From Lachnospiraceae bacterium (GTDB lineage Bacteria; Bacillota; Clostridia; Lachnospirales; Lachnospiraceae), in NCBI GenBank assembly GCA_017446045.1, contig JAFSRP010000049.1, positions 1 to 64,000 on the forward strand: DNA of 64,000 bases, read 5' to 3'. A program made the translations under genes and the position numbers. The notes below the pieces were generated by a model that saw nothing but the letters and a program-made list of their open reading frames with translations, made no database searches and was not told the origin of the DNA. Positions 1 to 64,000 of this stretch are shown here, piece after piece; position 1 is the stretch's first letter, and every line of letters starts with the position of its first letter.

Positions 1-297
1 AGCTTCTTCAACTTCGGCTGCACTCACCGTAGTGCCAAGTCCGTTGGCAGCTGCCAAAGCAGCGCGGTTTTTGATCTCCAGAGCCAGCTCTGTATCCACG
101 ATCTCTCCGTCTGCTTCCACCAGAAGCTTTCCATCCAGGGAATAAAGCCTGCCGGATACATCATAATAGTCTCCGGGTCCCGGTCTGAAATCAGGGAGTT
201 CCGAGATATTGGCCGCATAGGACGGTCTTGCAAGAACGATCAGGCACACAAGTGCCGCAACGCCCCACAGCAATACGGATCTGTATGTTTTGTTCAT
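1..297 (-). CDS. Secreted protein, N-terminal part only (runs off window)
   Basis: The first 99 residues of a minus-strand gene are present and remain open to the window edge. The ATG at 297 is preceded by AAGGAGG at good distance. The start MNKTYRSVLLWGVAALVCLI is a classic signal peptide (Lys/Arg, hydrophobic core, then PSYA as a likely cleavage site near residue 28). The mature part begins with a short region rich in Asp, Gly and Tyr and then an Ala-rich helix. It lies 17 bases downstream of the MBL-fold gene, so it is probably the last or a later gene of that operon. I do not recognise a family; the visible part is too short for a function. Confidence 0.7.
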   Translation of the reverse strand, partial: MNKTYRSVLLWGVAALVCLIVLARPSYAANISELPDFRPGPGDYYDVSGRLYSLDGKLLVEADGEIVDTELALEIKNRAALAAANGLGTTVSAAEVEEA

Positions 298-314
298 ATG
301 TGCCTCCTTATCAG

Positions 315-947
315 TCAGCGCATTCGCATTACAATATTTCTCTTTCGTTCCACACCAATGGAAGTCATTTCCTCATGTCCGGGAAGAACCGTCGTGTCAT
401 CCGGAAGCTTCATGAGCACCTCACGGATGCTGTGAAGAATGGACGGCATACTGCCTGTCGCAAGATCTGTCCTGCCGCAGTCCCCGGCAAACAAAGTGTC
501 TCCGGAAAACAGGGCAGATGATGACGGCAGATAGTAGCAGCAGCTTCCGATCGTGTGTCCCGGTGTCGCGATCACTTTCCAGGTCTCGCCAAGCAGCTGC
601 AGCTCCTCTCCGTCCTCCAGATAATGCACGTCCTGCAGCACGATGCCGCCGGTCCCCATGGAACCGCTTTCGTTTAAGACGGCATTTTCCAAAAGAGCCC
701 TTTCTTCACGGTATGCATACACCGGCAGGTCCGGATAGGCGGCTTTCAGCGCCGGTACTGCAGTAATGTGGTCAAAATGCCCATGCGTCAGGAGGATCGC
801 GGCAGGTTCCGTTCCGAGCTGCTGCAGCTTTGCGATGATCCCTTTTGCGTTTTCGCCGGGATCGATGATCACAGCCTCGCTCTCATCGCTCACGATATAG
901 CAGTTTGTCATGACCGGTCCTACGACCAGGATACTTACTTTCAGCAT
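315..947 (-). CDS. MBL-fold metallohydrolase, glyoxalase II-like
   Basis: A 210-residue cytoplasmic hydrolase of the metallo-beta-lactamase superfamily. The binuclear metal motif THGHFDH is at residues 54-60. The other ligands are visible: His in ATPGHT, Asp in FSGDTLF and His in LPGHE. The size and the GDCGRTDL stretch match the YcbL/glyoxalase II-like subgroup, which hydrolyses thioesters such as S-lactoylglutathione. The substrate cannot be read from the sequence, and clostridia usually lack glutathione. It starts 5 bases after the upstream MBL-like gene ends, so the two are cotranscribed. Confidence 0.9.
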   Translation of the reverse strand: MLKVSILVVGPVMTNCYIVSDESEAVIIDPGENAKGIIAKLQQLGTEPAAILLTHGHFDHITAVPALKAAYPDLPVYAYREERALLENAVLNESGSMGTGGIVLQDVHYLEDGEELQLLGETWKVIATPGHTIGSCCYYLPSSSALFSGDTLFAGDCGRTDLATGSMPSILHSIREVLMKLPDDTTVLPGHEEMTSIGVERKRNIVMRMR

Positions 948-952
948 GGTCC

Positions 953-1927
953 TTACCTGATGATCACATCGTCTCCGATGGTAACGTAATTGTTCTGAAC
1001 ATTCAGACGGGAGATCCAGTTCTTGGTCAGTACCGTCTTCATCCGTGTATTTATATTCTCCACATCATAGATCCAGGAAGTCGTCGGCCAGATGCAGTTC
1101 TGCGGCCTGAGCGCACGGTAAAACGATTCTCCCACACCATCCTGTCCGTGATGGCTGACCTGGACGTAATCCGCGGTAAGATCCCACAGCGGAATAACGC
1201 TTATGAGACGCCGTCCTACCTCTTCTCCCATATCCCCCAGAATGATCAGATGCTTGCCGTTGACCGTAATGTCATACATAAGGCCGGAGCTGTTGACCGC
1301 ATAGGATCCTTCGCTTTTGACGGGATCATTGAGGACACGGAAGGAAAGACAATCGGACAGGATCACTTCCGTCCCCGCTCCGGCATCCCCGTGCAGACGT
1401 TCCGGGTCTACGGAAGCAAGCTGGCCGAACAATGCAGCGACCATGCCGGCCTCCTCCGGATCGACCGCCTCATACCATTCGTAATCGAAGAAGTTATAAT
1501 AGATCCCGCGGATATCGATATCACCGCGATGATCCCTGAGCATGGCGCACAGTCCGCCCACATGGTCTGTCTGCGGATGAGTCACAAGCCAGGCATCTAC
1601 GACCCCGCCGTACTCCCGGAGCACCGAATAAAGGTGCTCCGCATCCGCTTCCTGTCCGCCATCCACGACAATGACACGCCCGTCACTGCTGCGGATCACA
1701 GCAGACAGCTGCTGGCATATGTTTCCGCGATTCTCGAGAAAGCGGATCTCCCCGCCGCCAAGGACCGGTTCCTCATCAAAATTATTGGTCTTTTCATGAA
1801 GGTCGGCTGCAGTCCTATGGATCCCGATGATCACATTGTCAGACGCAGCAAAAGCCGGCGCCGCTATGAGCTGCACACCGGTCAAAAATGCCGCTGCCAA
1901 TATGCCAAAACGCAGATGCTGCTTCAT
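953..1927 (-). CDS. Secreted MBL-fold (ComEC-like) hydrolase
   Basis: A secreted protein of 324 residues from the ATG at 1927, preceded by GGAGG 9 bases upstream. A longer start at 1963 would include extra N-terminal residues, but its ATG lies upstream of that Shine-Dalgarno and close to the -10 box. The signal peptide has a hydrophobic core (FGILAAAFLTGVQLIAAPAF) ending in AFA-A. The MBL motif THPQTDHVGG and a DGGQEAD turn are present, followed by GDMG and a late HHGQDG like the metal site of the ComEC C-terminal domain. Such free-standing exported ComEC-like hydrolases are of unknown substrate. It heads an operon with the intracellular MBL hydrolase and the gene at the window edge, from the promoter at 1965-1993. 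Confidence 0.85.
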   Translation of the reverse strand: MKQHLRFGILAAAFLTGVQLIAAPAFAASDNVIIGIHRTAADLHEKTNNFDEEPVLGGGEIRFLENRGNICQQLSAVIRSSDGRVIVVDGGQEADAEHLYSVLREYGGVVDAWLVTHPQTDHVGGLCAMLRDHRGDIDIRGIYYNFFDYEWYEAVDPEEAGMVAALFGQLASVDPERLHGDAGAGTEVILSDCLSFRVLNDPVKSEGSYAVNSSGLMYDITVNGKHLIILGDMGEEVGRRLISVIPLWDLTADYVQVSHHGQDGVGESFYRALRPQNCIWPTTSWIYDVENINTRMKTVLTKNWISRLNVQNNYVTIGDDVIIR

Positions 1928-1964
1928 TAATACCATCCTCCGGATCATTCCCGTTGTATTCATT

Positions 1965-1993
1965 TATATAGCATACCAATTTTTTGAATGCAA
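1965..1993 (-). promoter_or_regulatory. Sigma-A promoter of the MBL operon
   Basis: On the minus strand TTGCAT and TATATA are separated by exactly 17 bases. The start point would fall near 1958, about 30 bases before the ATG at 1927. Confidence 0.65.
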
Positions 1994-2057
1994 GGCAGTT
2001 AAAGACATTGTAAGAGAAGCGTAAGCCGCAGGACGGAAGGACTGTGCCGATAAGCGC

Positions 2058-2102
2058 AAAAAAGGACTGCCGCCATGGGAATAAGACCATGAACAGCAGT
2101 CC
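2058..2102 (-). terminator. Intrinsic terminator after the M20 gene
   Basis: On the minus strand GGACTGC and GGCAGTCC arms, with an inner CATGG/CCATG pairing, form a long hairpin followed by TTTTTT. It ends the ABC transporter-M20 operon just after its last stop at 2113. Confidence 0.85.
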
Positions 2103-2112
2103 CCGCGTATGT

Positions 2113-3561
2113 TCAATCCGCCACGACCGGCGCGGCATCCGCCGGGATCGGGCATGTATATCCTTTACTCGTTTTTTCCTGAAATTCCATTCTTGCCGCT
2201 TCCAGCAGCTGCGGATCCGCAAAGAGCTCCAATGCCGCCGCAGCCAGTACCCTGCCGGCGTGGAGGGCGGCCTTATGTCCGATGCTGCTGCCGGCTGATG
2301 AAGTGCTTTGCCAGCTGTGTCCCGGGCATCCGTTGGGCCATGCCGCCACATGTATCTGGGCAGTCGGTGTCAGCCAGCTGACATCTCCAACGTCTGAGGA
2401 CCCCGGATTAAAGGCGGCTCCGTCAAAAAGAGGAAGAAGGAAATCATTCATGCTGCGCCCTCCGCGCATAGCCGCAGCTCTTTCGGCATAATCAGCGCTG
2501 ACGCCGCTTCCCAGTCCCGGCGCCTTCGTGCCGGAGGTGTATGTCCGGATCAGCGCATCCGCATACGACATTTCTTCGGGCGAATAGTGTGGCACTCCAA
2601 GCTTCTCGAAATTCCTCTGCAGGAGCTGTTCCAGCACGTGGTTGGGAACGATCTCCGCCGTACCGTCGATAAACTTCCTGGTGAGACGCGTCTCTGTCAT
2701 CAGTGCAGCGCCTTCCGCGATCTTGTCGACTCTGGATAAAAGTGCCACAGCCTCGGCGACCTTGTCTGAACGAACCATGTAAAGAACGGTCGACTCCGCC
2801 TGCACGACATTGGGGCTTCGCCCGCCCGCATCCGTGATCGCGTAGTGCACCCTCGCGCGGTCGCTCATATGCTCCCGTAGAAACTGTACTCCGATATTCA
2901 TGAGTTCCACCGCATCCAATGCGCTCCTTCCGACATCCGGTTCCGAGCTTGCATGAGCGGCGATCCCGTGGAAACTGTACTGTACCTGTATGCAGGCATT
3001 ATTGCTTCCCGTAACGACTTCATTGGCATCATCGGGGTGCCAGGTCAAAGCGGCATCGAGTTTGCTCCACAGACCGTCCCGGGCAAAAAACGCCTTGGCG
3101 GCGCCGCCCTCTTCTCCGGGGCACCCAAAAAGAATGACTGTACCGGGAGTGCCTGTTTCTTTCAAAAACGCCCGCACGCCGATCGCGGCAGCCAAAGCAC
3201 CCGCTCCCAGAATATTGTGTCCGCAGCCGTGTCCGCAGTCGGATTCCGTATTCCCGACATCTCTCGGCTCCCGCTCCGCGGCAAATGCTTTCTGCGAAAG
3301 GCCGGACAGCGCATCGTATTCCGCAAGGATCCCGATCACGGGGCCCCCTTCTCCATAACTGGCAGCAAATGACGTTTCTATGCCGCAGATCCCTTTTTCA
3401 ACACGAAAGCCTTCTTCCCGCAGTACCCTGCAGTATAGCTCACAGGCGTGGAATTCCTGCAGGGACAGCTCGGGATGAGACCAGATGTCATCAGCAACAC
3501 GGCAGATAAGATCCTGTTTATTTTCGATCTCACGGATGGCAAAAGCTTTTTGGTCTTCCAT
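2113..3561 (-). CDS. M20 family amidohydrolase, AbgB-like
   Basis: A 482-residue metallopeptidase-like amidohydrolase, almost the same length as E. coli AbgB (p-aminobenzoyl-glutamate hydrolase subunit B). Family marks are the N-terminal helix with IWSHPELSLQEFHA, the GILAEYDALSGL strand with the metal-ligand Asp, GHGCGHN, LTWHPDD, and the dimerisation-domain HGIAAHASSEPDVGRSALDA. Such enzymes cleave amide bonds of aminoacyl or acyl-amino acid conjugates. It is the last gene after the polar amino acid ABC transporter (74-base gap with a strong hairpin), which suggests it processes what that transporter imports. The terminator at 2058-2102 follows. The substrate is inferred only. Confidence 0.88.
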   Translation of the reverse strand: MEDQKAFAIREIENKQDLICRVADDIWSHPELSLQEFHACELYCRVLREEGFRVEKGICGIETSFAASYGEGGPVIGILAEYDALSGLSQKAFAAEREPRDVGNTESDCGHGCGHNILGAGALAAAIGVRAFLKETGTPGTVILFGCPGEEGGAAKAFFARDGLWSKLDAALTWHPDDANEVVTGSNNACIQVQYSFHGIAAHASSEPDVGRSALDAVELMNIGVQFLREHMSDRARVHYAITDAGGRSPNVVQAESTVLYMVRSDKVAEAVALLSRVDKIAEGAALMTETRLTRKFIDGTAEIVPNHVLEQLLQRNFEKLGVPHYSPEEMSYADALIRTYTSGTKAPGLGSGVSADYAERAAAMRGGRSMNDFLLPLFDGAAFNPGSSDVGDVSWLTPTAQIHVAAWPNGCPGHSWQSTSSAGSSIGHKAALHAGRVLAAAALELFADPQLLEAARMEFQEKTSKGYTCPIPADAAPVVAD

Positions 3562-3581
3562 TTTCAGTCTCCTATAAATTA

Positions 3582-3616
3582 CCCGTGAAATATACCGGGC
3601 TGATATATTTCACGGG
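3582..3616 (-). repeat. Perfect 13-bp inverted repeat between ABC ATPase and M20 genes
   Basis: CCCGTGAAATATA and its exact reverse complement are separated by 9 bases. In RNA this is a stable hairpin just upstream of the M20 ribosome site. It has no U-run after it (the next bases are TAATTTATAGG), so it is more likely an mRNA-processing or partial attenuation hairpin, or an intergenic repeat, than a full terminator. Confidence 0.7.
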
Positions 3617-3635
3617 CCTGATAGGTTCGAAACGA

Positions 3636-4415
3636 TCACAATACTTTCCGCAGGAAATCCTGCAGGCGGGCATTCTTCGGAGAACCGAAGATCTCGGAGG
3701 GCGTCCCTTCTTCCAGGAGCCTGCCGTCTGCCATGAACAGGACACGGTTGCCGACTTCGCGGGCAAAACCCATTTCGTGGGTAACGACGACCATGGTCAT
3801 TCCCTCGTGTGCCAGTTCTTTCATAACATCCAGCACTTCGCCGACCATCTCGGGATCCAGTGCGGATGTGGGTTCATCGAAAAGCATGACCTGCGGCTCC
3901 ATCGCAAGCGCGCGGACGATCGCCACACGCTGCTTCTGTCCGCCCGAAAGCTGGATCGGATAGGCATTGGCACGATCCGCCAGTCCGACACGGTTCAAAA
4001 GCTCCAGCGCTTTCTTCTCCGCATCTGCCTTACTGATGCCCTTGACGCGGATCGGCGCCAGGATGATATTATCCATGATCGTCATATGCGGGAACAGATT
4101 GAAGTGCTGGAACACCATGCCCATCTTCTGGCGGTGCTTGTCGATATCCAATTTGACCCATTGTCCTTCGGCATTTCGGATCTTCTTTTTTGTGATATCC
4201 ACCCCATCAAAAACGATAGTGCCGCCGGTGGGATGCTCCATCAGGTTCAGGCTTCTCAGAAAAGTGGATTTGCCGGATCCGGACGGTCCGATCACGACCA
4301 TGACATCCCCTTTGTTGATATCTACGGTCACACCGTCCAGTGCTTTGATCACGCCTTTGTTGTAGTACTTTTTCAGGTCATGTACCGAGATCAGGACCTC
4401 ATCTCTTATCTCCAC
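3636..4415 (-). CDS. Polar amino acid ABC transporter, ATP-binding protein (GlnQ type)
   Basis: A 259-residue ABC ATPase that powers uptake of an amino acid. Visible motifs, in order: Walker [11 protein letters not shown]-loop in [12 protein letters not shown], signature [11 protein letters not shown], Walker [13 protein letters not shown], and switch His in [10 protein letters not shown]. The Q-loop sequence is typical of the polar amino acid transporters (GlnQ/HisP/ArtP). Its start overlaps the end of the permease gene by 17 bases, so translation is probably coupled. The exact amino acid cannot be told from the ATPase. Confidence 0.95.
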
Positions 4416-5175
4416 GGCTCATCCTCCTCTCAAAATATGCAATGATCTTAGATGTGGGGAAGGTCAGGCAGAAATATACCACCGTTGCGATGATCAGAGG
4501 CTCTGCGATACGATAGGTCGCGCCTTTGGTGGATGATACCGCGTACATGATCTCCTGCACACCGATGGTGTAGCAGATAGAAGACTCTTTTATGATGGTA
4601 ACAAATTCGTTCGCTATCGGCGGAAGGATGTTCTTGATCGCCTGCGGCAGGATGATGTAGCGCATGTTCTGCACCTGGGAAAGCCCCAGCGACCTGGCGG
4701 CTTCTGTCTGCCCGCCGTCAATGGACTGGATGCCGGCGCGGATGATCTCGGAAAGGTAGGCGCCGGAGTTCATGGCCAGCGCGACAACACCCGGCAGGAA
4801 ACGCTCAAACCGGATAAACCCGAACAGCTTAAACGTGGGAAGAGAAATATTACCGAATACCACGTAATAAATAATGAACAGCTGTACCAGCATCGGGGTC
4901 GCGCGGAAGACCTCCACGTAAACCGTTGCGATAAAGCTCAGGGGATTGAACCGGCTCACGACGGCTCTCGGTCCGTCCTCGATCTCATGACCGTCGGCAT
5001 CGATCCCGAGCGCACGGAAAGGCCGGATATCGGACAGACGCAATACCGCAAGAAACAGCGCCAGTATGAAGCCGAAGATCACCGTCAGCAAGGACAGGGA
5101 GACCGTACATACCAGGCCTTGTTTGAACAGGTCGATGTACTCCCAGGTTTTCTGAAATCCCGCAGCAGTAAACAC
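4399..5175 (-). CDS. Polar amino acid ABC transporter, permease
   Basis: An inner-membrane permease of about 258 residues from the HisM/GlnP family. It has several hydrophobic segments and the EAA loop ([20 protein letters not shown]) that docks the ATPase. A soluble insert around [17 protein letters not shown] lies between the first two membrane segments. I place the start at the GTG at 5175, since GAGAGGAG sits 7 bases before it; a TTG at 5199 in the same frame has no ribosome site. It sits between the binding protein and the ATPase. Confidence 0.93.
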
Positions 5176-5267
5176 GCAAAAACTCCTCTCTATATGCAAT
5201 GATTTCCTCTCCCGAAATGTCCGGGAGAGGAAATCCGATCATACAGTCTGATTATTGATGAAGATGA

Positions 5268-6212
5268 TCACTCTTCGATCATGCCCTCAAAGATCTCGCC
5301 GGAAGCCAGCTCATTGGCCTTGGCTACCCAGTCTTCCATCTGGCCGTTTGCCAGACACTCCTGGATCGCTTCATTGACGCCTGCCAGCAGAGCTTCATTA
5401 CCCTTGTTGACGCCTACGACAGAGCCTTCCTGATCGTAAGGAACCGGAAGCACAACGCAGAGATCCGGATAGTTCCTGGCATAGCTTTCCGCTACCAGAG
5501 TCTCGATGTATGCGCCATCCATCTTGCCGTTCAGGACTTCCGCGATCAGGTCGGTGACCTTCGCCATCTGGATCAGATCAGCCTCCGGGGAATTCTCCTT
5601 GGCAAGATCAGCCTGGATGGAACCCACCTGTGCGCCGACTGTCAGATCAGCCTTATTGGTGTCTTCAAGGGAAGTAAACTTGTCCTTGTTGGCCTGCAGG
5701 CACACGAAGGACTGTCCGCCGGTATAGTAAATGTCGGAGAAATCCATAACATCCGCACGGTCGGGTGACGGTGAATAACCGGAAATACCCAGGTCGACAT
5801 TGTGCTGTGAAAGCTCCATGATCGTACCGTCAAAGTCCATCGGAATGATCTCCAGCTCAAGGCCGAGATGATCCGCAATGTGCTCTGCGAGAGATACGTC
5901 AAAACCCGCCAGTGTCGGGGTGCCGTCTTCGCCGATCGCATAGAACTCATAAGGTGCAAAGTCCGGGCTCATGGCTACGGTCAGCTTTCCGTCCTCAACA
6001 GTCGTAAGCTCAGCAGCTGCCGCCTCGGTCTCGGCTTCAGTCTCTGCCTCTGTAGCTGCCTCGGTAGCTGCTTCCGTTTCCGGAGCTGCCGTTGTCGCGG
6101 CTTCGGTAGCCGGTGCTGCCGTCGTCTCTGCCGGAGCCGGTGCGGAAGATCCGCAGGCTGCCAGTGAGACCATCATCATTGCTGCAAGTGCAGCGCTCAT
6201 CATTTTTCTCAT
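5268..6212 (-). CDS. Polar amino acid ABC transporter, substrate-binding lipoprotein
   Basis: A 314-residue extracellular binding protein anchored as a lipoprotein: the lipobox is SLAAC with Cys20. A low-complexity Ala/Thr/Glu linker of about 45 residues spaces the binding domain from the membrane. The SBP_bac_3 fold starts near residue 75 (KLTVAMSPDFAPYEF) and carries GFDVSLAEHIADHLG, the PMDFDGTIMELS strand and GISGYSPSPDRADVMDFS, typical of amino acid-binding proteins. It is the first gene of a binding protein-permease-ATPase-M20 operon, from the promoter at 6307-6334. Confidence 0.94.
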   Translation of the reverse strand: MRKMMSAALAAMMMVSLAACGSSAPAPAETTAAPATEAATTAAPETEAATEAATEAETEAETEAAAAELTTVEDGKLTVAMSPDFAPYEFYAIGEDGTPTLAGFDVSLAEHIADHLGLELEIIPMDFDGTIMELSQHNVDLGISGYSPSPDRADVMDFSDIYYTGGQSFVCLQANKDKFTSLEDTNKADLTVGAQVGSIQADLAKENSPEADLIQMAKVTDLIAEVLNGKMDGAYIETLVAESYARNYPDLCVVLPVPYDQEGSVVGVNKGNEALLAGVNEAIQECLANGQMEDWVAKANELASGEIFEGMIEE

Positions 6213-6306
6213 AATATAGTTCCTCCCTTTTGGATATGCCCTGCTCTCTGCCGGACAGATTCATCAGATACTCACGGATACTTCTCGTTTAAAGTATCAC
6301 TGTGCC

Positions 6307-6334
6307 ATTATACATCAACCTACAGACTTGTCAA
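6307..6334 (-). promoter_or_regulatory. Sigma-A promoter of the amino acid ABC operon
   Basis: A full-consensus TTGACA and TATAAT with 16-base spacing on the minus strand. The start point would be near 6300, giving a leader of about 88 bases. That leader contains a short GATACTT/AAGTATC hairpin; no known riboswitch is recognised. Confidence 0.8.
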
Positions 6335-6368
6335 TATTATATTATAAAAATGCACTTAAAATGTATAT

Positions 6369-8189
6369 TTATTCATCGTCCAGCTTCAGTACACTCATGA
6401 AAGCCTGCTGCGGGATGTCGACATTGCCGAAGGTACGCATGCGCTTTTTCCCTTCCTTCTGCTTCTCCAGAAGCTTTTTCTTTCGGGATACATCACCGCC
6501 GTAGCATTTGGCGAGCACGTCCTTGCGCAGCGCCTTGATGGTCTCCCGCGCAATGATCTTGCCGCCGATGGCAGCCTGGATCGGTATCTCAAACAACTGA
6601 CGGGGGATCTCCTCTTTCAGCTTCTCGCACATTTTTCTCCCCCGCTCATAGGCGGAATCCGCGAATACGATAAAGGACAGCGCGTCCACGGCTTCCCTGT
6701 TGACAAGGATATCCAGCTTCACCAGACTGGACTTCGCATATCCTTTCAGGTCGTAGTCAAAGGATGCATAACCGCGGCTGCGGGATTTGAGGGCGTCAAA
6801 GAAATCATAAATGATCTCATTAAGGGGCAGCTCATATTTGAGAAGTGCCCTCGTCTCCTCCATATACTCCATGCCAAGATAGACGCCGCGGCGCTCCTGG
6901 CAAAGCTTCATGATAGATCCGACATATTCGGTGGTGACCATGATCTCCGCATTGACGATCGGCTCTTCGATAAACTCGATCTGGGAAGGATCCGGCAGAT
7001 TTGTTGGATTGGTCAGGTCGATCACGGTTCCATCCGTCTTATGGACTTTATATATAACGGAAGGTGCCGTTGTCACCAGGTCGAGGTTGTACTCTCTTTC
7101 GAGGCGTTCTTCGATGATGTCCAGATGCAGCAGTCCCAGGAATCCGCAACGGAAACCGAAACCCAACGCCACCGAAGTCTCCGGTTCATAGAAGAGGGAT
7201 GCGTCATTCAGCTTGAGCTTTTCAAGCGCGTCTCTCAGGTCCGGGTACTTGGCATTGTCTGCGGGATACAGTCCGCAGTAGACCATGGGCGTGACCTTCT
7301 TATAACCGGGCAGCGGCTCTGCAGCCGGATCATCTGCCCCTGTCACCGTATCACCGACCCGGGTGGTCTGAATATTTTTGATGCTGGCTGTAATGTAGCC
7401 GACCTCTCCGGCCTTCAGCTCTCCTGTCGGGAAAAACTCCCCGGCACCCATCACGCCGGTCTCTGTCACTTCATACTCCGCGCCGGTCGCCATCATCCGG
7501 ATCTTCATGTTCTTGCGGACGGTGCCTTCCTTGACCCTGCAGAACACAACAACGCCACGATAGGGATCGTAAACGGAGTCAAAGATCAGTGCCTTCAGGG
7601 GCGCTTCGGGATCACCGACCGGCGCCGGGATCTTCTTTACGATCATCTCCAGTACGTCATGGACATTCTGGCCTGTCTTGGCGGAAATACGCGGCGCATC
7701 CTCAGCTTCGATGCCGATCACGTCTTCGATCTCATGCGCGACCCTGTCCGGATCCGCGCTAGGAAGATCGATCTTATTGATCACCGGAAACACCTCCAGG
7801 TCATGATCCAGGGCAAGGTATACATTGGCAAGCGTCTGTGCTTCGATCCCCTGGGCCGCGTCCACGACCAGCACCGCGCCGTCGCATGCAGCCAATGACC
7901 GGGATACTTCATAGTTGAAGTCCACATGCCCCGGGGTGTCGATCAGATTAAAGATATACTCTTTTCCGTCGTCGGCTTTATAAACAGTACGTACGGTCTG
8001 CGCTTTAATAGTAATGCCGCGTTCTCTTTCAAGGTCCATATTATCCAGGACCTGGGCCTGCATCTCACGGGAACTTAAGAGACCGGTCATCTCAATGATC
8101 CGGTCTGCAAGGGTGGACTTGCCGTGATCGATATGGGCAATAATGCTGAAGTTTCTGATCATGCTCTGATCAAACTGAGAATCTGCCAT
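6369..8189 (-). CDS. lepA: Elongation factor 4 (LepA), ribosome back-translocase GTPase
   Basis: A 606-residue translational GTPase, the usual LepA length. The G1 motif [10 protein letters not shown] is near residue 18, G3 is DTPGHVDF, and G4 is [12 protein letters not shown]. The C-terminal LepA-specific part is intact, including [20 protein letters not shown] and [18 protein letters not shown]. It acts on stalled ribosomes. The start at 8189 has AAGGGA upstream. It follows rpsT, the same order as in several Firmicutes, and 86 bases separate them. Confidence 0.98.
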
Positions 8190-8275
8190 AATTTGATCCC
8201 TTAGTACGAACTATAAGCCCTCAGGTGGGTTAGTCCCGGGGGCTTCGTCATATCATATAAACCAGGTATGCAGGA

Positions 8276-8539
8276 TCACTGCATGGATGCAACTGCCTTG
8301 GAAAGTCTCGCGACCTTTCTGGAAGCAGTGTTTGCGTGATAAACGCCCTTGCTCTGCGCCTTGTCGATCTCGGAGATCGCCGCCTTCAGAGCTGCTTCCG
8401 CAACAGCCTTATCGCCGCCTGCAACAGCTGCTTCGACTTTCTTTACGAAAGTCTTGACCTTGGATCTGATTGCCTTATTACGCTCAGTACGAGTCTGTGC
8501 TACCAGAACTCTCTTCTTTGCTGATTTGATGTTTGCCAA
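8276..8539 (-). CDS. rpsT: 30S ribosomal protein S20, TTG start
   Basis: An 87-residue protein, the standard S20 length. It reads M-A-N-I-K-S-A-K-K-R from a TTG start at 8539, which has AAGGAGG 8 bases upstream; a longer upstream reading has no such support. S20 binds 16S rRNA early in small-subunit assembly. The Lys/Ala-rich helices and the C-terminal HANTASRKVARLSKAVASM are diagnostic. The UUG start also occurs in E. coli rpsT, where it takes part in feedback control. Here the same start may be used for low or regulated initiation, which is inference. Confidence 0.96.
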   Translation of the reverse strand: MANIKSAKKRVLVAQTRTERNKAIRSKVKTFVKKVEAAVAGGDKAVAEAALKAAISEIDKAQSKGVYHANTASRKVARLSKAVASMQ

Positions 8540-8614
8540 AGTATTCCACCTCCTTCTCCCAAAATATGCGTTTCCACTAATCCCGGACACGGACAGTTTT
8601 GTGCAAACAAAAGT

Positions 8615-8643
8615 ATTTTAATGATAAACTATTTTTCTGTCAA
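8615..8643 (-). promoter_or_regulatory. Sigma-A promoter of rpsT
   Basis: TTGACA and TAAAAT are 17 bases apart on the minus strand. The start point lies near 8608, about 70 bases before the rpsT TTG. Confidence 0.75.
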
Positions 8644-8679
8644 GTACAGAATACGGATAACGGCAAATAAAACATTATC

Positions 8680-9651
8680 TTACTGAGCCATCAGGATCTC
8701 TATTGCAAGCCGGTCCGGCATATCCCCGTTCTTGACCTTCGTTTCCATCACCGCGCATTGTTCCAGACGCATGTGCAGTTCTTCCGCGGACCAGTTCCGG
8801 GTCTGTTCTTTCAGTTTGCGAAGCAGCCAGTCCCTGATCTGCATCCTGTCCATGATCTGGGCATCCGTAAGGCCTTCGCGCTGCAGCTCCTTCAGCGTAT
8901 ATGCCTGTGTGTACTGTCTGACGATGATATACAGGATCCGCAGGGGGGGATTCCTGAGGGCAAACAGTTCTTCCAGCAGTTCTACCGCTTTCTGGTTTCT
9001 GCCTGTCAGCTTATAGTTCATCATTTCAAATACGCGGTCGTTCAGTGTGCGGGAGCAGATGCTGTCTACATCTTCCTGCGTCACGAGCGCGCCCGGACCC
9101 CGTCCGGCAGTATAAGAGATCAGCTTTTCCAGCTCTGTCTGCAGATTCTGCATGTCATAGCCCGTCATCTCGGCCAGATCATTGAGGACCCGTCCGTCTA
9201 TCTTCCTGCCATTTTCACGCAGATAGTCCCTTGCCCAGCTCCGGACATCCTGTTTCGCTGCAGAGGCATCCCGTCCTTTTTTGCTGTCTGTAGAGGTATA
9301 GCGGAAGATCTCCCCCTTTTCTTTCAGGAAACGGGTAAGCCTGCTTCCCGCATCGGCTTCCTTTTCATAAAAAATGAGAAAGGTGCTGTCAGGGATCCCT
9401 GCAAGCATATCCGTCACAGCTTCATCCGCCGCGCCATGGAACCAGCCCGTATCAGAAAGAAGGATCGTGCGGTGATCCTCAAAAAGCGGCATCGTGCCGG
9501 TCAGCCGTCCGATCTCATCCAGATCCGCATTTTCTCCGGAGAAAGCATTAAAATTGAAGCTGCCCGATGCCCCCAGGGTATTCAGCAGCTCATTCTTTTT
9601 CTGCTCTTTCAGATATTCTTCATCTCCGCAGATCAGGATCAGGTTCTTCAT
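8680..9651 (-). CDS. holA: DNA polymerase III delta subunit (clamp loader)
   Basis: A 323-residue clamp-loader subunit that opens the sliding clamp. It starts LILICGDEEYLKEQKKNELL, which matches the HolA N-terminal module, and continues with the degenerate AAA+ fold and the LNDLAEMTGYDMQNLQTELEK region. The C-terminal collar helices contain LRILYIIVRQYTQAYTLKEL. Its ATG overlaps the stop of yggS in an ATGA arrangement (4 bases), so the two are translationally coupled. Confidence 0.93.
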   Translation of the reverse strand: MKNLILICGDEEYLKEQKKNELLNTLGASGSFNFNAFSGENADLDEIGRLTGTMPLFEDHRTILLSDTGWFHGAADEAVTDMLAGIPDSTFLIFYEKEADAGSRLTRFLKEKGEIFRYTSTDSKKGRDASAAKQDVRSWARDYLRENGRKIDGRVLNDLAEMTGYDMQNLQTELEKLISYTAGRGPGALVTQEDVDSICSRTLNDRVFEMMNYKLTGRNQKAVELLEELFALRNPPLRILYIIVRQYTQAYTLKELQREGLTDAQIMDRMQIRDWLLRKLKEQTRNWSAEELHMRLEQCAVMETKVKNGDMPDRLAIEILMAQ

Positions 9652-10346
9652 ATATTATAATTCCGCTCCCCGAAGATCCCGGTACCGACCCGAACAAAAG
9701 TGGCCCCTTCTTCTATTGCGACTTCATAGTCTCCGGTCATTCCCATGGACAGTATGTCCATTGCAACGCCCGGGATCCCGGCAGCATTGATGCGCTCCTT
9801 CAGTTCCCGAAGACCTCTGAAATATACCCTGTTGCTTTCCGGATCCTCCGTATATGGCGCGATCGTCATCAGTCCCCGTATCCTGAGATGCGGCAGAGCA
9901 GCGATCTCACGGACAAACGCAGGGGTCTCTTCAGGAGTCAGTCCGAACTTGCTTTCCTCTCCTGCCATATTGACTTCGCAGAGCACATCCATGATCACAT
10001 CATGCTTTGCAGCCTGCTTCTCGATCTCTTCTGCCAGCTTTTGATTATCCACAGAATGGATCATGTCAACAGTACCGATAAGGTATTTTACCTTATTTGC
10101 CTGCAGATGTCCGATCATATGCCAGTGCACCGAAGCAGGCAGCATCGGTGATTTATCGCGGATCTCCTGGACCTTGTTTTCGCCAAACACATCATAACCG
10201 CAGCGCAATGCCTCCGCAAGGTCCGGAACCGGCTTCGTCTTGCTGACAGCGATGAGCGTCACCTCATCCCTTTGGCGTCCGCTTCTTTCACAGGCTTCCC
10301 TGATCCTTTGCTCCACATATACCAGATTATCACTGATCTTACTCAT
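9648..10346 (-). CDS. yggS: YggS family pyridoxal phosphate-binding protein
   Basis: A 232-residue PLP homeostasis protein (PROSC/YggS). It has the alanine racemase-like barrel fold, with the PLP lysine in LIAVSKTKPV. Further family motifs are FGENKVQEIRDK, WHMIGHLQANK, MAGEESKFG and MDILSMGMTGD, ending in VRVGTGIFGER. It buffers PLP and has no catalytic activity of its own. It lies in the comEC-yggS-holA operon; in many Firmicutes it sits near sepF instead. Confidence 0.95.
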   Translation of the reverse strand: MSKISDNLVYVEQRIREACERSGRQRDEVTLIAVSKTKPVPDLAEALRCGYDVFGENKVQEIRDKSPMLPASVHWHMIGHLQANKVKYLIGTVDMIHSVDNQKLAEEIEKQAAKHDVIMDVLCEVNMAGEESKFGLTPEETPAFVREIAALPHLRIRGLMTIAPYTEDPESNRVYFRGLRELKERINAAGIPGVAMDILSMGMTGDYEVAIEEGATFVRVGTGIFGERNYNI

Positions 10347-10403
10347 GATAGGCTCATCCTACTTTCTTTATGATCCTGTCCGGAATGACAGGTCAGATAC
10401 TCC

Positions 10404-12830
10404 TTATTCTGATTTATTGTAAGTCAACTCCGGCGTTTTTACAACCGGCATCTGCCGATGTATCCTGCCGCTTGTTTGTGCTGCGGTTCCCGGGAAGGAA
10501 CGGATCCGCATCCTGCCGTCCCTGACATGTATTAAAACAGCACCGTCCTGATAAGTCCCCAACACGCCTGTTCCATAAAACGACAGCCTGTCTGTTACTT
10601 CCTTGGAGGGATGTCCGTACCGGTTGCTGCGCCCGGCCGAAATGACCGCATATTTCGGATGCATGGTTTCCATGAGTCTTACGGAAGTAGAAGTATCGCT
10701 GCCATGATGGGCGGTTTTCAGCACTGTAATATGTTTCCCGGGATATGCCCCTTCCCACCGGCGGCATACTTCGGCTTCCTCCGCCGCTGACATATCGCCG
10801 GTAAACAGCATTCTGAAAGCCCCGCTCTCCAACAGGACAGCCGGGGAATGGCAGTTGATCTCCTCTGTCTCCGACGGGGTGCCGGCATAGATGCAGCTGA
10901 TCCGCATCGCTCCGTCCGAAAGGATCTCTCTCCCATCCGTAAGATATGATTCCGCCTCCTCTGACAGCATCTGCCTGCGAAAGGCATTCACCAGCGCCTC
11001 ATATTTCTCATGTCCACGTGCCGGTCCCGGCAGGATCAGCCTTTTCACGCAGACACCGTCCTCTTCTTCCATCAGGTAGGTCAGACCATTGATATGGTCT
11101 GTATCCGCATGGCTGACCAGTGCGCAGTCGATCGCGCTGATCCCTTTGGAGTACAGCAGCGGCGCCAGGATCCGGTTTCCCAGCTGGGTATTGCCCGATG
11201 ATCCGCAATCGATCAGTACCGTATGCTCCTTTGTTTCGATCAGGAAACCGTCACCCTGACCCACATCCAGAGCTGTTACCGTAACGCCTGCAGGCGTTAT
11301 ATGGCGCAGCGTCACTGTGTTCAGGATCAGTATCACAAAAAGTACGGGGATCCTGATACACGGCAGGCCGCCGCGTTTGCAGCCATATCCCCGAACGCGG
11401 TCCCCTTCGCTTCCTGCTGTCGCGGACGCCCTGTCCGGGATCTTCAGAGTCAGATACAACGCACCCAAAAGTACCGCGTAATACACCAGGATCTGCCAAA
11501 GCTCCGGACGCCCAAACAGAATCGAAGAAAAGGGCAGCTGCACACTCAGGCTGCTGAGTTTTTCATAGAACTGCAGAATATAGTGGCCCGGTGCTGCCGC
11601 TGCAGCAGAGAGTAACCCGGGCTTTGGCTGAAAGGTCCCGTACAGGACTGCTGCCGGAAAGGAGCACGCCGTTAACACGGCCAGTACTCCCATGCCTGAT
11701 ATAAGTACTATGCCCATCAGCGGGACAACGATCAGATTCAGGAACAGGCCATAAAGAGGGAACGAAAAATAATGCCAGATGGTGACAGGGAGTGTTACCA
11801 GCTGTATGCTCATGCTTACGATCAGTATCTTCACCCATCCCGGCAGCCTGTTCAACCTTCTGATACGCCTGCCGCCGGATGTCCTTGCCGAACGGGACTC
11901 CGCCAACCGCTCTATCCTTTGTACCGTTTCTTCACCGACAAATGCGATCCCGAATACAGCGGCAAAGGACAGCTGAAACCCGCTCTGAAACAGCTGATAC
12001 GGGTTTTGAAGGATCATCAGGATCAATGCCGCAAAGAGCGCGGATCTCATATCGTAAGCGCGGCCTGCCGCCCCTGCAGCAAAAGCGAACAGCAGCATGA
12101 CAAAAGCGCGGAGACCGGACCCGGGGACCCCGATCATCAGAAGATATGCGAAGACCAGGATGCCTGCCGCAAGACCGGACCCGATCCTGCCGAACTTTCG
12201 TCTTCGCAGAATGCCGAAAGCTCCCATCCCCAGTATGCTCACATGCAGTCCGCTTACAGCGAGCAGATGAGAGATCCCTGAGGCTCGGTAAAGATCTCTT
12301 ATTTTGGGATCCGGTGCATCTTTTTCTCCAAGAAGCAGCGCTTTATAGATCCCGGCGTCTTTCGGATCAAGTCCAAGATCCAGTATATTGGCAAAGCTTC
12401 CGGAGACTTTTTTCAGAGGCCGGATGATCATTGCCGCAAAGCCGTTTCCTTCCGGTTCCTTCCCGCGAAATGCCAGGTATGACTCCTCACTGCAGATCCC
12501 CTGCCCTTTCAGATACATGGCATAATCAAACTGTCCCGGATTGGTTGCCTCATGCCGCCGAAAGAACAGCTCTGCTTCAGGTGTATGAAACATGGAGGAA
12601 ACAAAAGCTCCTCTGACCGATCCGAGTATAAACATACAGACGATCAGCGCTGCCTCCATGCGCCTTATCCGGAAAGGAGAAGCGCTTTCCTGTGAAAACA
12701 CACAGACCCTCAGTATCGCGGCAGCCATCAGCAGACACGCGGCATATTTTACAACTACCGGCATCTCCTGTATGCCGCATATTGTGCCGGACATCAGTGC
12801 CAGCCCGGCATACATCAAAGGTCGTTTCAA
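10404..12830 (-). CDS. comEC: ComEC/Rec2 DNA-uptake channel protein
   Basis: An integral membrane protein of about 808 residues that imports single-stranded DNA during transformation. The order is: N-terminal membrane segments and the DUF4131-like region, the competence domain with SHLLAVSGLHVSILGMG, about ten membrane helices, and the C-terminal MBL domain (DVGQGDGFLIET, SHADTDHINGL, FTGDM, TAHHGSDTST). I start it at the TTG at 12830, which gives M-K-R-P-L-M-Y-A-G as usual in the family. The ATG at 12878 is inside the loop of the gpmI terminator. It heads comEC-yggS-holA. Confidence 0.9.
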   Translation of the reverse strand: MKRPLMYAGLALMSGTICGIQEMPVVVKYAACLLMAAAILRVCVFSQESASPFRIRRMEAALIVCMFILGSVRGAFVSSMFHTPEAELFFRRHEATNPGQFDYAMYLKGQGICSEESYLAFRGKEPEGNGFAAMIIRPLKKVSGSFANILDLGLDPKDAGIYKALLLGEKDAPDPKIRDLYRASGISHLLAVSGLHVSILGMGAFGILRRRKFGRIGSGLAAGILVFAYLLMIGVPGSGLRAFVMLLFAFAAGAAGRAYDMRSALFAALILMILQNPYQLFQSGFQLSFAAVFGIAFVGEETVQRIERLAESRSARTSGGRRIRRLNRLPGWVKILIVSMSIQLVTLPVTIWHYFSFPLYGLFLNLIVVPLMGIVLISGMGVLAVLTACSFPAAVLYGTFQPKPGLLSAAAAAPGHYILQFYEKLSSLSVQLPFSSILFGRPELWQILVYYAVLLGALYLTLKIPDRASATAGSEGDRVRGYGCKRGGLPCIRIPVLFVILILNTVTLRHITPAGVTVTALDVGQGDGFLIETKEHTVLIDCGSSGNTQLGNRILAPLLYSKGISAIDCALVSHADTDHINGLTYLMEEEDGVCVKRLILPGPARGHEKYEALVNAFRRQMLSEEAESYLTDGREILSDGAMRISCIYAGTPSETEEINCHSPAVLLESGAFRMLFTGDMSAAEEAEVCRRWEGAYPGKHITVLKTAHHGSDTSTSVRLMETMHPKYAVISAGRSNRYGHPSKEVTDRLSFYGTGVLGTYQDGAVLIHVRDGRMRIRSFPGTAAQTSGRIHRQMPVVKTPELTYNKSE

Positions 12831-12850
12831 TTTCTGATACTCTTGTACAA

Positions 12851-12887
12851 TAAATAACCGCCCGTTGTTATTGAACATCGGGCGGTT
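12851..12887 (-). terminator. Intrinsic terminator of gpmI, overlapping the comEC upstream region
   Basis: On the minus strand the perfect 9-bp arms AACCGCCCG and CGGGCGGTT flank a 14-base loop, followed by ATTTATTG. The U-run is short, so read-through into comEC is possible. Confidence 0.65.
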
Positions 12888-12929
12888 ATGATCTTTACCT
12901 GTATGCCTGCCGAAAGATGGCAGAATGCT

Positions 12930-14471
12930 TTATTTGACCAGAAGTGACTTTCCGGTCATTTCCGCCGGCTGCGGAAGTCCCATCAGTTCCAGCATCGTCG
13001 GAGCGATGTCCGCAAGAACACCATTCTCACGAAGACGATAAGCCGGATCTGCGTTGAAAAGGATAAAGGGGACCGGATTGGTCGTATGCGCCGTATGCGG
13101 TGTGCCTGTGGCAGGATCGACCATTACATCGGAATTGCCGTGATCCGCGCAGATAAACATCACGCCGTCCATCTCCTTCACTGCCTCACATACCTTTCCG
13201 ACACAGGTATCCACTGTCTCCACAGCCTTGATCGCCGCTTCAAGGACACCGGTATGGCCGACCATATCGGAATTTGCAAAGTTGCAAATGACCACGTCAT
13301 ACTTATCGCTGCGGATCGCCTCGCAGAGCTTTTCGCAAACCTCCGGCGCGCTCATTTCCGGCTTGAGATCATAGGTGGGAACTTCCTTGGGAGACGGGAT
13401 CAGGATCCTGTCCTCCCCTTCGCTCGGCACCTCGATGCCGCCGTTGAAGAAGAACGTGACATGCGCATACTTCTCCGTCTCCGCAATACGCAGCTGCTTC
13501 AAATGATTTGCCGCGATATACTCGCCGAAAGTATTGGTGATCTCTTCCTTCAGGAAAGCCACGGACTTGTTGGCAATGGTCTCGTCATAATCAGTAAAGC
13601 AGGTATACTGGACCGGGAATCTCGGTCCGCGGTCAAAGCCGGTGAACTCCTCGTCACAGAACGCTCTGGAGATCTCTCTGGCCCTGTCAGGACGGAAATT
13701 GAAGAAGATGATCGAATCATTTGCGCCGATGGTAGCGACCGGCTTCCCGTTCTTCATGACCACGGAAGGAAGGATGAACTCATCAGTCACCCCTTCCGCA
13801 TAAGAAGAACGCATGATCTCCTCGGCGGAATCCTTCTGTACGCCGATCCCCTTCGTCAGCGCGTCATACGCCTTCTCGATGCGGTCATAATTCTTGTCCC
13901 GGTCCATGGCATAATATCTGCCGCTGATGGATGCGATCTCGCCGACGCCGAGTTCCGCCATTTTTTCTTCGAGCGCACGAATATAACCGATGCCGCTCTC
14001 GGGCGGTGTATCTCTTCCGTCCATAAAGCAATGGACATATACCTTCTTCAGTCCTTCCCGCTTCGCAAGCTCCAGGAGCCCGTAAAGATGCGTATTGTGG
14101 CTGTGGACGCCGCCATCGGACAGAAGTCCCATGATATGCAGCGACGTGCCGTGCCTGCGGCAGTTCTCCACGCTCTCCAGCAGCGCCGGATTCCGGAAGA
14201 AATCTCCGTCCTCAATGCTCTTGGTAATGCGCGTCAGTTCCTGGTAGATGATCCTTCCGGCACCCATGTTCAGATGGCCGACTTCGGAATTGCCCATCTG
14301 TCCGTCCGGCAGTCCGACCGCCAGTCCGGAGGCATATCCCTTAACAAAGGGACACTCCTTCATCAGCCGGTCAAGATTCGGTGTATTCGCCAGAGCAACC
14401 GCATTGTTCTCTCTTTCTTCACGGAGTCCGAGTCCGTCCATGATCACTAAAACTGCAGGTCTTTTTCCCAT
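12930..14471 (-). CDS. gpmI: 2,3-bisphosphoglycerate-independent phosphoglycerate mutase
   Basis: A 513-residue, manganese-dependent glycolytic enzyme that interconverts 3- and 2-phosphoglycerate. It has the alkaline-phosphatase-like fold: IMDGLG near the start, the phosphoserine in MGNSEVGHLNMGAGR, and CADHGNSDVM near the end. The second domain contains VHCFMDGRDTPPESG. The length is typical. It is transcribed away from uvrB, and enolase, the next step, is 10 kb away on the other strand. Confidence 0.98.
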   Translation of the reverse strand: MGKRPAVLVIMDGLGLREERENNAVALANTPNLDRLMKECPFVKGYASGLAVGLPDGQMGNSEVGHLNMGAGRIIYQELTRITKSIEDGDFFRNPALLESVENCRRHGTSLHIMGLLSDGGVHSHNTHLYGLLELAKREGLKKVYVHCFMDGRDTPPESGIGYIRALEEKMAELGVGEIASISGRYYAMDRDKNYDRIEKAYDALTKGIGVQKDSAEEIMRSSYAEGVTDEFILPSVVMKNGKPVATIGANDSIIFFNFRPDRAREISRAFCDEEFTGFDRGPRFPVQYTCFTDYDETIANKSVAFLKEEITNTFGEYIAANHLKQLRIAETEKYAHVTFFFNGGIEVPSEGEDRILIPSPKEVPTYDLKPEMSAPEVCEKLCEAIRSDKYDVVICNFANSDMVGHTGVLEAAIKAVETVDTCVGKVCEAVKEMDGVMFICADHGNSDVMVDPATGTPHTAHTTNPVPFILFNADPAYRLRENGVLADIAPTMLELMGLPQPAEMTGKSLLVK

Positions 14472-14513
14472 ATTCTCACCTCATATGTCCTGTGACCCCT
14501 CCAGAGGGATCTC

Positions 14514-14540
14514 ATTATACAACAGGCTGAAAACGCCTGT
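14514..14540 (-). promoter_or_regulatory. Likely gpmI promoter with a palindrome
   Basis: A perfect TATAAT (14514-14519 on the minus strand) lies about 40 bases before the gpmI ATG. Just upstream, ACAGGC-N7-GCCTGT (14522-14540) forms an inverted repeat where the -35 spacer would be. No good -35 box is seen, so an activator or a regulator acting at the palindrome is possible. Confidence 0.45.
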
Positions 14541-14615
14541 ATCTGTTCAATCACATCGCACACAATCATAGCACAACCACCGGAAATAAGTAAAGCTGAT
14601 TCCTGTTTTCTATGC

Positions 14616-14621
14616 TATACT
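14616..14621 (+). promoter_or_regulatory. uvrB extended -10 promoter
   Basis: TATACT preceded by TG and one base (TGCTATACT) makes an extended -10 element; no -35 is needed. The start point would be near 14628. This favours the uvrB start at 14668 and excludes an upstream ATG at 14623. Confidence 0.5.
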
Positions 14622-14667
14622 TGTGTCGGACATTTCATATCAAAATACAGGACGCATGAGGTACCTG

Positions 14668-16647
14668 ATGGCAGAGTTTATACTACATTCAGAATACGCG
14701 CCTACCGGTGACCAGCCGCAGGCGATCCGGGAACTCGTAGACGGATTTCGCGCCGGCAACCAGTTCCAGACCCTGCTTGGAGCCACCGGTTCCGGAAAGA
14801 CCTTCACTATGGCGAATGTGATCCGCGAGCTGAAAAAGCCGACACTGATCATTGCCCATAACAAGACCCTGGCAGCGCAGCTTTATGGTGAATTTAAAGA
14901 GTATTTTCCCGAAAACGCCGTAGAGTATTTTGTTTCTTATTATGATTACTATCAGCCGGAGGCTTACGTTCCCTCGACAGATACCTATATCGAAAAGGAC
15001 TCAGCCATCAATGATGAGATCGATAAGCTGCGTCATTCCGCAACAGCCGCCCTGTCAGAACGGGATGACGTGATCATTGTTGCTTCGGTCTCCTGTATCT
15101 ATGGCCTGGGTTCCCCTATCGATTATAAAAACATGACAGTCTCTCTCCGTCCGGGACAGACCTATGACATGCGCGATATCATGCGACGTCTGGTAGACAT
15201 GCAGTACATGCGCAATGAAATGGACTTCAAGCGCGGCTCCTTCCGTGTGCACGGAGACGTGCTGGAGATCTATCCTTCCTACTCCGGCGGAGAAGCTTAT
15301 CGGATCGAATTTTTCGGCGACGAGATCGACCGCATCTCTTCTTTCGATTCGGTGACAGGTCATGTGAAAGCCTCCCTGAATCACTGTATCGTGTTCCCCG
15401 CATCTCATTATGTGGTTCCCAAAGAGCAGATGGACCGTGCCTGTGACGCGATCCTTGAGGAAATGGAGGAACGTGTGCGCTTTTTCACCTCCGAGGACCG
15501 TTTTATCGAAGCTCAGCGCATCGGTGAGCGCACCAGCTTCGATGTTGAGATGCTCAAGGAGACCGGTATCTGCTCCGGGATCGAAAACTATACCCGTCAT
15601 CTGGCAGGATCCCCCGCCGGCGCGCCTCCCTATACCCTGATCGACTATTTCCCGAAGGAATTCCTGATCATTATTGACGAGTCACATATGACGATTCCTC
15701 AGGTCAGGGCTATGTATGCCGGAGACCATTCCCGTAAAACAGTCCTTGTGGATTACGGATTCCGTCTTCCTTCCGCGCTTGACAACCGTCCCTTAAACTT
15801 TGAGGAATTTGAGACACGGATCGATCAGATGCTCTTTGTTTCAGCTACGCCCGGGCCTTATGAATATAATCATGAACTGCTTCGCGCTGAGCAGATCATC
15901 CGCCCGACCGGACTCCTGGATCCGCCGGTCGAGGTCCATCCTGTGCAGGGACAGATCGACGATCTCATCTCACAGATCCATAAGGAGACCGAAAAAGGCT
16001 ACAAAGTGCTGGTAACGACACTGACCAAAAAGATGGCCGAGGATCTGACCAAGTACATGCAGGATACCGGTATCCGCGTCCGTTATCTGCATTCGGACGT
16101 GGACACTCTTGAACGCAGCGAGATCATCCGGGACATGCGTCTAGATGTATTCGATGTGCTGGTCGGCATCAACCTGCTGAGGGAAGGCCTTGATATTCCG
16201 GAGGTATCTCTGGTGGCGATCCTCGATGCCGATAAGGAAGGCTTCCTGCGCAGCGAGACTTCACTGATCCAGACGATCGGACGTGCTGCCCGAAACGTGG
16301 ACGGTCATGTGATCATGTATGCCGATACGGTTACGGAATCGATGCGGCGCGCGATCGATGAGACCAACCGGAGACGGGCTGTGCAGAGCGCCTATAATGA
16401 AGAGCATGGCATCACACCTGTTTCGATCCGCAAGGCAGTGCGTGAGCTGATGACCATCTCCAAGGCTGCTTCCGAAGATACCGGGCGGGCTGAAAAGGAT
16501 ATCGAATCCATGAATCCGCGGGAACTGAAAGCCCTTTCTGCCGCCTTAAGCAAGCAGATGCGCGCAGCTGCCGCCGAATTGAATTTCGAGGAAGCCATCC
16601 GGCTCCGCGACCGCCTGTCCGAAGTCAGAAAACTCCTTATGGACTGA
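14668..16647 (+). CDS. uvrB: Excinuclease ABC subunit B
   Basis: A 659-residue helicase-like protein of nucleotide excision repair; it loads damaged DNA for UvrC. Visible: Walker [10 protein letters not shown], the beta-hairpin [20 protein letters not shown], helicase motifs [14 protein letters not shown] and DESH, the late motifs [17 protein letters not shown] and QTIGRAARN, and the C-terminal UVR motif [17 protein letters not shown]. It starts M-A-E-F-I-L-H, with GAGG just upstream. No uvrA is next to it in this window. Its tail overlaps the convergent 426-residue gene by 11 bases. Confidence 0.98.
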
Positions 16648-17917
16648 CCACGTCCACGACCTCATATCCTTCAAATTCAAAGCCTTTTCTGCTGCCGCCG
16701 GCCAGGAAAAGGCTTTCGTCATATAACACATCAAAGCTCTCCTCGTCCGTTACGATCCGGTACCCTATCGGATCATGATACACTGTAAGCGGGCCTCCTC
16801 CCTTCGGGATCATTACGGCATCCGGCGGAAAATATCCGGCAAATCGCTGCGGTACAAGAGGATTCTCCTCGACACCGGTGTACGTCTCCGTTACTGTCCG
16901 TCCGTTCAGGATGTGTTCGATCTCCCCGCTGACGATCACCTCAAAACCACACGCCGAACATCGTCCGTTTGCGATCTCATGTTCCTCCGCCGGAAACTCA
17001 TAACCGCAGGACATGCACACCGCGCTATGCTCACGAGCGTCCAAAGGCTCACAGACCCTCTCCGCATGAGCGCAGCCGGCCTTACGGACAGCATCAGAAA
17101 GGCCGGATACCTCGACCGGACCGTGGTGCGAACAGACATCCTCCCCACCGTCCCCCGGAAGGATATACTCTCCTCCCAGATTCAGAAACAATGTATCCCC
17201 CATCAGCATATCGCCGAAAGCAGCTGCGTCCGTCCCGCTGACAGTCCAGCAGATCTCTATGGCACGGCTCCTGCCATAACGTCCGCGCGTAATGTTCGTC
17301 GATACGATACGCACATCGCCCATGCGGACTGTCTCCACCGCCGGCGCAGCCGTTGGCGTAGAATAATCCGGGATCATTATCATCACATCCGGATCCTCCA
17401 TAAAAACATTGAGCGCATCCATGTGCTCCGACCTTCCAAGTTCAAATCCGTAAAAACGCATCGGCTCCGCAGCGACGGAAAGATGTACCTCAAATGAATC
17501 CGGACCGGTCAGCACCGCATATGCTTCCAGGGTACTGCACTCGAGATTGTTCTGATCCGATGACCTGTCCCCGTCTGCGGAAAAAAGCTGCATCTGCGTA
17601 CTGTATACGGCATATCCGAGTGCTCTTGCCGCGGCTGCCTGTTCCGCCTTTTCTTCCGAATACGAACCCGGCGTCGCTTCCTCATCTATTCCGTCAAACA
17701 GGTCCGATGCTTCCTCCTCATATATCTCATCAGACCAGTCGCTCTGTGTCCTTTCTCTCTCAGTAAACTCTCCCGGGGTAGCCGTGTTGCCGGAGCAGTC
17801 TCCTGCCGGAAAGATGCCGTCCGCATATTCTGCCCGCGCGCGGCCGGCGGAGCAGCAGAACACAACGAGCACAGCAGCAAAAAGAAACGCCAGCCTTATT
17901 TCATTATGTTTCCGCAT
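16637..17917 (-). CDS. Secreted protein with a central zinc-ribbon-like Cys cluster; last gene of the SipW cluster
   Basis: A 426-residue secreted protein. The signal peptide ([15 protein letters not shown] then ARA-E) is cut near residue 29. Acidic low-complexity sequence follows (residues 40-95). A beta-rich domain at about 125-250 has [18 protein letters not shown], similar in style to cohesin- or NEAT-like sandwich folds, but I cannot name it. CMSC (301-304) and CSAC (320-323) look like a small zinc ribbon. The C-terminal part ends in [16 protein letters not shown]. The start overlaps the preceding gene by 14 bases. It is the last of six genes and is unrecognised as a family. Confidence 0.75.
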
Positions 17918-18863
17918 ACAGCGCTTCCTTTCCGTCCGCTCTGACAGAAATACCGCTTATCTCCGGAAGCCAGAAGACCGTCAGCTTTGTTTCATAAGAG
18001 ATATGCTCTTCCCTTGTACCGACCGACACTACACAGCGGTAACAGCTGTCGTGGTCCTCCCGGCGAAGTCCCGAAAGCGTCAGACGCGCACTGTTCTCCT
18101 CCAGGCGTAAATAATCCTGATCATTCCGCCTTTTTACATACCATGTATAAGACACGGCTTCATCTGTTTCCGCGTCCAGGGTGACCCGGCCGTACTGAAA
18201 CGCAGTTTTTCCGTGCTGCAGCCTGTAGTCATTTTCTTCCGGCAGGTCCCGGATCCATTCGATCACATGATTGTTGAAGTGTTCCTCATCCCAGAGATCT
18301 GCAGCGCCCGGATCCTGACCCGGACTTATCCCCTGACCGCTTTCCGGAATGACATTCGTTCTCCAGAGAGCCTTTGCCGTCGGACGGCCTTCCTCGTCAG
18401 GCTCTGCTCCCGCCAGGTCTGCGGGATCATCCGACGCCAGCAGATAAACAACAGTATCGGAAAGCAGCTCTGCATTCTCTTCCGGAGAGATCTCCTGCTG
18501 CCGGTTGCCTTTCATATACCAGCCCGCAAACCATTTGTCTTCCCTGACAGGGTCTTCCGGCAGTTCAACTATCTCCCCGTAGACCTGCTCCAGAACAGTC
18601 CCGGTGCTCCCGTCGGGAAACATTCCGCCCGCTGTCAAAAAATGCACTCCGTAATACCGGGGCGTATAAAGACCCGAAAGGATTATTTCCGTACCATCGA
18701 CTTCTGTAAGGTTCTTTACATAGACATCAGGATAAATAATATCGCCAACAGCTGCTGTTCCTGTCTGCGGATCTTCCGGCGTCCCGGTCCCCGAAACGGC
18801 AGCCTGTGACACGATATGAAGTCCTCCCACTACCAGTATGGGCAGAAGCAGCTTACTCATCAT
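17904..18863 (-). CDS. Secreted protein with an InlB-like repeat and Ig-like domain
   Basis: A 319-residue exported protein beginning M-M-S-K-L-L-L-P-I-L-V, a signal sequence ending near SQA. The start at 18863 overlaps the preceding gene's last codons (ATGATGAGTAA), which is a coupled arrangement. Residues about 85-125 read like a Listeria-Bacteroides/InlB B-repeat: GGMFPDG, then VELPEDPVREDKWFAGWY. The C-terminal half (AFQYGRVTLDAETD, YTWYVKRRNDQDY, SCYRCVVSV) looks like an Ig-like domain. There is no sortase signal or lipobox. Role unknown; by context a surface or fibre component. Confidence 0.75.
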   Translation of the reverse strand: MMSKLLLPILVVGGLHIVSQAAVSGTGTPEDPQTGTAAVGDIIYPDVYVKNLTEVDGTEIILSGLYTPRYYGVHFLTAGGMFPDGSTGTVLEQVYGEIVELPEDPVREDKWFAGWYMKGNRQQEISPEENAELLSDTVVYLLASDDPADLAGAEPDEEGRPTAKALWRTNVIPESGQGISPGQDPGAADLWDEEHFNNHVIEWIRDLPEENDYRLQHGKTAFQYGRVTLDAETDEAVSYTWYVKRRNDQDYLRLEENSARLTLSGLRREDHDSCYRCVVSVGTREEHISYETKLTVFWLPEISGISVRADGKEALYAET

Positions 18864-19830
18864 ACTGCGGAGTATAGTCCTGTTCACTGTAATACACATC
18901 CTCTCCGTCCAGTCGGACGATATACCATGGCGAAGCTGCAATGCCCGCCTCATTTATAAGTTCATACCGGACAGCAGTCTCCGGCTGCGCGGGTGACAGA
19001 CGAAGAGCCAGCCCACGGGCCTCTCTTCCGGCGAAGTATTCTGTCTCGTCTCCTGTCTCTGCTCCGAGATACCAGACCGTTTCATGATCCGGTCCGTTTC
19101 CCTCCAATACCTCAGGAGCCAGCTCCACGATGTGGGTCTGACCTGCAGAAAGCTGCTCGCCTCCGGCCGTTTCCCACACCTCTTCCGGTCTGATATACGC
19201 CGTAAATCCATGAATATGATTTTCGGCTTCGTCATGGTTAAAACGGCGAAGGATCTCCTCAAAGATCTCCTGATTGCTTACTGTTTCGTCCTCTATGAAT
19301 TCATTCAGTGATTTCTGGGCAGCTGCCAGGGAAAAGGCATAATCGGCTGTCAGCGGCAGATCCCTTTCTGTTTTGTCGATCGCGATCCTATACGTATATT
19401 CCAGCAAATCTCCCGGACGGACCAGCTGCGGGTCTGAGATCAGTATCGCCGTACCGTTTTCAAACAATGCTTCCGCACCTTCCCGCTCCAGTCGGATCTG
19501 CTCCCTGCCCGATGTTCCGCCCAGAACCACCCCAAGCTTCGGCAGAACATAGCAATCCGTATTACCGGTATACCTGGTCCGGAAAGTCACCCGAAAACTG
19601 TCCCCTTCCGAAAAAGGCAGCAAATGGTCACGGTCTTCGCGTAGATCTGCCTCCGCGCCATGTCCCTGGATAGAAAAGCGCAGGGAAGCAGCTTTTGCTC
19701 CGTTGTCCGCGAAGACCCGGTCTGTATAGTAGGCGGATGCCCTGACGGCACACAGGGCAAGAAGCCCTGCCGCCGCCAGAACGGTCCCTTTTTTCAAAAA
19801 ACTTAATTTGCTGCTGCGATGTGTATCCAT
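18853..19830 (-). CDS. Secreted protein with SipW-type signal peptide
   Basis: A 325-residue secreted protein. The N-terminus has Lys, then a hydrophobic core GTVLAAAGLLALCAVRASA and the AYYTDRVFADNG stretch. This AY-(F/Y/W)-T-D mark follows the core in SipW-dependent exported proteins (TasA, TapA and their relatives). The mature part is beta-rich, with GDSFRVTFRTRYTGNTDCYV and repeated DLLEYTYRI-like strands. Its start overlaps the upstream TasA-like gene by 28 bases. It may be a fibre subunit or an anchor like TapA; this is inferred only from context and signal type. Confidence 0.78.
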   Translation of the reverse strand: MDTHRSSKLSFLKKGTVLAAAGLLALCAVRASAYYTDRVFADNGAKAASLRFSIQGHGAEADLREDRDHLLPFSEGDSFRVTFRTRYTGNTDCYVLPKLGVVLGGTSGREQIRLEREGAEALFENGTAILISDPQLVRPGDLLEYTYRIAIDKTERDLPLTADYAFSLAAAQKSLNEFIEDETVSNQEIFEEILRRFNHDEAENHIHGFTAYIRPEEVWETAGGEQLSAGQTHIVELAPEVLEGNGPDHETVWYLGAETGDETEYFAGREARGLALRLSPAQPETAVRYELINEAGIAASPWYIVRLDGEDVYYSEQDYTPQYDE

Positions 19831-20462
19831 TCGTCTGTCTGATTATTCCTGTTGCGGTGCTGGATCGCATACGTACTGACGGTGACTGTTGCTTCCGCTT
19901 CCTGAAAATCGTTGCCTGACTCCTCATTCAGTTTGAGTCTGTATGCAAAATCAGCCGAATCCGAGACTTCCCCGCGCTGAGGGTCATCATGCTCTGATCC
20001 CGCGAGGGTCATGCTGTCTGCCAGCGTATACTCTGCCGTGTAATACGGCTCTCCCGCTTCCACTTCATTTCCTTCTTCATCCAGATATACTGCTGTATAC
20101 CCCGTAATATTTCCTCCCTGTGCATCCACGATACGGAAAGCCGATCCACCTTCAGTCATCACCTTATTACTGGTGATCGTGATGACCGGTTTGATGTCGA
20201 CGGACACGCTTCCGGTGTTCATCACAGTAAAGGAAAACGGCCTGCTGTCACCCGGTACGAACAGATCATCTTCATCAAAACCGGTCGTTTCCGTATCATA
20301 GGCGATACCGATATCCATAGCTCTGACTGTCGATGAGATCACTTCTTTGTCCGTCCAGTAAGCTGCGGACACTGCGGCAGTTCCCAGTGCGACAGCCAGC
20401 GCCGCGGTCACAGCTGCCACTCTTTTATTCATTTTATGCTTCATAGTCCTCTTTCTTTTCAT
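19803..20462 (-). CDS. TasA/camelysin-like SipW-dependent secreted protein
   Basis: A 219-residue secreted protein with the signal VAAVTAALAVALGTAAVSA followed by AYWTDKE, the SipW-dependent motif. The next part (PGDSRPFSFTVMNTGSVSVD) matches the strand order of TasA/CalY: a short peptide, then a beta-sandwich with FTVxNTG. In Bacillus these proteins form amyloid-like matrix fibres or act as camelysin protease. It lies 31 bases after the sipW gene. The start is uncertain: Met1 (20462), Met7 and Met11 are all possible, none with an ideal ribosome site. Confidence 0.82.
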   Translation of the reverse strand: MKRKRTMKHKMNKRVAAVTAALAVALGTAAVSAAYWTDKEVISSTVRAMDIGIAYDTETTGFDEDDLFVPGDSRPFSFTVMNTGSVSVDIKPVITITSNKVMTEGGSAFRIVDAQGGNITGYTAVYLDEEGNEVEAGEPYYTAEYTLADSMTLAGSEHDDPQRGEVSDSADFAYRLKLNEESGNDFQEAEATVTVSTYAIQHRNRNNQTDEWIHIAAAN

Positions 20463-20493
20463 ACTACAACTGCAGTCATGCAGTACTTCGTGG

Positions 20494-20982
20494 TCATAAC
20501 GGATTCAGGATATGTGTCACCCTGCCTCTGATCCGCGCCGGATCAAGACGTTCCGGATCTTCAATGCGGTTGGCATCGCCCTTTGTGATCAGGAAAGCTT
20601 CCTCGCCCTTCCTGAATGCCTTTTCATCGATCCCGACGAGTCTGTGTGTGACGTACCCCCGATCTGTATAAAACGTGATGATATCTCCTTCTCTGACTTC
20701 AGAATAATCTGCCTTCTTCAGCAGGACATATGCGCCTGTCTGTATAGACGGTTCCATGGATCCTGTCTCGATCATGACCGGCTTATACCCGAATGCAAAT
20801 GTCATTTCTCCTGTTATATGTTCCCGCACAGCCATGTATATACAACAAGCCATCACCAGACATGCCGCAGCCGTGATCACTGTCAGTATCGCGTCTGCAG
20901 CGACCCGGCAGAGGTTCCGGATCTTACGTTCATTACCTGTCATTCGCTTTCTGTTCCTGTTTTTTCCTCTCCGGGGCTTCAT
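20494..20982 (-). CDS. sipW: SipW-type (ER-type) signal peptidase I
   Basis: A 162-residue membrane signal peptidase of the archaeal/ER type. The catalytic Ser is in TGSMEPSIQTG (Ser75), and the general-base position is His113 in VTHRLVG, rather than the Lys of bacterial type I. One membrane segment lies at about 29-50. The GD-x-N motif (KGDANRIED) is present. Unlike B. subtilis SipW (190 residues), I see no C-terminal second membrane segment. The start overlaps the upstream gene by 50 bases; an internal Met14 is also possible. It probably processes the two proteins encoded just downstream. Confidence 0.93.
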   Translation of the reverse strand: MKPRRGKNRNRKRMTGNERKIRNLCRVAADAILTVITAAACLVMACCIYMAVREHITGEMTFAFGYKPVMIETGSMEPSIQTGAYVLLKKADYSEVREGDIITFYTDRGYVTHRLVGIDEKAFRKGEEAFLITKGDANRIEDPERLDPARIRGRVTHILNPL

Positions 20983-22294
20983 CTTCCTGCTCCGTCCGTA
21001 TACCGTTCCGGTCCACCCTGCAGTGATCCGGTGTCATTTCGTCCCTGTACATGGATCCATAACTTCGATGACCGAGACGATCGTAGACCCATCGTCCGAT
21101 CGCGGTGCTGTAGAACCAGTTGCGCCGATAGGTGTCTTCCGGCCTGGCAAAGTAACTGTACTTATAACTGCCGTCGTCCTGCCGGAAACCGACCCATCCC
21201 GACAGCATGGCTGCGGTCTGCTCGCTCGTATAGTACAGAGCACCGTCTTCGGAATCCGTGATCCATCCGGTCTCGAGCGCTCCGAGCTCCCCATCAGGGA
21301 TCTCATGGGCGTGATACCAGACGTCGCCGTCTGTCCGGATCCATCCGGCTGCCATGATGCCGGTCTCCGCAAAGCAGTACCAACGGTAGGTGCCTGCCCT
21401 TGCGCTGTACGGATTTCTGACGAGGGCAAATCCTCCTTTCAGATAAGATCCGTCCGGCATCCTGTATTTCCAGTGGTGTTTTTCCCGATCCACCAGGACC
21501 CACTCCCCGCTGTCGATACCATGGAGCAGGATCTCCAGTGGCGCCGCGTATACATTCCATGATCCGCCGCCGGAGTATTCCCGGTCGAATGCATAGCCAC
21601 AGCGCGGTGCTCCGATACCGTCCCGGCGGTATCTGCTCGTGACCAGCGGGTATCCGTTCTCGTCTTTCAAAGTTTTCCCCGCTGCAAAGTCTGCGGGACC
21701 GGTCATCATCGCTGAAGTATAATACCGGTGCCCCAACCCTCCTGTTCCCTTGCTGTCCGGAATGGAGGCAGGATCTTCCCCGTTTTCAAAAGCCGGATTA
21801 TCACTGAAGTTTAAGACCAGGTCAAAGTCGAGCTCGTCACCGGCAATGACATTATCTGTCTCGGGCGGAACGAGCAACACGGCAGTCCAGGTCCCGGTAC
21901 TGCGTCCCGGTCGGGGACCGCTTGTGAATGAAAGATCCCCGACCGTACCCTCGTATGCCATGTTTCCTTTCTCGTCATATAAACGAAGCTGCAGATAACG
22001 ATACAGTTCCGTGTCACTTTTGTCGGCCAGACATTCCCAGTGAATATAAAGATCATCCTTTGTAGCGTTTTGGATGCGGATCCCCGTTCGTACCTCACAG
22101 CCGGGCAGCAGCAAAATGCTGCCGCCCAACTCATTTCCATCTATTTTGATCCGATTTTCGTTATTCCTTTCTGCGATGGATATTTCTATTGTCCTCTCAT
22201 TTGCAAATACCTCCTTTCCGGTAAAAAATGTGCACAGTAAAAACACGGACAGCACGCACAGAACGTGCCGTTTTCCAATCAGACTTTCATACAT
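20933..22294 (-). CDS. Secreted protein with C-terminal cell-wall-binding-like repeats; first gene of the SipW cluster
   Basis: A 453-residue secreted protein. The signal peptide (CVLSVFLLCTFF, then FA-N) ends near residue 31. The N-terminal half (about 35-190) is beta-rich, with EISIAERNNENRIKIDG and DELDFDLVLNFSDNPAF. From about residue 260 come repeats of the W-x-x-x-DG-x-WY type (YRWYCFAETGIMAAGWI, ALETGWITDSEDGALYY, SGWVGFRQDDGSY), as in choline- or wall-binding modules. The charged tail (KKQEQKANDR) overlaps the sipW start. It may anchor the fibre system to the wall, which is inferred. Confidence 0.78.
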   Translation of the reverse strand: MYESLIGKRHVLCVLSVFLLCTFFTGKEVFANERTIEISIAERNNENRIKIDGNELGGSILLLPGCEVRTGIRIQNATKDDLYIHWECLADKSDTELYRYLQLRLYDEKGNMAYEGTVGDLSFTSGPRPGRSTGTWTAVLLVPPETDNVIAGDELDFDLVLNFSDNPAFENGEDPASIPDSKGTGGLGHRYYTSAMMTGPADFAAGKTLKDENGYPLVTSRYRRDGIGAPRCGYAFDREYSGGGSWNVYAAPLEILLHGIDSGEWVLVDREKHHWKYRMPDGSYLKGGFALVRNPYSARAGTYRWYCFAETGIMAAGWIRTDGDVWYHAHEIPDGELGALETGWITDSEDGALYYTSEQTAAMLSGWVGFRQDDGSYKYSYFARPEDTYRRNWFYSTAIGRWVYDRLGHRSYGSMYRDEMTPDHCRVDRNGIRTEQEDEAPERKKQEQKANDR

Positions 22295-22386
22295 ATTGTC
22301 TCTTTCCTGATTAATTGTCGTAGGGAGTCGGAGTGATTATCTCAGAGACTCGAAATGCAGAATGGGCAGATGTCTGAAGTGTCACC

Positions 22387-22415
22387 AATATACCAACGAA
22401 ACGGTAACTTGTCAA
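22387..22415 (-). promoter_or_regulatory. Sigma-A promoter of the SipW/TasA-like cluster
   Basis: A consensus TTGACA and TATATT with 17-base spacing on the minus strand. The leader would be about 86 bases to the ATG at 22294. No other good promoter is seen in the following 5.7 kb, and the genes overlap, so it probably drives all six. Confidence 0.78.
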
Positions 22416-22463
22416 TTTCCCTTTTTCGCCTATTTGTGTATAAATAAGTTACTAATTGAAATT

Positions 22464-22496
22464 AAAAAACGGCCTGTTTGGATCTGCAGACCGTTT
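22464..22496 (-). terminator. Intrinsic terminator after the MtnA-like gene
   Basis: On the minus strand ACGGTCTG and CAGGCCGT (one G-U pair) flank a 10-base loop and are followed by TTTTTT. It insulates the SipW cluster promoter from upstream reading. Confidence 0.85.
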
Positions 22497-22544
22497 ATCA
22501 TAAAAATCCGGTTGACGGATAAACATCGGAAATACAAAACAATA

Positions 22545-23597
22545 TCAATAATACTCGGCATACGGGGTGTCATAATAATGACGGATCAATTCCGGAACAT
22601 AGACGCCCTTATCCGTGACCAGACCGGTTATCAGGTGCGGCGGAACAATATCGAATGCGGGATAGACAGAATGCACTTCCGGCAGGGAATTGCGGATGCC
22701 GCGTGCGGAGAGCACCTGCGCGGGATCCCTCATTTCGATCACGATATCATCCCTGCTCTCCTTGTCCCGATCCGGAAGACCGGTCACATAGAAAGGCAGC
22801 CCGAAATACTTTGCAAGGATCGCGATCTGGAAAGTGCCGACCTTATTGGCTATGCATCCGTCCAGCGCCATGGTGTCACACGCAGAAGTAAACAGGTCAA
22901 TGCCGCGGTTCTGCATGGTCCATGCGATCATGTTGTCGGAAACGACCGTCGTATCGAAACCCATGGACGCAAAGCAGCTGGATGTAAGGCGGGCTCCCTG
23001 AAAATACGGACGCGTCTCGGCGCAATACACCTTGAACTCCTTTCCGGTACGGCGTGCTGCCCGGATCACTGTCCCGATAACAGTCTCGGCATAGCATTGG
23101 GTCAGGATAGTACCGCCTGCAGGAATGATATCGCAGAGATGATCCCCGACCACCTGCATGGTGGAATACCGGCGGTTAAGTGACTCCACCGTACGGTCAA
23201 AACAAGCCTGTACAGGGTCTTTGCCCTCCTCCAGGGCTTTCAGCGCATTGTCCAGACAGTGTCCCGTTATCTTGCCATACCGGTGCGCCGCGGTAGGGCG
23301 TGCGTTTGCCAGATCCGCGGCGGCCTGACGCAGAAAGGCCTCCTGCTCCGCGCGGCCTTTGTCCTTCACCTGCCAGGCGGCAAGAGCCATTCCCATACCA
23401 ACGGCCGTATAGGGACCCGTGCTCTGCGTTACCATATCCCGGATCGCCTGGATAACCTCATGATAATCCGTGCACTCCACAAAACTGATCTTTGTGGGAT
23501 ACTCCCTCCGGTCCAGGATCCGGACGCGTCCGTCCTCATACCAGGCTACATTCTCATATTTCAGCAGAAACGGCATATCATTGTCGCAGCGTTCCAT
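22545..23597 (-). CDS. MtnA/eIF2B-like sugar 1-phosphate isomerase
   Basis: A 350-residue protein of the eIF-2B alpha/beta/delta-like family, to which methylthioribose-1-phosphate isomerase (MtnA) and ribose-1,5-bisphosphate isomerase belong. The active-site Cys is in GGTILTQCYAETVIGTVIR and the fold motif GARLTSSCFASMG is present. The position of the MtnA catalytic Asp (in NGDVANKIGT) reads DGCIANKVGT here, so that Asp is a Cys. The start at 23597 has AAGGAG seven bases upstream, so the longer in-frame start at 23618 is less likely. Its substrate is probably not methylthioribose-1-phosphate; this is inferred. It is cotranscribed with the YbaK gene. Confidence 0.85.
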   Translation of the reverse strand: MERCDNDMPFLLKYENVAWYEDGRVRILDRREYPTKISFVECTDYHEVIQAIRDMVTQSTGPYTAVGMGMALAAWQVKDKGRAEQEAFLRQAAADLANARPTAAHRYGKITGHCLDNALKALEEGKDPVQACFDRTVESLNRRYSTMQVVGDHLCDIIPAGGTILTQCYAETVIGTVIRAARRTGKEFKVYCAETRPYFQGARLTSSCFASMGFDTTVVSDNMIAWTMQNRGIDLFTSACDTMALDGCIANKVGTFQIAILAKYFGLPFYVTGLPDRDKESRDDIVIEMRDPAQVLSARGIRNSLPEVHSVYPAFDIVPPHLITGLVTDKGVYVPELIRHYYDTPYAEYY

Positions 23598-23636
23598 CTT
23601 TACTCTCCTTCTGATCAAAGATAACTGTCCCGGGGA

Positions 23637-24107
23637 TCACATGAGTTTGCAGACATCCACCCAGCTTACAAAGTTCTGTGCGTATTTCTCCATTTCCTCC
23701 GGTGTCAGCTCGATCGCGGAATTACTGCTGCCCGCTGCCGGAAAAACGGTCGGGAAACGTTTCAGGGATTCATCAAGATACACTTTCACACCGTCGTTGA
23801 CCGCGAATGGACAGACACCGCCGACAGCGTGTCCGACCAGTTCCGCCACCTCGTCAAAGGTCAGCATCCTGGCTTTCGTATGGAAGGTCTGCTTATATTT
23901 TGAATTATCGATCTTTTCATCTCCGGCCACGATGATCAGGATCGGCGCGTCATCCACCTTGAAGGACAGGGATTTCGCGATCCTTCCGGGCTCAACTCCG
24001 GCTGCATGTGCTGCCAGCTCTACCGTCGCGCTTGATTCGGCAAACTCGATCACGCGATCCTGCATCCCGAACTGCGCAAAATATGCTTTTACTTTTTCTA
24101 TCGCCAT
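23637..24107 (-). CDS. YbaK/EbsC family aminoacyl-tRNA deacylase
   Basis: A 156-residue protein that hydrolyses mischarged aminoacyl-tRNA (usually Cys-tRNAPro or Ala-tRNAPro). The family marks ELAAHAAGVEPGRIAKSLSF and VGHAVGGVCPFAVNDGVKV are clear. The usual length is 150-165 residues. It is transcribed away from eno, and the MtnA-like gene follows after 39 bases. Confidence 0.92.
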   Translation of the reverse strand: MAIEKVKAYFAQFGMQDRVIEFAESSATVELAAHAAGVEPGRIAKSLSFKVDDAPILIIVAGDEKIDNSKYKQTFHTKARMLTFDEVAELVGHAVGGVCPFAVNDGVKVYLDESLKRFPTVFPAAGSSNSAIELTPEEMEKYAQNFVSWVDVCKLM

Positions 24108-24212
24108 AGTACAGATCTCCCTTTTTCAGCTGACCATGATCCGGTACACGCCTGGATCATAGCCCTGTAATTTCGTTTGGAAACAATTCTACCACATCTT
24201 TAAATGTATTGC

Positions 24213-24241
24213 TTGCCTTTTTCCCGAAAAAAGAGGATAAT
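24213..24241 (+). promoter_or_regulatory. Sigma-A promoter of eno
   Basis: TTGCCT and GATAAT are 17 bases apart; the start point would be near 24248, giving a short leader to the ATG at 24293 with AGAAGGAGG. Confidence 0.6.
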
Positions 24242-24253
24242 AGCAGGCAGTGA

Positions 24254-25591
<1,338 letters not shown>

Positions 25592-25612
25592 TCAGATCAG
25601 CAACATGCTGAA

Positions 25613-25653
25613 GAAAAAAACATGAGGGAAATCATTCCCTCATGTTTTTTTAT
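25613..25653 (+). terminator. Intrinsic terminator of eno
   Basis: Perfect arms ACATGAGGGA and TCCCTCATGT are flanked by A7 and T7 runs; this can work in both directions and also ends the convergent GNAT transcript. Confidence 0.9.
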
Positions 25654-25723
25654 TAAGCGGTCTGCCATCGGCAGACATGGCATGGGCAGGAAGGCTCGTA
25701 ATGCTCGGATCGTAAACGCCTTG

Positions 25724-26362
25724 TCACTGAAATAACTGACCCGGCAGTTTCTGCTTTTCTTTATGTGGAAACATAGCCTCATATGCCGCAAATGCTTCAG
25801 GATCCTGCTCTGCGGCATAGTAGCCTTCCGGGGGCGCATAGACTCCCGTGATGCCATCGAGGTATCCCGGGATCAGTTCCCTGCATAGAAAAAAGGAATC
25901 GTCCGCACCTTCCGGCAGTTCATGATAACGAATACCGAATTCCCTGGCATACGTAAAACCGCTCTTTCCGTAAAACTCTATATTGCCTTCAAAGCATAGC
26001 GCACCGCATCCGCAAATCTCCGCTCTCTCAAGAGAGTGATCCAGCAGTATTTTCCCGTAGCCCTGACGCTTGTACTCCGGTGCGATACAGATCGGCCCCA
26101 TCGTCATGATCGGAATATCTCTCCCATCATCCGCTTTTATCACAGCACGCATAAACATGTTCTGTCCGATCAGTCTGCCGTCTTTTTCCATTACGAGATC
26201 CAGCTTCGGAACGAAAGCAGGGTCATCACGCAGCCGGTGCAGGACAAAATGTTCATAGCATCCGGGCCGGTATACGTTCCAGAATGATTCCCTGACGAGT
26301 TCTTCAACTGCGCGGTAGTCGCTCTTTGTTTCATTCCTGATAATGATACCTGTTTTATTCAT
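25724..26362 (-). CDS. GNAT family N-acetyltransferase
   Basis: A 212-residue acetyltransferase with the fold's core motif A (YKRQGYGKILLDHSLERAE, acetyl-CoA pyrophosphate site) near residue 100. Family strands lie on either side (IPIMTMGPICIAPE, ALCFEGNIEFYGKSGFTYA). It starts 10 bases after the TetR-type regulator ends, so it is probably the regulator's target. The acceptor substrate cannot be told; a toxic small molecule or antibiotic is one option, given the pairing with TetR. Confidence 0.88.
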   Translation of the reverse strand: MNKTGIIIRNETKSDYRAVEELVRESFWNVYRPGCYEHFVLHRLRDDPAFVPKLDLVMEKDGRLIGQNMFMRAVIKADDGRDIPIMTMGPICIAPEYKRQGYGKILLDHSLERAEICGCGALCFEGNIEFYGKSGFTYAREFGIRYHELPEGADDSFFLCRELIPGYLDGITGVYAPPEGYYAAEQDPEAFAAYEAMFPHKEKQKLPGQLFQ

Positions 26363-26371
26363 ATTCTCTTC

Positions 26372-27016
26372 CTATTTTCTCTTTTGGCCTTTCCCGCTTT
26401 CCGCCTTTTGCCGGGAAGCGTTTTCGGGGAAATCGTCCAGGAGATCGTCTGCCAGCGCGGTTATCGCAGCCTTATCTACTGCCCCGTCGTACATACTGTA
26501 GAGCAGAAACATCGGGGCGTAATACTCCGCTGCCTTCTTTTCCGGATCCGGGATCCCGAGGGAAGTAAACAGATCCGTTACATAGCCGACCGGCCCCGAT
26601 ACAAGATACTGCTGATAAAGCATTCCCATTTCCCTGCTGCGGAACTGTTCCAAGGTCAGCATTTTCCGAAACAATGACGCATATTCGTCCTCGGTCCAAT
26701 AACGGAACATCTCTTTGCTGAACGCAATGATATTCCCGGATGAGACGCTCTGATACGATTCCAGCGTGTCCGGAGGGGAATCTTCTGTCAAGGCTTCTCC
26801 CGGAAGCGCATGATCATTGGACTTTTCTGCGTCCTGCTGTTCCATGCGCCTCACAATACTGTCCAGGATGTCATGTTTATTCCTGTAGTGCCTGTATAAC
26901 GCGCCTTTTGTCACGCCAAGCTCCCCCGCGATGTCACTGACCGACACGGCTTCATATCCATTTGCGGCAAACAGTCGAAGGGCGGTGCGAAGGATCCTTT
27001 CTTTCATGTTATCCAT
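26372..27016 (-). CDS. TetR family transcriptional regulator
   Basis: A 214-residue repressor. The N-terminal HTH reads ILRTALRLFAANGYEAVSVSDIAGE... then LGVTKGALYRHYRNKHDIL, the TetR signature. The C-terminal ligand domain is unlike any I can name. It is the first gene of a two-gene operon with the GNAT gene, and two operator-like palindromes overlap its own promoter. The last residues are basic (RQKAESGKGQKRK). Confidence 0.92.
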   Translation of the reverse strand: MDNMKERILRTALRLFAANGYEAVSVSDIAGELGVTKGALYRHYRNKHDILDSIVRRMEQQDAEKSNDHALPGEALTEDSPPDTLESYQSVSSGNIIAFSKEMFRYWTEDEYASLFRKMLTLEQFRSREMGMLYQQYLVSGPVGYVTDLFTSLGIPDPEKKAAEYYAPMFLLYSMYDGAVDKAAITALADDLLDDFPENASRQKAESGKGQKRK

Positions 27017-27036
27017 AGTAACAGCCTTTCCGGAAA

Positions 27037-27077
27037 GTAAACGAACGTTTACTAAAGTATAGTAAACGAGTGTTTAC
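27037..27077 (-). promoter_or_regulatory. Two TetR operators GTAAAC-N4-GTTTAC
   Basis: Two copies of an inverted repeat: GTAAAC-GAAC-GTTTAC at 27037-27052 and GTAAAC-GAGT-GTTTAC at 27062-27077, 25 bases centre to centre. One fills the spacer between -35 and -10, the other covers the transcription start. This is the pattern of an autorepressor. Confidence 0.85.
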
Positions 27078-27084
27078 TTGTCAA
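27056..27084 (-). promoter_or_regulatory. Sigma-A promoter of the TetR-GNAT operon
   Basis: Consensus TTGACA and TATACT, 17 bases apart on the minus strand. The operator lies between them. Confidence 0.85.
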
Positions 27085-27112
27085 GCATTTACGATATCCT
27101 CCATAAATACGC

Positions 27113-27142
27113 ATAAAAAAAGAGGCCGCTCCGGCAGCCTCT
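27113..27142 (-). terminator. Intrinsic terminator after the purB-MoxR-VWA-membrane protein operon
   Basis: On the minus strand GAGGCTGC and GCGGCCTC (one G-U pair) with a CGGA loop are followed by TTTTTTT. It ends the four-gene operon before the TetR promoter. Confidence 0.88.
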
Positions 27143-27173
27143 CCCGCGTTCCGGTCATCCGGATCACATGCTC

Positions 27174-27935
27174 TTATCCGCGCAGTTTCTGGCAGTACTG
27201 CGTGCAGAGTTTATCCGTGCACTCGCTGCATTGCAGCGCCACGTTCGTCATTTCCCAGAAACGTTCCGGATACATCATCACACAAAGCTCCCAGACCATC
27301 CAGGCAGCCAGTGCCATCAGCAGCAATGTCCAGGTGTAGAATCCCGGTATAAATGCCAGCGGAACGAACATCATCAGGTGATCCCAGTTGAAGATCCGGC
27401 AGGTCGTACAGCAGCGGTTGCGCATGATGAGCCTGAACGGGCACCAGATCAGCACACAGATCAGATCACATACATAGAAAAATACGGAAATCAGAAAAAT
27501 AATATCTCCGTCTATGATGCCGGTAAAGAAGAGCAGGCCGATTACAGCTGTCATGACTGCCCAGATGATAAACACCTTGTATGCAGATTTGGTGGTGCTG
27601 ATGATATATTCTTTCAATGCCGGATAGTTGATCCTTTCCACAATGGGCCGGAAATTGATCCTGAATAGCTTTTGCGATCCCAGGCTGATATGTTTGTAAG
27701 CCGACGGGATCAGCTGCCAGAGCATATCCAGGACCCAAAGAAGCCATAGTATGTGGAATACCGAAAACTGCTTGAAGAAATTGAAGCCATACAGGATCTG
27801 AAGCATTTCCCGTTTATTGAAATACACCCAGACACAGGCCAAAAAGATCAGTATGCGTGTAGCCAGTCTGAAAAAATACAGTTTTCGGATCCTTGATATG
27901 GGTGGTCTTGCGGCAGGTGCAGTCTGCTGTTCCAT
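27174..27935 (-). CDS. Integral membrane protein with C-terminal Cys clusters
   Basis: A 253-residue polytopic membrane protein. About five to six hydrophobic segments are seen, e.g. ILIFLACVWVYF (about residues 28-40), FIIWAVMTAVIGLLFF (122-137), FLISVFFYVCDLICVLIW (147-164) and WTLLLMALAAWMVWELCV. Two Cys motifs stand out: RNRCCTTCRIF near 173 and QCSECTDKLCTQYC near the end, which could bind Fe-S or zinc on the cytoplasmic side. I cannot name the family. It is the last gene of the purB-MoxR-VWA operon, with 72 bases between it and the VWA gene. Confidence 0.72.
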   Translation of the reverse strand: MEQQTAPAARPPISRIRKLYFFRLATRILIFLACVWVYFNKREMLQILYGFNFFKQFSVFHILWLLWVLDMLWQLIPSAYKHISLGSQKLFRINFRPIVERINYPALKEYIISTTKSAYKVFIIWAVMTAVIGLLFFTGIIDGDIIFLISVFFYVCDLICVLIWCPFRLIMRNRCCTTCRIFNWDHLMMFVPLAFIPGFYTWTLLLMALAAWMVWELCVMMYPERFWEMTNVALQCSECTDKLCTQYCQKLRG

Positions 27936-28007
27936 GATGCTCTCCCAGCGGTCCGGCCTTTGCCGGACACTTCTGCATTTCGAATGATTAATATGGTTGC
28001 TCTTATA

Positions 28008-29210
28008 CTAATGTCTGGACATCAGCGCTTTGATACCCTGGTCCAGCCCGTCCACGGAAAGGTCATACATCTTGAACATCTGTGCCAGCTGTGTATGGGT
28101 CCTGGTCCAGAATGACTGATAATCCGGGAGCGGCTCCGGATTGAGCCAGATCATATACGGATACTGGGCAAGAAAACGATACAGCCAGTCCAGGCCGGTA
28201 AGCTCATCGTACGTCCGGGTCCTCCAGTCGTATCGGCGCTCGACCAGTTCATGGGGATTCATGGCTGCATCGCCGACGATGATGACCTTGTAATCTCTCC
28301 CGTAGTTATTGAGCACCCACTCTGTCGGCACTGATGTGCGTCCCGAGAGCGTAGGCTCCTCATACAGGTTTGTATAGATACAGTTGTGGAAATAGTAGGT
28401 ATGCAGTTCCTTGAAATAATTCGACTTCGTTGCTGCGGAAAACAGCATACTGCAAAGACCTGCGTACCAGTCCATGGATCCGCCGCTGTCCATGAGAAGC
28501 AGGAGTTTGACAGCATTTTTACGCGGATTTTTATAACGGAGTTTCAGCTTTCCGGCATTGTTGCAGGTATCTGAGATCGTTCCGTCGATATCAAGTTCTT
28601 TCTCCGCGGAAGGATCCTGGGTGCTGAAACTGCGCAGTTTCCGGAACGCGATCTGGTACTGCCTTGTATCCAGCGTCCGGTCAGTCCGAAAATCCCGGTA
28701 TCTGCGTTCGGTCGCGACAGTCATCGCAGTCCTGTGCATGCTCTCACCGCCGATTCGGATGCCATTGGGATACCAGCCGCTGTTGCCATAACCTGTCGTT
28801 CCCTGGGTGCCGACCCACCGGGTACCGCCATTATGCTCTCCGTCCTGCTGTTTCAGGGTCTCCTCCATCATGCGCAGGAGCTCCTCAAAAGTACCGTCGT
28901 GACCTCCGGTGCGCATCATCAGCTCCTGCAGATCCGCATGCAGGTCCTCCTTCGGATGGAGCAGCCACTGCATCACCTCATCGGGGACCGGTCCCTCAAA
29001 AGGTACATCTTTAAATACCTCGGCGAAGGTCTGGTCAAACTTGTCGAATTCCGCCTCTGACTTGACCACGATAGCCCGTGCCAGATGGTAGAAACCCGAA
29101 AAACTGGAGCGGTGCAGACCTTTCTCCAGTCCTTCCATGAGCGTCATCCATTCGCCGACCGAAACATCCAGCCCATGATCTCTTAACGCATAGAAAAAAT
29201 CAAGAAACAT
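28008..29210 (-). CDS. VWA domain (CoxE-like) protein
   Basis: A 400-residue protein of the CoxE/VWA type. The N-terminal helical region (DFFYALRDHGLDVSVGEW) is typical of the family. The VWA domain starts near residue 230; the MIDAS motif reads LLMDSGGSMDWY, so the third metal-motif position is Gly instead of Ser (DxSxS in the usual case). The end carries MIWLNPEPLP. It works with a MoxR-type AAA ATPase, whose gene is 9 bases upstream, as a pair that usually activates or assembles metalloenzymes. The target here is unknown. Confidence 0.88.
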   Translation of the reverse strand: MFLDFFYALRDHGLDVSVGEWMTLMEGLEKGLHRSSFSGFYHLARAIVVKSEAEFDKFDQTFAEVFKDVPFEGPVPDEVMQWLLHPKEDLHADLQELMMRTGGHDGTFEELLRMMEETLKQQDGEHNGGTRWVGTQGTTGYGNSGWYPNGIRIGGESMHRTAMTVATERRYRDFRTDRTLDTRQYQIAFRKLRSFSTQDPSAEKELDIDGTISDTCNNAGKLKLRYKNPRKNAVKLLLLMDSGGSMDWYAGLCSMLFSAATKSNYFKELHTYYFHNCIYTNLYEEPTLSGRTSVPTEWVLNNYGRDYKVIIVGDAAMNPHELVERRYDWRTRTYDELTGLDWLYRFLAQYPYMIWLNPEPLPDYQSFWTRTHTQLAQMFKMYDLSVDGLDQGIKALMSRH

Positions 29211-29219
29211 GGAACATGC

Positions 29220-30044
29220 TTACCTCGTGTTCTTCTCCAGCGTCTGCATGTCCTTATCTTTTTTGAGCAGGACGCCGGCAAAGGGAATCTTCTTCTCTAT
29301 TTCATAAGGATCGATCCCGCCCGCCTGCAGCGCCCGGATCCAGTCGATCAGCTCCGAAGTGCTGGGCTTTTTGTCGATACCGCGGATATCCCGGATCATA
29401 TAGAAGGTGTTCATTGCCTGCTGCAGCAGCCGCTCATCCAGATCATCAAAGTGCACCCGGATGATCTCTTCCATCTGCGCCTTGTCCGGGAAATCGATAT
29501 AGTGAAAAATGCAGCGGCGAAGGAACGCATCAGGCAGTTCCTTTTCCGCGTTGGACGTGATGATCACGATAGGCCGCTGTTTAGCCCGGATCGTCTGCTT
29601 CGTTTCGGGGATGCTGAACTCCATTTGATCAAGCTCCCACAGAAGGTCGTTCGGAAACTCAAGATCCGCCTTATCGATCTCATCGATCAGCAGCACGACC
29701 TGTTCGTCAGAGCTGAATGCCTCACCGAGCTTGCCGAGCTTGATATAATGGGCAATATCATCTACGCCGTGTGTCCCGAACTGGCTGTCGTACAGACGCT
29801 GTACCACGTCATATACATATAGTCCGTCCTGGGCCTTGGTGGTAGATTTGATATTCCAGATGATCAGCTGCTTTCCGAGCGAGTGTGCCACAGCGGCTGC
29901 AAGCATGGTCTTTCCGGTACCGGGCTCTCCCTTGATGAGCAGCGGTTTCTGCAGGGTCATGGCAATGTTGACGGTAGCCAGCAGATCCTCTGACGCTACA
30001 TACTGGGTGTCGCCGGTAAACTGCTGAGGAGATGCATTGTTCAT
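29220..30044 (-). CDS. MoxR-family AAA+ ATPase
   Basis: A 274-residue AAA+ chaperone-like ATPase. Walker A is LLIKGEPGTGKTMLA near residue 30, and Walker B is VVLLIDEIDKAD. The start at 30044 has AAGGAG; a longer reading upstream is spurious. It lies 37 bases after purB and 9 before the VWA gene, so purB, MoxR and VWA form one operon. Such ATPase-VWA pairs remodel or insert cofactors in partner proteins; none is evident here except perhaps the Cys-rich membrane protein. Confidence 0.92.
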   Translation of the reverse strand: MNNASPQQFTGDTQYVASEDLLATVNIAMTLQKPLLIKGEPGTGKTMLAAAVAHSLGKQLIIWNIKSTTKAQDGLYVYDVVQRLYDSQFGTHGVDDIAHYIKLGKLGEAFSSDEQVVLLIDEIDKADLEFPNDLLWELDQMEFSIPETKQTIRAKQRPIVIITSNAEKELPDAFLRRCIFHYIDFPDKAQMEEIIRVHFDDLDERLLQQAMNTFYMIRDIRGIDKKPSTSELIDWIRALQAGGIDPYEIEKKIPFAGVLLKKDKDMQTLEKNTR

Positions 30045-30081
30045 TGTGTTATACTCCTTGATCGTGTATCGGAAATCGGAA

Positions 30082-31497
30082 TTAAATCGATATCTCTTCA
30101 GTACTTTCTTCCACATCCGCGAGAAGCGGCTGCAGCTTTGAAAGGTAGCGGTCCACCTGCTCCGGGCAACGGCCGATATAGAGGGAAGGCTCCAGGACCG
30201 CATCGAGCTCTGCTCTCGTCATACCGAATGCCGGGTCCGCCGCCAGAAGATCCAGCAAATTGGACTTCTCACCGTTTTTCATCCGTCTGGTGGCTTCCAT
30301 GGAACATGAACGGATCTTTTCGTGCAGTTCCTGACGATTCCCTCCCCGCTTTACAGCTTCCATCATGATATTTTCGGTCGCGATGAAAGGCAGATATTCA
30401 TTGACTGCCGCTTCGATCACCTTCTCATTGACGCGCATGCCGCCTGCGACATTGGCAGCAATGATCAGGATCGCATCCGCACACAGGAACCCCTCCGGCA
30501 GGGAGATCCGGCGGTTGGCCGAATCATCCAGCGTACGTTCAAGCCACTGGACCGATGCCGTCATCGGTGCATTCATGGCATCTGCCATCAGATAGCGAGA
30601 CAGGGAGCAGATACGCTCACAGCGCATCGGATTGCGCTTATAAGGCATCGCCGAAGAGCCGATCTGGTTCTCCTCAAACGGCTCGTCTATCTGACGGTCA
30701 TGCTGCAGCAGACGGATGTCATTCGCCATGCGGTAGCAGCTCTGCGCAATAGAGGAAAGGCAGTTCAGGATACGGCTGTCTGTCTTCCGCGGATAGGTCT
30801 GTCCGCTGACATCGAATATTTCGGCAAAACCGAACTTTTCACAAAACTTCCGGTTCAGCTCGTCGACCTTCGATCCATCGCCTTCAAACAGATCCAAAAA
30901 GCTGGCTTCTGTGCCGGTCGTTCCGCGGCAGCCCAACAGCCTGAGTGAACTGACGACATAATCAAGCTCATGAAGATCGCTCTCCAGATCCTGGATCCAC
31001 AGCGTCGCCCGCTTTCCGACCGTCACCATCTGGGCCGGCTGGTAGTGGGTATATCCCAGTGTGGGAAGCGCTTTGTATTTATCCGCAAATGCCGCGAGTG
31101 CTTTGATCACGCTGAGGAGCTGTCTGCGGATATGCAGCAGCGCTTCTCTGTAAATGATCAGGTCGGCATTATCGGTAACGGTGCAGCTGGTCGCACCCAG
31201 GTGAATGACACCGGCTGCTTTTGGAGCCACCTTGCCATAGGCGTATACATGGGCCATAACATCATGGCGTACTTCCTTCTCCCGTTTACGGACGACCTCG
31301 TAATCAATATCTTCAATGTGGGCTTTCAGCTCTTCGATCTGTTCCGAAGTGATAGGAAGTCCGAGTTCATGTTCCGCTTCCGCAAGCGCGATCCATATTT
31401 TGCGCCAGGTCTTTGTACGAACATCCGCAGAAAACAGATGCAGCATATATTCGGATGCATACCGCTGTGAAAGCGGGGACTCATATTTATCTGTCAT
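30082..31497 (-). CDS. purB: Adenylosuccinate lyase
   Basis: A 471-residue purine enzyme that cleaves SAICAR and adenylosuccinate, releasing fumarate. The start MTDKYESPLSQRYASEYM is standard for Firmicutes. The signature GSSAMPYKRNPMR is at about residue 280, and the base and acid residues lie in HLGATSCTVTDNAD and THYQPAQMVTVGKR. It starts at 31497 with GGAG upstream; the extended N-terminus is unlikely. The fumarase/ASL fold is complete. Confidence 0.98.
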   Translation of the reverse strand: MTDKYESPLSQRYASEYMLHLFSADVRTKTWRKIWIALAEAEHELGLPITSEQIEELKAHIEDIDYEVVRKREKEVRHDVMAHVYAYGKVAPKAAGVIHLGATSCTVTDNADLIIYREALLHIRRQLLSVIKALAAFADKYKALPTLGYTHYQPAQMVTVGKRATLWIQDLESDLHELDYVVSSLRLLGCRGTTGTEASFLDLFEGDGSKVDELNRKFCEKFGFAEIFDVSGQTYPRKTDSRILNCLSSIAQSCYRMANDIRLLQHDRQIDEPFEENQIGSSAMPYKRNPMRCERICSLSRYLMADAMNAPMTASVQWLERTLDDSANRRISLPEGFLCADAILIIAANVAGGMRVNEKVIEAAVNEYLPFIATENIMMEAVKRGGNRQELHEKIRSCSMEATRRMKNGEKSNLLDLLAADPAFGMTRAELDAVLEPSLYIGRCPEQVDRYLSKLQPLLADVEESTEEISI

Positions 31498-31551
31498 TTC
31501 TGTCCGTCTCCTCATATGGAAATCGATATTCATCACTTAAGATTATTCCTT

Positions 31552-31580
31552 AGTTTATTCTATCCGGAACAGATTTGCAA
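31552..31580 (-). promoter_or_regulatory. Sigma-A promoter of purB operon
   Basis: TTGCAA and TAAACT are 17 bases apart on the minus strand. CCGGAA...TTCCGG (31564-31590) is an inverted repeat across the -35 region. Start point near 31545, leader about 48 bases. Confidence 0.55.
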
Positions 31581-31608
31581 GACTTTCCGGTTCCCTGGGA
31601 CATACCTT

Positions 31609-31640
31609 CCGGGTAATGTCAAAAAATCTGCATTTCCCGG
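31609..31640. repeat. 32-bp imperfect palindrome upstream of glnA
   Basis: CCGGGTAATG and CATTTCCCGG match in 9 of 10 positions across a 12-base AT-rich centre. It lies 20 bases upstream of the glnA -35, so it may be a binding site; it is also between divergent purB and glnA promoters. Confidence 0.5.
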
Positions 31641-31660
31641 CTAAAAATAGTATGCGCGCA

Positions 31661-31689
31661 TTGACGGGCGCGCGATCAGGTTCTATGAT
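31661..31689 (+). promoter_or_regulatory. Sigma-A promoter of glnA
   Basis: TTGACG and TATGAT are 17 bases apart. GCGCGC (31654-31659 region) and GCGCGC flank the -35 box as an inverted repeat. The start point near 31696 leaves a leader of only about 54 bases. Confidence 0.68.
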
Positions 31690-31749
31690 ATTTTAATGTA
31701 ACAAAAGTGACAAAGTCTCCCAAACCAGGAAAGGCAGCAGGTAAAAATC

Positions 31750-32964
31750 ATGAAATATACCGTTCCCGAGGTGATCCAGTATGTTAAGGAAGAGGATGTC
31801 AAATTCATCCGCCTGGCATTCTGCGATATTTACGGCAGACAGAAAAATATAGCTATTATGCCTTATGAGCTGCAGCGTGCTTTTTCATACGGTATCGCGA
31901 TCGACGGATCCGCGATCAATGGATTCGGGGATGAAGCACGGTCAGATCTTTTCCTGTATCCGGATCCTGCCACTCTCTCCCGCCTGCCATGGCGGCCTGA
32001 AAGCGGCAGTGTGGTCCGGATGTACTGTGATATACGGCATCCGGACGGCCGTCCTTTCGACGCAGACTGCCGCAGGCTCCTCAAAGAGGCGCAGTCGGAA
32101 GCGGAAGCAAAGGGGATGTACTTCCGGTTCGGGTCCGAGCTGGAGTTTTACCTCTTCCATCTCGATGAACAGGGCGAACCCACGAGGATCCCTCATGACC
32201 ACGCAGGTTACATGGACATCGCCCCGGAAGACCGGGGAGAAAACGTGCGCCGGGAGATACAGCTGACGCTTGAACAGATGGGCATCCAGCCAGAGAGTTC
32301 CCACCATGAGGAAGGTCCCGGGCAGAATGAGATCGACTTCAAATATTCCGATCCTCTGACAGCCGCCGACAATGCCACCACTTTCAAAGCCGTCGTACGA
32401 ACGATCGCCGCGCGTCACGGACTTTGTGCCGACTTCTCTCCTAAGCCTCTGCCGGGGTATCCGGGCAGCGGCCTGCACATCAATATTTCCATCCATACAG
32501 AGGACGGAAAGGATCACCTGTCGGAAATGATCGCCGGCATCATGGAGAAGGTCTGCGACATCACCGCGTTTTTAAATCCGCTTGAGAATTCTTACGAGCG
32601 TTTCGGAAAGTTCAAGGCTCCCAAGTACATCAGCTGGTCCGCGGAAAACCGTTCCCAGCTGATCCGGATCCCGGCAGCACCGGACGGCCGCCGACGCATG
32701 GAGCTCCGATCGGCAGACCCGGCAGCGAATCCGTACCTGGCATTTCTTCTTCTGATGCGGGCAGGGATGTTCGGAATCGATCACGAGCTGGTCCTGCCGC
32801 CCAGTACTGATATCAATCTGTTCAATGCATCCACCGATGTCCTGAACGGGTTCCGAAGCCTCCCGGCTTCACTCGAGGAAGCGCGCAAAACAGCAGCTGC
32901 AAGCGGATTTGTCAGAAAATGCCTGCCGGCAGCCCTGACAGGCAAGTACTGCAGTAATTATTAA
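31750..32964 (+). CDS. glnA: Glutamine synthetase (type I-like), short
   Basis: A 404-residue glutamine synthetase that makes glutamine from glutamate, ammonia and ATP. The motifs are GSELEFYLF, HHEEGPGQNEIDF (metal-ligand Glu residues), GSGLHINIS, the NRSQLIRIP loop and RMELRSADPAANPYLAF. It is about 35-40 residues shorter than the usual 440-residue enzyme, mainly at the C-terminus. No adenylylation Tyr loop is obvious. The RBS is weak. It is followed after 45 bases by an ANTAR regulator gene, a pair known in Clostridium (glnA-nitR). Confidence 0.95.
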   Translation: MKYTVPEVIQYVKEEDVKFIRLAFCDIYGRQKNIAIMPYELQRAFSYGIAIDGSAINGFGDEARSDLFLYPDPATLSRLPWRPESGSVVRMYCDIRHPDGRPFDADCRRLLKEAQSEAEAKGMYFRFGSELEFYLFHLDEQGEPTRIPHDHAGYMDIAPEDRGENVRREIQLTLEQMGIQPESSHHEEGPGQNEIDFKYSDPLTAADNATTFKAVVRTIAARHGLCADFSPKPLPGYPGSGLHINISIHTEDGKDHLSEMIAGIMEKVCDITAFLNPLENSYERFGKFKAPKYISWSAENRSQLIRIPAAPDGRRRMELRSADPAANPYLAFLLLMRAGMFGIDHELVLPPSTDINLFNASTDVLNGFRSLPASLEEARKTAAASGFVRKCLPAALTGKYCSNY

Positions 32965-33009
32965 ACGGCCGCCGTCGTACGGATCACGCGGAAGAAAGGA
33001 GGGATCGGT

Positions 33010-33600
33010 TTGGTTTTTCGGGACTCTACCTACAGCGTACTGCTCATTTCCGCATCTGAAAAACTGAATACTGCCTTCCGGAAGCTTCTTCCCGTCAATA
33101 TCTACTGGCCTGTCGAAGAAGCCGGCACTGTCAATGCAGCCCGCCGCAAACTCTCCGACCAGCATTTTGATATCATCGTGATCAACGCACCGCTTCCCGA
33201 CGACTATGGCACGCGTCTCGCGACTGAGCTCTGCGATACTTCCGACAGCGGGATCCTGCTGCTGACCGGCAGTGATGTGTATGAGGAGACCTGCGCCAAG
33301 GCGGAGCCCCATGGTGTCATGGTGCTCTCAAAACCCGTCACAGAACGAATGGTATCTCAGGCATTTCATATGATCTGCGCTACATTGGAACGCATGAAAC
33401 GGATGGCAGCCAGACAGGCTACCGTAGAGGAAAAGATCGATGAGATCAGGCTGGTAAACCGCGCAAAATGGCATTTGATCGAGACCAAGGGAATGACTGA
33501 ACCGGATGCCCACCGGTATCTGGAGAAGCTCGCAATGGACGGAAGAATGTCAAAAAAGAAGGCGGCGGAACAAATACTGAATGACATATGCGATGACTGA
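33010..33600 (+). CDS. ANTAR-domain response regulator, TTG start
   Basis: A 196-residue regulator with a degenerate receiver-like domain (STYSVLLISASEKLNTAFRK, then DIIVINAPLPDDYG with only part of the acidic pocket) and a C-terminal ANTAR RNA-binding helix bundle (RAKWHLIETKGMTEPDAHRY and the rest). ANTAR proteins bind paired hairpins in leader RNAs and prevent termination. The TTG start at 33010 is chosen since AAAGGAGG is 7 bases upstream. It most likely controls glnA or related nitrogen genes, as NitR does. Confidence 0.9.
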   Translation: MVFRDSTYSVLLISASEKLNTAFRKLLPVNIYWPVEEAGTVNAARRKLSDQHFDIIVINAPLPDDYGTRLATELCDTSDSGILLLTGSDVYEETCAKAEPHGVMVLSKPVTERMVSQAFHMICATLERMKRMAARQATVEEKIDEIRLVNRAKWHLIETKGMTEPDAHRYLEKLAMDGRMSKKKAAEQILNDICDD

Positions 33601-33610
33601 TATCCCACAC

Positions 33611-33646
33611 AAAAAGGACTATATGCGGCTGATCCGCATATAGTCC
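33611..33646 (-). terminator. Intrinsic terminator of the csoR gene, shared with the ANTAR gene
   Basis: Perfect 13-bp arms (GGACTATATGCGG and its complement) around a 5-base loop. On the minus strand it is followed by TTTTT; on the plus strand it has no U-run but can still form a hairpin after the ANTAR gene. Confidence 0.82.
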
Positions 33647-33668
33647 CGTGAAATATGATCGGTATCTC

Positions 33669-33941
33669 TTAATTCATGTTTGCAAAGCGCTCTATGGCTT
33701 TGGTAAAATTCTCGATCTCCTTATCATCGCCATTTGCTACTGCCTGGACGACGCAATGATTGATATGTCCCTCCAGAACCACCTGTCCTACTTTGTTAAG
33801 TGCGGATTTGGCGGCGCTGATCTGTGCCAGAATATCCTCACAGGGAATGTCTTCATCGATCATACGGTCTATGGCCTTGATCTGTCCCAATATTTTGGAA
33901 AGTCTGCGATGCAGGTTGTCAGAATCCATACATTGAATCAT
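33669..33941 (-). CDS. csoR: CsoR/RcnR-family metal-sensing repressor
   Basis: A 90-residue all-helical repressor. The start at 33941 has GGAGGGGG upstream. The helix starts with HRRLSKILGQIKAIDRMID, as in the family. Cys in DIPCEDI and the H-x-x-x-C motif in LEGHINHC are the Cys-His-Cys ligands of the copper-type CsoR. It lies downstream of one cation efflux gene and near the second, and its likely target operator ATACCC-N4-GGGTAT occurs in both efflux promoters. The metal (Cu, or Ni/Co as in RcnR) is not certain. Confidence 0.9.
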   Translation of the reverse strand: MIQCMDSDNLHRRLSKILGQIKAIDRMIDEDIPCEDILAQISAAKSALNKVGQVVLEGHINHCVVQAVANGDDKEIENFTKAIERFANMN

Positions 33942-33956
33942 ATTATCCCCCTCCTG

Positions 33957-33997
33957 TGTACAGACTTTATTGTACAAATCGCGTTCTTCCTTGTCAA
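33957..33997 (-). promoter_or_regulatory. csoR promoter with a TGTACA repeat
   Basis: TTGACA (33992-33997) and TACAAT (33969-33974) are 17 bases apart on the minus strand. TGTACA-N8-TGTACA (33957-33976) overlaps the -10 and start. No ATACCC-N4-GGGTAT operator is seen here. Confidence 0.72.
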
Positions 33998-34040
33998 GGT
34001 TTCAAAACATTTGATTTCCTTTCCTGCACAGGTCTGAATT

Positions 34041-34085
34041 GCAAAGAATGCAGTTTCCGTCAACCATAGAAACTGCACTCTTTGC
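34041..34085 (-). repeat. Stem of 17 bp with 11-base loop upstream of csoR
   Basis: GCAAAGAATGCAGTTTC and a 16/17 match reverse complement at 34069-34085. It has no U-run on either strand. It is a possible terminator-like or processing hairpin in the interval between the efflux gene and csoR. Confidence 0.6.
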
Positions 34086-34117
34086 GACCACTATAATGAG
34101 ATAATCCTTTAGGCTCT

Positions 34118-34223
34118 GAAACGGCCTCCGGCTTTGGTCCGCCCGATCTTAACTTTTTGCACTGTTATTGTCCCGTAATTGATCATATTGCGGTATCAGC
34201 GAACCAAAGCCGGAGACTGTTTC
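34118..34223. repeat. 106-bp element with 23-bp terminal inverted repeats (MITE-like)
   Basis: Two 23-base arms (34118-34140 and 34201-34223) match at 20 of 23 positions (core CTCCGGCTTTGGT) and flank exactly 60 AT-rich bases. No coding sequence or target-site duplication is seen. It may be a miniature inverted element or a long RNA stem at the end of the efflux transcript. Confidence 0.55.
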
Positions 34224-34235
34224 AAAACCCTGTTA

Positions 34236-35177
34236 TTACAGATCTGTCCCCAGTTTATAATGATATCCTGCCGGATTGACATGGATCATTACATGTTTGA
34301 TGTCCGGGAACTGTTCTTCTATCCTGTCATGAAGTCCGTCTGCTATATCGTGCGCTTCCTTCAGAGTCATATCTCCATCGGCGCTGATCTCGGCATCGAC
34401 ATAGATCTTCTCGCCGAACTTTCTTGTTCTCAGCACATCCAGGCCGATCGAATCATCCAGTTCCTTCGCGGTGTCAGTAATAAATCCCTTCAGCTCGTTT
34501 TCGAACTCATCATCGCAGGCGGTATCCAGCATCTTGGACAGCGCATCCCTGAAAATGCTGACAGCAACGCCGATAATAACGATACAGATCACGATACCGG
34601 CGATCTGATCCAGGATTGGGAAACCCATACGTGCTCCGACGATACCGATCAGTGCGCCGATGGAAGAAAGCGCGTCGGAACGGTGATGCCATGCATCTGC
34701 CTTGAACGCACTGGATCTGCATTTTTTGGCATAATACATCGTATACCAGAACATAGCTTCATTGGTAGCAATGGAAACGATCGCTGCTACCACAGCAATG
34801 ACTCCGGGAGCTACCATTTCCTTATATGATCCGGAAATGATAGACTGCAGGCAACCGTATCCGATCCCCACACCGGTGAGCAGAAGGATGGAAGCCAGAA
34901 GCAGCGAGGCTACGCACTCAAGCCGCTCATGCCCGTACGGGTGCTCACGGTCTGCCTTCTTTTTTGAAACACGTACTCCGATGTAGGCGATCAATGTAGC
35001 AAATACATCCGAAAGAGTATGCACTGCATCGGAAAGCATCGCAGCTGAGTGTCCGAACACACCTGCAATCAGTTTGAAGACCGCCAGAAAGACATTGCCC
35101 ATAATGCCTACGGCAGCCATTTGATGTATCGCTTTCTCGATGTCGATCTGCTCTTCTTTGATATTATAATCGCTCAT
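34236..35177 (-). CDS. Cation diffusion facilitator efflux transporter
   Basis: A 313-residue CDF protein that exports divalent metal in exchange for protons. The core HTLSD motif (AMLSDAVHTLSDVFAT) and the second site KADAWHHRSDALS are visible. Six membrane segments lie in residues about 20-215, then the cytoplasmic ferredoxin-like domain. A riboswitch and an operator lie in its 290-base leader. The metal is probably Ni/Co, given the riboswitch. It is about 60% similar to the second CDF at 35669. Confidence 0.95.
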   Translation of the reverse strand: MSDYNIKEEQIDIEKAIHQMAAVGIMGNVFLAVFKLIAGVFGHSAAMLSDAVHTLSDVFATLIAYIGVRVSKKKADREHPYGHERLECVASLLLASILLLTGVGIGYGCLQSIISGSYKEMVAPGVIAVVAAIVSIATNEAMFWYTMYYAKKCRSSAFKADAWHHRSDALSSIGALIGIVGARMGFPILDQIAGIVICIVIIGVAVSIFRDALSKMLDTACDDEFENELKGFITDTAKELDDSIGLDVLRTRKFGEKIYVDAEISADGDMTLKEAHDIADGLHDRIEEQFPDIKHVMIHVNPAGYHYKLGTDL

Positions 35178-35249
35178 TTAGGTGTCTCCCGGTCTCTGTC
35201 TTTCTTTTCTCTGCATTTACACCAACAGCTGTTTACGGAGCTTATGCAC

Positions 35250-35281
35250 TAAAAAAGCTGCGGTCATCCTGTCCGCAGCTT
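35250..35281 (-). terminator. Second intrinsic terminator in the CDF leader
   Basis: On the minus strand AGCTGCGG and CCGCAGCT around a 9-base loop are followed by TTTTTT. It lies 10 bases downstream of the first terminator, 73 bases before the CDF start. Confidence 0.85.
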
Positions 35282-35290
35282 GCTTTTTTA

Positions 35291-35329
35291 CAAAAAACTG
35301 CGGGACAATAAGTAACTACTGTCCCGCAG
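35291..35329 (-). terminator. Riboswitch-controlled intrinsic terminator
   Basis: CTGCGGGACA and TGTCCCGCAG (perfect 10 bp) followed by TTTTTTG. Its 5' arm contains GGGACAGT, which the aptamer uses to close its first stem, so the two folds exclude each other. Confidence 0.85.
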
Positions 35330-35406
35330 AATCATATTATCAGTTATGTTCCGCTGTCTTTTGAAAGACCCGGCTAATGAACTCAGTCACCGCCTGCTCA
35401 GTTTGT
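35314..35406 (-). ncRNA. NiCo (czcD-type) riboswitch
   Basis: On the minus strand the leader contains ACTGAGCAGGC, a short hairpin, AGCCGGG, a GTCTTT/AAAGAC hairpin, GCGG and GGGACAGT in that order. These are the conserved parts of the NiCo four-way-junction aptamer as I recall it. The end stem ACTG/CAGT is present. A cation efflux gene follows. Metal binding would stabilise this fold, sequester part of the terminator and turn the gene on. I matched this by memory, not by a covariance search. Confidence 0.82.
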
Positions 35407-35474
35407 ACTGTAGGTATGTATTGTAATGATTAGATTGCAATTAACATATGCAGTGCAAATTAGTTTGTGTTTCA

Positions 35475-35503
35475 TTTATAGCATACCCTGGTGGGTATGT
35501 CAA
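35475..35503 (-). promoter_or_regulatory. CDF promoter with a CsoR-type operator in the spacer
   Basis: TTGACA and TATAAA are 17 bases apart on the minus strand. The spacer contains ATACCC-TGGT-GGGTAT (35483-35498), of the type B. subtilis CsoR binds upstream of copZA. Confidence 0.8.
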
Positions 35504-35583
35504 CATGTCGCGGCGGCTAACTTTTGGTAGTCTGGGCTAATCTTTTTTACCTGTCACTAACTTCGCTGAAAACCTTTTTTTAC

Positions 35584-35612
35584 TTGACAACATGACCCAA
35601 CCGACTTATTAT
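35584..35612 (+). promoter_or_regulatory. Sigma-A promoter of the second CDF gene
   Basis: TTGACA and TATTAT, 17 bases apart. The start point near 35619 leaves a leader of about 50 bases. Confidence 0.78.
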
Positions 35613-35630
35613 AAGTGTGCGCATATACCT

Positions 35631-35646
35631 ATACCCATATGGGTAT
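35631..35646 (+). promoter_or_regulatory. CsoR-type operator ATACCC-ATAT-GGGTAT
   Basis: A perfect 16-bp palindrome just downstream of the start point of the second CDF gene, the same half-sites as in the divergent CDF promoter. Confidence 0.8.
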
Positions 35647-35668
35647 ATTGCAAATAGAGGTTATTATT

Positions 35669-36589
35669 ATGAGCAACCGTGAAAACACGTCACAGATCGT
35701 CAGCCAGGAATTATATGACAAACTTGTCAAGCAGATGACGGAAGTCGGCGTCCTGGGAAATGTCTTTCTGGCAGTGTTTAAAATATTTGCCGGTATTTTC
35801 GGACATTCCACGGCCATGGTCTCCGATGCCATCCATACTTTCTCCGATGTATTTGCTACGATAATTGCCTGGTACGGCGTAAAGATGGCCAACCGGGGAG
35901 AGGATAAGGAACACCCTTACGGACATGAGCGTCTGGAGTGTGTCGCGGCCATGATCCTGGGTGTCATCCTGCTTGGCACCGGTGCCGGCGTGGGATTCAG
36001 CTGCTACGAGTCCATCGTTAATCATACTGTCGTAAAGTCTCCGGGTGTGATCGCTCTTGTCGCTGCCATTGTATCTATAGCTGTCAAGGAAGGCATGTTC
36101 TGGTATACCATGCACTGCGCAAAGATCGTGCATTCCACAGCTTTTAAAGCAGACGCCTGGCATCATCGCGGTGATGCGCTTTCTTCCGTCGGCGCGCTCA
36201 TCGGTATAGCCGGTGCCCGTATGGGATATCCCGTCATGGATAAGATCGCCGGTATCATTATCTGTCTAGTGATCATCGGCGTCGGCGCCGGTACGATCAA
36301 GGATGCCATTGGTAAGATGCTTGACTCTTCCGCAGACGACGAATATGAAAATGAGATCAAAGACTGCGTCAACAGCGCCATTGCGGAATTGGAAGGCATT
36401 AACAGCATACAAAAGCTCTTTACGAGAAAATTCGGCGAGAAGTTCTATACAGATATTTATGTCAGGATCGATCCCGATATGCCCGTGAAGGATGCGTACA
36501 ACAAAACGCAGGTGATCGCATCCAAGGTCAGGGGTGAAGTACCGCAGATCAAATTCGCCTACGTCCATATGGTGCCTGATATTCACTAA
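35669..36589 (+). CDS. Cation diffusion facilitator efflux transporter (second copy)
   Basis: A 306-residue CDF protein. The start at 35669 is preceded by AGAGG. The core sites MVSDAIHTFSDVFAT and KADAWHHRGDALS match the first CDF. Membrane segments and the cytoplasmic domain are similar in length. The two share VGVLGNVFLAVFKI-like N-termini. Unlike the first, its leader has no riboswitch; it depends on the operator alone. Confidence 0.95.
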   Translation: MSNRENTSQIVSQELYDKLVKQMTEVGVLGNVFLAVFKIFAGIFGHSTAMVSDAIHTFSDVFATIIAWYGVKMANRGEDKEHPYGHERLECVAAMILGVILLGTGAGVGFSCYESIVNHTVVKSPGVIALVAAIVSIAVKEGMFWYTMHCAKIVHSTAFKADAWHHRGDALSSVGALIGIAGARMGYPVMDKIAGIIICLVIIGVGAGTIKDAIGKMLDSSADDEYENEIKDCVNSAIAELEGINSIQKLFTRKFGEKFYTDIYVRIDPDMPVKDAYNKTQVIASKVRGEVPQIKFAYVHMVPDIH

Positions 36590-36636
36590 GTTCATCTCCG
36601 GATCACAACTGTTTCGGATTTTAAAATTTCTCCCTG

Positions 36637-36674
36637 AAAAAGTCTTCCGGTCTCCGGAAGGCTTTTTCTTTTTC
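36637..36674 (+). terminator. Intrinsic terminator of the second CDF gene
   Basis: CTTCCGG-TCT-CCGGAAG with flanking A5 and T5 runs, then CTTTTT. Confidence 0.88.
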
Positions 36675-36685
36675 AGGAGATTACA

Positions 36686-36714
36686 TTGACTACCCAAACC
36701 CGTTCCTGTATGAT
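36686..36714 (+). promoter_or_regulatory. Sigma-A promoter of the EFR1 gene
   Basis: TTGACT and TATGAT, 17 bases apart; start point near 36721, leader about 37 bases with AAAGGAGG. Confidence 0.7.
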
Positions 36715-36757
36715 GCAGATAGAAATGCTTTTTTCATTGTAGTAAAAGGAGGTTTCC

Positions 36758-37540
36758 ATGATCTTTTATTTTTCCGGAACCGGCAACTCACGCCATGCTG
36801 CATTTTCACTGGCGAGATCTGATGAGAAAATCTTCAATATAGCTGATCTGATGAAAGAGTCCTCCCTCCCCTCTTTTGATCCGGACGAAGGCGAAGCGGT
36901 CGGTTTTGTCTGTCCTGTTTATTTTTGTGACCTTCCGCTGATGATGCAGGATTTTATGAAAAAGGTCAGTTTTTCGATTGTTCCGTCTTATATCTATGCT
37001 GTCTTTACCTGCGGCGGCCTGTCCGGCCTCTGCCAGGAAAAGGCCGAAAGCCTGCTGGCAGAAAACCGCCTGAAGCTGAATGCGGCCTGGGAAGTGCATA
37101 TGGTCGCCAACTATGTGGTAATGTATGATATTCCTTCCGAAGAAGATCAGCAGAAGACCCTGCAGGAAGCGGAAATGCAGCTGGCCCTCATCAAGGATGA
37201 GATCTGGGAAGAGAGTGATCATAAGATCACCATCAGCAGCCAGGCCCGTGCACTCACTGAACAGATGGCTCCCATTTACCTGGAAGCAGTCAAAACACAT
37301 AAGTTCTGGATCGATGACACCTGCGTCGGCTGCGGGACCTGCGCAAGCCGCTGTCCTGTACAGGCGATCACCATGCTGGACGGGTATCCATCCTGGAACA
37401 CCGGCAAATGCCAGCACTGCATGTGCTGCATACGCTGCGGCGCCGTGGAATACGGTACGACCACACACGGCCGAAAACGTTACACCCATCCGGACCTGCG
37501 CAAAAAGAAAGCGGCAGGCGACAACGCACACTGCCACTGA
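36758..37540 (+). CDS. EFR1 family flavodoxin/2[4Fe-4S] ferredoxin fusion protein
   Basis: A 260-residue redox protein. The N-terminus is a flavodoxin fold (MIFYFSGTGNSRHAA as the FMN phosphate loop). The C-terminus has two Cys clusters: CVGCGTCASRCP and CQHCMCCIRCG. These EFR1 proteins are common in gut Clostridia; their partner is not known. It has its own promoter and terminator and stands alone. Confidence 0.93.
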   Translation: MIFYFSGTGNSRHAAFSLARSDEKIFNIADLMKESSLPSFDPDEGEAVGFVCPVYFCDLPLMMQDFMKKVSFSIVPSYIYAVFTCGGLSGLCQEKAESLLAENRLKLNAAWEVHMVANYVVMYDIPSEEDQQKTLQEAEMQLALIKDEIWEESDHKITISSQARALTEQMAPIYLEAVKTHKFWIDDTCVGCGTCASRCPVQAITMLDGYPSWNTGKCQHCMCCIRCGAVEYGTTTHGRKRYTHPDLRKKKAAGDNAHCH

Positions 37541-37547
37541 TATCAGG

Positions 37548-37576
37548 AGGATCCGGCATTCACGCCGGATCCTTTC
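37548..37576 (+). terminator. Hairpin after EFR1 gene
   Basis: AGGATCCGGC and GCCGGATCCT are perfect 10-bp arms around ATTCAC, followed by TTTCTCC. A weak U-run, but a stable stem, between two convergent genes. Confidence 0.7.
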
Positions 37577-37588
37577 TCCATATAGATA

Positions 37589-37768
37589 TTATTCTTCGCT
37601 TCCCTGCAGTCCAAGCTCCGCGGCATGCTCCTTCATTCCTTCGATGACGATCGCCGCAACGTCCTTCACATCCATGCCAGCTTCCCGCAGCGGCTCCGCC
37701 GTATGCAGCAGGTGTTCCTCCGTGACCATTGTGTTGTTTAATTCTGTTGCTCTCTCACGTGTCAGCAT
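37589..37768 (-). CDS. Small hypothetical protein, 59 residues
   Basis: From an ATG at 37768 with GAGGT upstream this gives 59 residues, mostly helical (MLTRERATELNNTMVTEEH, DVKDVAAIVIEGMKEHAAEL). No membrane segment or known motif is seen. A perfect -10 TATAAT (37841-37846 on the minus strand) and a GCCC/GGGC hairpin lie upstream; a good -35 is missing. It is 107 bases downstream of the XRE-Uma2 gene. A longer reading from 37873 is unlikely. Family not recognised; could be a short regulator. Confidence 0.55.
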   Translation of the reverse strand: MLTRERATELNNTMVTEEHLLHTAEPLREAGMDVKDVAAIVIEGMKEHAAELGLQGSEE

Positions 37769-37875
37769 AGTTGTTACCTCGTAAATGAGTTGCCCGACAG
37801 GTGGGCATGTCTTGAAATCAGTGCTTTTGCTCCTTGGCCCATTATACTGTTCCTGTCTCTGATATACAGGCATGA

Positions 37876-38892
37876 TTATGAGAGCTTTGTCTCCTCTTCT
37901 TCGCTCTCCGCATCGTAAAGAAAGGCTATTTCTTCATAAATCACTGCAAAATCGACCTCGCACTTTCCCTGCGATATCCTTATCGGCACACGATCCTGAA
38001 ATCCATAGATAAACGTGTCATCTTCATGTTCATAATCCTCGACCACAATCGTCTTCTTTTCCGGATCTATGATCCAGTATTCCCGAACCCCGGATCTGCA
38101 GTATTTTGACCTCTTGATAGACTTATCTCTCTGCCTTGAAGTCTTTGACACGATCTCGATCACAAGATCGGGCGCACCGAATATACGTCGCTTTATCTTG
38201 CTGCGGTCACACACAACAAATACGTCCGGCTGCACCATGGTTCCTTCATCAAAGCAGACATCCAGGGGAGCAATAAAGGCTACACAATTACCACCATGTT
38301 TTTTAATGCAATCATCTATGCGGCGATAAATGTTAGCGGCGAGTGCCTGATGCACGACCGTCGGTGATGCGGAGTTATCATAAAACACACCGTCGATCAA
38401 TTCGACCCTGGTATCATCCGGTAAGGCATAATAATCATAGATGGTATTGCCCTTTTCTTTGAACGAATGGTACTTTCCTTCCTGTTGTGCCTCCTTCTTT
38501 CGAACTTCATAGGCCGCCGGCGGCTCCATTACCATATTGCGGCCTGCAGAAGGCCAGGAAGCCTCTGTCTCCTGCCCCGTATACCACGACAACGGAACCG
38601 GGCGTTCATCATACGGCTTCCCTTCGAATTTTGCGATCAGTTTCTGCACTTTTCGCTCATATGCCTCGGGGTCTTTTTCCCGCAGGTCATCCCAGTTATA
38701 CTTCCGAAGGTATTCTTCCTGATTGCCGGTCAGTACACGCTCCAGTGCTTCGATCGTCTTCCTCCTCGGATGCTTCGTCACACCGCCCAATACCTTCTGC
38801 ACCGTACTCAGAGGCAGTTCAGCCATCTCAGCGAGCATTTCGTAGCTATACCCCAGCTCGCCCTTTCTCTTCCTCATCTCCTGTAACGTCAT
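37876..38892 (-). CDS. XRE HTH-Uma2 family (DUF820) fusion protein
   Basis: A 338-residue protein. Residues 1-70 form a helix-turn-helix of the XRE type (YEMLAEMAELPLSTVQKVLG). The rest is a Uma2/DUF820 PD-(D/E)XK-nuclease-like domain with VELIDGVFYD, QPDVFVVCD, APDLVIEIVSKTSRQRDKS and REYWIIDP. Uma2 proteins are usually 180-200 residues and stand alone; the fused HTH is less common. It has RBS AAGGAAG. Its upstream region has four TTGATATA-type repeats over the promoter, so it may repress itself. The function of the Uma2 part is not established. Confidence 0.88.
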   Translation of the reverse strand: MTLQEMRKRKGELGYSYEMLAEMAELPLSTVQKVLGGVTKHPRRKTIEALERVLTGNQEEYLRKYNWDDLREKDPEAYERKVQKLIAKFEGKPYDERPVPLSWYTGQETEASWPSAGRNMVMEPPAAYEVRKKEAQQEGKYHSFKEKGNTIYDYYALPDDTRVELIDGVFYDNSASPTVVHQALAANIYRRIDDCIKKHGGNCVAFIAPLDVCFDEGTMVQPDVFVVCDRSKIKRRIFGAPDLVIEIVSKTSRQRDKSIKRSKYCRSGVREYWIIDPEKKTIVVEDYEHEDDTFIYGFQDRVPIRISQGKCEVDFAVIYEEIAFLYDAESEEEETKLS

Positions 38893-38916
38893 ATGTGTAC
38901 TTCCTTTACGCTTATA

Positions 38917-38958
38917 TTGATATATCCATATTATATCAAATATATATCAATATATCAA
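38917..38958 (-). promoter_or_regulatory. Promoter and operator repeats of the XRE-Uma2 gene
   Basis: TTGATA (38953-38958) and TATAAT (38930-38935) are 17 bases apart on the minus strand. Half-sites TTGATATA/TATATCAA occur four times: 38917-38924 (inverted), 38932-38939, 38943-38950 and 38951-38958. The first two form a 23-bp palindrome over the start region. Confidence 0.7.
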
Positions 38959-39075
38959 TATTATTTCCATTTTTACGCAGACTCAGCACACAGAGCAGCT
39001 GACTGGCCGAGTTGTAAGACGAGGTGCCAGTTTGTAAAGCGAGACGCTTGTTTGTAAATTGAAAACTGAATATAA

Positions 39076-40158
39076 CTATATCCGAATCTCCTTAAGAATA
39101 CGCAGCATAACATGATAAGCAAGATGCAGGGATCGCTCACTGATGTATTCGTCCACTCCGTGGATCCCTGACAGAGTGTTTCTTATATCCAGCGGAAAGA
39201 AGCCGATCACTGGGATCCCGCGCTTTCGGAACCAGCGGTTATCGCTGTATCCCGGAGTGATGCACGGCATCAGTTCCGCTTCGGGAACTTCACTCTGAAG
39301 CGCTTTACGGAAAACATCCCCATATACGGAATACACCTTCGAATCAGGAGCCTTTGCGAACCATTCTTCCATGCCATTATATAGCGGTTCCGTATCAAGA
39401 CGGCGGCCCGCAATGCTCCCGCACTCGCGGCAATAATCAAGGATCATCGGTGCATAGTAACCCTTATCGACACCCGTCTGAAGGATGCGGTCCTGCTTGC
39501 TGTCTTCGGAGCCTGCCGGTCCCGGATCCGCCAGACCGGATTTGCTGTCTTCATCCTCCCGTTCCCCGGTCTGGAAAGTATAATACAGGCGATCCCTGAA
39601 CGGAAACGGAAAGCCTCCTCCCTCTCCGATCACCAGACATATGTCCTCGAAAAGTTCGGGGCACTCCCTCATCAGCGCGTCAAGGCCGGCCTCTCCTCCC
39701 TGTTCCTCGCGGTCGGTCACGAGCATAGCCAGCGTATATGGAAGCAATAACGTCTCTGTCCCGGTTTCTCCTGTCAAGGCCGAAGACGCTGCCGCATCCG
39801 CCATCAACTGCATCCAGACTGCGATCTGGCTCTTGCAGTCAAGTGCCCCGCGTCCAAAGATGCATCCCCGGTACTCTGTACCCTGATCCGGGTGGAAATG
39901 CCAGGACCTGTTCCTGTCATAGGATGCGGTATCCATATGGGCATGGAGCAGAATGGTCTCCCTGCTTCTGCCTGGAACGCTGGCATATACATGATGTGCA
40001 GGCTTACCCGATGCGCAGGCTGTCTTATATATGTCTGCCTGTATCCCTATATCCTGCACAGTATTGACAATGAATGCCGCACACGCTGCCGTATCTCCGT
40101 CATCCATAGTCGTGTTATAATCTATCAGCTGTTTCAGCCAGTCTTTGATCTGCTGCAT
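39076..40158 (-). CDS. M20/ArgE-like metallopeptidase
   Basis: A 360-residue cytoplasmic dizinc peptidase. The metal ligands are in ILLHAHMDTAS, GRGALDCKSQ and TDREEQGGE, with the later IGEGGGFPF and HGVDEYISE. The dimerisation domain is shortened and carries an unusual acidic insert near REDEDSKSGLADPG. The family includes acetylornithine deacetylases and dipeptidases; the substrate is unclear. The start at Met 40158 has no strong ribosome site. It ends before a weak hairpin region next to the zinc-ribbon locus. Confidence 0.85.
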   Translation of the reverse strand: MQQIKDWLKQLIDYNTTMDDGDTAACAAFIVNTVQDIGIQADIYKTACASGKPAHHVYASVPGRSRETILLHAHMDTASYDRNRSWHFHPDQGTEYRGCIFGRGALDCKSQIAVWMQLMADAAASSALTGETGTETLLLPYTLAMLVTDREEQGGEAGLDALMRECPELFEDICLVIGEGGGFPFPFRDRLYYTFQTGEREDEDSKSGLADPGPAGSEDSKQDRILQTGVDKGYYAPMILDYCRECGSIAGRRLDTEPLYNGMEEWFAKAPDSKVYSVYGDVFRKALQSEVPEAELMPCITPGYSDNRWFRKRGIPVIGFFPLDIRNTLSGIHGVDEYISERSLHLAYHVMLRILKEIRI

Positions 40159-40204
40159 GGTAATTACTATTCCGTTCCCGCGATCTCTGCGCATTACATT
40201 AGTT

Positions 40205-40228
40205 AAAGGCGCCCTTACGGACGCCTTT
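40205..40228 (-). terminator. Weak terminator at the end of the zinc-ribbon locus
   Basis: AAAGGCG and CGCCTTT arms around a 10-base loop on the minus strand, followed by AACTAATG, so the U-run is poor. It lies between the last gene of the locus and the M20 gene. Confidence 0.5.
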
Positions 40229-40288
40229 TCATCTTACAATACCTGTGGCTTTGATACAACAGCATGCCTGATAAAAACAGAAACAATA

Positions 40289-41200
40289 TCAGCTGACATG
40301 CTTCGCATTTGTGCAGTGACGGATAATGTAATCGCGCACAAAATCAAAGTCCGGTGCTTCCGCATAGACCTGGTTGTGGAGCAGCGTCTGGTTGACATAA
40401 ATCGTATGACGATGCCGGACGGATTTTACTGTTTTCACAAGCTCAAATTCGGAGAAGGAACTGCTCCGGGTCGCGGCCAGCATACCGGTACCTGCCATCC
40501 CGATCCTGCCGGCGGCAAGGCCCGCTGCTGCTGTCAGCCATCCGATCGCCTCAGCCTTTTCAAACTGTTTAGCCATCTGCCTGTGCTCAATGCCCCCTTC
40601 ATCCATCGTAAAGAGCACCATATATCTCCAGCCATACATCTTTGCAACGATCAGATATGCAACCACAGCAATTGCCATCAGCACTACCAGAAGGAGCAGG
40701 AAGCCACGGAAGAAGCTGAAGGCATCTTCTGCATTCCAGTATTTGAAATCCCCGCTGAATAAAGTGACCAGCAGCATAAAAGCGATAACAATGCCGAAAG
40801 ACAGGGCCATCACCTTCCAGATCGTGACAAGCAGCGTCGGATTCCGAAGCATATCGAACTCATACGTCCAGCGATATTTGCCGTCCGGGCAAAGATAGAC
40901 ATTTTCTGTCACTTTCTGGCCTTTGATCTCCTCTTCACTGTTGATCTCTCCGGCGGCTTTTTTACGCTTCCCGCCCTTTTTGACGGAAGGCTTATCGATC
41001 ACCTCGCCCTCATCCGGCCCTTCTTCAACGGCCGCTTCTGTAATTTCCGCTTCCGTCAATGCCGTTTCTTCGGCAGGCGTTTCTGCCGCAATGCTTTCGC
41101 CGGCCTCCATATCGGGTGCAGATCCTGCAGGTGCACCGCAGTAATCACAAAATTTCGCATCCTCGGGAATCTCCTGTCCGCAATTCTCACAAAAGATCAT
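40289..41200 (-). CDS. Zinc-ribbon membrane protein, 303 residues
   Basis: The N-terminus is a double-knuckle zinc ribbon (FCENCGQEIPEDAKFCDYCG). A Glu/Ala-rich linker follows (about 30-85). Then come two membrane segments (TIWKVMALSFGIVIAFMLLV and FFRGFLLLLVVLMAIAVVAY), and a C-terminal beta-rich cytoplasmic domain (YMVLFTMDEGGIEHRQMA, SVRHRHTIYVNQTLLHN), perhaps a PH-like fold. GGGAGG lies upstream of the ATG. It is the last gene of the locus. The domain order is common in Firmicutes proteins of unknown role. Confidence 0.8.
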   Translation of the reverse strand: MIFCENCGQEIPEDAKFCDYCGAPAGSAPDMEAGESIAAETPAEETALTEAEITEAAVEEGPDEGEVIDKPSVKKGGKRKKAAGEINSEEEIKGQKVTENVYLCPDGKYRWTYEFDMLRNPTLLVTIWKVMALSFGIVIAFMLLVTLFSGDFKYWNAEDAFSFFRGFLLLLVVLMAIAVVAYLIVAKMYGWRYMVLFTMDEGGIEHRQMAKQFEKAEAIGWLTAAAGLAAGRIGMAGTGMLAATRSSSFSEFELVKTVKSVRHRHTIYVNQTLLHNQVYAEAPDFDFVRDYIIRHCTNAKHVS

Positions 41201-41256
41201 AGTTTGATTACCTCCCTGTCTCAGTATATCAAATAAAAAGACTGATTGTCACGTCT

Positions 41257-41751
41257 TTACATAATTTTGGCTCCGCAGCTGCGGCAGAACTTTGCGCCGG
41301 GATTCAAGGGCTTGCCGCAGGAAGTGCAGAAACGGCTTCCTGCAGGCTGTATCTTTGGCCGGGCTTCTGCTTCTGCCTGCGCTCTTGCCTGTGCCTCGGC
41401 CTCCGCAGCTGCATGGGCTTCCGCTTCGGCAGCTTCTGCAGCGGCTGTATCCCGGTCGAAACGAAGTTCTGCTCGCAGGCGCTCCATCTCTTTTTCTTTT
41501 TCTTCTCCCATGACCGGTATGAAAATCCAGCGGGTCAGATACTCATAACGCGTCGTCAGGCCAATGGCGCCTTCCGCTGAGACCACATAGAAATCCTGTT
41601 CCGGCAGCTCCTCTTCATCTCCGCCTTCTTCGAGGGCAAGTGCATACACATCCCGGGCATTCATGCCTTCTTCCGTGCCTGCCAGTTTCCAGGTCATACA
41701 TACCGGCATAGCCCCCGCAAGCGCACTCATCAGTGTCTTATAATGTTTCAT
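41257..41751 (-). CDS. Small protein with a C-terminal zinc ribbon, 164 residues
   Basis: The first 100 residues are a mixed-fold domain (MKHYKTLMSALAGAMPVCM, YALALEEGG, YYVVSAEGAIGLTTRYEYLT-like). Then comes a strongly charged Ala/Glu helix (AEAEAHAAAEAEAQARAQAE) and a C-terminal zinc ribbon (FCTSCGKPLNPGAKFCRSCG). No membrane segment is seen. It lies between the 1370- and 303-residue genes, with 14 bases to the former's end. Its zinc ribbon resembles those of the 1148- and 1072-residue proteins, so it may be a soluble partner or adaptor. Confidence 0.75.
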   Translation of the reverse strand: MKHYKTLMSALAGAMPVCMTWKLAGTEEGMNARDVYALALEEGGDEEELPEQDFYVVSAEGAIGLTTRYEYLTRWIFIPVMGEEKEKEMERLRAELRFDRDTAAAEAAEAEAHAAAEAEAQARAQAEAEARPKIQPAGSRFCTSCGKPLNPGAKFCRSCGAKIM

Positions 41752-41765
41752 AAGCCCTCCTTATC

Positions 41766-44700
41766 TCAGCTTTTCTTTCTCCTGAAAGCGGTCCCGCTTC
41801 CCGGTTTATCGGCAATCGAACCATATTTTTGCTGTGCTGCTTCCAAGTTATTCATAAACGTCTGATTTTCTGCCACCTTGATGTCCGAAACGATATCTGT
41901 CAGGTCATCTCCGACGGTGTTGTTGAACAGATCGTTGATAAGATTGGTACCGGCACTGCTCCAGTTCTCCACATTCGCGATCTTATCATTCATCGCCTTC
42001 TGATAGGCCAGCTGCTGTTTGCCCAGGGTCTTTCCTGCAGTGTCGCCGGCCATGTTCTTCCAGGAACCCATCTTGTCAAAAGACTTGGAGGTCTTTCCCA
42101 GCTGGTCTTTCAGGCCTTTTGTCGCAGAATCGGAAGCTTTTTTTCCAAGAGCGCCGATTCCCTGTCCGATCCCGTAGGTCATCGTGCTCTTGTAAGCGGT
42201 CTTTTCCATATCCCGCGCGATCTCAGCCGGCGATTTTCCTTCCAGATAGCTTTCCAGACCGGTCTTCACCATATCACCGCCCACAGCCATGCCGATGCCG
42301 TCGACTTCATTCTGCAGTACACCGACCGCGCCTTCCACAGTACCCTGTGCGACAGCAGTCATGGTGTCGTAGACATCCTTTCCGTTCGCCAGGGATTCCG
42401 AAAGCTTTGTCATGCCAGGTTTTGCAAAGGTATAAGCGTTCTTGATCGCCTTGCCCGCAGGACCGGTCACTTCGCCAAGGGCGTTGACCGCTATATCAGA
42501 GGCAGTCTCTATCTGGGAAGCTGTTTTCTCTGCCGCCCCAAGCCAATCATCCTTTGCCATCTGTCGGCCGTATTCCTCGGCTTCCTTCTGGCGGTTTTTC
42601 AGGATATCCTTTTTGATGCCCTTGATATCATCGACACTCCTGCCGTACTGTTCGGCGACTCTTTCCCTGTACTGTTCCTGCCGCAGCTTTTGCTGATCTT
42701 TCTTCCAGGCTTCGGATGTATCCGTTTTTCCGGTCTCGCGTTCACGATCCCATTTCGCCTGGTTTTGCTGATGCTGTTCTTCAGCCCAGCGCCTGCCGGT
42801 CGCAGCGTCCTGACTCAGCGTGGAGGCATTTTCCATACGGGTATCATAATTCTCCCGCAGCAGGGATTCTCCGTACTCAAAACCTGATTTTTTACTCCGA
42901 TACTGCGGTTCCCCGGTATCCGGATCAAATCCTTCCAGATAGTAGGTCATCCGCTCCCCGGTCGCCGGGTCATTATAGCTGATATCCCCATCCGCGTTTT
43001 TATACCAGCCCTTCGGAAGCGGATTGTTCCAGTCATAGGGACCGACAGGGGGCTTTTCTTCCTCAGACAGATCTTCCTGCTCCTCATAATCTCCCCTGAG
43101 ACCATCCTCACCTTCTCCGGAGCCGTCATAGTCCGGTCCTTCACCATTCGGACCACCCGAAAGTCCTCCACCTGCACCGCCACCAAGAGTGCCTCCAACA
43201 AACCCGCCGCCGAACAGCATGCTGATAAACCAGCCGATAAAGGTTCTCGTCGCGGAGTTAAAGGGATCGGCATGATCCTCCCAGTCATCATAATACTGAT
43301 GGAGATCATAATAATCACCTGGATCAAACGGCTGAGGCTGGTTCCCGGAATTCGGATCATTCCCAGTATCATCTTCCATCCCGTCATAACCTGCTGATCC
43401 GCCGTTATCGTCATAATCGTCATACAGGTTGCCAAACAGGGATCCTCCGATGTTGCCGGGGTTACCGGCACCGGAAGCATTTCCCGCAGAGGATGCCCAC
43501 ACAGGCTCAGACCATTCAATGTATATCGGCTCCTTTGCGAGCGCCTGCAGCGCCTGTTCGGGATATCCGTTGAAGTACGCAAAAAACTGATCCTTGTATT
43601 CATCCACTTCGGGCCTCTCCGGCCTGCCGTTTCTTCCTTGCCTCGTATCGATCCTGCCTTCGATTTTTACCGTAATATTCAGGTACTGATACGGAAGTTC
43701 CGGAATCATGCGGTACAGAATATACTGGTTTCCATATCCATCGACATATGAGGCCCCGTATTCCGCTTCCACAGAATCCCCTATTGTATGAACGTATTTC
43801 GCATAAACATGCGTATTCTCATCAATATCAAACTCGTCCAGTTCTTCTTCCCTGCCTCTGAAAAAGTTTCCCAGGGAATATCCGAGGTAACTGTCCTGCT
43901 CGCGTGCCAGTGTATTCTGTATACTCTGCTGGATCTGTTCCTCCGGTGTTTCTTTCTTTATCGGATCATAGGATCTGCCGATCCCCCAGTATATGTCGCG
44001 CCCGGCATACAGTTTCCACCAGGAATGGATATATACCGGGTCATATGTGTATGGTTTTCCGTTATCGTGGTAAAGAAGAAAATCCGTGTAATAATCAAAA
44101 TCAGATTCCGCCCAGCCTTCCTGCATCGGCCCGCAGGGAGTTCTGTCATCCGCCGTCACCACAAGCTTTCCATTGGGATTAAAGCCCCAGTCATTATCGT
44201 GCCACTCTTCTCTGTAATGCCATCTCGGGTAGGTAGCGCCCTCGGGGAAGTAACTCTTTACCACTTTCGGGAGCCTCATATAGAAACGTACATCCTGATG
44301 TACGATCTCCCGGTTGTAGTTTTCCGTGTCGAGCACCGAATAACGAAGCCCGTCCCAGCTTGCATTATAGTCAACAAGTCCCAGAACGTCTCCCCACTCG
44401 CTCCGGCTTCCCACTTCGCTCCAGTCATAATCCTTGGAGATTCTCAGCTTATAGCGGGGATCTTTCATATAGGATTCAAAATCCAGTCGCTCTCCCTGCA
44501 TCCTGCCCTCTTCTTCAAGGCAGATACTCTTCAACTGCAGGGCAAGCGTAAAGCCAAGGCCGGTATCCACTGTGACCGCCTGGGGATAATCGTTATTTAC
44601 GACCTTATCCCATATGACAGGACAGTTTTCCACATACTTATCCTGCTTTAACTCATTGTCTTCTCCCGCATATTGCTGGTACTGCACATCCGCCTTCATC

Positions 44701-45878
44701 AGGTTGCTGCCGGAAGGAGCTCCGGTAAAGCGTACACTGACCGCGTAGAAAACATTCTCTAATTCCGGATCCGAAAACATTACCCCGTAGTCTGTCTCTG
44801 CATCCTTGGACAGATCAATGATAAAGGTGTCTGTTTTTGAAAGCTCGATCGGGAGCTTTGTCGTATCCGTATACGCTTCCGGCGCCACACTGATCATGAG
44901 CGGCTTGTCCTGCATCAGATGGGGATACAGTTCCGCGATATCCTTTGCTTCATATTTCTTCCACGGATCCGACCAGACCTCCATCGCATGTGCGCTGAAT
45001 GGAGTTGCAGCCAGGATACCGGATATAATAGTACCTGCCAGCAGGAACAGGACAAAATGATTCAGTTTGTCGTTTTTCTTTGTTTTTCTTTGTGAAAAAG
45101 CAGTTTTGCTCTTCTTTGGTTTTGCATCGGAGGGAGATCTATTGCCTTTTCCAAAAAATGAAAGGATAATACTGACAACGAGCAGGATCAGCCCAACCCA
45201 TACACAGGGCCTGAACGGCAGCAGCGTCAATGCCACTGCCAAGGTGAAACCGATCGTTAGTCCCGACAGGATCCTGTCCACGGTGATGCGTGAGGGTGTT
45301 CTGCCTCTGCTGAACGTCTGCGCCGCTCTGAAGAGGAGGCCCGTCATGAAGCCGCCCTTCGTGCCTATGTTCTTAAGCAGCATGATGATGGCCACGATCC
45401 CCACCATCGCTTCCTGCATATCCTGCCGGCTGTTCATGAATCCGTAGAGAAGCAGGGCCGCACCTGTGCCCCCTGTTAAGGGAGAGGCTTCCTTAAACCC
45501 CTGTACTGCAGCACCCCTGAAAAGCCCGGCAATACCGCCGGCTACGCCTGAGAAAGGCTTCTTTCCCTGAAAGAGCGGAACGATCATCGCATTTAAGAAA
45601 GCGGCAATAACTACCTTGCCCACGATACCGCCCGCGGCTGCCAGGAGGCCGCCGTACAGACCGCCCTGGGCATAGGTGAGGAAGCTCAGGATCCAAAGGG
45701 GAAGCGGAAGCTCCCAGAAATTGGACCCGACGATTCCAAGCACTAGCCATATGACGCCCAATACGATCGTCGGAAGCAGCTGTTTCGGATTTTTCAGGAC
45801 GGCAAAACTCTGCCGGAGATAGTCCCGCAGGTATGCTCCCAGTCCGGGATATGCAGTTGAACCATTATTCTGCTTCAT
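41766..45878 (-). CDS. Giant multi-domain membrane protein, copy 1 (1370 residues)
   Basis: The N-terminus (about residues 1-245) has five to seven membrane segments, e.g. TIVLGVIWLVLGIVGS and IGFTLAVALTLLPF. A further segment at about 276-296 ends with SAHA, like a signal cleavage site. A large beta-rich region (about 300-880) probably lies outside, followed by a Gly-rich hydrophobic stretch (WFISMLFGGGFVGGTLGGG). The C-terminal 424 residues start with PYDWNNPLPKGWYKN and are helical, charged and Gln-rich. The N-terminus is almost identical to that of copy 2. No known family. It has a weak ribosome site (AGGGTGA). Confidence 0.82.
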   Translation of the reverse strand: MKQNNGSTAYPGLGAYLRDYLRQSFAVLKNPKQLLPTIVLGVIWLVLGIVGSNFWELPLPLWILSFLTYAQGGLYGGLLAAAGGIVGKVVIAAFLNAMIVPLFQGKKPFSGVAGGIAGLFRGAAVQGFKEASPLTGGTGAALLLYGFMNSRQDMQEAMVGIVAIIMLLKNIGTKGGFMTGLLFRAAQTFSRGRTPSRITVDRILSGLTIGFTLAVALTLLPFRPCVWVGLILLVVSIILSFFGKGNRSPSDAKPKKSKTAFSQRKTKKNDKLNHFVLFLLAGTIISGILAATPFSAHAMEVWSDPWKKYEAKDIAELYPHLMQDKPLMISVAPEAYTDTTKLPIELSKTDTFIIDLSKDAETDYGVMFSDPELENVFYAVSVRFTGAPSGSNLMKADVQYQQYAGEDNELKQDKYVENCPVIWDKVVNNDYPQAVTVDTGLGFTLALQLKSICLEEEGRMQGERLDFESYMKDPRYKLRISKDYDWSEVGSRSEWGDVLGLVDYNASWDGLRYSVLDTENYNREIVHQDVRFYMRLPKVVKSYFPEGATYPRWHYREEWHDNDWGFNPNGKLVVTADDRTPCGPMQEGWAESDFDYYTDFLLYHDNGKPYTYDPVYIHSWWKLYAGRDIYWGIGRSYDPIKKETPEEQIQQSIQNTLAREQDSYLGYSLGNFFRGREEELDEFDIDENTHVYAKYVHTIGDSVEAEYGASYVDGYGNQYILYRMIPELPYQYLNITVKIEGRIDTRQGRNGRPERPEVDEYKDQFFAYFNGYPEQALQALAKEPIYIEWSEPVWASSAGNASGAGNPGNIGGSLFGNLYDDYDDNGGSAGYDGMEDDTGNDPNSGNQPQPFDPGDYYDLHQYYDDWEDHADPFNSATRTFIGWFISMLFGGGFVGGTLGGGAGGGLSGGPNGEGPDYDGSGEGEDGLRGDYEEQEDLSEEEKPPVGPYDWNNPLPKGWYKNADGDISYNDPATGERMTYYLEGFDPDTGEPQYRSKKSGFEYGESLLRENYDTRMENASTLSQDAATGRRWAEEQHQQNQAKWDRERETGKTDTSEAWKKDQQKLRQEQYRERVAEQYGRSVDDIKGIKKDILKNRQKEAEEYGRQMAKDDWLGAAEKTASQIETASDIAVNALGEVTGPAGKAIKNAYTFAKPGMTKLSESLANGKDVYDTMTAVAQGTVEGAVGVLQNEVDGIGMAVGGDMVKTGLESYLEGKSPAEIARDMEKTAYKSTMTYGIGQGIGALGKKASDSATKGLKDQLGKTSKSFDKMGSWKNMAGDTAGKTLGKQQLAYQKAMNDKIANVENWSSAGTNLINDLFNNTVGDDLTDIVSDIKVAENQTFMNNLEAAQQKYGSIADKPGSGTAFRRKKS
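45140..45850. repeat. Near-identical repeat, copy A (N-terminal coding part of the 1370-residue gene)
   Basis: This stretch matches 50015-50725 (offset about 4875) at the nucleotide level with only scattered differences, including third-codon positions, while the rest of the two genes differs much more. It points to recent duplication or gene conversion of the membrane module. Confidence 0.85.
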
Positions 45879-45945
45879 ATAGTCACCCTAAGCCCGTATC
45901 GGAATGTATTATGAATCACTCCAATATTCCGGTTGATTTTTCTGC

Positions 45946-46878
45946 TTATGGTTTAAACGTAAACTCCGCCTCTTTCAGCAGCTGGCCGCTGACATTGTCA
46001 TAGATCCGGCAGACGCCCGTCATCATATCCAGCGGCAGGACGTCTTCGAGCGGTTCCCATTCCAGCTCATAATAGAAACTGCCTTTGGATCCATTCTGGA
46101 ACGTATATCCCTCTCCCACTCCGCGTGTGTCGTAAACCGAACCGTCCACATTCTTGCGGGCGACTTCATATGCTTTCCCGTTGAACTTTACATCACCGGG
46201 AACGATACGGATGTCCCTGCCGGATGTATTTTCCACGTAGAAGCGGAGCGCGCTGCTGGTATCGGTGTAAGCAACGGAAAGGTCTGCTGTGGCAAGACTG
46301 ATGCCGTCCGCATTGTAAAACTCATTTGTTTTATACAGGAACTTCGGCGTATCTGCCTTCTTTGCCTTATTGGTCTTGATCGTGATCTTTCCGGAGCGTG
46401 CTGTTTCCGCCATGGAAGATGCATCATAAGCTGCCAGTTCCAGTTCGATCTCTCCCACGTAGATGATCTGCATATCGTAGAGACCGCTGCGGTCGAAAAG
46501 CAACACGCCGTCCGTGGAGGCGCCCGGCGCAGCCTCGATCTTCAGTTCCGGCTGCACTGCTGCACCGCCGTTTGCGGATAATGCGGTACAGCGCAGGATC
46601 TTTGCACTGCTTCCATCATTCTTCACCTTGAGATAGAGAGCATCCCTCTCCTGGCTTCCGCTGGTATAACGTCCCGTACCTGTTACCGATACAGACAATC
46701 CGTCCGCGGACCATATCTCCTGTGTTTTGATCTTCGCGCCGCCAAGCGGATCCCATCTTCCGTTATCGGAAGGAAATATCATGCGGTATGCTATAAATAG
46801 AATGATCGCAGCAAAGACCAGAAATCCCAGTCCAAGCCACAGAGCAGTCATAGGTCCCTTTTTTTCCTTCTGTGCCAT
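45946..46878 (-). CDS. Single-pass membrane protein with two beta-sandwich-like repeats, 310 residues
   Basis: The N-terminus has one membrane segment (TALWLGLGFLVFAAIILFIA) and no zinc ribbon. The outside part seems to hold two similar beta-rich domains: GLSVSVTGTGRYTSGSQERD with YLKVKNDGSSAK, and GISLATADLSVAYTDTSSAL with RFYVENTSGRD. It starts with GGAGGT. It lies between the two giant genes. I cannot name its family; it may be a spacer or bridging protein of the complex. Confidence 0.72.
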   Translation of the reverse strand: MAQKEKKGPMTALWLGLGFLVFAAIILFIAYRMIFPSDNGRWDPLGGAKIKTQEIWSADGLSVSVTGTGRYTSGSQERDALYLKVKNDGSSAKILRCTALSANGGAAVQPELKIEAAPGASTDGVLLFDRSGLYDMQIIYVGEIELELAAYDASSMAETARSGKITIKTNKAKKADTPKFLYKTNEFYNADGISLATADLSVAYTDTSSALRFYVENTSGRDIRIVPGDVKFNGKAYEVARKNVDGSVYDTRGVGEGYTFQNGSKGSFYYELEWEPLEDVLPLDMMTGVCRIYDNVSGQLLKEAEFTFKP

Positions 46879-46928
46879 CGTTCCTACCTCCGTAAATCAC
46901 AGTAAATGGCCTCGTTTTTTCTCCGTTT

Positions 46929-49900
46929 TTAAAAATCCTGGCCTCGTTTGTATCTGCGGATCACTTCTCCGCTGTCGTTCAGGAAACCCTGCATCTCAGC
47001 CTTGGCAGTCTCTCCGATCAGCTCCGTCGCTTGTCCGGTCACATTTTTCTGGAATACGTCACTGAAAAGATTCGTAACAGCGCTGGTCCAGTTCTCTGTT
47101 TTTGTGATCTCCGCCGTCATCTTTTTGTAGTCCGAGATGCGCATCTTTGCCATGTTCTGGTTTGCTTTGTCCACGGACATGTTCTTCCAGCTGACGCCGT
47201 AATCTCCGTATGCATCGATGTTTTTGCCGAGTTCCATTGACTTTCCGGCCGTCAACTTATCGGACGCCTTCTTGCCCGCACTGCTTATGAGCTGGCCGAT
47301 ACCGTAGTTCAGTGAGCTCTGGTATGCCGTCTGGGTGAGATCCGCCGTGATCTCATCCATGGACTTGCCATTTACCACTCCATCGAGACCGGTCTTGACC
47401 AGATCGCCGCCGATCGCCATACCAAAGCCGTCGATCTCATTCTGCAGCACACCGATCGCGCCCTCAGCCGTACCCTGGGCGATCATCGTCATGGTTTCAT
47501 AAACATCCTTTCCCTGCGCGCCGGCTTCCGCCAGTTTGGTCAGGCCGGGTTTAGCGAAGGTATAGATATTCTTGATCGTCTTGCCTGCAGGGCCGGTCAC
47601 TTCGCCAAGGACATTGATGGACGTATCCGCCACGCTTTCGATCTGGGAGGCAGTCTTCTCTCCGAACTCCAGCCAGGCATCCTTTGCCATCTGTTCCTGC
47701 TGCTCGGTCTCTGCCGCCACACGCTCCTTGATGATTTCTTTTTTGATTCCCTTCAGGTCATCGACGGATTTGCCGTACTTCTCCGCAAGTTTCTCGATGT
47801 ACTGTTCCTTCGACATCTGTTCCTGGTCACGTTTCCAGGCTTCTGACATCTCCGTCTTGCCGGTCACACGTTCCTGTTCCCACCTGGCCTGGTTCTGCGC
47901 GTGCTGCTCCTGCTGCCATCGCTGACCCGTCTCGTAATCCTGCCGGAGCGTACCCGCATTGCGCCCGCGGTCATCATAATTCTCACGGAGCGTGGACTCC
48001 CCGAAGGTAAAGCCGGACTTTTCACTCAGGTACTGCGGCTCTCCGGTCTCCGGATCGTAGCCCGTCAGGTAGTAAGTCATCCGTTCTCCGGTGGCAGGGT
48101 CCTTGTAGGTAATGTCTCCCTCACTGTTCACTTTCCATCCCTTGGGAACAGGGTTGTCCCAGTGGTAAGGATCTTTTGGGGCGGTATCTCCCGGAACCTG
48201 ACCATCCGGAATTCCGCCTCCGCCCTCGTAAGAAAGGTCTTCACCGGGACCACCTGGGAATCCGCCTGTGGCGCCTCCCACGGAACCTCCTATAGCTCCG
48301 CCGATCCCGCCGCCGAGCGTACCGCCGACGCCGCAGGCGAACAGAAGGCTGAAGACCCAGCCGATCAGGGTCCGCAGCGCGGAATCCATACCACCGACAT
48401 GATGATCCCAGAGGTATTCATCATAATACCCGGCATGATGGCCATTATTCAGATCATAATAGCCCGGATCGGTGAAAACATTGGACGATGAATCGCCGCC
48501 GGAATAGGCTTCCGTCCAGGCGTCTCCTGCCCCCGCATCGGATCCGCTGTCATAATCAGCTTCCTCATCATCATACAGGCTTCCGAACATCGAACCGCCC
48601 ATGCTGCCGGAATTGCCGGAGCTTCCGGAATTGTCCGTACTGCCATTGCTGCCGGAGGAACCGCTTTCGGAAAGCTTGCCCGTATCCGGATCATATCCCG
48701 GCGCCCATTCCGGCTCAAACCACTCGACATATAACGGCATGGAAACTGCAACATTAAGGTATTCCTTAAGTTTTCTTTTGACGGCGCCAAGATCTTTTCC
48801 GCTGCCTTTTGCCAAACCAACATAGTAGCACAGGGGAATCTCCGGAAACTCTCGTACCATCACATATTTGGCTGTATTGCCATCATCTTTGTGATAAACC
48901 GGCACATCACCGATCATGAATCTGTCTACTCCCTTCATGACCTGTGCAACTTCTTCATCAGTAATTTTGATATTCGCCGCTATGGATTCAGCTACCGCAT
49001 AATTAATCGCATATTTCCTGACTTCTTCAACGGATTTCCTGCCGCTCTTACTTTTGTAATAATTCGCATAGTATTCCCGTATCATGGATGCGGGCGGACG
49101 GATCGTCGCTGTTCCATCGCCCATTTTCACAGATTTTTCTCTGTTTTCTACGTTTTCAGGCCATCTGAGATAATACCAGCAGCTCTGGGACACGATTTTT
49201 TTACCGCTGTCTTTATTCTTTACAGTATAGGTAATCATGCCCTTTATATCGTTTGGTAAACATGTCTGCTCGGCCCAGGCTTTAAATGGTCCCTCCTTAT
49301 CGCCCTTTCCATATATATTGTCATCTGCGCTAACTTCATATAATTCATTATCCAAATACGGGCCCAGGTCGATTAATTGACCCCCGCCGGAACTTACATT
49401 TATGTAAACACTATCAATCGTAAGTGAGACTGAGCAGTCAGCGTGAGCGTCCACTTCCATTGCGTGCGGATAAAGATTGCTCCAGACTTCATCAACATAT
49501 ACTTTGCAGTTTTCAAAGCTTTTCTGCTGTGATCCTGAGCTGTTCTGAGATGCATATCCCTGCCAGGTCACATCCACCTTCATCAGATCTTCGGATGAAG
49601 GATCTCCTGTGAATGTCATGATCAACAGGGTTCCGTTCTGCCCTGCGGCATTTCCTCCGACAATTGTACGGTACTCAGTTTCTGCATTCTTTGTAAGATC
49701 AATAATAAGAGGGGTGGCTTCCGAAATAGCTACGGTCTTTTCGGGATCGTCTGTCCTGTAGCACATCGGTGTGACTTGTATTTGGGTTGGTTTATCTGTC
49801 CTTAGATGAGGATAAAGCTCCGAGATGTCTTTTGCCGCATAGTACTCCCAGGGATCGACCCACTGCTCTGCGGCATATGCGGTAATGACATTTCCCATGA

Positions 49901-50750
49901 TGACAGAACCCATCAAAATACCGCTCACAAAGAGCATGGCAAGCAGATTCAGTTTTAATGCTTTCTGTCCTTTCTTAGGCTTAGCCATAGAAGCCTTTTT
50001 GTTCACGGGCTCTTTACCGCCTTTTCCAAAAAATGCAAGGACAATGCTGACAACGAACAGTACCAGACCCGTCCATACACAGGGCCTGAACGGCAGCAGC
50101 GTCAGTGCCACTGCCAGCGTGAACCCGATCGTAAGCCCCGTCAGGATCCTGTCCACGGTGATGCGGGAAGGTGTTCTGCCTCTGCTAAAAGTCTGTGCCG
50201 CACTGAAGAGGAGACCCGTCATAAAGCCGCCCTTCGTGCCTATGTTTTTCAGCAGCATGATGATGGCCACGATACCCACCATCGCTTCCTGCATATCCTG
50301 CCGGCTGTTCATGAACCCGTAGAGAAGCAGGGCTGCTCCCGCGCCCCCTGTCAAGGGAGAGGCTTCCTTAAGCCCCTGTACTGCAGCACCCCTGAAAAGC
50401 CCGGTAATACCGCCAGCTACGCCCGAGAAAGGCTTCTTTCCCTGAAAGAGCGGAACGATCATCGCATTTAAGAAAGCTGCGATCACGACCTTGCCCACGA
50501 TACCGCCTGCGGCTGCCAGGAGGCCGCCGTACAGGCCGCCCTGGGCATAGGTAAGGAAGCTCAGGATCCAAAGGGGAAGCGGAAGCTCCCAGAAATTGGA
50601 CCCGACAATTCCAAGCACCAGCCATATGACGCCCAATACGATCGTCGGAAGCAGCTGTTTTGGGTTCTTCAACACAGAGAGGCTCTGCCGGAGATAGTCC
50701 CGTAAATATCTGCCAAGGCCCGGATATGCAGTTGTATCTTTCTGCTTCAT
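46929..50750 (-). CDS. Giant multi-domain membrane protein, copy 2 (1273 residues)
   Basis: The paralogue of the 1370-residue protein. The first 245 residues (TIVLGVIWLVLGIVGS, GGFMTGLLFSAAQTFSRGR) are nearly identical, and the later parts are clearly related in order but more diverged. The extra segment near 265-290 ends in AYAA. The outside part has its own Ser/Gly-rich insert before the Gly-rich hydrophobic stretch (GVGGTLGGGIGGAIGG). The C-terminus starts with PYHWDNPVPKGWKV and is helical and Gln/Glu-rich. It has AGAGGA before the ATG. Confidence 0.82.
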   Translation of the reverse strand: MKQKDTTAYPGLGRYLRDYLRQSLSVLKNPKQLLPTIVLGVIWLVLGIVGSNFWELPLPLWILSFLTYAQGGLYGGLLAAAGGIVGKVVIAAFLNAMIVPLFQGKKPFSGVAGGITGLFRGAAVQGLKEASPLTGGAGAALLLYGFMNSRQDMQEAMVGIVAIIMLLKNIGTKGGFMTGLLFSAAQTFSRGRTPSRITVDRILTGLTIGFTLAVALTLLPFRPCVWTGLVLFVVSIVLAFFGKGGKEPVNKKASMAKPKKGQKALKLNLLAMLFVSGILMGSVIMGNVITAYAAEQWVDPWEYYAAKDISELYPHLRTDKPTQIQVTPMCYRTDDPEKTVAISEATPLIIDLTKNAETEYRTIVGGNAAGQNGTLLIMTFTGDPSSEDLMKVDVTWQGYASQNSSGSQQKSFENCKVYVDEVWSNLYPHAMEVDAHADCSVSLTIDSVYINVSSGGGQLIDLGPYLDNELYEVSADDNIYGKGDKEGPFKAWAEQTCLPNDIKGMITYTVKNKDSGKKIVSQSCWYYLRWPENVENREKSVKMGDGTATIRPPASMIREYYANYYKSKSGRKSVEEVRKYAINYAVAESIAANIKITDEEVAQVMKGVDRFMIGDVPVYHKDDGNTAKYVMVREFPEIPLCYYVGLAKGSGKDLGAVKRKLKEYLNVAVSMPLYVEWFEPEWAPGYDPDTGKLSESGSSGSNGSTDNSGSSGNSGSMGGSMFGSLYDDEEADYDSGSDAGAGDAWTEAYSGGDSSSNVFTDPGYYDLNNGHHAGYYDEYLWDHHVGGMDSALRTLIGWVFSLLFACGVGGTLGGGIGGAIGGSVGGATGGFPGGPGEDLSYEGGGGIPDGQVPGDTAPKDPYHWDNPVPKGWKVNSEGDITYKDPATGERMTYYLTGYDPETGEPQYLSEKSGFTFGESTLRENYDDRGRNAGTLRQDYETGQRWQQEQHAQNQARWEQERVTGKTEMSEAWKRDQEQMSKEQYIEKLAEKYGKSVDDLKGIKKEIIKERVAAETEQQEQMAKDAWLEFGEKTASQIESVADTSINVLGEVTGPAGKTIKNIYTFAKPGLTKLAEAGAQGKDVYETMTMIAQGTAEGAIGVLQNEIDGFGMAIGGDLVKTGLDGVVNGKSMDEITADLTQTAYQSSLNYGIGQLISSAGKKASDKLTAGKSMELGKNIDAYGDYGVSWKNMSVDKANQNMAKMRISDYKKMTAEITKTENWTSAVTNLFSDVFQKNVTGQATELIGETAKAEMQGFLNDSGEVIRRYKRGQDF
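50015..50725. repeat. Near-identical repeat, copy B (N-terminal coding part of the 1273-residue gene)
   Basis: The second copy of the repeat at 45140-45850. See that entry for the match. Confidence 0.85.
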
Positions 50751-50832
50751 ATGTCCTCTTTTTTCTCACCATGGTAAATGCATGCGCTGCCATCACGGCG
50801 CGGGGATCATCTGTCCGGCAGGCTCAGCAGTC

Positions 50833-52125
50833 TTACTCGATCAGCGGGGTCCAGTAGTGGCGACCCTCATAGTCCGTCAGACGATAAGCCACGCTTGTGA
50901 CAGTATCCTGTGCCAGGCGGATATTGGCGATCTCGACATCGGAACCGACGGTAAACGCCGGGCCGAGGAAATAGTTGTCAATGAAATCGCCGTCATAGGT
51001 ATAGACATCGCAGATCGGCTCCACGGTATCCCCGTCATTCAGCGGGATCAGACCGTCACACATCTCGTCCGCAGGCATGTCGCCGCCGGGGCCGTCGGTG
51101 ATCACCTTGACACCCAGGATCTGGCCCTTCGGATGTTTATTGTCAAAGCGCAGGATCAGGTTGGCGTGCTGTGCGTTGACAAAAGCCGGGATATAACCAC
51201 GGGACCAGTACTGGCTTCCTTCATGCCAGCCGTCCAGCTGGTAGTAGGCGACCACGTGCTTGTCGAGCGAGGGCCATGTCCCGTCGTATTCGCCGATCAG
51301 ATTGAGATCGTCATCAAAGTCATAGAGGTTATCCAGGCCGAGGTCAATAAATGCCTCCCCCGTGTCTACAAAGACGTTGAGTTTGACATACTCGATAGCA
51401 TCCCACTCCGCGTCTGTCAGATGCAGGACATGCTGTCCCCTCTTATTGGTGCTCCAGACGAACCTGGATTCGTCCAGCGGCTCGCCGGGGGTATATGCGT
51501 AGTTGTCCCCGCTCAAGCCCGCTGCTCCCGCGATCAGGCCCGCAGCACCGGAAAAGATCCCCGCCTGGTCAATGCTGGGGATATAGCCGCTCTCACCGGA
51601 AAGAGGGGCCAGCATGCCGCTTGCATAACTGCGTGTCAGCAGTGTCTTCGCGGACTGGCTGATGGTAATGGCATCGCTTTCTCCCAAAGCAATGAGATTG
51701 CTGCTTCCCGAGCTGCCCGAGCCGGATCCGAGATTCTGGGCGACTTCCCTGAGGCCATCGATATCGATGTTCTGCGCAGCTTCCTTGAGGGCTTCCACAC
51801 CTGTATCGATGCCCTCCTGGACACTGCCATCCTCGACTTTTTCCGAAGCAATATGAAATAGATCGGAAACGATCTGCAGCGCCTTGCTCGGACTGCCGCC
51901 TGATACAGCAAGCAGTACGACAATACAGACAATTGCCACCAGCGGCAGGCAGCCGAGACTGCATCCGCCTCCGCCGCCGCGGTCTCCGAGTCCCGGACGG
52001 TTTTTATACCCGCCGGAATTACCGACCGGCCCGCCTAAGCCCAGACCGCTGCCTCTTGTGGATACCCTGGCCGATCCTTTGGTCGTATTACGCTGCCGGC
52101 TTCCGCCTCCTCCTGTTCTGTCCAT
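50833..52125 (-). CDS. Single-pass membrane protein with a clostripain-like C-terminal tail, 430 residues
   Basis: The N-terminus is Gly/Arg-rich and disordered (about 1-50), then one membrane segment (CSLGCLPLVAIVCIVVLLAV). Residues 60-200 are helical and Gly/Ser-rich. The C-terminal third (NVFVDTGEAFIDLGLDNLYD, then YTYDGDFIDNYFLGPAF, ending VAYRLTDYEGRHYWTPLIE) looks like the C-terminal domain of clostripain-related peptidases (family C11), from memory. No catalytic His-Cys pair of that family is seen. It has a perfect AGGAGG ribosome site. Confidence 0.72.
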   Translation of the reverse strand: MDRTGGGGSRQRNTTKGSARVSTRGSGLGLGGPVGNSGGYKNRPGLGDRGGGGGCSLGCLPLVAIVCIVVLLAVSGGSPSKALQIVSDLFHIASEKVEDGSVQEGIDTGVEALKEAAQNIDIDGLREVAQNLGSGSGSSGSSNLIALGESDAITISQSAKTLLTRSYASGMLAPLSGESGYIPSIDQAGIFSGAAGLIAGAAGLSGDNYAYTPGEPLDESRFVWSTNKRGQHVLHLTDAEWDAIEYVKLNVFVDTGEAFIDLGLDNLYDFDDDLNLIGEYDGTWPSLDKHVVAYYQLDGWHEGSQYWSRGYIPAFVNAQHANLILRFDNKHPKGQILGVKVITDGPGGDMPADEMCDGLIPLNDGDTVEPICDVYTYDGDFIDNYFLGPAFTVGSDVEIANIRLAQDTVTSVAYRLTDYEGRHYWTPLIE

Positions 52126-52156
52126 AAATACCTCCTGATGGATCTTATAAATCCCG

Positions 52157-55100
52157 TTAATATTCGTCCGATATCTTTGTTCCGCTGAGTACGGATGTGT
52201 AGGTCACATACTCGTTGTCCAACGCGCTTTCACCTGTAAATGTCATGGCCCGGTGCTCGGTATCGGTGCCTACTGAAAACTTAAGCTCTATACCTGGCAC
52301 AAGACCGAAATCCCTCAGATCATACGTTCCGCTCTCGATTTTCTGATGGTAAGCGTTGTTCTCAGCGTTCCTCTCTTCCGAAGCTCCCGTAAACGAATAG
52401 AGGGTCTCCTTCGGACTCAGGATCAATTCCATTGTCTGCTTGTTATAGGAACCATCATATTCCTGGAGCGGCGCTTCCCCCTCAAATTTGACTGATACGT
52501 CTACGAGGCTTTCATGATCCGTCGGGCGTATGATCATTTTTCCCTTCGCAACAGACTGTGCCACTTGGTTTTCTGCCTGATAATACTGATTCGCATAGTT
52601 CTGTGCCTGCTCTACCGCCTCCTGTGGCGCCTGACCTCCCAGATTACCCATGATCTGTCCCTGCAGACTCACGAGTCCGTCGAACATGGGCATGTGGAAA
52701 TCCTTCATGGCGGATTCGATCTCCCAGGTCCCGTAAATATCTTCGTTTGCCAGTTTCAGGACGATCATATAAGAGCCGTCCCGGTTGGGTGTGGGCATGC
52801 TGAACTTGACAGGGATATCGGGCATTGCCGGGGTATTGTCCCCTACGAAGAGCACCCCGTCCGGAAAACCGATCTGCAGAAAATGATATGCCGTGCACTC
52901 ATAGATGAGATCGGAATTTTCTCTGGGGTAAGGCTGGAAACGCTTTGCGCTGTAGTCTTCCCACGCACCGTCGGCCGGCAGGAACAGGGGCATGGTGATA
53001 AACTTACGTTCCCCGGTATCCTCGTCTTCCGTAAAGAAGCGGATCTTCATTTCACTGGCATACTCGTCCAGGGACTTTCCCGTTTTATAACGGGAATACC
53101 TGGATTTGTCGAAGGTCATATGCTTATCTTCTCTGGTCTTTGCGGCAATGGCTTCGTCGATCGCGAGAAACTCGAGCCTCGCATTCATTGCCGGCACCAA
53201 TTCGGTCTGCAGATACGAGAGCAGGTTTGCCTTCATTTTTTCATAGTCATCCCGGATCTTCCGCTGCAGCACAATGTCCGTCGTCTTATGAAGATAAGCA
53301 GAATAGAGTTCGATATACTCTTTCTTCTTTGACTCGCTGATTCCGGTATAGGGAACCTCCTTGGTCGAAATGGCACGATCCGAATTTGCCGTATAGCGGT
53401 AGAAAATCTTTTCATACCAGCCCGCCTGCTCCTGAAAGCTCAGATTAAAAAAGCCGTTGAAGAAATCATCATACAGGACGGCGATCTCTTCCATCATCTG
53501 ATCCGGACGCGCCGGATCGGAATTGTTGACGATGGAAATGATGGCATCATTAAAGCCCTTGGTATACTGGATCGACAGGTTTTCATAGCCGCGGACGGTC
53601 CTGGGGTAGATCAGGTATTCCCTGTACGCCATCTGGGGAAGATCAAAGGGTGTTTCCGGCGGGAATTTGCCCAAAATATAATCCGTAACGCTCCAGACCG
53701 CCACAACAGTACCTATGACCACCAGCGCCTTGCCAAGGACCGGCACTGCTGCTGCAGCTGTACCCCATCCCAGCCTTGTCAAAAGAGCACCGCCCCATTT
53801 TGTTCCAATAGACGCCAGCGGCTTGAAGATCTTAGAACGCATGGCCCAGTTAATGATCTTGGGCGCATATTCTCCCATCGTTTGCAGTGAAGCTGCAATA
53901 AGATCCTTGGCATTGTTATCCAGAGCATCCTTAAACGAGCCGCCATGCCAGTACTGGGAAAGGACCTTCCCCATCACCAGCGTAAGGCCGATCGCCGAAA
54001 GCTTTCCCCCTGCCGCGTCTTTACCAAAATAACGATTCCCGAGACGTGTGGAGACGAGCTTCGCGTTATACGGAAGACCCAGACCTTCATTTGTCAGACC
54101 CATTGCGGCATCGAGCGCGGTATCCATTCCGTAGAGGTCCGCCACCATGCCCGGCAGCGCTGCATCTCCTACACCGTCATACAGAAAATGACTCAGGTCT
54201 TTTTTTGTGTCGAGATATCCCGCGAGACTGCTTGCCGTCACCTTGATCGGCTGCATCTCCGGCGGCAGGCCTTTCACATAATTATAGATAAAAGGCGTAT
54301 CTTTTTCCTGCCCGAGATAATATGCAGCGTTCTTATCACCTTTCAGTTCGGTGACATCTGTAAAATGGTCCAGATAGACTTCATAACAGGTGCCATCCTC
54401 GCTGTACTCAAAAGGTGCCGGCTGCCATCGGCCCTGCTCTTCATCAAACCATATTACGCTTCCATCCTGATCCGGAGCGGCCGTCCTCGGGATCCTGATC
54501 ATGTTGGAGGTCTGGAATGTATGCTGTCCGGAAGCAAGAGAAATATCATAAGTAACGAGTTCCTGTCCGCTCTCCGGATCCGTTTTCACCGGCAACTCGC
54601 GTATGATCAGCTCATCCGTCTCATTTTCCAGATTCCACGGAAAGATCTCTACCTCGAGCTTACCGCCGGCAACATCAAAGGATGCCTGTCCCGTTTCTGT
54701 GGTGATCTCCGCTTTCTGTTCCGGTGCATTCGACGTTTCCTTCGTATCGTAGCGCACTGAAAGAAGGGCAACTGCACCCGGCGAATTATCCTGATTCAGG
54801 ACGATCTGGTCTGCCCCTCCGGTCAGACTATACTCGGATGCGGGAATCACCAGTTCTGCTTTCGGCCCATCATAAACAGGCGTTCCGCTTCCTGAGGAAA
54901 CGGGGTTGGCCCCGGTATTGCCGGATCCGATCCCTGTGCCGCCTGATCCGTTTCCCGTACCTTCGGTTTCCGTAATGTGCGCCGTGCCGCCGGGAAACAG
55001 CTTCGTCCGGACATATCCGGGATAAACAAAACATACAAAAACAGCCAGTGCCGTCACAACAGCTATGACAGGCTTGAAGGAAGCACGTTTCCGGGTCTTT

Positions 55101-55375
55101 CCGCCTTCAGAACCGGCATATTGGCCGGCAGCAGTTTCTTGTGCAGCAGTCACAGGACCTCTCCCACCCGTACCGGAAGATGGCCCAACTTTCCATCCGC
55201 ACTCCCTGCAAAACTTAGCACCGGGACTCAACGGCTTTCCACAGCTGCGGCAGAACTTTGGTGTATTCACTTCGATCTTTTGCGGTCCTTCCTTAGGAAC
55301 ACTCTTTCCGCAGCCACTGCAGAAAGCTGCACCCTCCGGAATCTCCGAACCGCAGTTACGGCAAAACCTGGGCAT
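52157..55375 (-). CDS. Zinc-ribbon membrane protein, 1072 residues
   Basis: Two zinc ribbons open the protein (FCRNCGSEIPEGAAFCSGCG and FCRSCGKPLSPGAKFCRECG). A membrane segment follows at about 97-117 (VIAVVTALAVFVCFVYPGYV), then a Gly/Ser-rich spacer. The outside part is beta-rich; residues about 530-575 are hydrophobic (WGTAAAAVPVLGKALVVIG). The C-terminal 190 residues (from 882, GTWEIESAMKDFHMPMFDGL) are shared with the 1148-residue protein. It has GGGAGGG before its ATG. No known family beyond the ribbons. Confidence 0.8.
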   Translation of the reverse strand: MPRFCRNCGSEIPEGAAFCSGCGKSVPKEGPQKIEVNTPKFCRSCGKPLSPGAKFCRECGWKVGPSSGTGGRGPVTAAQETAAGQYAGSEGGKTRKRASFKPVIAVVTALAVFVCFVYPGYVRTKLFPGGTAHITETEGTGNGSGGTGIGSGNTGANPVSSGSGTPVYDGPKAELVIPASEYSLTGGADQIVLNQDNSPGAVALLSVRYDTKETSNAPEQKAEITTETGQASFDVAGGKLEVEIFPWNLENETDELIIRELPVKTDPESGQELVTYDISLASGQHTFQTSNMIRIPRTAAPDQDGSVIWFDEEQGRWQPAPFEYSEDGTCYEVYLDHFTDVTELKGDKNAAYYLGQEKDTPFIYNYVKGLPPEMQPIKVTASSLAGYLDTKKDLSHFLYDGVGDAALPGMVADLYGMDTALDAAMGLTNEGLGLPYNAKLVSTRLGNRYFGKDAAGGKLSAIGLTLVMGKVLSQYWHGGSFKDALDNNAKDLIAASLQTMGEYAPKIINWAMRSKIFKPLASIGTKWGGALLTRLGWGTAAAAVPVLGKALVVIGTVVAVWSVTDYILGKFPPETPFDLPQMAYREYLIYPRTVRGYENLSIQYTKGFNDAIISIVNNSDPARPDQMMEEIAVLYDDFFNGFFNLSFQEQAGWYEKIFYRYTANSDRAISTKEVPYTGISESKKKEYIELYSAYLHKTTDIVLQRKIRDDYEKMKANLLSYLQTELVPAMNARLEFLAIDEAIAAKTREDKHMTFDKSRYSRYKTGKSLDEYASEMKIRFFTEDEDTGERKFITMPLFLPADGAWEDYSAKRFQPYPRENSDLIYECTAYHFLQIGFPDGVLFVGDNTPAMPDIPVKFSMPTPNRDGSYMIVLKLANEDIYGTWEIESAMKDFHMPMFDGLVSLQGQIMGNLGGQAPQEAVEQAQNYANQYYQAENQVAQSVAKGKMIIRPTDHESLVDVSVKFEGEAPLQEYDGSYNKQTMELILSPKETLYSFTGASEERNAENNAYHQKIESGTYDLRDFGLVPGIELKFSVGTDTEHRAMTFTGESALDNEYVTYTSVLSGTKISDEY

Positions 55376-55393
55376 TCAGATCCCTCCCGATCA

Positions 55394-57421
55394 TTATCGT
55401 ACCATCGCGACCTCACCGATCTCCTTCTCGCCGTTATAGACAGTGCCGAGGGCATACTGCATACCGCCGGCTTCCACAAAGTCGTAGACCATCATATTCA
55501 GGCTGCTTGTCTCACTGGTGACATCAAAATATCCCGGATCGTCATCCCAGTCACCGTTCATGACGATGTTGTCCGGCACATTCAGCTTTTTGGACTCTAT
55601 ACTGCCGGGATCACTGACCATGAACTCGTGTGTTTCCGTCGGATGCAGAAGGACGGTCACCTTATATCCCATGTACTGGACTTCCGCATCGCAGACCATG
55701 ATCCGGCACTGGTCCTCCCCATCGACCGGGGTCACTACATTAAGGATGCCCTTCCACTTGCCGCCGAGATCCTGCAGTTCCGTGAGCGGTCTGCCGTCGA
55801 TCGGGAATTCATCGTTAAAGTACCAGTTAAAGTCATCCAGGCTTACTTCTCCGGATGCCGCAGCGTTGCTGCCGCTGCTGCCATCGGACTGCTGCGTCTG
55901 CGTTACAGCCTCTGTTGCGCCTCCGGGTATACCCGCAGGGAGATCGCTGCTTTCTGTTGTAATATTGGCTGATGCACTTCCTGTCGGCTGAAGGCTGACG
56001 GGAACAGGCACATCCGAAGTACCCGGCATCACCGTCAGTGAGGGTCTGCTTCCGTCCATGATCCAGATCTTTTCTCCATCCGGACGGACGAGTGCCATCA
56101 TGTACTCTTCCTTATTCTCGTTTACATATCTGCCACGGCCGATTGCAGCATCCTGTGTATACTCAAAGCTGAAGCTTGCAAACGGATAACTGCTGTCCTC
56201 ATTTTCCATGCGGTTGTAATAGAATTCCTCATGGGTACACACGGCGTCGGAAAGTCCGCTTTCATCTATGACATTCCCTTCTCCGTCAATACCCAGATAC
56301 CAGTCGATCCGAACATCGACGTAACCTTTTTCATACTCATCCTCAGGCTGGTAATTGTCTACATACAGGTTGCAAAGATGTGCTTCAAACCCTCTGCCGG
56401 CTGTCCGGGCATCCCGGAAGATATAACACTTCCAGCCACCAAGATACTCCCTTGCGTCATATTCCGGATCACGATAATCACCCACGGTTCTGTCCGCAAA
56501 TACCGAGGGGCTGGTATACCAGGCAAAATCCTCCAGGGTCGGCTGTTCGGAAGTATCGAGAAGTTTTTGGATCTCCATCCCTTCCATGTTCTCGAAGGTA
56601 TGGTTCTCGTGCTTTTCCTGTACGTTTAACCGGAAAGCTGCATTATGCGGCTGGGAGAACTGGTCCGTCAGCCAACAGGCGATCACGACCTCGCGGGTCT
56701 CCTCCGGCACCTGATATAGCAGCCAACGGTCCAGTTCCCCACCATTGTAGGGCTCCGCTGAACAATAGTATTGGTCTGCATCCGAGCGGATCTCGGATAC
56801 CGGCATATCCGTCACCGGACGGAGCATGCTGTCGGTACCGCCCGCAGCGCTTAAGTCCACGAGATTGCCATATTCATCCTTCGCCTCGATAAGATAGTAA
56901 TGTTCCGGCGCAGGAAGTTCCTTTACCATACCGGCATCGTAATCGGTAAGCTCCAGTTCAACGGATATGTATTTCATGCCGTCAGAGAGCCCGGTTTTGG
57001 AATCGATCCAGTCGGAAGCTTCCTCCGCACTGATATATAACTCTGTTCCGTCCATCTGGATCATGCTGCCGGCGTCATAGATTGCATTCGGATCCGCCAG
57101 GGAAACGATGCCGTCGGGCATGTCGACCCCGTACTGGGATGCAAATGCCTGTGCCGCCTGTCCCATGGAATCGGAACCGCCCGCACTGCCGGCACCGGTA
57201 TTTGTCGAACCGGAACCGGAAGCAGAAATTCCGCTGCCGGAGCCGGCAGTGCCCGGGGCATCGTTCGATACTGCGGTACTTTCGGAACCGGAACCACCGG
57301 ATCCATTGCCGCCGGATGCAGCTTCCTTGCCCCCGCAGGCTGCCAGAATGATGACCAATGCGAAGACCGGCAATACAGCTGCAACTGTCCAGACCCTATC
57401 AGATAATGTATGCTTTTTCAT
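55394..57421 (-). CDS. Large lipoprotein with two copies of a shared domain, 675 residues
   Basis: A lipobox (VIILAACGG, Cys29) marks a lipoprotein. A Gly/Ser-rich spacer (30-90) follows. A domain at 100-260 (MIQMDGTELYISAEEASDWI) precedes two copies of a domain of about 150 residues: 295-447 and 527-675. Each starts with a D-F-x-W-Y motif, has GGWK or GGKWK, and ends in ALVR or AMVR. A third copy occurs in the 408-residue protein. The GGGAGG ribosome site lies in the end of the upstream gene, 4 bases away. Confidence 0.8.
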   Translation of the reverse strand: MKKHTLSDRVWTVAAVLPVFALVIILAACGGKEAASGGNGSGGSGSESTAVSNDAPGTAGSGSGISASGSGSTNTGAGSAGGSDSMGQAAQAFASQYGVDMPDGIVSLADPNAIYDAGSMIQMDGTELYISAEEASDWIDSKTGLSDGMKYISVELELTDYDAGMVKELPAPEHYYLIEAKDEYGNLVDLSAAGGTDSMLRPVTDMPVSEIRSDADQYYCSAEPYNGGELDRWLLYQVPEETREVVIACWLTDQFSQPHNAAFRLNVQEKHENHTFENMEGMEIQKLLDTSEQPTLEDFAWYTSPSVFADRTVGDYRDPEYDAREYLGGWKCYIFRDARTAGRGFEAHLCNLYVDNYQPEDEYEKGYVDVRIDWYLGIDGEGNVIDESGLSDAVCTHEEFYYNRMENEDSSYPFASFSFEYTQDAAIGRGRYVNENKEEYMMALVRPDGEKIWIMDGSRPSLTVMPGTSDVPVPVSLQPTGSASANITTESSDLPAGIPGGATEAVTQTQQSDGSSGSNAAASGEVSLDDFNWYFNDEFPIDGRPLTELQDLGGKWKGILNVVTPVDGEDQCRIMVCDAEVQYMGYKVTVLLHPTETHEFMVSDPGSIESKKLNVPDNIVMNGDWDDDPGYFDVTSETSSLNMMVYDFVEAGGMQYALGTVYNGEKEIGEVAMVR

Positions 57422-57424
57422 GAC

Positions 57425-60400
57425 TTAGTTTCCTCCCAATGATGTCGTCTCGTCCGAGATCTTGGTACCTCTCAGGTCGGCTTTCATTTTTACAAACTGG
57501 TTGTCCAGCTCTGTCATACCGGCAAAGGTCAGAACAGGATGCTTTGGATCGTTCGGATCAGTCTCCTTTGAGATCAGAAGCTCCATACCTGCAGCCAGTC
57601 CAAAGTCTGCCAGGTTATAAGTCCCGCTTTCGATCTTCTGATGGTAGGCATTGTTCTCCGCGTTCCTTTCTTTCGAAGCGCCTTCAAATGCATAGTCCGT
57701 ATTCGTCGGGTTCAGAGTAAGCCTCATGGTCGTCTTGTCGAAGGGACCCTCAAAAGTCTGTACCGGTCCCTCTTCATACTTCACGGCAGCCGCTACCAGG
57801 CCATCCTTCGTTCCGGGGCGCAGGACCATCGTCCCCCTGCTCACCTGCTTCGCATACTGACCCTCGATTTGGAAATACTGGTTGACATAATTTTGTTCCT
57901 GCTCGAGCGCCTCCTGACTGGCCTGGCCGCCGAGGCTTCCTATGATCTGCCCCTGCTGCTGTACGAGGCCGTCCAGCATAGGCATGTTGAACTCCTGCAT
58001 AGCGGCTTCAACCTCCCATGTGCCGTAGATATCAGGTTCGATCTCGGACCAGGGACCGTAAACATATTCGTCTCCAATACAGATATACTCTCTCACTTGG
58101 GCATGGAAAACCGGTTCTTCCCCGCTGTAGCCGCCCGTGAAATCGCCGGTATCCAAGGTGATCTTTTTCTCCCAATCCTCTACGGGATATAGCTCCTCGA
58201 TCTCAAACTCCTCTTCGTCGTCACGCACGATCTTAAGTTCAAGGCCGATGTCCATTTCCTTCAGATAATACTCTTCATTGCGGGCATCCCTGGCCAATTG
58301 GTCCGGGTAACCCCTCAAGGTCACATAAAGCAATTCTTTATCCACGTTGACCTCCGGCTCCGCAGGCTTGAGGAGCAGGTAGGTATAGACGCCGTTTTCA
58401 CCGAGCCCGATGTCCTTAAGATCGTAAAGCTGCGTGTAATCCAGCGTCCTGAACGGTTTCTCATCATGGTAAAGCACTTCGCCGGCTTTTATGATACCTG
58501 CGATTGACAGATCTGCCGACTTATTCTGCTCCTCCTTCTTTAAGACAGACGCCATGGGCCGGGGCCGGTATTCGTGAAGGAAATCCGATTTATCCTCAGG
58601 CGTATAAGGCACCGTCAGGATCCCGTAACTGTCCACACCCTCGTCGCTGCGATGGATCCGGTGTGTTCTGAGGAAAGGATAATTGATGTCAGGCGAAGAC
58701 GCCGGCTCAGAATACTTTGAGACCGGTTTTTTCGGGTCAAGATCCGGAAGATCAAGGATGTCGCAGAGCTTTGTGTCCGTCACCGAATATTTATCGATCG
58801 GGATCCGGTTCTCCCGCATCCAGCGCAGGAATTTCTCGCAGGCCCTGGGGTACAGAAAATCAGAGATCCCATAGGCTTTCTTGATGGTTTTCGAAAATGA
58901 CTGGAAGGCCTGATAATTCAGCATGATCCAGTTTGTGCTATGCCATTTATAGTACTTGTTCAGGTATTCGATGAAATAGCCGAGAAGATAACCGGAATCC
59001 TGCAGATGGTCGGAAGGATTCTGGTCAAAATCCCAGGCCAGGTACTCTTCCCACTTCCTGCCGGCGGCGTAGGTAAGAAAAGTCTCCCAGTCTTCCGGCT
59101 TATCAAGATCCAGACCACCGATGACCTTGAAATAGCCTTTCTCATTCATGTAGCGGTATGCGTCTGGTTCCATAGCTGCGGCGACCGCCTCAAACAGACG
59201 GACGTTCGAACCCCGTCCGATGACTTCCCCAGTGTAATACTCATGCTGGCAGGCATGCAGGATTTCATGCGCAAGCGTGAGCGGCAGCGTATCCTGATTG
59301 ATTGCGCTCTGATCGCCTACGTTTGACTGAAAGATCACGCCGAGGGACACGACGATATAGGGATTGCGCATATAGACCACCTTCTGTTCGGCGTCTGCGC
59401 CTGTATTCAGTGCCTGCAGATAGATATTAATGGTATATGAGTGCATCCTGACCTTGTAAATGGGTGAATTCAGGAACTCATACGCATAACGGGCGGACTG
59501 GGCGACCTGTTCGATGATATCCGGAAAGATCTTCTTGGCTCTCAGATTACTTTCCAGGGTTTGAACTACAGTGTCAGTCTTTACTGTTTCACAGAAATTT
59601 GTCAGCACCTGGCGGTTCCGTTCCGCCACAGCCTCATCATAAGTCCGACCCTTGGCATCTTTTCCGTTTTCATATTCATCCGGGTTAGGCCTGGGAAATC
59701 TATGATTTGCCTTTTTAAGCAGCTTGAGCTTTTCTTCTTTCAGTTCTTCGTAGGTCGCATCTACTGCTCCCAGTTCGTCCTTCGCCCAGATAATGTTGAA
59801 TTTGTCGCCTTCTTTATGATAACTGCCTGTTTCCTTTCCCTTATAGTATCGTTCGATTTCCGTCGCATTATAGTAAAGCGTGTAAGCAGTATAGCCCAAC
59901 GTGATCACGATGGCTGCGACACCTTCGATGCTGTTCTGGCGGGACTTATAGGAAAGCACACCATCGGTGACTTCGGAGGCATATTCATAGTATTCTCCGT
60001 TTTCATCGATCCTGAACGCTACCATTGAATCATACATTTCCTCCGGCACACCCAGTGTACTTAAGTCGACACTGACATTGTAATAACCCGGAAGGTACTC
60101 GTCTGCCTTCAGTCCCGCATCCAGGTCAAACGCCATCAGCAGCGCGCCATTTTTCTCCTCCAGTGTTTCGCTGACGCTGTCGAGTTCTCTTCCGGATAAA
60201 CGGCTGACCTTGAATTCCCGGTCATAGTCCAGGGCATTCTCCTCTGCGGAGATCTGAAGACCCTGCCACGGATTCAGCTCAAAAGCTTTGGAATTTCCGA
60301 CTATCGTCGGGACCTCTTCCACTTCCTCGAGGGTGATCCCCTCCAGTTCATCGCTGATACCGGAACCGTTTGAGCCGTTCTGCCCGTTCCCTCCGGTATT

Positions 60401-60871
60401 GCCGCCATTGCTTCCGCTCCCGGTATTCCCGCCGGAAACGGCATGGGTCTCCGGTCCGCCAAAGAGTTTTGTCCGAACAAAGCCCGGATAGACGAAACAA
60501 ACAAAGACTGCCGCTGCAGTGACCAGGGCGATCAGGGGCTTCAAAGAGCGCGGCAGGGAAGCCGTCTTCTGCGGACGGCTCCCTTGTGGTGCATTCTGTG
60601 TATATTGCTGAGTTCCGGTGTGCGGAGCCTGCTGTCCTCCCGGAGCCGGCGCTGCCTGCTGTGCCTGCTGCACTGCTATCCCCACCTTCCAGCCGCAGGA
60701 ACGACAGAATTTCGCGCCGGGGGCCAGCGCTTTGCCGCAGGACCGGCAAAACTTCGGCTGCTGTGTGCCTGACTTTGGAGGCTCAATTTTCGGTACGGCT
60801 TTACCGCAGCCTTCACAGAAAGCCGCATTTTCCCGCAGTTCTGTTCCGCAGTATCTACAAAATCTGGCCAT
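57425..60871 (-). CDS. Zinc-ribbon membrane protein with an HExxH metallopeptidase-like motif, 1148 residues
   Basis: The start at 60871 (GGAGG upstream) gives M-A-R-F-C-R-Y-C-G. Two zinc ribbons occupy residues 1-65. After a Gln-rich linker comes a membrane segment (LIALVTAAAVFVCFVYPGFV). The middle part has HEILH at 535-539 with Glu561 (LFEAVAAAME) as a possible third ligand, the pattern of a gluzincin-type metallopeptidase. The nearby context (LPLTLAHEILHACQHEYY) is family-like. The C-terminal 199 residues (from 950, GTWEVEAAMQEFNMPMLDGL) match the end of the 1072-residue protein. The overall family is unrecognised; it may act on wall or surface proteins. Confidence 0.82.
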   Translation of the reverse strand: MARFCRYCGTELRENAAFCEGCGKAVPKIEPPKSGTQQPKFCRSCGKALAPGAKFCRSCGWKVGIAVQQAQQAAPAPGGQQAPHTGTQQYTQNAPQGSRPQKTASLPRSLKPLIALVTAAAVFVCFVYPGFVRTKLFGGPETHAVSGGNTGSGSNGGNTGGNGQNGSNGSGISDELEGITLEEVEEVPTIVGNSKAFELNPWQGLQISAEENALDYDREFKVSRLSGRELDSVSETLEEKNGALLMAFDLDAGLKADEYLPGYYNVSVDLSTLGVPEEMYDSMVAFRIDENGEYYEYASEVTDGVLSYKSRQNSIEGVAAIVITLGYTAYTLYYNATEIERYYKGKETGSYHKEGDKFNIIWAKDELGAVDATYEELKEEKLKLLKKANHRFPRPNPDEYENGKDAKGRTYDEAVAERNRQVLTNFCETVKTDTVVQTLESNLRAKKIFPDIIEQVAQSARYAYEFLNSPIYKVRMHSYTINIYLQALNTGADAEQKVVYMRNPYIVVSLGVIFQSNVGDQSAINQDTLPLTLAHEILHACQHEYYTGEVIGRGSNVRLFEAVAAAMEPDAYRYMNEKGYFKVIGGLDLDKPEDWETFLTYAAGRKWEEYLAWDFDQNPSDHLQDSGYLLGYFIEYLNKYYKWHSTNWIMLNYQAFQSFSKTIKKAYGISDFLYPRACEKFLRWMRENRIPIDKYSVTDTKLCDILDLPDLDPKKPVSKYSEPASSPDINYPFLRTHRIHRSDEGVDSYGILTVPYTPEDKSDFLHEYRPRPMASVLKKEEQNKSADLSIAGIIKAGEVLYHDEKPFRTLDYTQLYDLKDIGLGENGVYTYLLLKPAEPEVNVDKELLYVTLRGYPDQLARDARNEEYYLKEMDIGLELKIVRDDEEEFEIEELYPVEDWEKKITLDTGDFTGGYSGEEPVFHAQVREYICIGDEYVYGPWSEIEPDIYGTWEVEAAMQEFNMPMLDGLVQQQGQIIGSLGGQASQEALEQEQNYVNQYFQIEGQYAKQVSRGTMVLRPGTKDGLVAAAVKYEEGPVQTFEGPFDKTTMRLTLNPTNTDYAFEGASKERNAENNAYHQKIESGTYNLADFGLAAGMELLISKETDPNDPKHPVLTFAGMTELDNQFVKMKADLRGTKISDETTSLGGN

Positions 60872-60961
60872 ACCTGTCCTCCCAACGATCACCGCATCAT
60901 CATCGAAATCGGGCAGCCCGGGCTTTCGAAGTCCCGGTCTGCCCACTGCTGTTGATAAGCT

Positions 60962-62188
60962 TTACTTTGCACTACGCATCAGGGCGATGCTGTCCTTTTC
61001 ACCCGAGATCCAGGTGAATGTACCGACGGCGTACTCTGTCTGTCCATCCTTTGAGAGGTAGAAAGCGTCAAAGTCGATCTTTGAGTCATCCGTCATGGCT
61101 GTCGCTGTTCCCTCAAGGTCATCATACGTGCCCCGATAGACACTGCTGCCTTTCTCTTCTATCGTCTCCCCGTTCGGCTCGACAAGGTATTTCCAGTTCA
61201 GGGTGATATTGAACTTACCGCCGGCCGCATCGATATTTGCATTGAGATAGCGCTCGACATCAGAACCGTAGACGCCCTTCTTCGTACAGATGAATGCCTT
61301 CCAACCACCGTTCAGCGCTTCCTGCAGGTCTGTCATCCTGGTCGCGCGGTTCGGATCAGTAATGACCTGGGCGTTGCCGTATCCGGTCTCGTTGACGTAG
61401 TCGAGGAACCAGTCAAACTCCGTCGCATAGGCAGGCTCATCAGTAGAGAGCTTTTTGGCGATCGCTGCCATTGCATCGCCCGTGGGTGTCCCCGCAACAG
61501 AGGATGTCGCGCCGCCGGATTTATTCTGCGGGGCATTCGGATCATAGCTGCCGTCCGCGCCCACATAGTAGCCGTCCGGTGTATAGGCATTGCTGATCAT
61601 ATATCCCGTTTCATCCACGTAGTAATAGACACCGTTGTCATTGATCCAGCTGTTCTTGACCAGATCTCCGTCCTTCTCGTAGAACCATACGCTGGCGATC
61701 TGGATCCATTTACCGCCGGTGACAGTAGGAATGCCCGAATTCGTACCCGCAGCGGAGGGTGAGCTCCCGTTCTTCTCATTCTTCTTTGCCAGGGCTTCTG
61801 CCTTCTTGCCGAGGGCAGCGGTACTCGTGCTGCCGCCAGTCTCGCTGCCGGTGCTCTGTCCGGTGCTGCCCAGGCTCCCGCTCGCAGTGCCGATATCCTC
61901 GGCTTCAGTCTCTGTCTGCTGGGTAGCCGGCACCTGTTCGTAAGCTTCTGTCTGTGTCTCGAGATAGTCTTCGGTCAGTTTATGGACCAGGAAGTCTCCT
62001 TCGATTTTGATCTCCGCATCAGCCATGCTCATGGTCATCGCGAAATCGCCGGCGATCATTTTGTCATCTCCGTTCACACAGTACGCTCCGATGTGGTCCA
62101 TCTTGACATGTCCGCCTCCGGACTTCTCATCTTCGAAAGATTTGTCGATCTTGGCATGATACATACCGTTCGAGGTGGTCGTGATCAT
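60962..62188 (-). CDS. C-terminal part of a frameshifted zinc-ribbon protein, with wall-binding-like repeat and shared domain
   Basis: As annotated here it is 408 residues from an ATG at 62188, but reading upstream in the same frame continues into a plausible protein (FDSDDYDDPEEFTPAEIDAL) back to about 62262. The N-terminus shows no ribosome site or signal. Residues 158-217 look like a wall-binding repeat (WFYEKDGDLVKNSWINDNG), and 255-405 are the third copy of the domain found twice in the lipoprotein, ending in IALMR. It most likely forms the second half of one protein with the gene at 62188-63081, which has lost one base. Confidence 0.72.
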   Translation of the reverse strand: MITTTSNGMYHAKIDKSFEDEKSGGGHVKMDHIGAYCVNGDDKMIAGDFAMTMSMADAEIKIEGDFLVHKLTEDYLETQTEAYEQVPATQQTETEAEDIGTASGSLGSTGQSTGSETGGSTSTAALGKKAEALAKKNEKNGSSPSAAGTNSGIPTVTGGKWIQIASVWFYEKDGDLVKNSWINDNGVYYYVDETGYMISNAYTPDGYYVGADGSYDPNAPQNKSGGATSSVAGTPTGDAMAAIAKKLSTDEPAYATEFDWFLDYVNETGYGNAQVITDPNRATRMTDLQEALNGGWKAFICTKKGVYGSDVERYLNANIDAAGGKFNITLNWKYLVEPNGETIEEKGSSVYRGTYDDLEGTATAMTDDSKIDFDAFYLSKDGQTEYAVGTFTWISGEKDSIALMRSAK

Positions 62189-63081
62189 CAGCGCGTCGAT
62201 CTCAGCAGGCGTAAACTCCTCCGGATCATCGTAGTCATCAGAATCAAATCCATGATGCCGACAAGTGAAAAGATAATGTCCCAGCCTCCATCCTCTTCGA
62301 TTCTCAGATTACAGTTCCTCGGCGTACTCAGCGCCTCTTTCTTGATCTCCGGGAAATTATCCGGCACGTTGGGTATGTCCTCATAGCCTTCGATCACAGT
62401 CATCTGGATCTCGCCCTTGTAGTCACCGATCAGGTCGGTCAGCATAGCATCTGTCTTGATCTGGGCTCCTTCGGGGACCTTGATCTTGGAGAGATCACCT
62501 GTCGTCACACCGCCGCTGATCGCGTTCATCCCCTGCTCAAGGAGAGCTGCCTGCTCTGCCGCAGTCAGACCCCCCTGGGTGCCGACAGCTCCGGCAGTGC
62601 CGGAGTCGGATGATCCGTCCGAAGTACCGTCCGTGCTTTGGCTGACGGAACCACCGGATGTACCGCCGGCTGCCATCGTAGTCTCTGCCTGGATCGTAGT
62701 GCTTTCCGCTTCGGTGCCCGGCTCTTTCTTGCCTCCGCGCAGCGCAAACACAGCTGCGACCGCAGCCAGTGCCACTACACCGCCGATCAGGGCGATCTTC
62801 GGAAAACCGCCGCCGGGACGGGACGGACCGGAAGGCGCAGCAGGAGCCGGTTTTCCTGTATTTCCTGTAAACGCAGGACCCGAAGGATTATCCTGATAGA
62901 CAGGCGCTGGTGAAGGCGGTATGTTCTGTGCAGGTTCCGGTCTATATTCCGGTTGCCCCGGTCCTTCTGCATATCCCTGTCCTTCCGCCATTCCCAAAGG
63001 CAACACCTTTGCACCGCAGGCTTCACAAAATTTCGCGTCGTCGGGGAGCGGAGCTCCGCAATTCTCACAAAACTGACTCAT
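62188..63081 (-). pseudogene. N-terminal part of the same zinc-ribbon protein, broken by a frameshift
   Basis: Starts at 63081 with AAGGAGG. A zinc ribbon (FCENCGAPLPDDAKFCEACG) is followed by a Pro-rich linker, a membrane segment (IALIGGVVALAAVAAVFAL), a Thr/Ser/Gly spacer and a beta-rich domain (LIGDYKGEIQMTVIEGYEDI). After about residue 274 the frame turns into an implausible Leu/Arg tail (MDLILMTTMIRRSLRLL), whereas the other frame continues sensibly, so one base is missing near 62236-62264. The full protein would be about 706 residues. It is the first gene of the locus. Confidence 0.75.
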
Positions 63082-63425
63082 ACTGCTTCCTCCTTATTAC
63101 TTGACATGAAAATCCTGAAATTTTTGTCATTTTTTCCTGAATTATCATTAATTTGTCACGTTTTTTCTTCGTTCACACAGCTGAACCGTCTGTTTACAGT
63201 TCCTGTAAAACAGCTCTTTGTCTTCAGACCGTCCGAAAAGTTAAGATATTCGGAAACCCGCATAAGATAAAGTGTTTCCCTCAACGTACAAATATACGCA
63301 AACAGGCGGGTTTTGGGGTCGATCCCCTAAAACTCGCTGCATTCTGCATCATTTCATTCTTCCATTAGTATTGTCCGATGTATCAGTGGAAATGTAAATA
63401 TTTTTGAAGTTTTTGTCATGGACTC
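63082..63425. other. Intergenic region upstream of the zinc-ribbon locus
   Basis: Between the first gene of the minus-strand locus and the plus-strand HTH gene's promoter. It has no gene. It contains TTTGTCA three times (63123-63129, 63152-63158, 63412-63418) and the palindrome TTTACAG-TTC-CTGTAAA (63193-63209), plus a hairpin GGGG-TCGAT-CCCC (63315-63327). I could not find a strong sigma-A promoter for the locus; the repeats may be binding sites of an activator. Confidence 0.5.
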
Positions 63426-63454
63426 TTGTGAAAAGCCGCGCATCCGTTTATGAT
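63426..63454 (+). promoter_or_regulatory. Sigma-A promoter of the divergent HTH gene
   Basis: TTGTGA and TATGAT, 17 bases apart; start point near 63461. The leader up to 63533 is about 73 bases. It carries CGGGTA (63458-63463) and TACCCG (63491-63496) that can pair, and GGAAAGCC twice, 22 bases apart. Confidence 0.55.
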
Positions 63455-63533
63455 TAACGGGTAACCCACGTCTTCGGAAAGCCGTTAAGGTACCCGGAAA
63501 GCCTCTGTGATATCAGAAGGGATATATAGCTTT

Positions 63534-64000
63534 ATGGAAAACAAACTGGATTATCTGATGACTTTGACCGATACGAAGAACAGTGTCCTGAGCAAAGCCA
63601 TTTCCTTTGATCCCTCTTATATCAGCAGGATCCGCAGGGGAAAACGCAGCATTCCGCTGACCCCTCAGTTCGTACGGGCTGTCGCAGGTTACTTCGGGAG
63701 GAATATAAAAGATGCCAAACAACTGGATGCACTGGCGGAAGTACTATGTCCCGGAGAGACGCTGCCGGATTCGAAAGAAGCATTGGAGCAGATGCTCATC
63801 GAATGGCTGAGCAACAAAAACGAAAAATCTCCGGACTATGTCCGGGACTTTCTTGACGGGTTTTCTCAGGCAAGCAGCCTCACCGGAAAAGAGCCGGACG
63901 CTCACTCCGCTTCTTCGTTGTCCGGGCAGGACCCCTTTCCCGCGGCTGATCCGGTTCTGTCCGGAACCTATGTTGGAAAAGCGTCCTCCGAAGCCTGGTT
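63534..64000 (+). CDS. HTH-type regulator, N-terminal part (runs off window)
   Basis: The first 155 residues are open to the window edge. The start at 63534 has AGAAGG at a rather long distance. Residues 1-55 look like an XRE-type helix-turn-helix (VLSKAISFDPSYISRIRRGK). The next part is helical and then Ser/Pro-rich (SSLSGQDPFPAADPVL). It is transcribed away from the zinc-ribbon locus, so it may regulate it. The C-terminus lies beyond the window, so I cannot say whether a sensor domain follows. Confidence 0.72.
   Translation, partial: MENKLDYLMTLTDTKNSVLSKAISFDPSYISRIRRGKRSIPLTPQFVRAVAGYFGRNIKDAKQLDALAEVLCPGETLPDSKEALEQMLIEWLSNKNEKSPDYVRDFLDGFSQASSLTGKEPDAHSASSLSGQDPFPAADPVLSGTYVGKASSEAW

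What the first reader, a model, noticed from the sequence alone, without database searches (positions are those of the whole stretch)
40289..63081. A 23-kb locus of zinc-ribbon and giant membrane proteins, a candidate undescribed envelope system
All genes lie on one strand with short gaps, each preceded by its own ribosome site. They encode four to five proteins headed or tailed by CxxC-CxxC zinc ribbons, two giant paralogues with a multi-pass N-terminus, a large lipoprotein, and two single-pass proteins. Several share domains with each other, as expected of parts of one complex. No named system I know has this set. Seen in sequence: gene order, ribbons, membrane segments, shared domains. Inferred: a common complex at the cell envelope; function unknown.
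Basis: partly seen in the sequence, partly recalled or inferred. Interest (0 to 1): 0.88.

Follow-up and report, generated by a model that had tools for sequence, protein, structure and literature searches.

The report
Modular zinc-ribbon and giant-protein envelope system
A gut-associated bacterium carries a cluster of unclassified membrane and surface proteins whose core, a multi-pass membrane protein joined or adjacent to a giant protein that probably spans the membrane, recurs in scattered relatives and looks like an undescribed cell-envelope machine.

Summary
The observation mostly holds: one-strand genes at 40289-63081, five zinc-ribbon proteins, two giant paralogues, a lipoprotein, shared domains. 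Corrections: A and B are one gene split by a frame slip; F is a clostripain-type protein without the peptidase domain; K belongs to a wider family (26 of 392 genomes). The locus is two modules, A/B-C-D(-E) and F-giants-H-J-K, on separate contigs in a relative. The core is a multi-pass module (mp) paired with a giant: of 20 mp copies, 5 lie inside a giant ORF and 15 beside a same-strand gene of 600+ aa (14 with a signal-peptide-like start, against 13 of 283 control genes). mp occurs in 8 of 392 genomes of the order and 7 of 358 of the phylum, one unconfirmed. No library scanned names the giants; six narrow paper searches found no description. My reading, function inferred only: an envelope-spanning receptor or scaffold whose parts may dock through cytosolic zinc ribbons. 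The link of J and the regulator to giants is weaker.

The parts
63507..64000 (+). Start of divergent HTH regulator (528 aa, runs to contig position 65093)
   Evidence: relatives next to giants in G390 (4.8e-47) and G417 (8.9e-40), and a partial one (contig end) in G004; most other relatives are not near giants
60962..63081 (-). A/B: one zinc-ribbon / TM / choline-binding-type protein, split into two ORFs (62188-63081 and 60962-62188) by a frame slip near 62240
   Evidence: zinc ribbon 2.8e-9, Choline_bind_2 1.3e-8; relative L159_3090 is one ORF of 773 aa covering both; B has no ribosome site
57425..60871 (-). C: double zinc ribbon, one TM, large ectodomain with HEILH, C-terminal A10 domain (ORF open from 60946; likely start 60871)
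   Evidence: HExxH kept in the L159 and L160 relatives
55394..57421 (-). D: large lipoprotein with two copies of the A9 domain
   Evidence: relatives 53-57% in G004 and G016, next to C
52157..55375 (-). E: double zinc ribbon, TM, ectodomain, A10 domain shared with C
50833..52125 (-). F: Gly-rich N-terminus, one TM, ectodomain homologous to the C-terminal domain of clostripain-family proteins, without the peptidase domain
   Evidence: 6.5e-50 to a C11 protein of G000:C15
46929..50750 (-). G: fused giant 1 (mp module 1-255, internal signal-peptide-like segment about 267-285, ectodomain, weak TM about 795-813, A1 domain 857-1240)
45946..46878 (-). H: single-pass protein
   Evidence: relatives L019 (7.6e-145) and L015 (1.4e-67) in giant loci of the same genus
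41766..45878 (-). I: fused giant 2, paralogue of G
41257..41751 (-). J: adaptor-like protein without TM, conserved 90-aa N-domain (A3), variable linker, C-terminal zinc ribbon
40289..41200 (-). K: zinc ribbon, two TM, conserved C-domain (A4); member of a wider family

Best explanation
The locus encodes parts of a modular cell-envelope assembly. Shown by sequence: (1) a multi-pass membrane module (mp; about six segments, 4 to 7 by a simple scan), with an N-terminal zinc ribbon in 14 of 15 stand-alone copies, is paired with a giant protein by fusion or as a neighbouring gene; (2) giants of the commoner type (type 2) have a signal-peptide-like start, a 200-450-aa ectodomain, one TM with basic residues after it, a hub domain and a helical-looking tail; (3) in varying sets the pair is accompanied by a small zinc-ribbon protein (J), single-pass zinc-ribbon proteins with ectodomains of several kinds (A9 domain, A10 domain, HExxH, transglutaminase), lipoproteins with A9 domains, and in four loci an HTH regulator. 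Inferred: the giant displays its ectodomain outside and its tail inside, mp holds it in the membrane, J joins on the cytosolic side, and the zinc ribbons serve as interchangeable docking tags that bring ligand-binding and enzyme-bearing subunits to the core, so that the whole acts as an envelope-spanning receptor or scaffold. What it binds or processes is not known. In the window two modules, A/B-C-D-E and F-K, lie side by side.
For: mp-giant pairing: 20 mp copies, of which 12 come from the mp profile in the order (the window's own two among them), 5 from the wider mp profile in the phylum and 3 from the search with whole G. 5 are inside a giant ORF. The 15 separate ones all have a same-strand gene of 600+ aa beside them with a gap of 39 nt or less, 7 with 4-nt overlaps; 14 of the 15 also meet the signal-peptide-like criterion of the control, which 13 of 283 control genes met. 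14 of the 15 partners carry a shared giant domain (T2 in 12, A1 in 2); 7 of the T2 partners and 1 of the A1 partners were rows of those models, so 6 are independent. Fused and separate forms change 3 times on the mp tree. Type-2 TM, found by the scan in 11 of 12: net basic after it in 11 of 11, net acidic before it in 9 of 11. Ribbon in 14 of 15 separate mp copies. A J relative was found in G752 in a locus picked by mp alone (8.5e-24). Transglutaminase on a zinc-ribbon protein in the G004 giant locus, 5.8e-14.
Against: No structure could be computed, so folds, topology and contacts are unproven. Modules 1 and 2 are on different contigs in G004. J: of the 5 of 392 genomes with a match, G000, G268 and G314 had supplied rows of the profile; the two new ones, G074 and G345, show J beside zinc-ribbon genes but no giant in the stretch fetched (the G345 contig ends there). 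Regulator: 37 of 392 genomes; it adjoins giants in the loci that supplied the profile (G000, G004, G390, G417), and none of 15 further regulator loci shows mp, J or a giant domain. K mostly occurs without giants. The A9 copies found were all rows of its profile. Type-1 giants (as in the window) show no basic residues after their weak TM, so their tail could be outside. The fused mp copies have no ribbon of their own, nor does G683's mp. Fused giants of G314 and G226 match neither the A1 nor the T2 model, and L127's giant neither, although G314's tail matches G's by BLAST (2.8e-12). A weak mp match in G610 (1.5e-8) was not confirmed by the scan and has no giant beside it. That zinc ribbons dock is not tested here.
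Confidence: 0.42

Rival explanations
1. Two independent envelope systems (A/B-C-D-E and F-giants-H-J-K) happen to be neighbours in this genome and do not work together.
For: A/B-C-D stands on G004:C13 (13,234 bp) and G016:C94 (5,854 bp), away from the giant cluster on G004:C59. In G004 the regulator diverges from the F-giant side with only a 149-aa ORF between.
Against: Both modules carry similar zinc ribbons; A9-domain proteins also lie in giant loci of G268 and G390; G004 and G016, the only other genomes found with giants in the genus, also have module 1 (the 22 other genomes of the genus were not searched for module 1).
Confidence: 0.25
2. A membrane-stress system that works like the PspA-YdjGHI type: zinc-ribbon membrane proteins anchor a cytosolic scaffold that protects the membrane under stress.
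For: In B. subtilis deletion of the membrane proteins YdjG or YdjH abolished membrane recruitment of PspA and YdjI (PMC8581546, passages); YdjG has two zinc ribbons (PMC11237479, passages). SHOCT-like hit at the end of the G226 giant (1.8e-4, below cut-off). Some relatives of the regulator sit with zinc-ribbon, LemA-like and DUF2207-like genes (last two by eye).
Against: No PspA, PspC or band-7 match in any of the 11 window ORFs of the locus.
Confidence: 0.15
3. A contact-dependent antagonism (polymorphic toxin) system in which the giant tail is a toxin.
For: Large surface-type proteins with paralogues; patchy distribution and cross-family clustering of mp.
Against: No toxin or immunity family at a curated cut-off. 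Type-1 tails are conserved between paralogues and genomes, not swapped: A1 identity to G is 28-67% over seven relatives. The gene after giant I is J, a conserved zinc-ribbon protein.
Confidence: 0.08
4. A metal-acquisition or metal-sensing envelope system.
For: Metal-transport-type genes (iron(III)-type ABC, P-type ATPase, ZnuA) in 6 of 21 giant or zinc-ribbon contexts as I grouped them, against 3 of 40 control regions. ArsR-type and P-type ATPase genes beside the window's regulator.
Against: The query families were chosen after seeing them, contexts were grouped by eye (one of the six, G610, has no confirmed mp), regions differ in length, and 15 of the 21 lack such genes; 2 of 15 regulator-only loci have them. 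The ABC binding proteins match only general solute-binding families in Pfam.
Confidence: 0.07

Closest known systems
PspA-YdjGHI membrane-stress operon (Bacillus subtilis)
   Same: Operon in which membrane proteins, one with zinc ribbons, recruit cytosolic partners to the membrane (PMC8581546 and PMC11237479, passages only)
   Different: No PspA or band-7 match in the window locus; I know of no counterpart there of giants, mp, J or the lipoproteins (recalled)
TcaA-type zinc-ribbon membrane proteins (Staphylococcus)
   Same: TcaA is a 454-residue zinc-ribbon protein (PMC10611510, passage); N-ribbon, one TM, ectodomain as in A/B, C, E is recalled for TcaA
   Different: Ectodomains of A-E reach no Pfam cut-off apart from choline-binding repeats in B; partners differ
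Clostripain-family (C11) membrane proteins
   Same: F matches their C-terminal 300 aa (6.5e-50) and has a similar Gly-rich N-terminus (the N-terminal match alone is not significant)
   Different: F has no Peptidase_C11 match
SHOCT-tagged proteins
   Same: Short terminal tag on many unrelated architectures, as the zinc ribbons are here (PMC3581485, passages)
   Different: Different domain; in the cited work the authors' first experiments did not support an oligomerisation role

Membership tests
Phage-shock (PspA-YdjGHI) systems | PspA/IM30 coiled-coil protein in the locus | tested here: not met
   Pfam scans of the 11 window ORFs
Phage-shock (PspA-YdjGHI) systems | Band-7/SPFH partner in the locus | tested here: not met
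Phage-shock (PspA-YdjGHI) systems | Induction by membrane stress | not testable with these tools
   needs expression data
Polymorphic toxin systems | Toxin domain at the C-terminus | tested here: not met
   no toxin family at the cut-off; a toxin without a Pfam or NCBIfam model would be missed
Polymorphic toxin systems | Variable C-terminus behind a conserved N-terminus | tested here: not met
   tails of G, I and type-1 relatives align along the A1 domain
TcaA-type proteins | N-terminal zinc ribbon, single TM, extracytoplasmic domain | tested here: met
   A/B, C, E: (hydropathy only; E has a second hydrophobic stretch at 542-560, A one at 268-286 in the stretch around the slip)
TcaA-type proteins | Homologous TcaA ectodomain | tested here: not met
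   no such Pfam match; TcaA itself was not compared directly
Clostripain (C11) family, for F | Peptidase_C11 domain | tested here: not met
Clostripain (C11) family, for F | C-terminal domain of these proteins | tested here: met
   6.5e-50, 2e-45 and 1.2e-38 to proteins of three of eight C11 loci
HExxH metallopeptidases, for C | HExxH kept in relatives | tested here: met
   C 560, L159 617, L160 612 (three sequences only)
HExxH metallopeptidases, for C | Match to a known peptidase family | tested here: not met
   for C; for its L159 relative
Known anti-phage defence systems | PADLOC component with a convincing match | tested here: not met
   only weak JetC matches of G (7.9e-4) and I (0.009); J not scanned

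The most novel reading that the evidence does not exclude
A new, horizontally spread class of bacterial envelope machine: a multi-pass protein and a giant type-I membrane protein form a core onto which enzyme-bearing and ligand-binding subunits are plugged by interchangeable cytosolic zinc ribbons, so that each genome assembles its own variant from a common kit.
Probability: 0.3. Interest if true: 0.85.

Novelty: categorically new. Interest (0 to 1): 0.7.

Why it matters
The giants G and I, mp included, have no convincing family match in four libraries, and the further giants scanned reach no Pfam cut-off, yet every one of 15 separate mp copies is coupled to a giant, across nine families of one phylum when the fused copies are counted. 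That makes a small, testable core for an unknown envelope function. If zinc ribbons are the plug, it could also help explain why many uncharacterised membrane proteins carry one. The label 'categorically new' is provisional: without structures, a remote tie to a known envelope complex is not excluded.

Tried and rejected
Phage or plasmid origin: no relatives of the A1 or A2 profiles in viral contigs, none of G in plasmids, none of F in phages; the other proteins were not searched there. Defence: PADLOC gave only weak JetC matches. Solved structures: no convincing match for G, C or the profiles A1, A2, A3, A9, A10 (best was A1 to a kinesin-like chain, E 0.011). K as a dedicated part: rejected, 26 of 392 genomes, mostly elsewhere. 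Metal link: kept as a weak lead only. A 22,394-aa open frame in G390:C4 probably runs through masked letters (one search shows X there) and was not taken as a gene. Promoter scans gave 14 against 10.2 and 7 against 10.5 in shuffles, terminator scans 18 against 11.5 and 20 against 10.1; I used neither. Composition shows nothing. Six paper searches, all on narrow term sets in an open-licence library, listed no description of this gene set; two searches returned no paper. PMC8581546, PMC11237479, PMC10611510 and PMC3581485 were seen as passages; the other papers only as listings.
Full report
What is there. The window lies in contig C24 (109,613 bp) of a 2.26-Mb, 79%-complete assembly. Eleven ORFs, A to K, fill 40289-63081 on the minus strand. 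Pfam finds zinc ribbons in A, C, E, J and K and choline-binding repeats in B; D, F, G, H and I reach no Pfam cut-off. NCBIfam and PHROGs, given ten of the eleven (not J), add nothing convincing for the giants. A regulator starts at 63507 on the other strand and runs to 65093. The organism is a member of Lachnospiraceae by inference: a genome of the same genus (G004) has contigs equal in length and ORF pattern to records of Lachnospiraceae bacterium RGIG4309 from a roe deer.

Corrections to the gene list. A and B are one gene: in G004 a single 773-aa ORF covers both (37% to A, 59% to B), and G016 has a 70% match to B next to C. One assembly cannot tell an assembly error from a mutation. C probably starts at 60871, where there is a ribosome site. 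F matches the C-terminal 300 residues of a clostripain-family protein of the same genome (6.5e-50), but it has no peptidase domain. I had recalled that resemblance before testing it.

Two modules. In G004 the cluster on C59 has regulator, a 149-aa ORF, F, a giant, J, a zinc-ribbon mp protein, a second giant, H, a 184-aa lipoprotein-like ORF, K and a zinc-ribbon protein with a transglutaminase domain. A/B, C and D lie together on another contig, C13. G016 shows the same trio on C94, cut by the contig ends. The window carries both side by side. A search with G found giants in 3 of 25 genomes of the genus (3 of 61 searched), so the system is accessory. Module 1 was searched only in those three genomes.

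The core pair. The N-terminal 255 residues of G and I form a module, mp, with about six hydrophobic segments (4 to 7 by a simple scan). Its profile matched 8 of 392 genomes of the order and 7 of 358 of the phylum, the own genome counted in both and G610 unconfirmed. With three copies from the search with whole G this gives 20 copies confirmed by a profile scan. 5 of them (G, I, G016:C82, G314, G226) lie inside a giant ORF. All 15 others have a same-strand gene of at least 600 aa beside them with a gap of at most 39 nt, downstream in 13 and upstream in 2 (G151, G390:C26). 14 of the 15 partners have a signal-peptide-like start; that of G417:C36 is over-long as called. Among 283 control genes of 250-420 aa, 13 had such a neighbour within 200 nt; one of the 15 mp proteins (564 aa) is longer than that size range. 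The control genes come from 40 regions that I placed on contigs of genomes that carry parts of the system. 14 of the 15 stand-alone mp proteins carry a ribbon motif; the 5 fused ones do not. On the mp tree the fused state changes three times, and the copy of a same-family genome (G389) groups with three other families at full support, which suggests transfer.

Giants. Type 1 (window, its genus, G268) shares the A1 tail; type 2 (12 of the 15 separate partners) shares a hub domain after a TM. The scan saw that TM in 11 of 12; the net charge after it is positive in 11 of 11 and that before it negative in 9 of 11. By the positive-inside rule (recalled) the type-2 tail is cytosolic. For type 1 the topology is open. 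The fused giants of G314 and G226 and the partner in G583 match neither model, though G314's tail matches G's by BLAST (2.8e-12) and G226's matches that of a type-2 giant (8.7e-13). A distant paralogue group, with a J relative upstream in the copies whose contigs reach far enough, lies beside an ABC transporter in G000:C35, G004:C171, G016:C36 and two Oribacterium records (J was not called by my ORF list in G016:C36).

Companions, with the limits of each test. J's N-domain is in 5 of 392 genomes. Four of the six copies are in giant loci (one beside the distant paralogue), but G000, G268 and G314 had supplied profile rows; the two new genomes (G074, G345) show J beside zinc-ribbon genes and no giant in the stretch fetched. 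An independent case is G752, where J lies in a locus picked by mp alone. K is in 26 of 392, mostly without giants; it does lie in giant loci of G390 and G004, and in G179 beside a large ORF that I read by eye as type-2-like. The regulator is in 37 of 392. It adjoins giants in G000, G390, G417 and, outside that sample, G004, which are the profile's own rows; none of 15 further regulator loci has mp, J or a giant domain, and one has K. The A9 domain is shared by B, both halves of D and proteins of G004, G016, G268, G390, G074 and G000:C58. In three whole genomes only six copies were found, all of them profile rows and all in such loci, so the test shows only that no further copy turned up elsewhere.

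How it may work. Shown: coupling, fusion and shared domains. Inferred: the pair forms a membrane core; J binds on the inside; zinc ribbons dock the varied single-pass subunits; lipoproteins and A9/A10 domains meet the outside; the regulator may control the set. The function (sensing, surface remodelling or protection) is not shown. The best guess is a receptor or scaffold whose outer subunits bind or trim a surface ligand, because HExxH and transglutaminase domains sit on zinc-ribbon subunits.

Known systems. It works somewhat like PspA-YdjGHI, where membrane proteins recruit cytosolic partners, but lacks that family's defining proteins. It is not a polymorphic toxin by the tests run. No paper on this gene set came up in six narrow searches of an open-licence library. 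Structure prediction, the natural next test, was switched off.

Noticed in passing
L017, L020, L021, L041, L042 (one orthologous group), L022, L047: Giants or their paralogues lie beside an iron(III)-type ABC transporter (my reading; solute-binding protein, permease, ATPase) in three separate contexts; Pfam calls the three binding proteins tested only general solute-binding families.
   Followed up: partly
Contig C24:65150-68116 (L023), just outside the window: ArsR-type regulator, P-type ATPase and a short protein read by eye as a heavy-metal-binding domain, next to the locus regulator.
   Followed up: partly
L132:6208-9571 (G610): Weak, unconfirmed mp-like ORF, then a SPASM/radical SAM gene, then a 477-aa protein with an A1 domain (1.2e-17) and the N-terminal motif DFVTNSSS, as if the giant relative were modified.
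   Followed up: partly
L047:3267-8216 (G226): A 1649-aa alpha-2-macroglobulin-like protein directly upstream of the fused giant.
   Followed up: no
L139 (G086) and L141 (G226, contig C25): Relatives of the locus regulator stand beside zinc-ribbon, LemA-like and DUF2207-like genes (last two read by eye).
   Followed up: no
window 16637-22294: Run of secreted proteins around a SipW-like signal peptidase (20494-20982), resembling a TasA/SipW matrix operon; read by eye only.
   Followed up: no
L161 (G000:C58:1830-7764): A third zinc-ribbon locus in the same genome: a secreted protein, an A9-domain protein and a 1147-aa zinc-ribbon protein related to E.
   Followed up: partly
L043 (G268:C1:1424000-1440000): The G268 copy lies between genes that look like parts of an integrative element (a VirD4-like end and a small sigma-like gene; by eye), fitting the patchy spread.
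   Followed up: no
L136:4466-7195 (G196): A relative of the locus regulator adjoins a 909-aa protein with S-layer homology domains, followed by a protein ending in a ribbon motif.
   Followed up: partly
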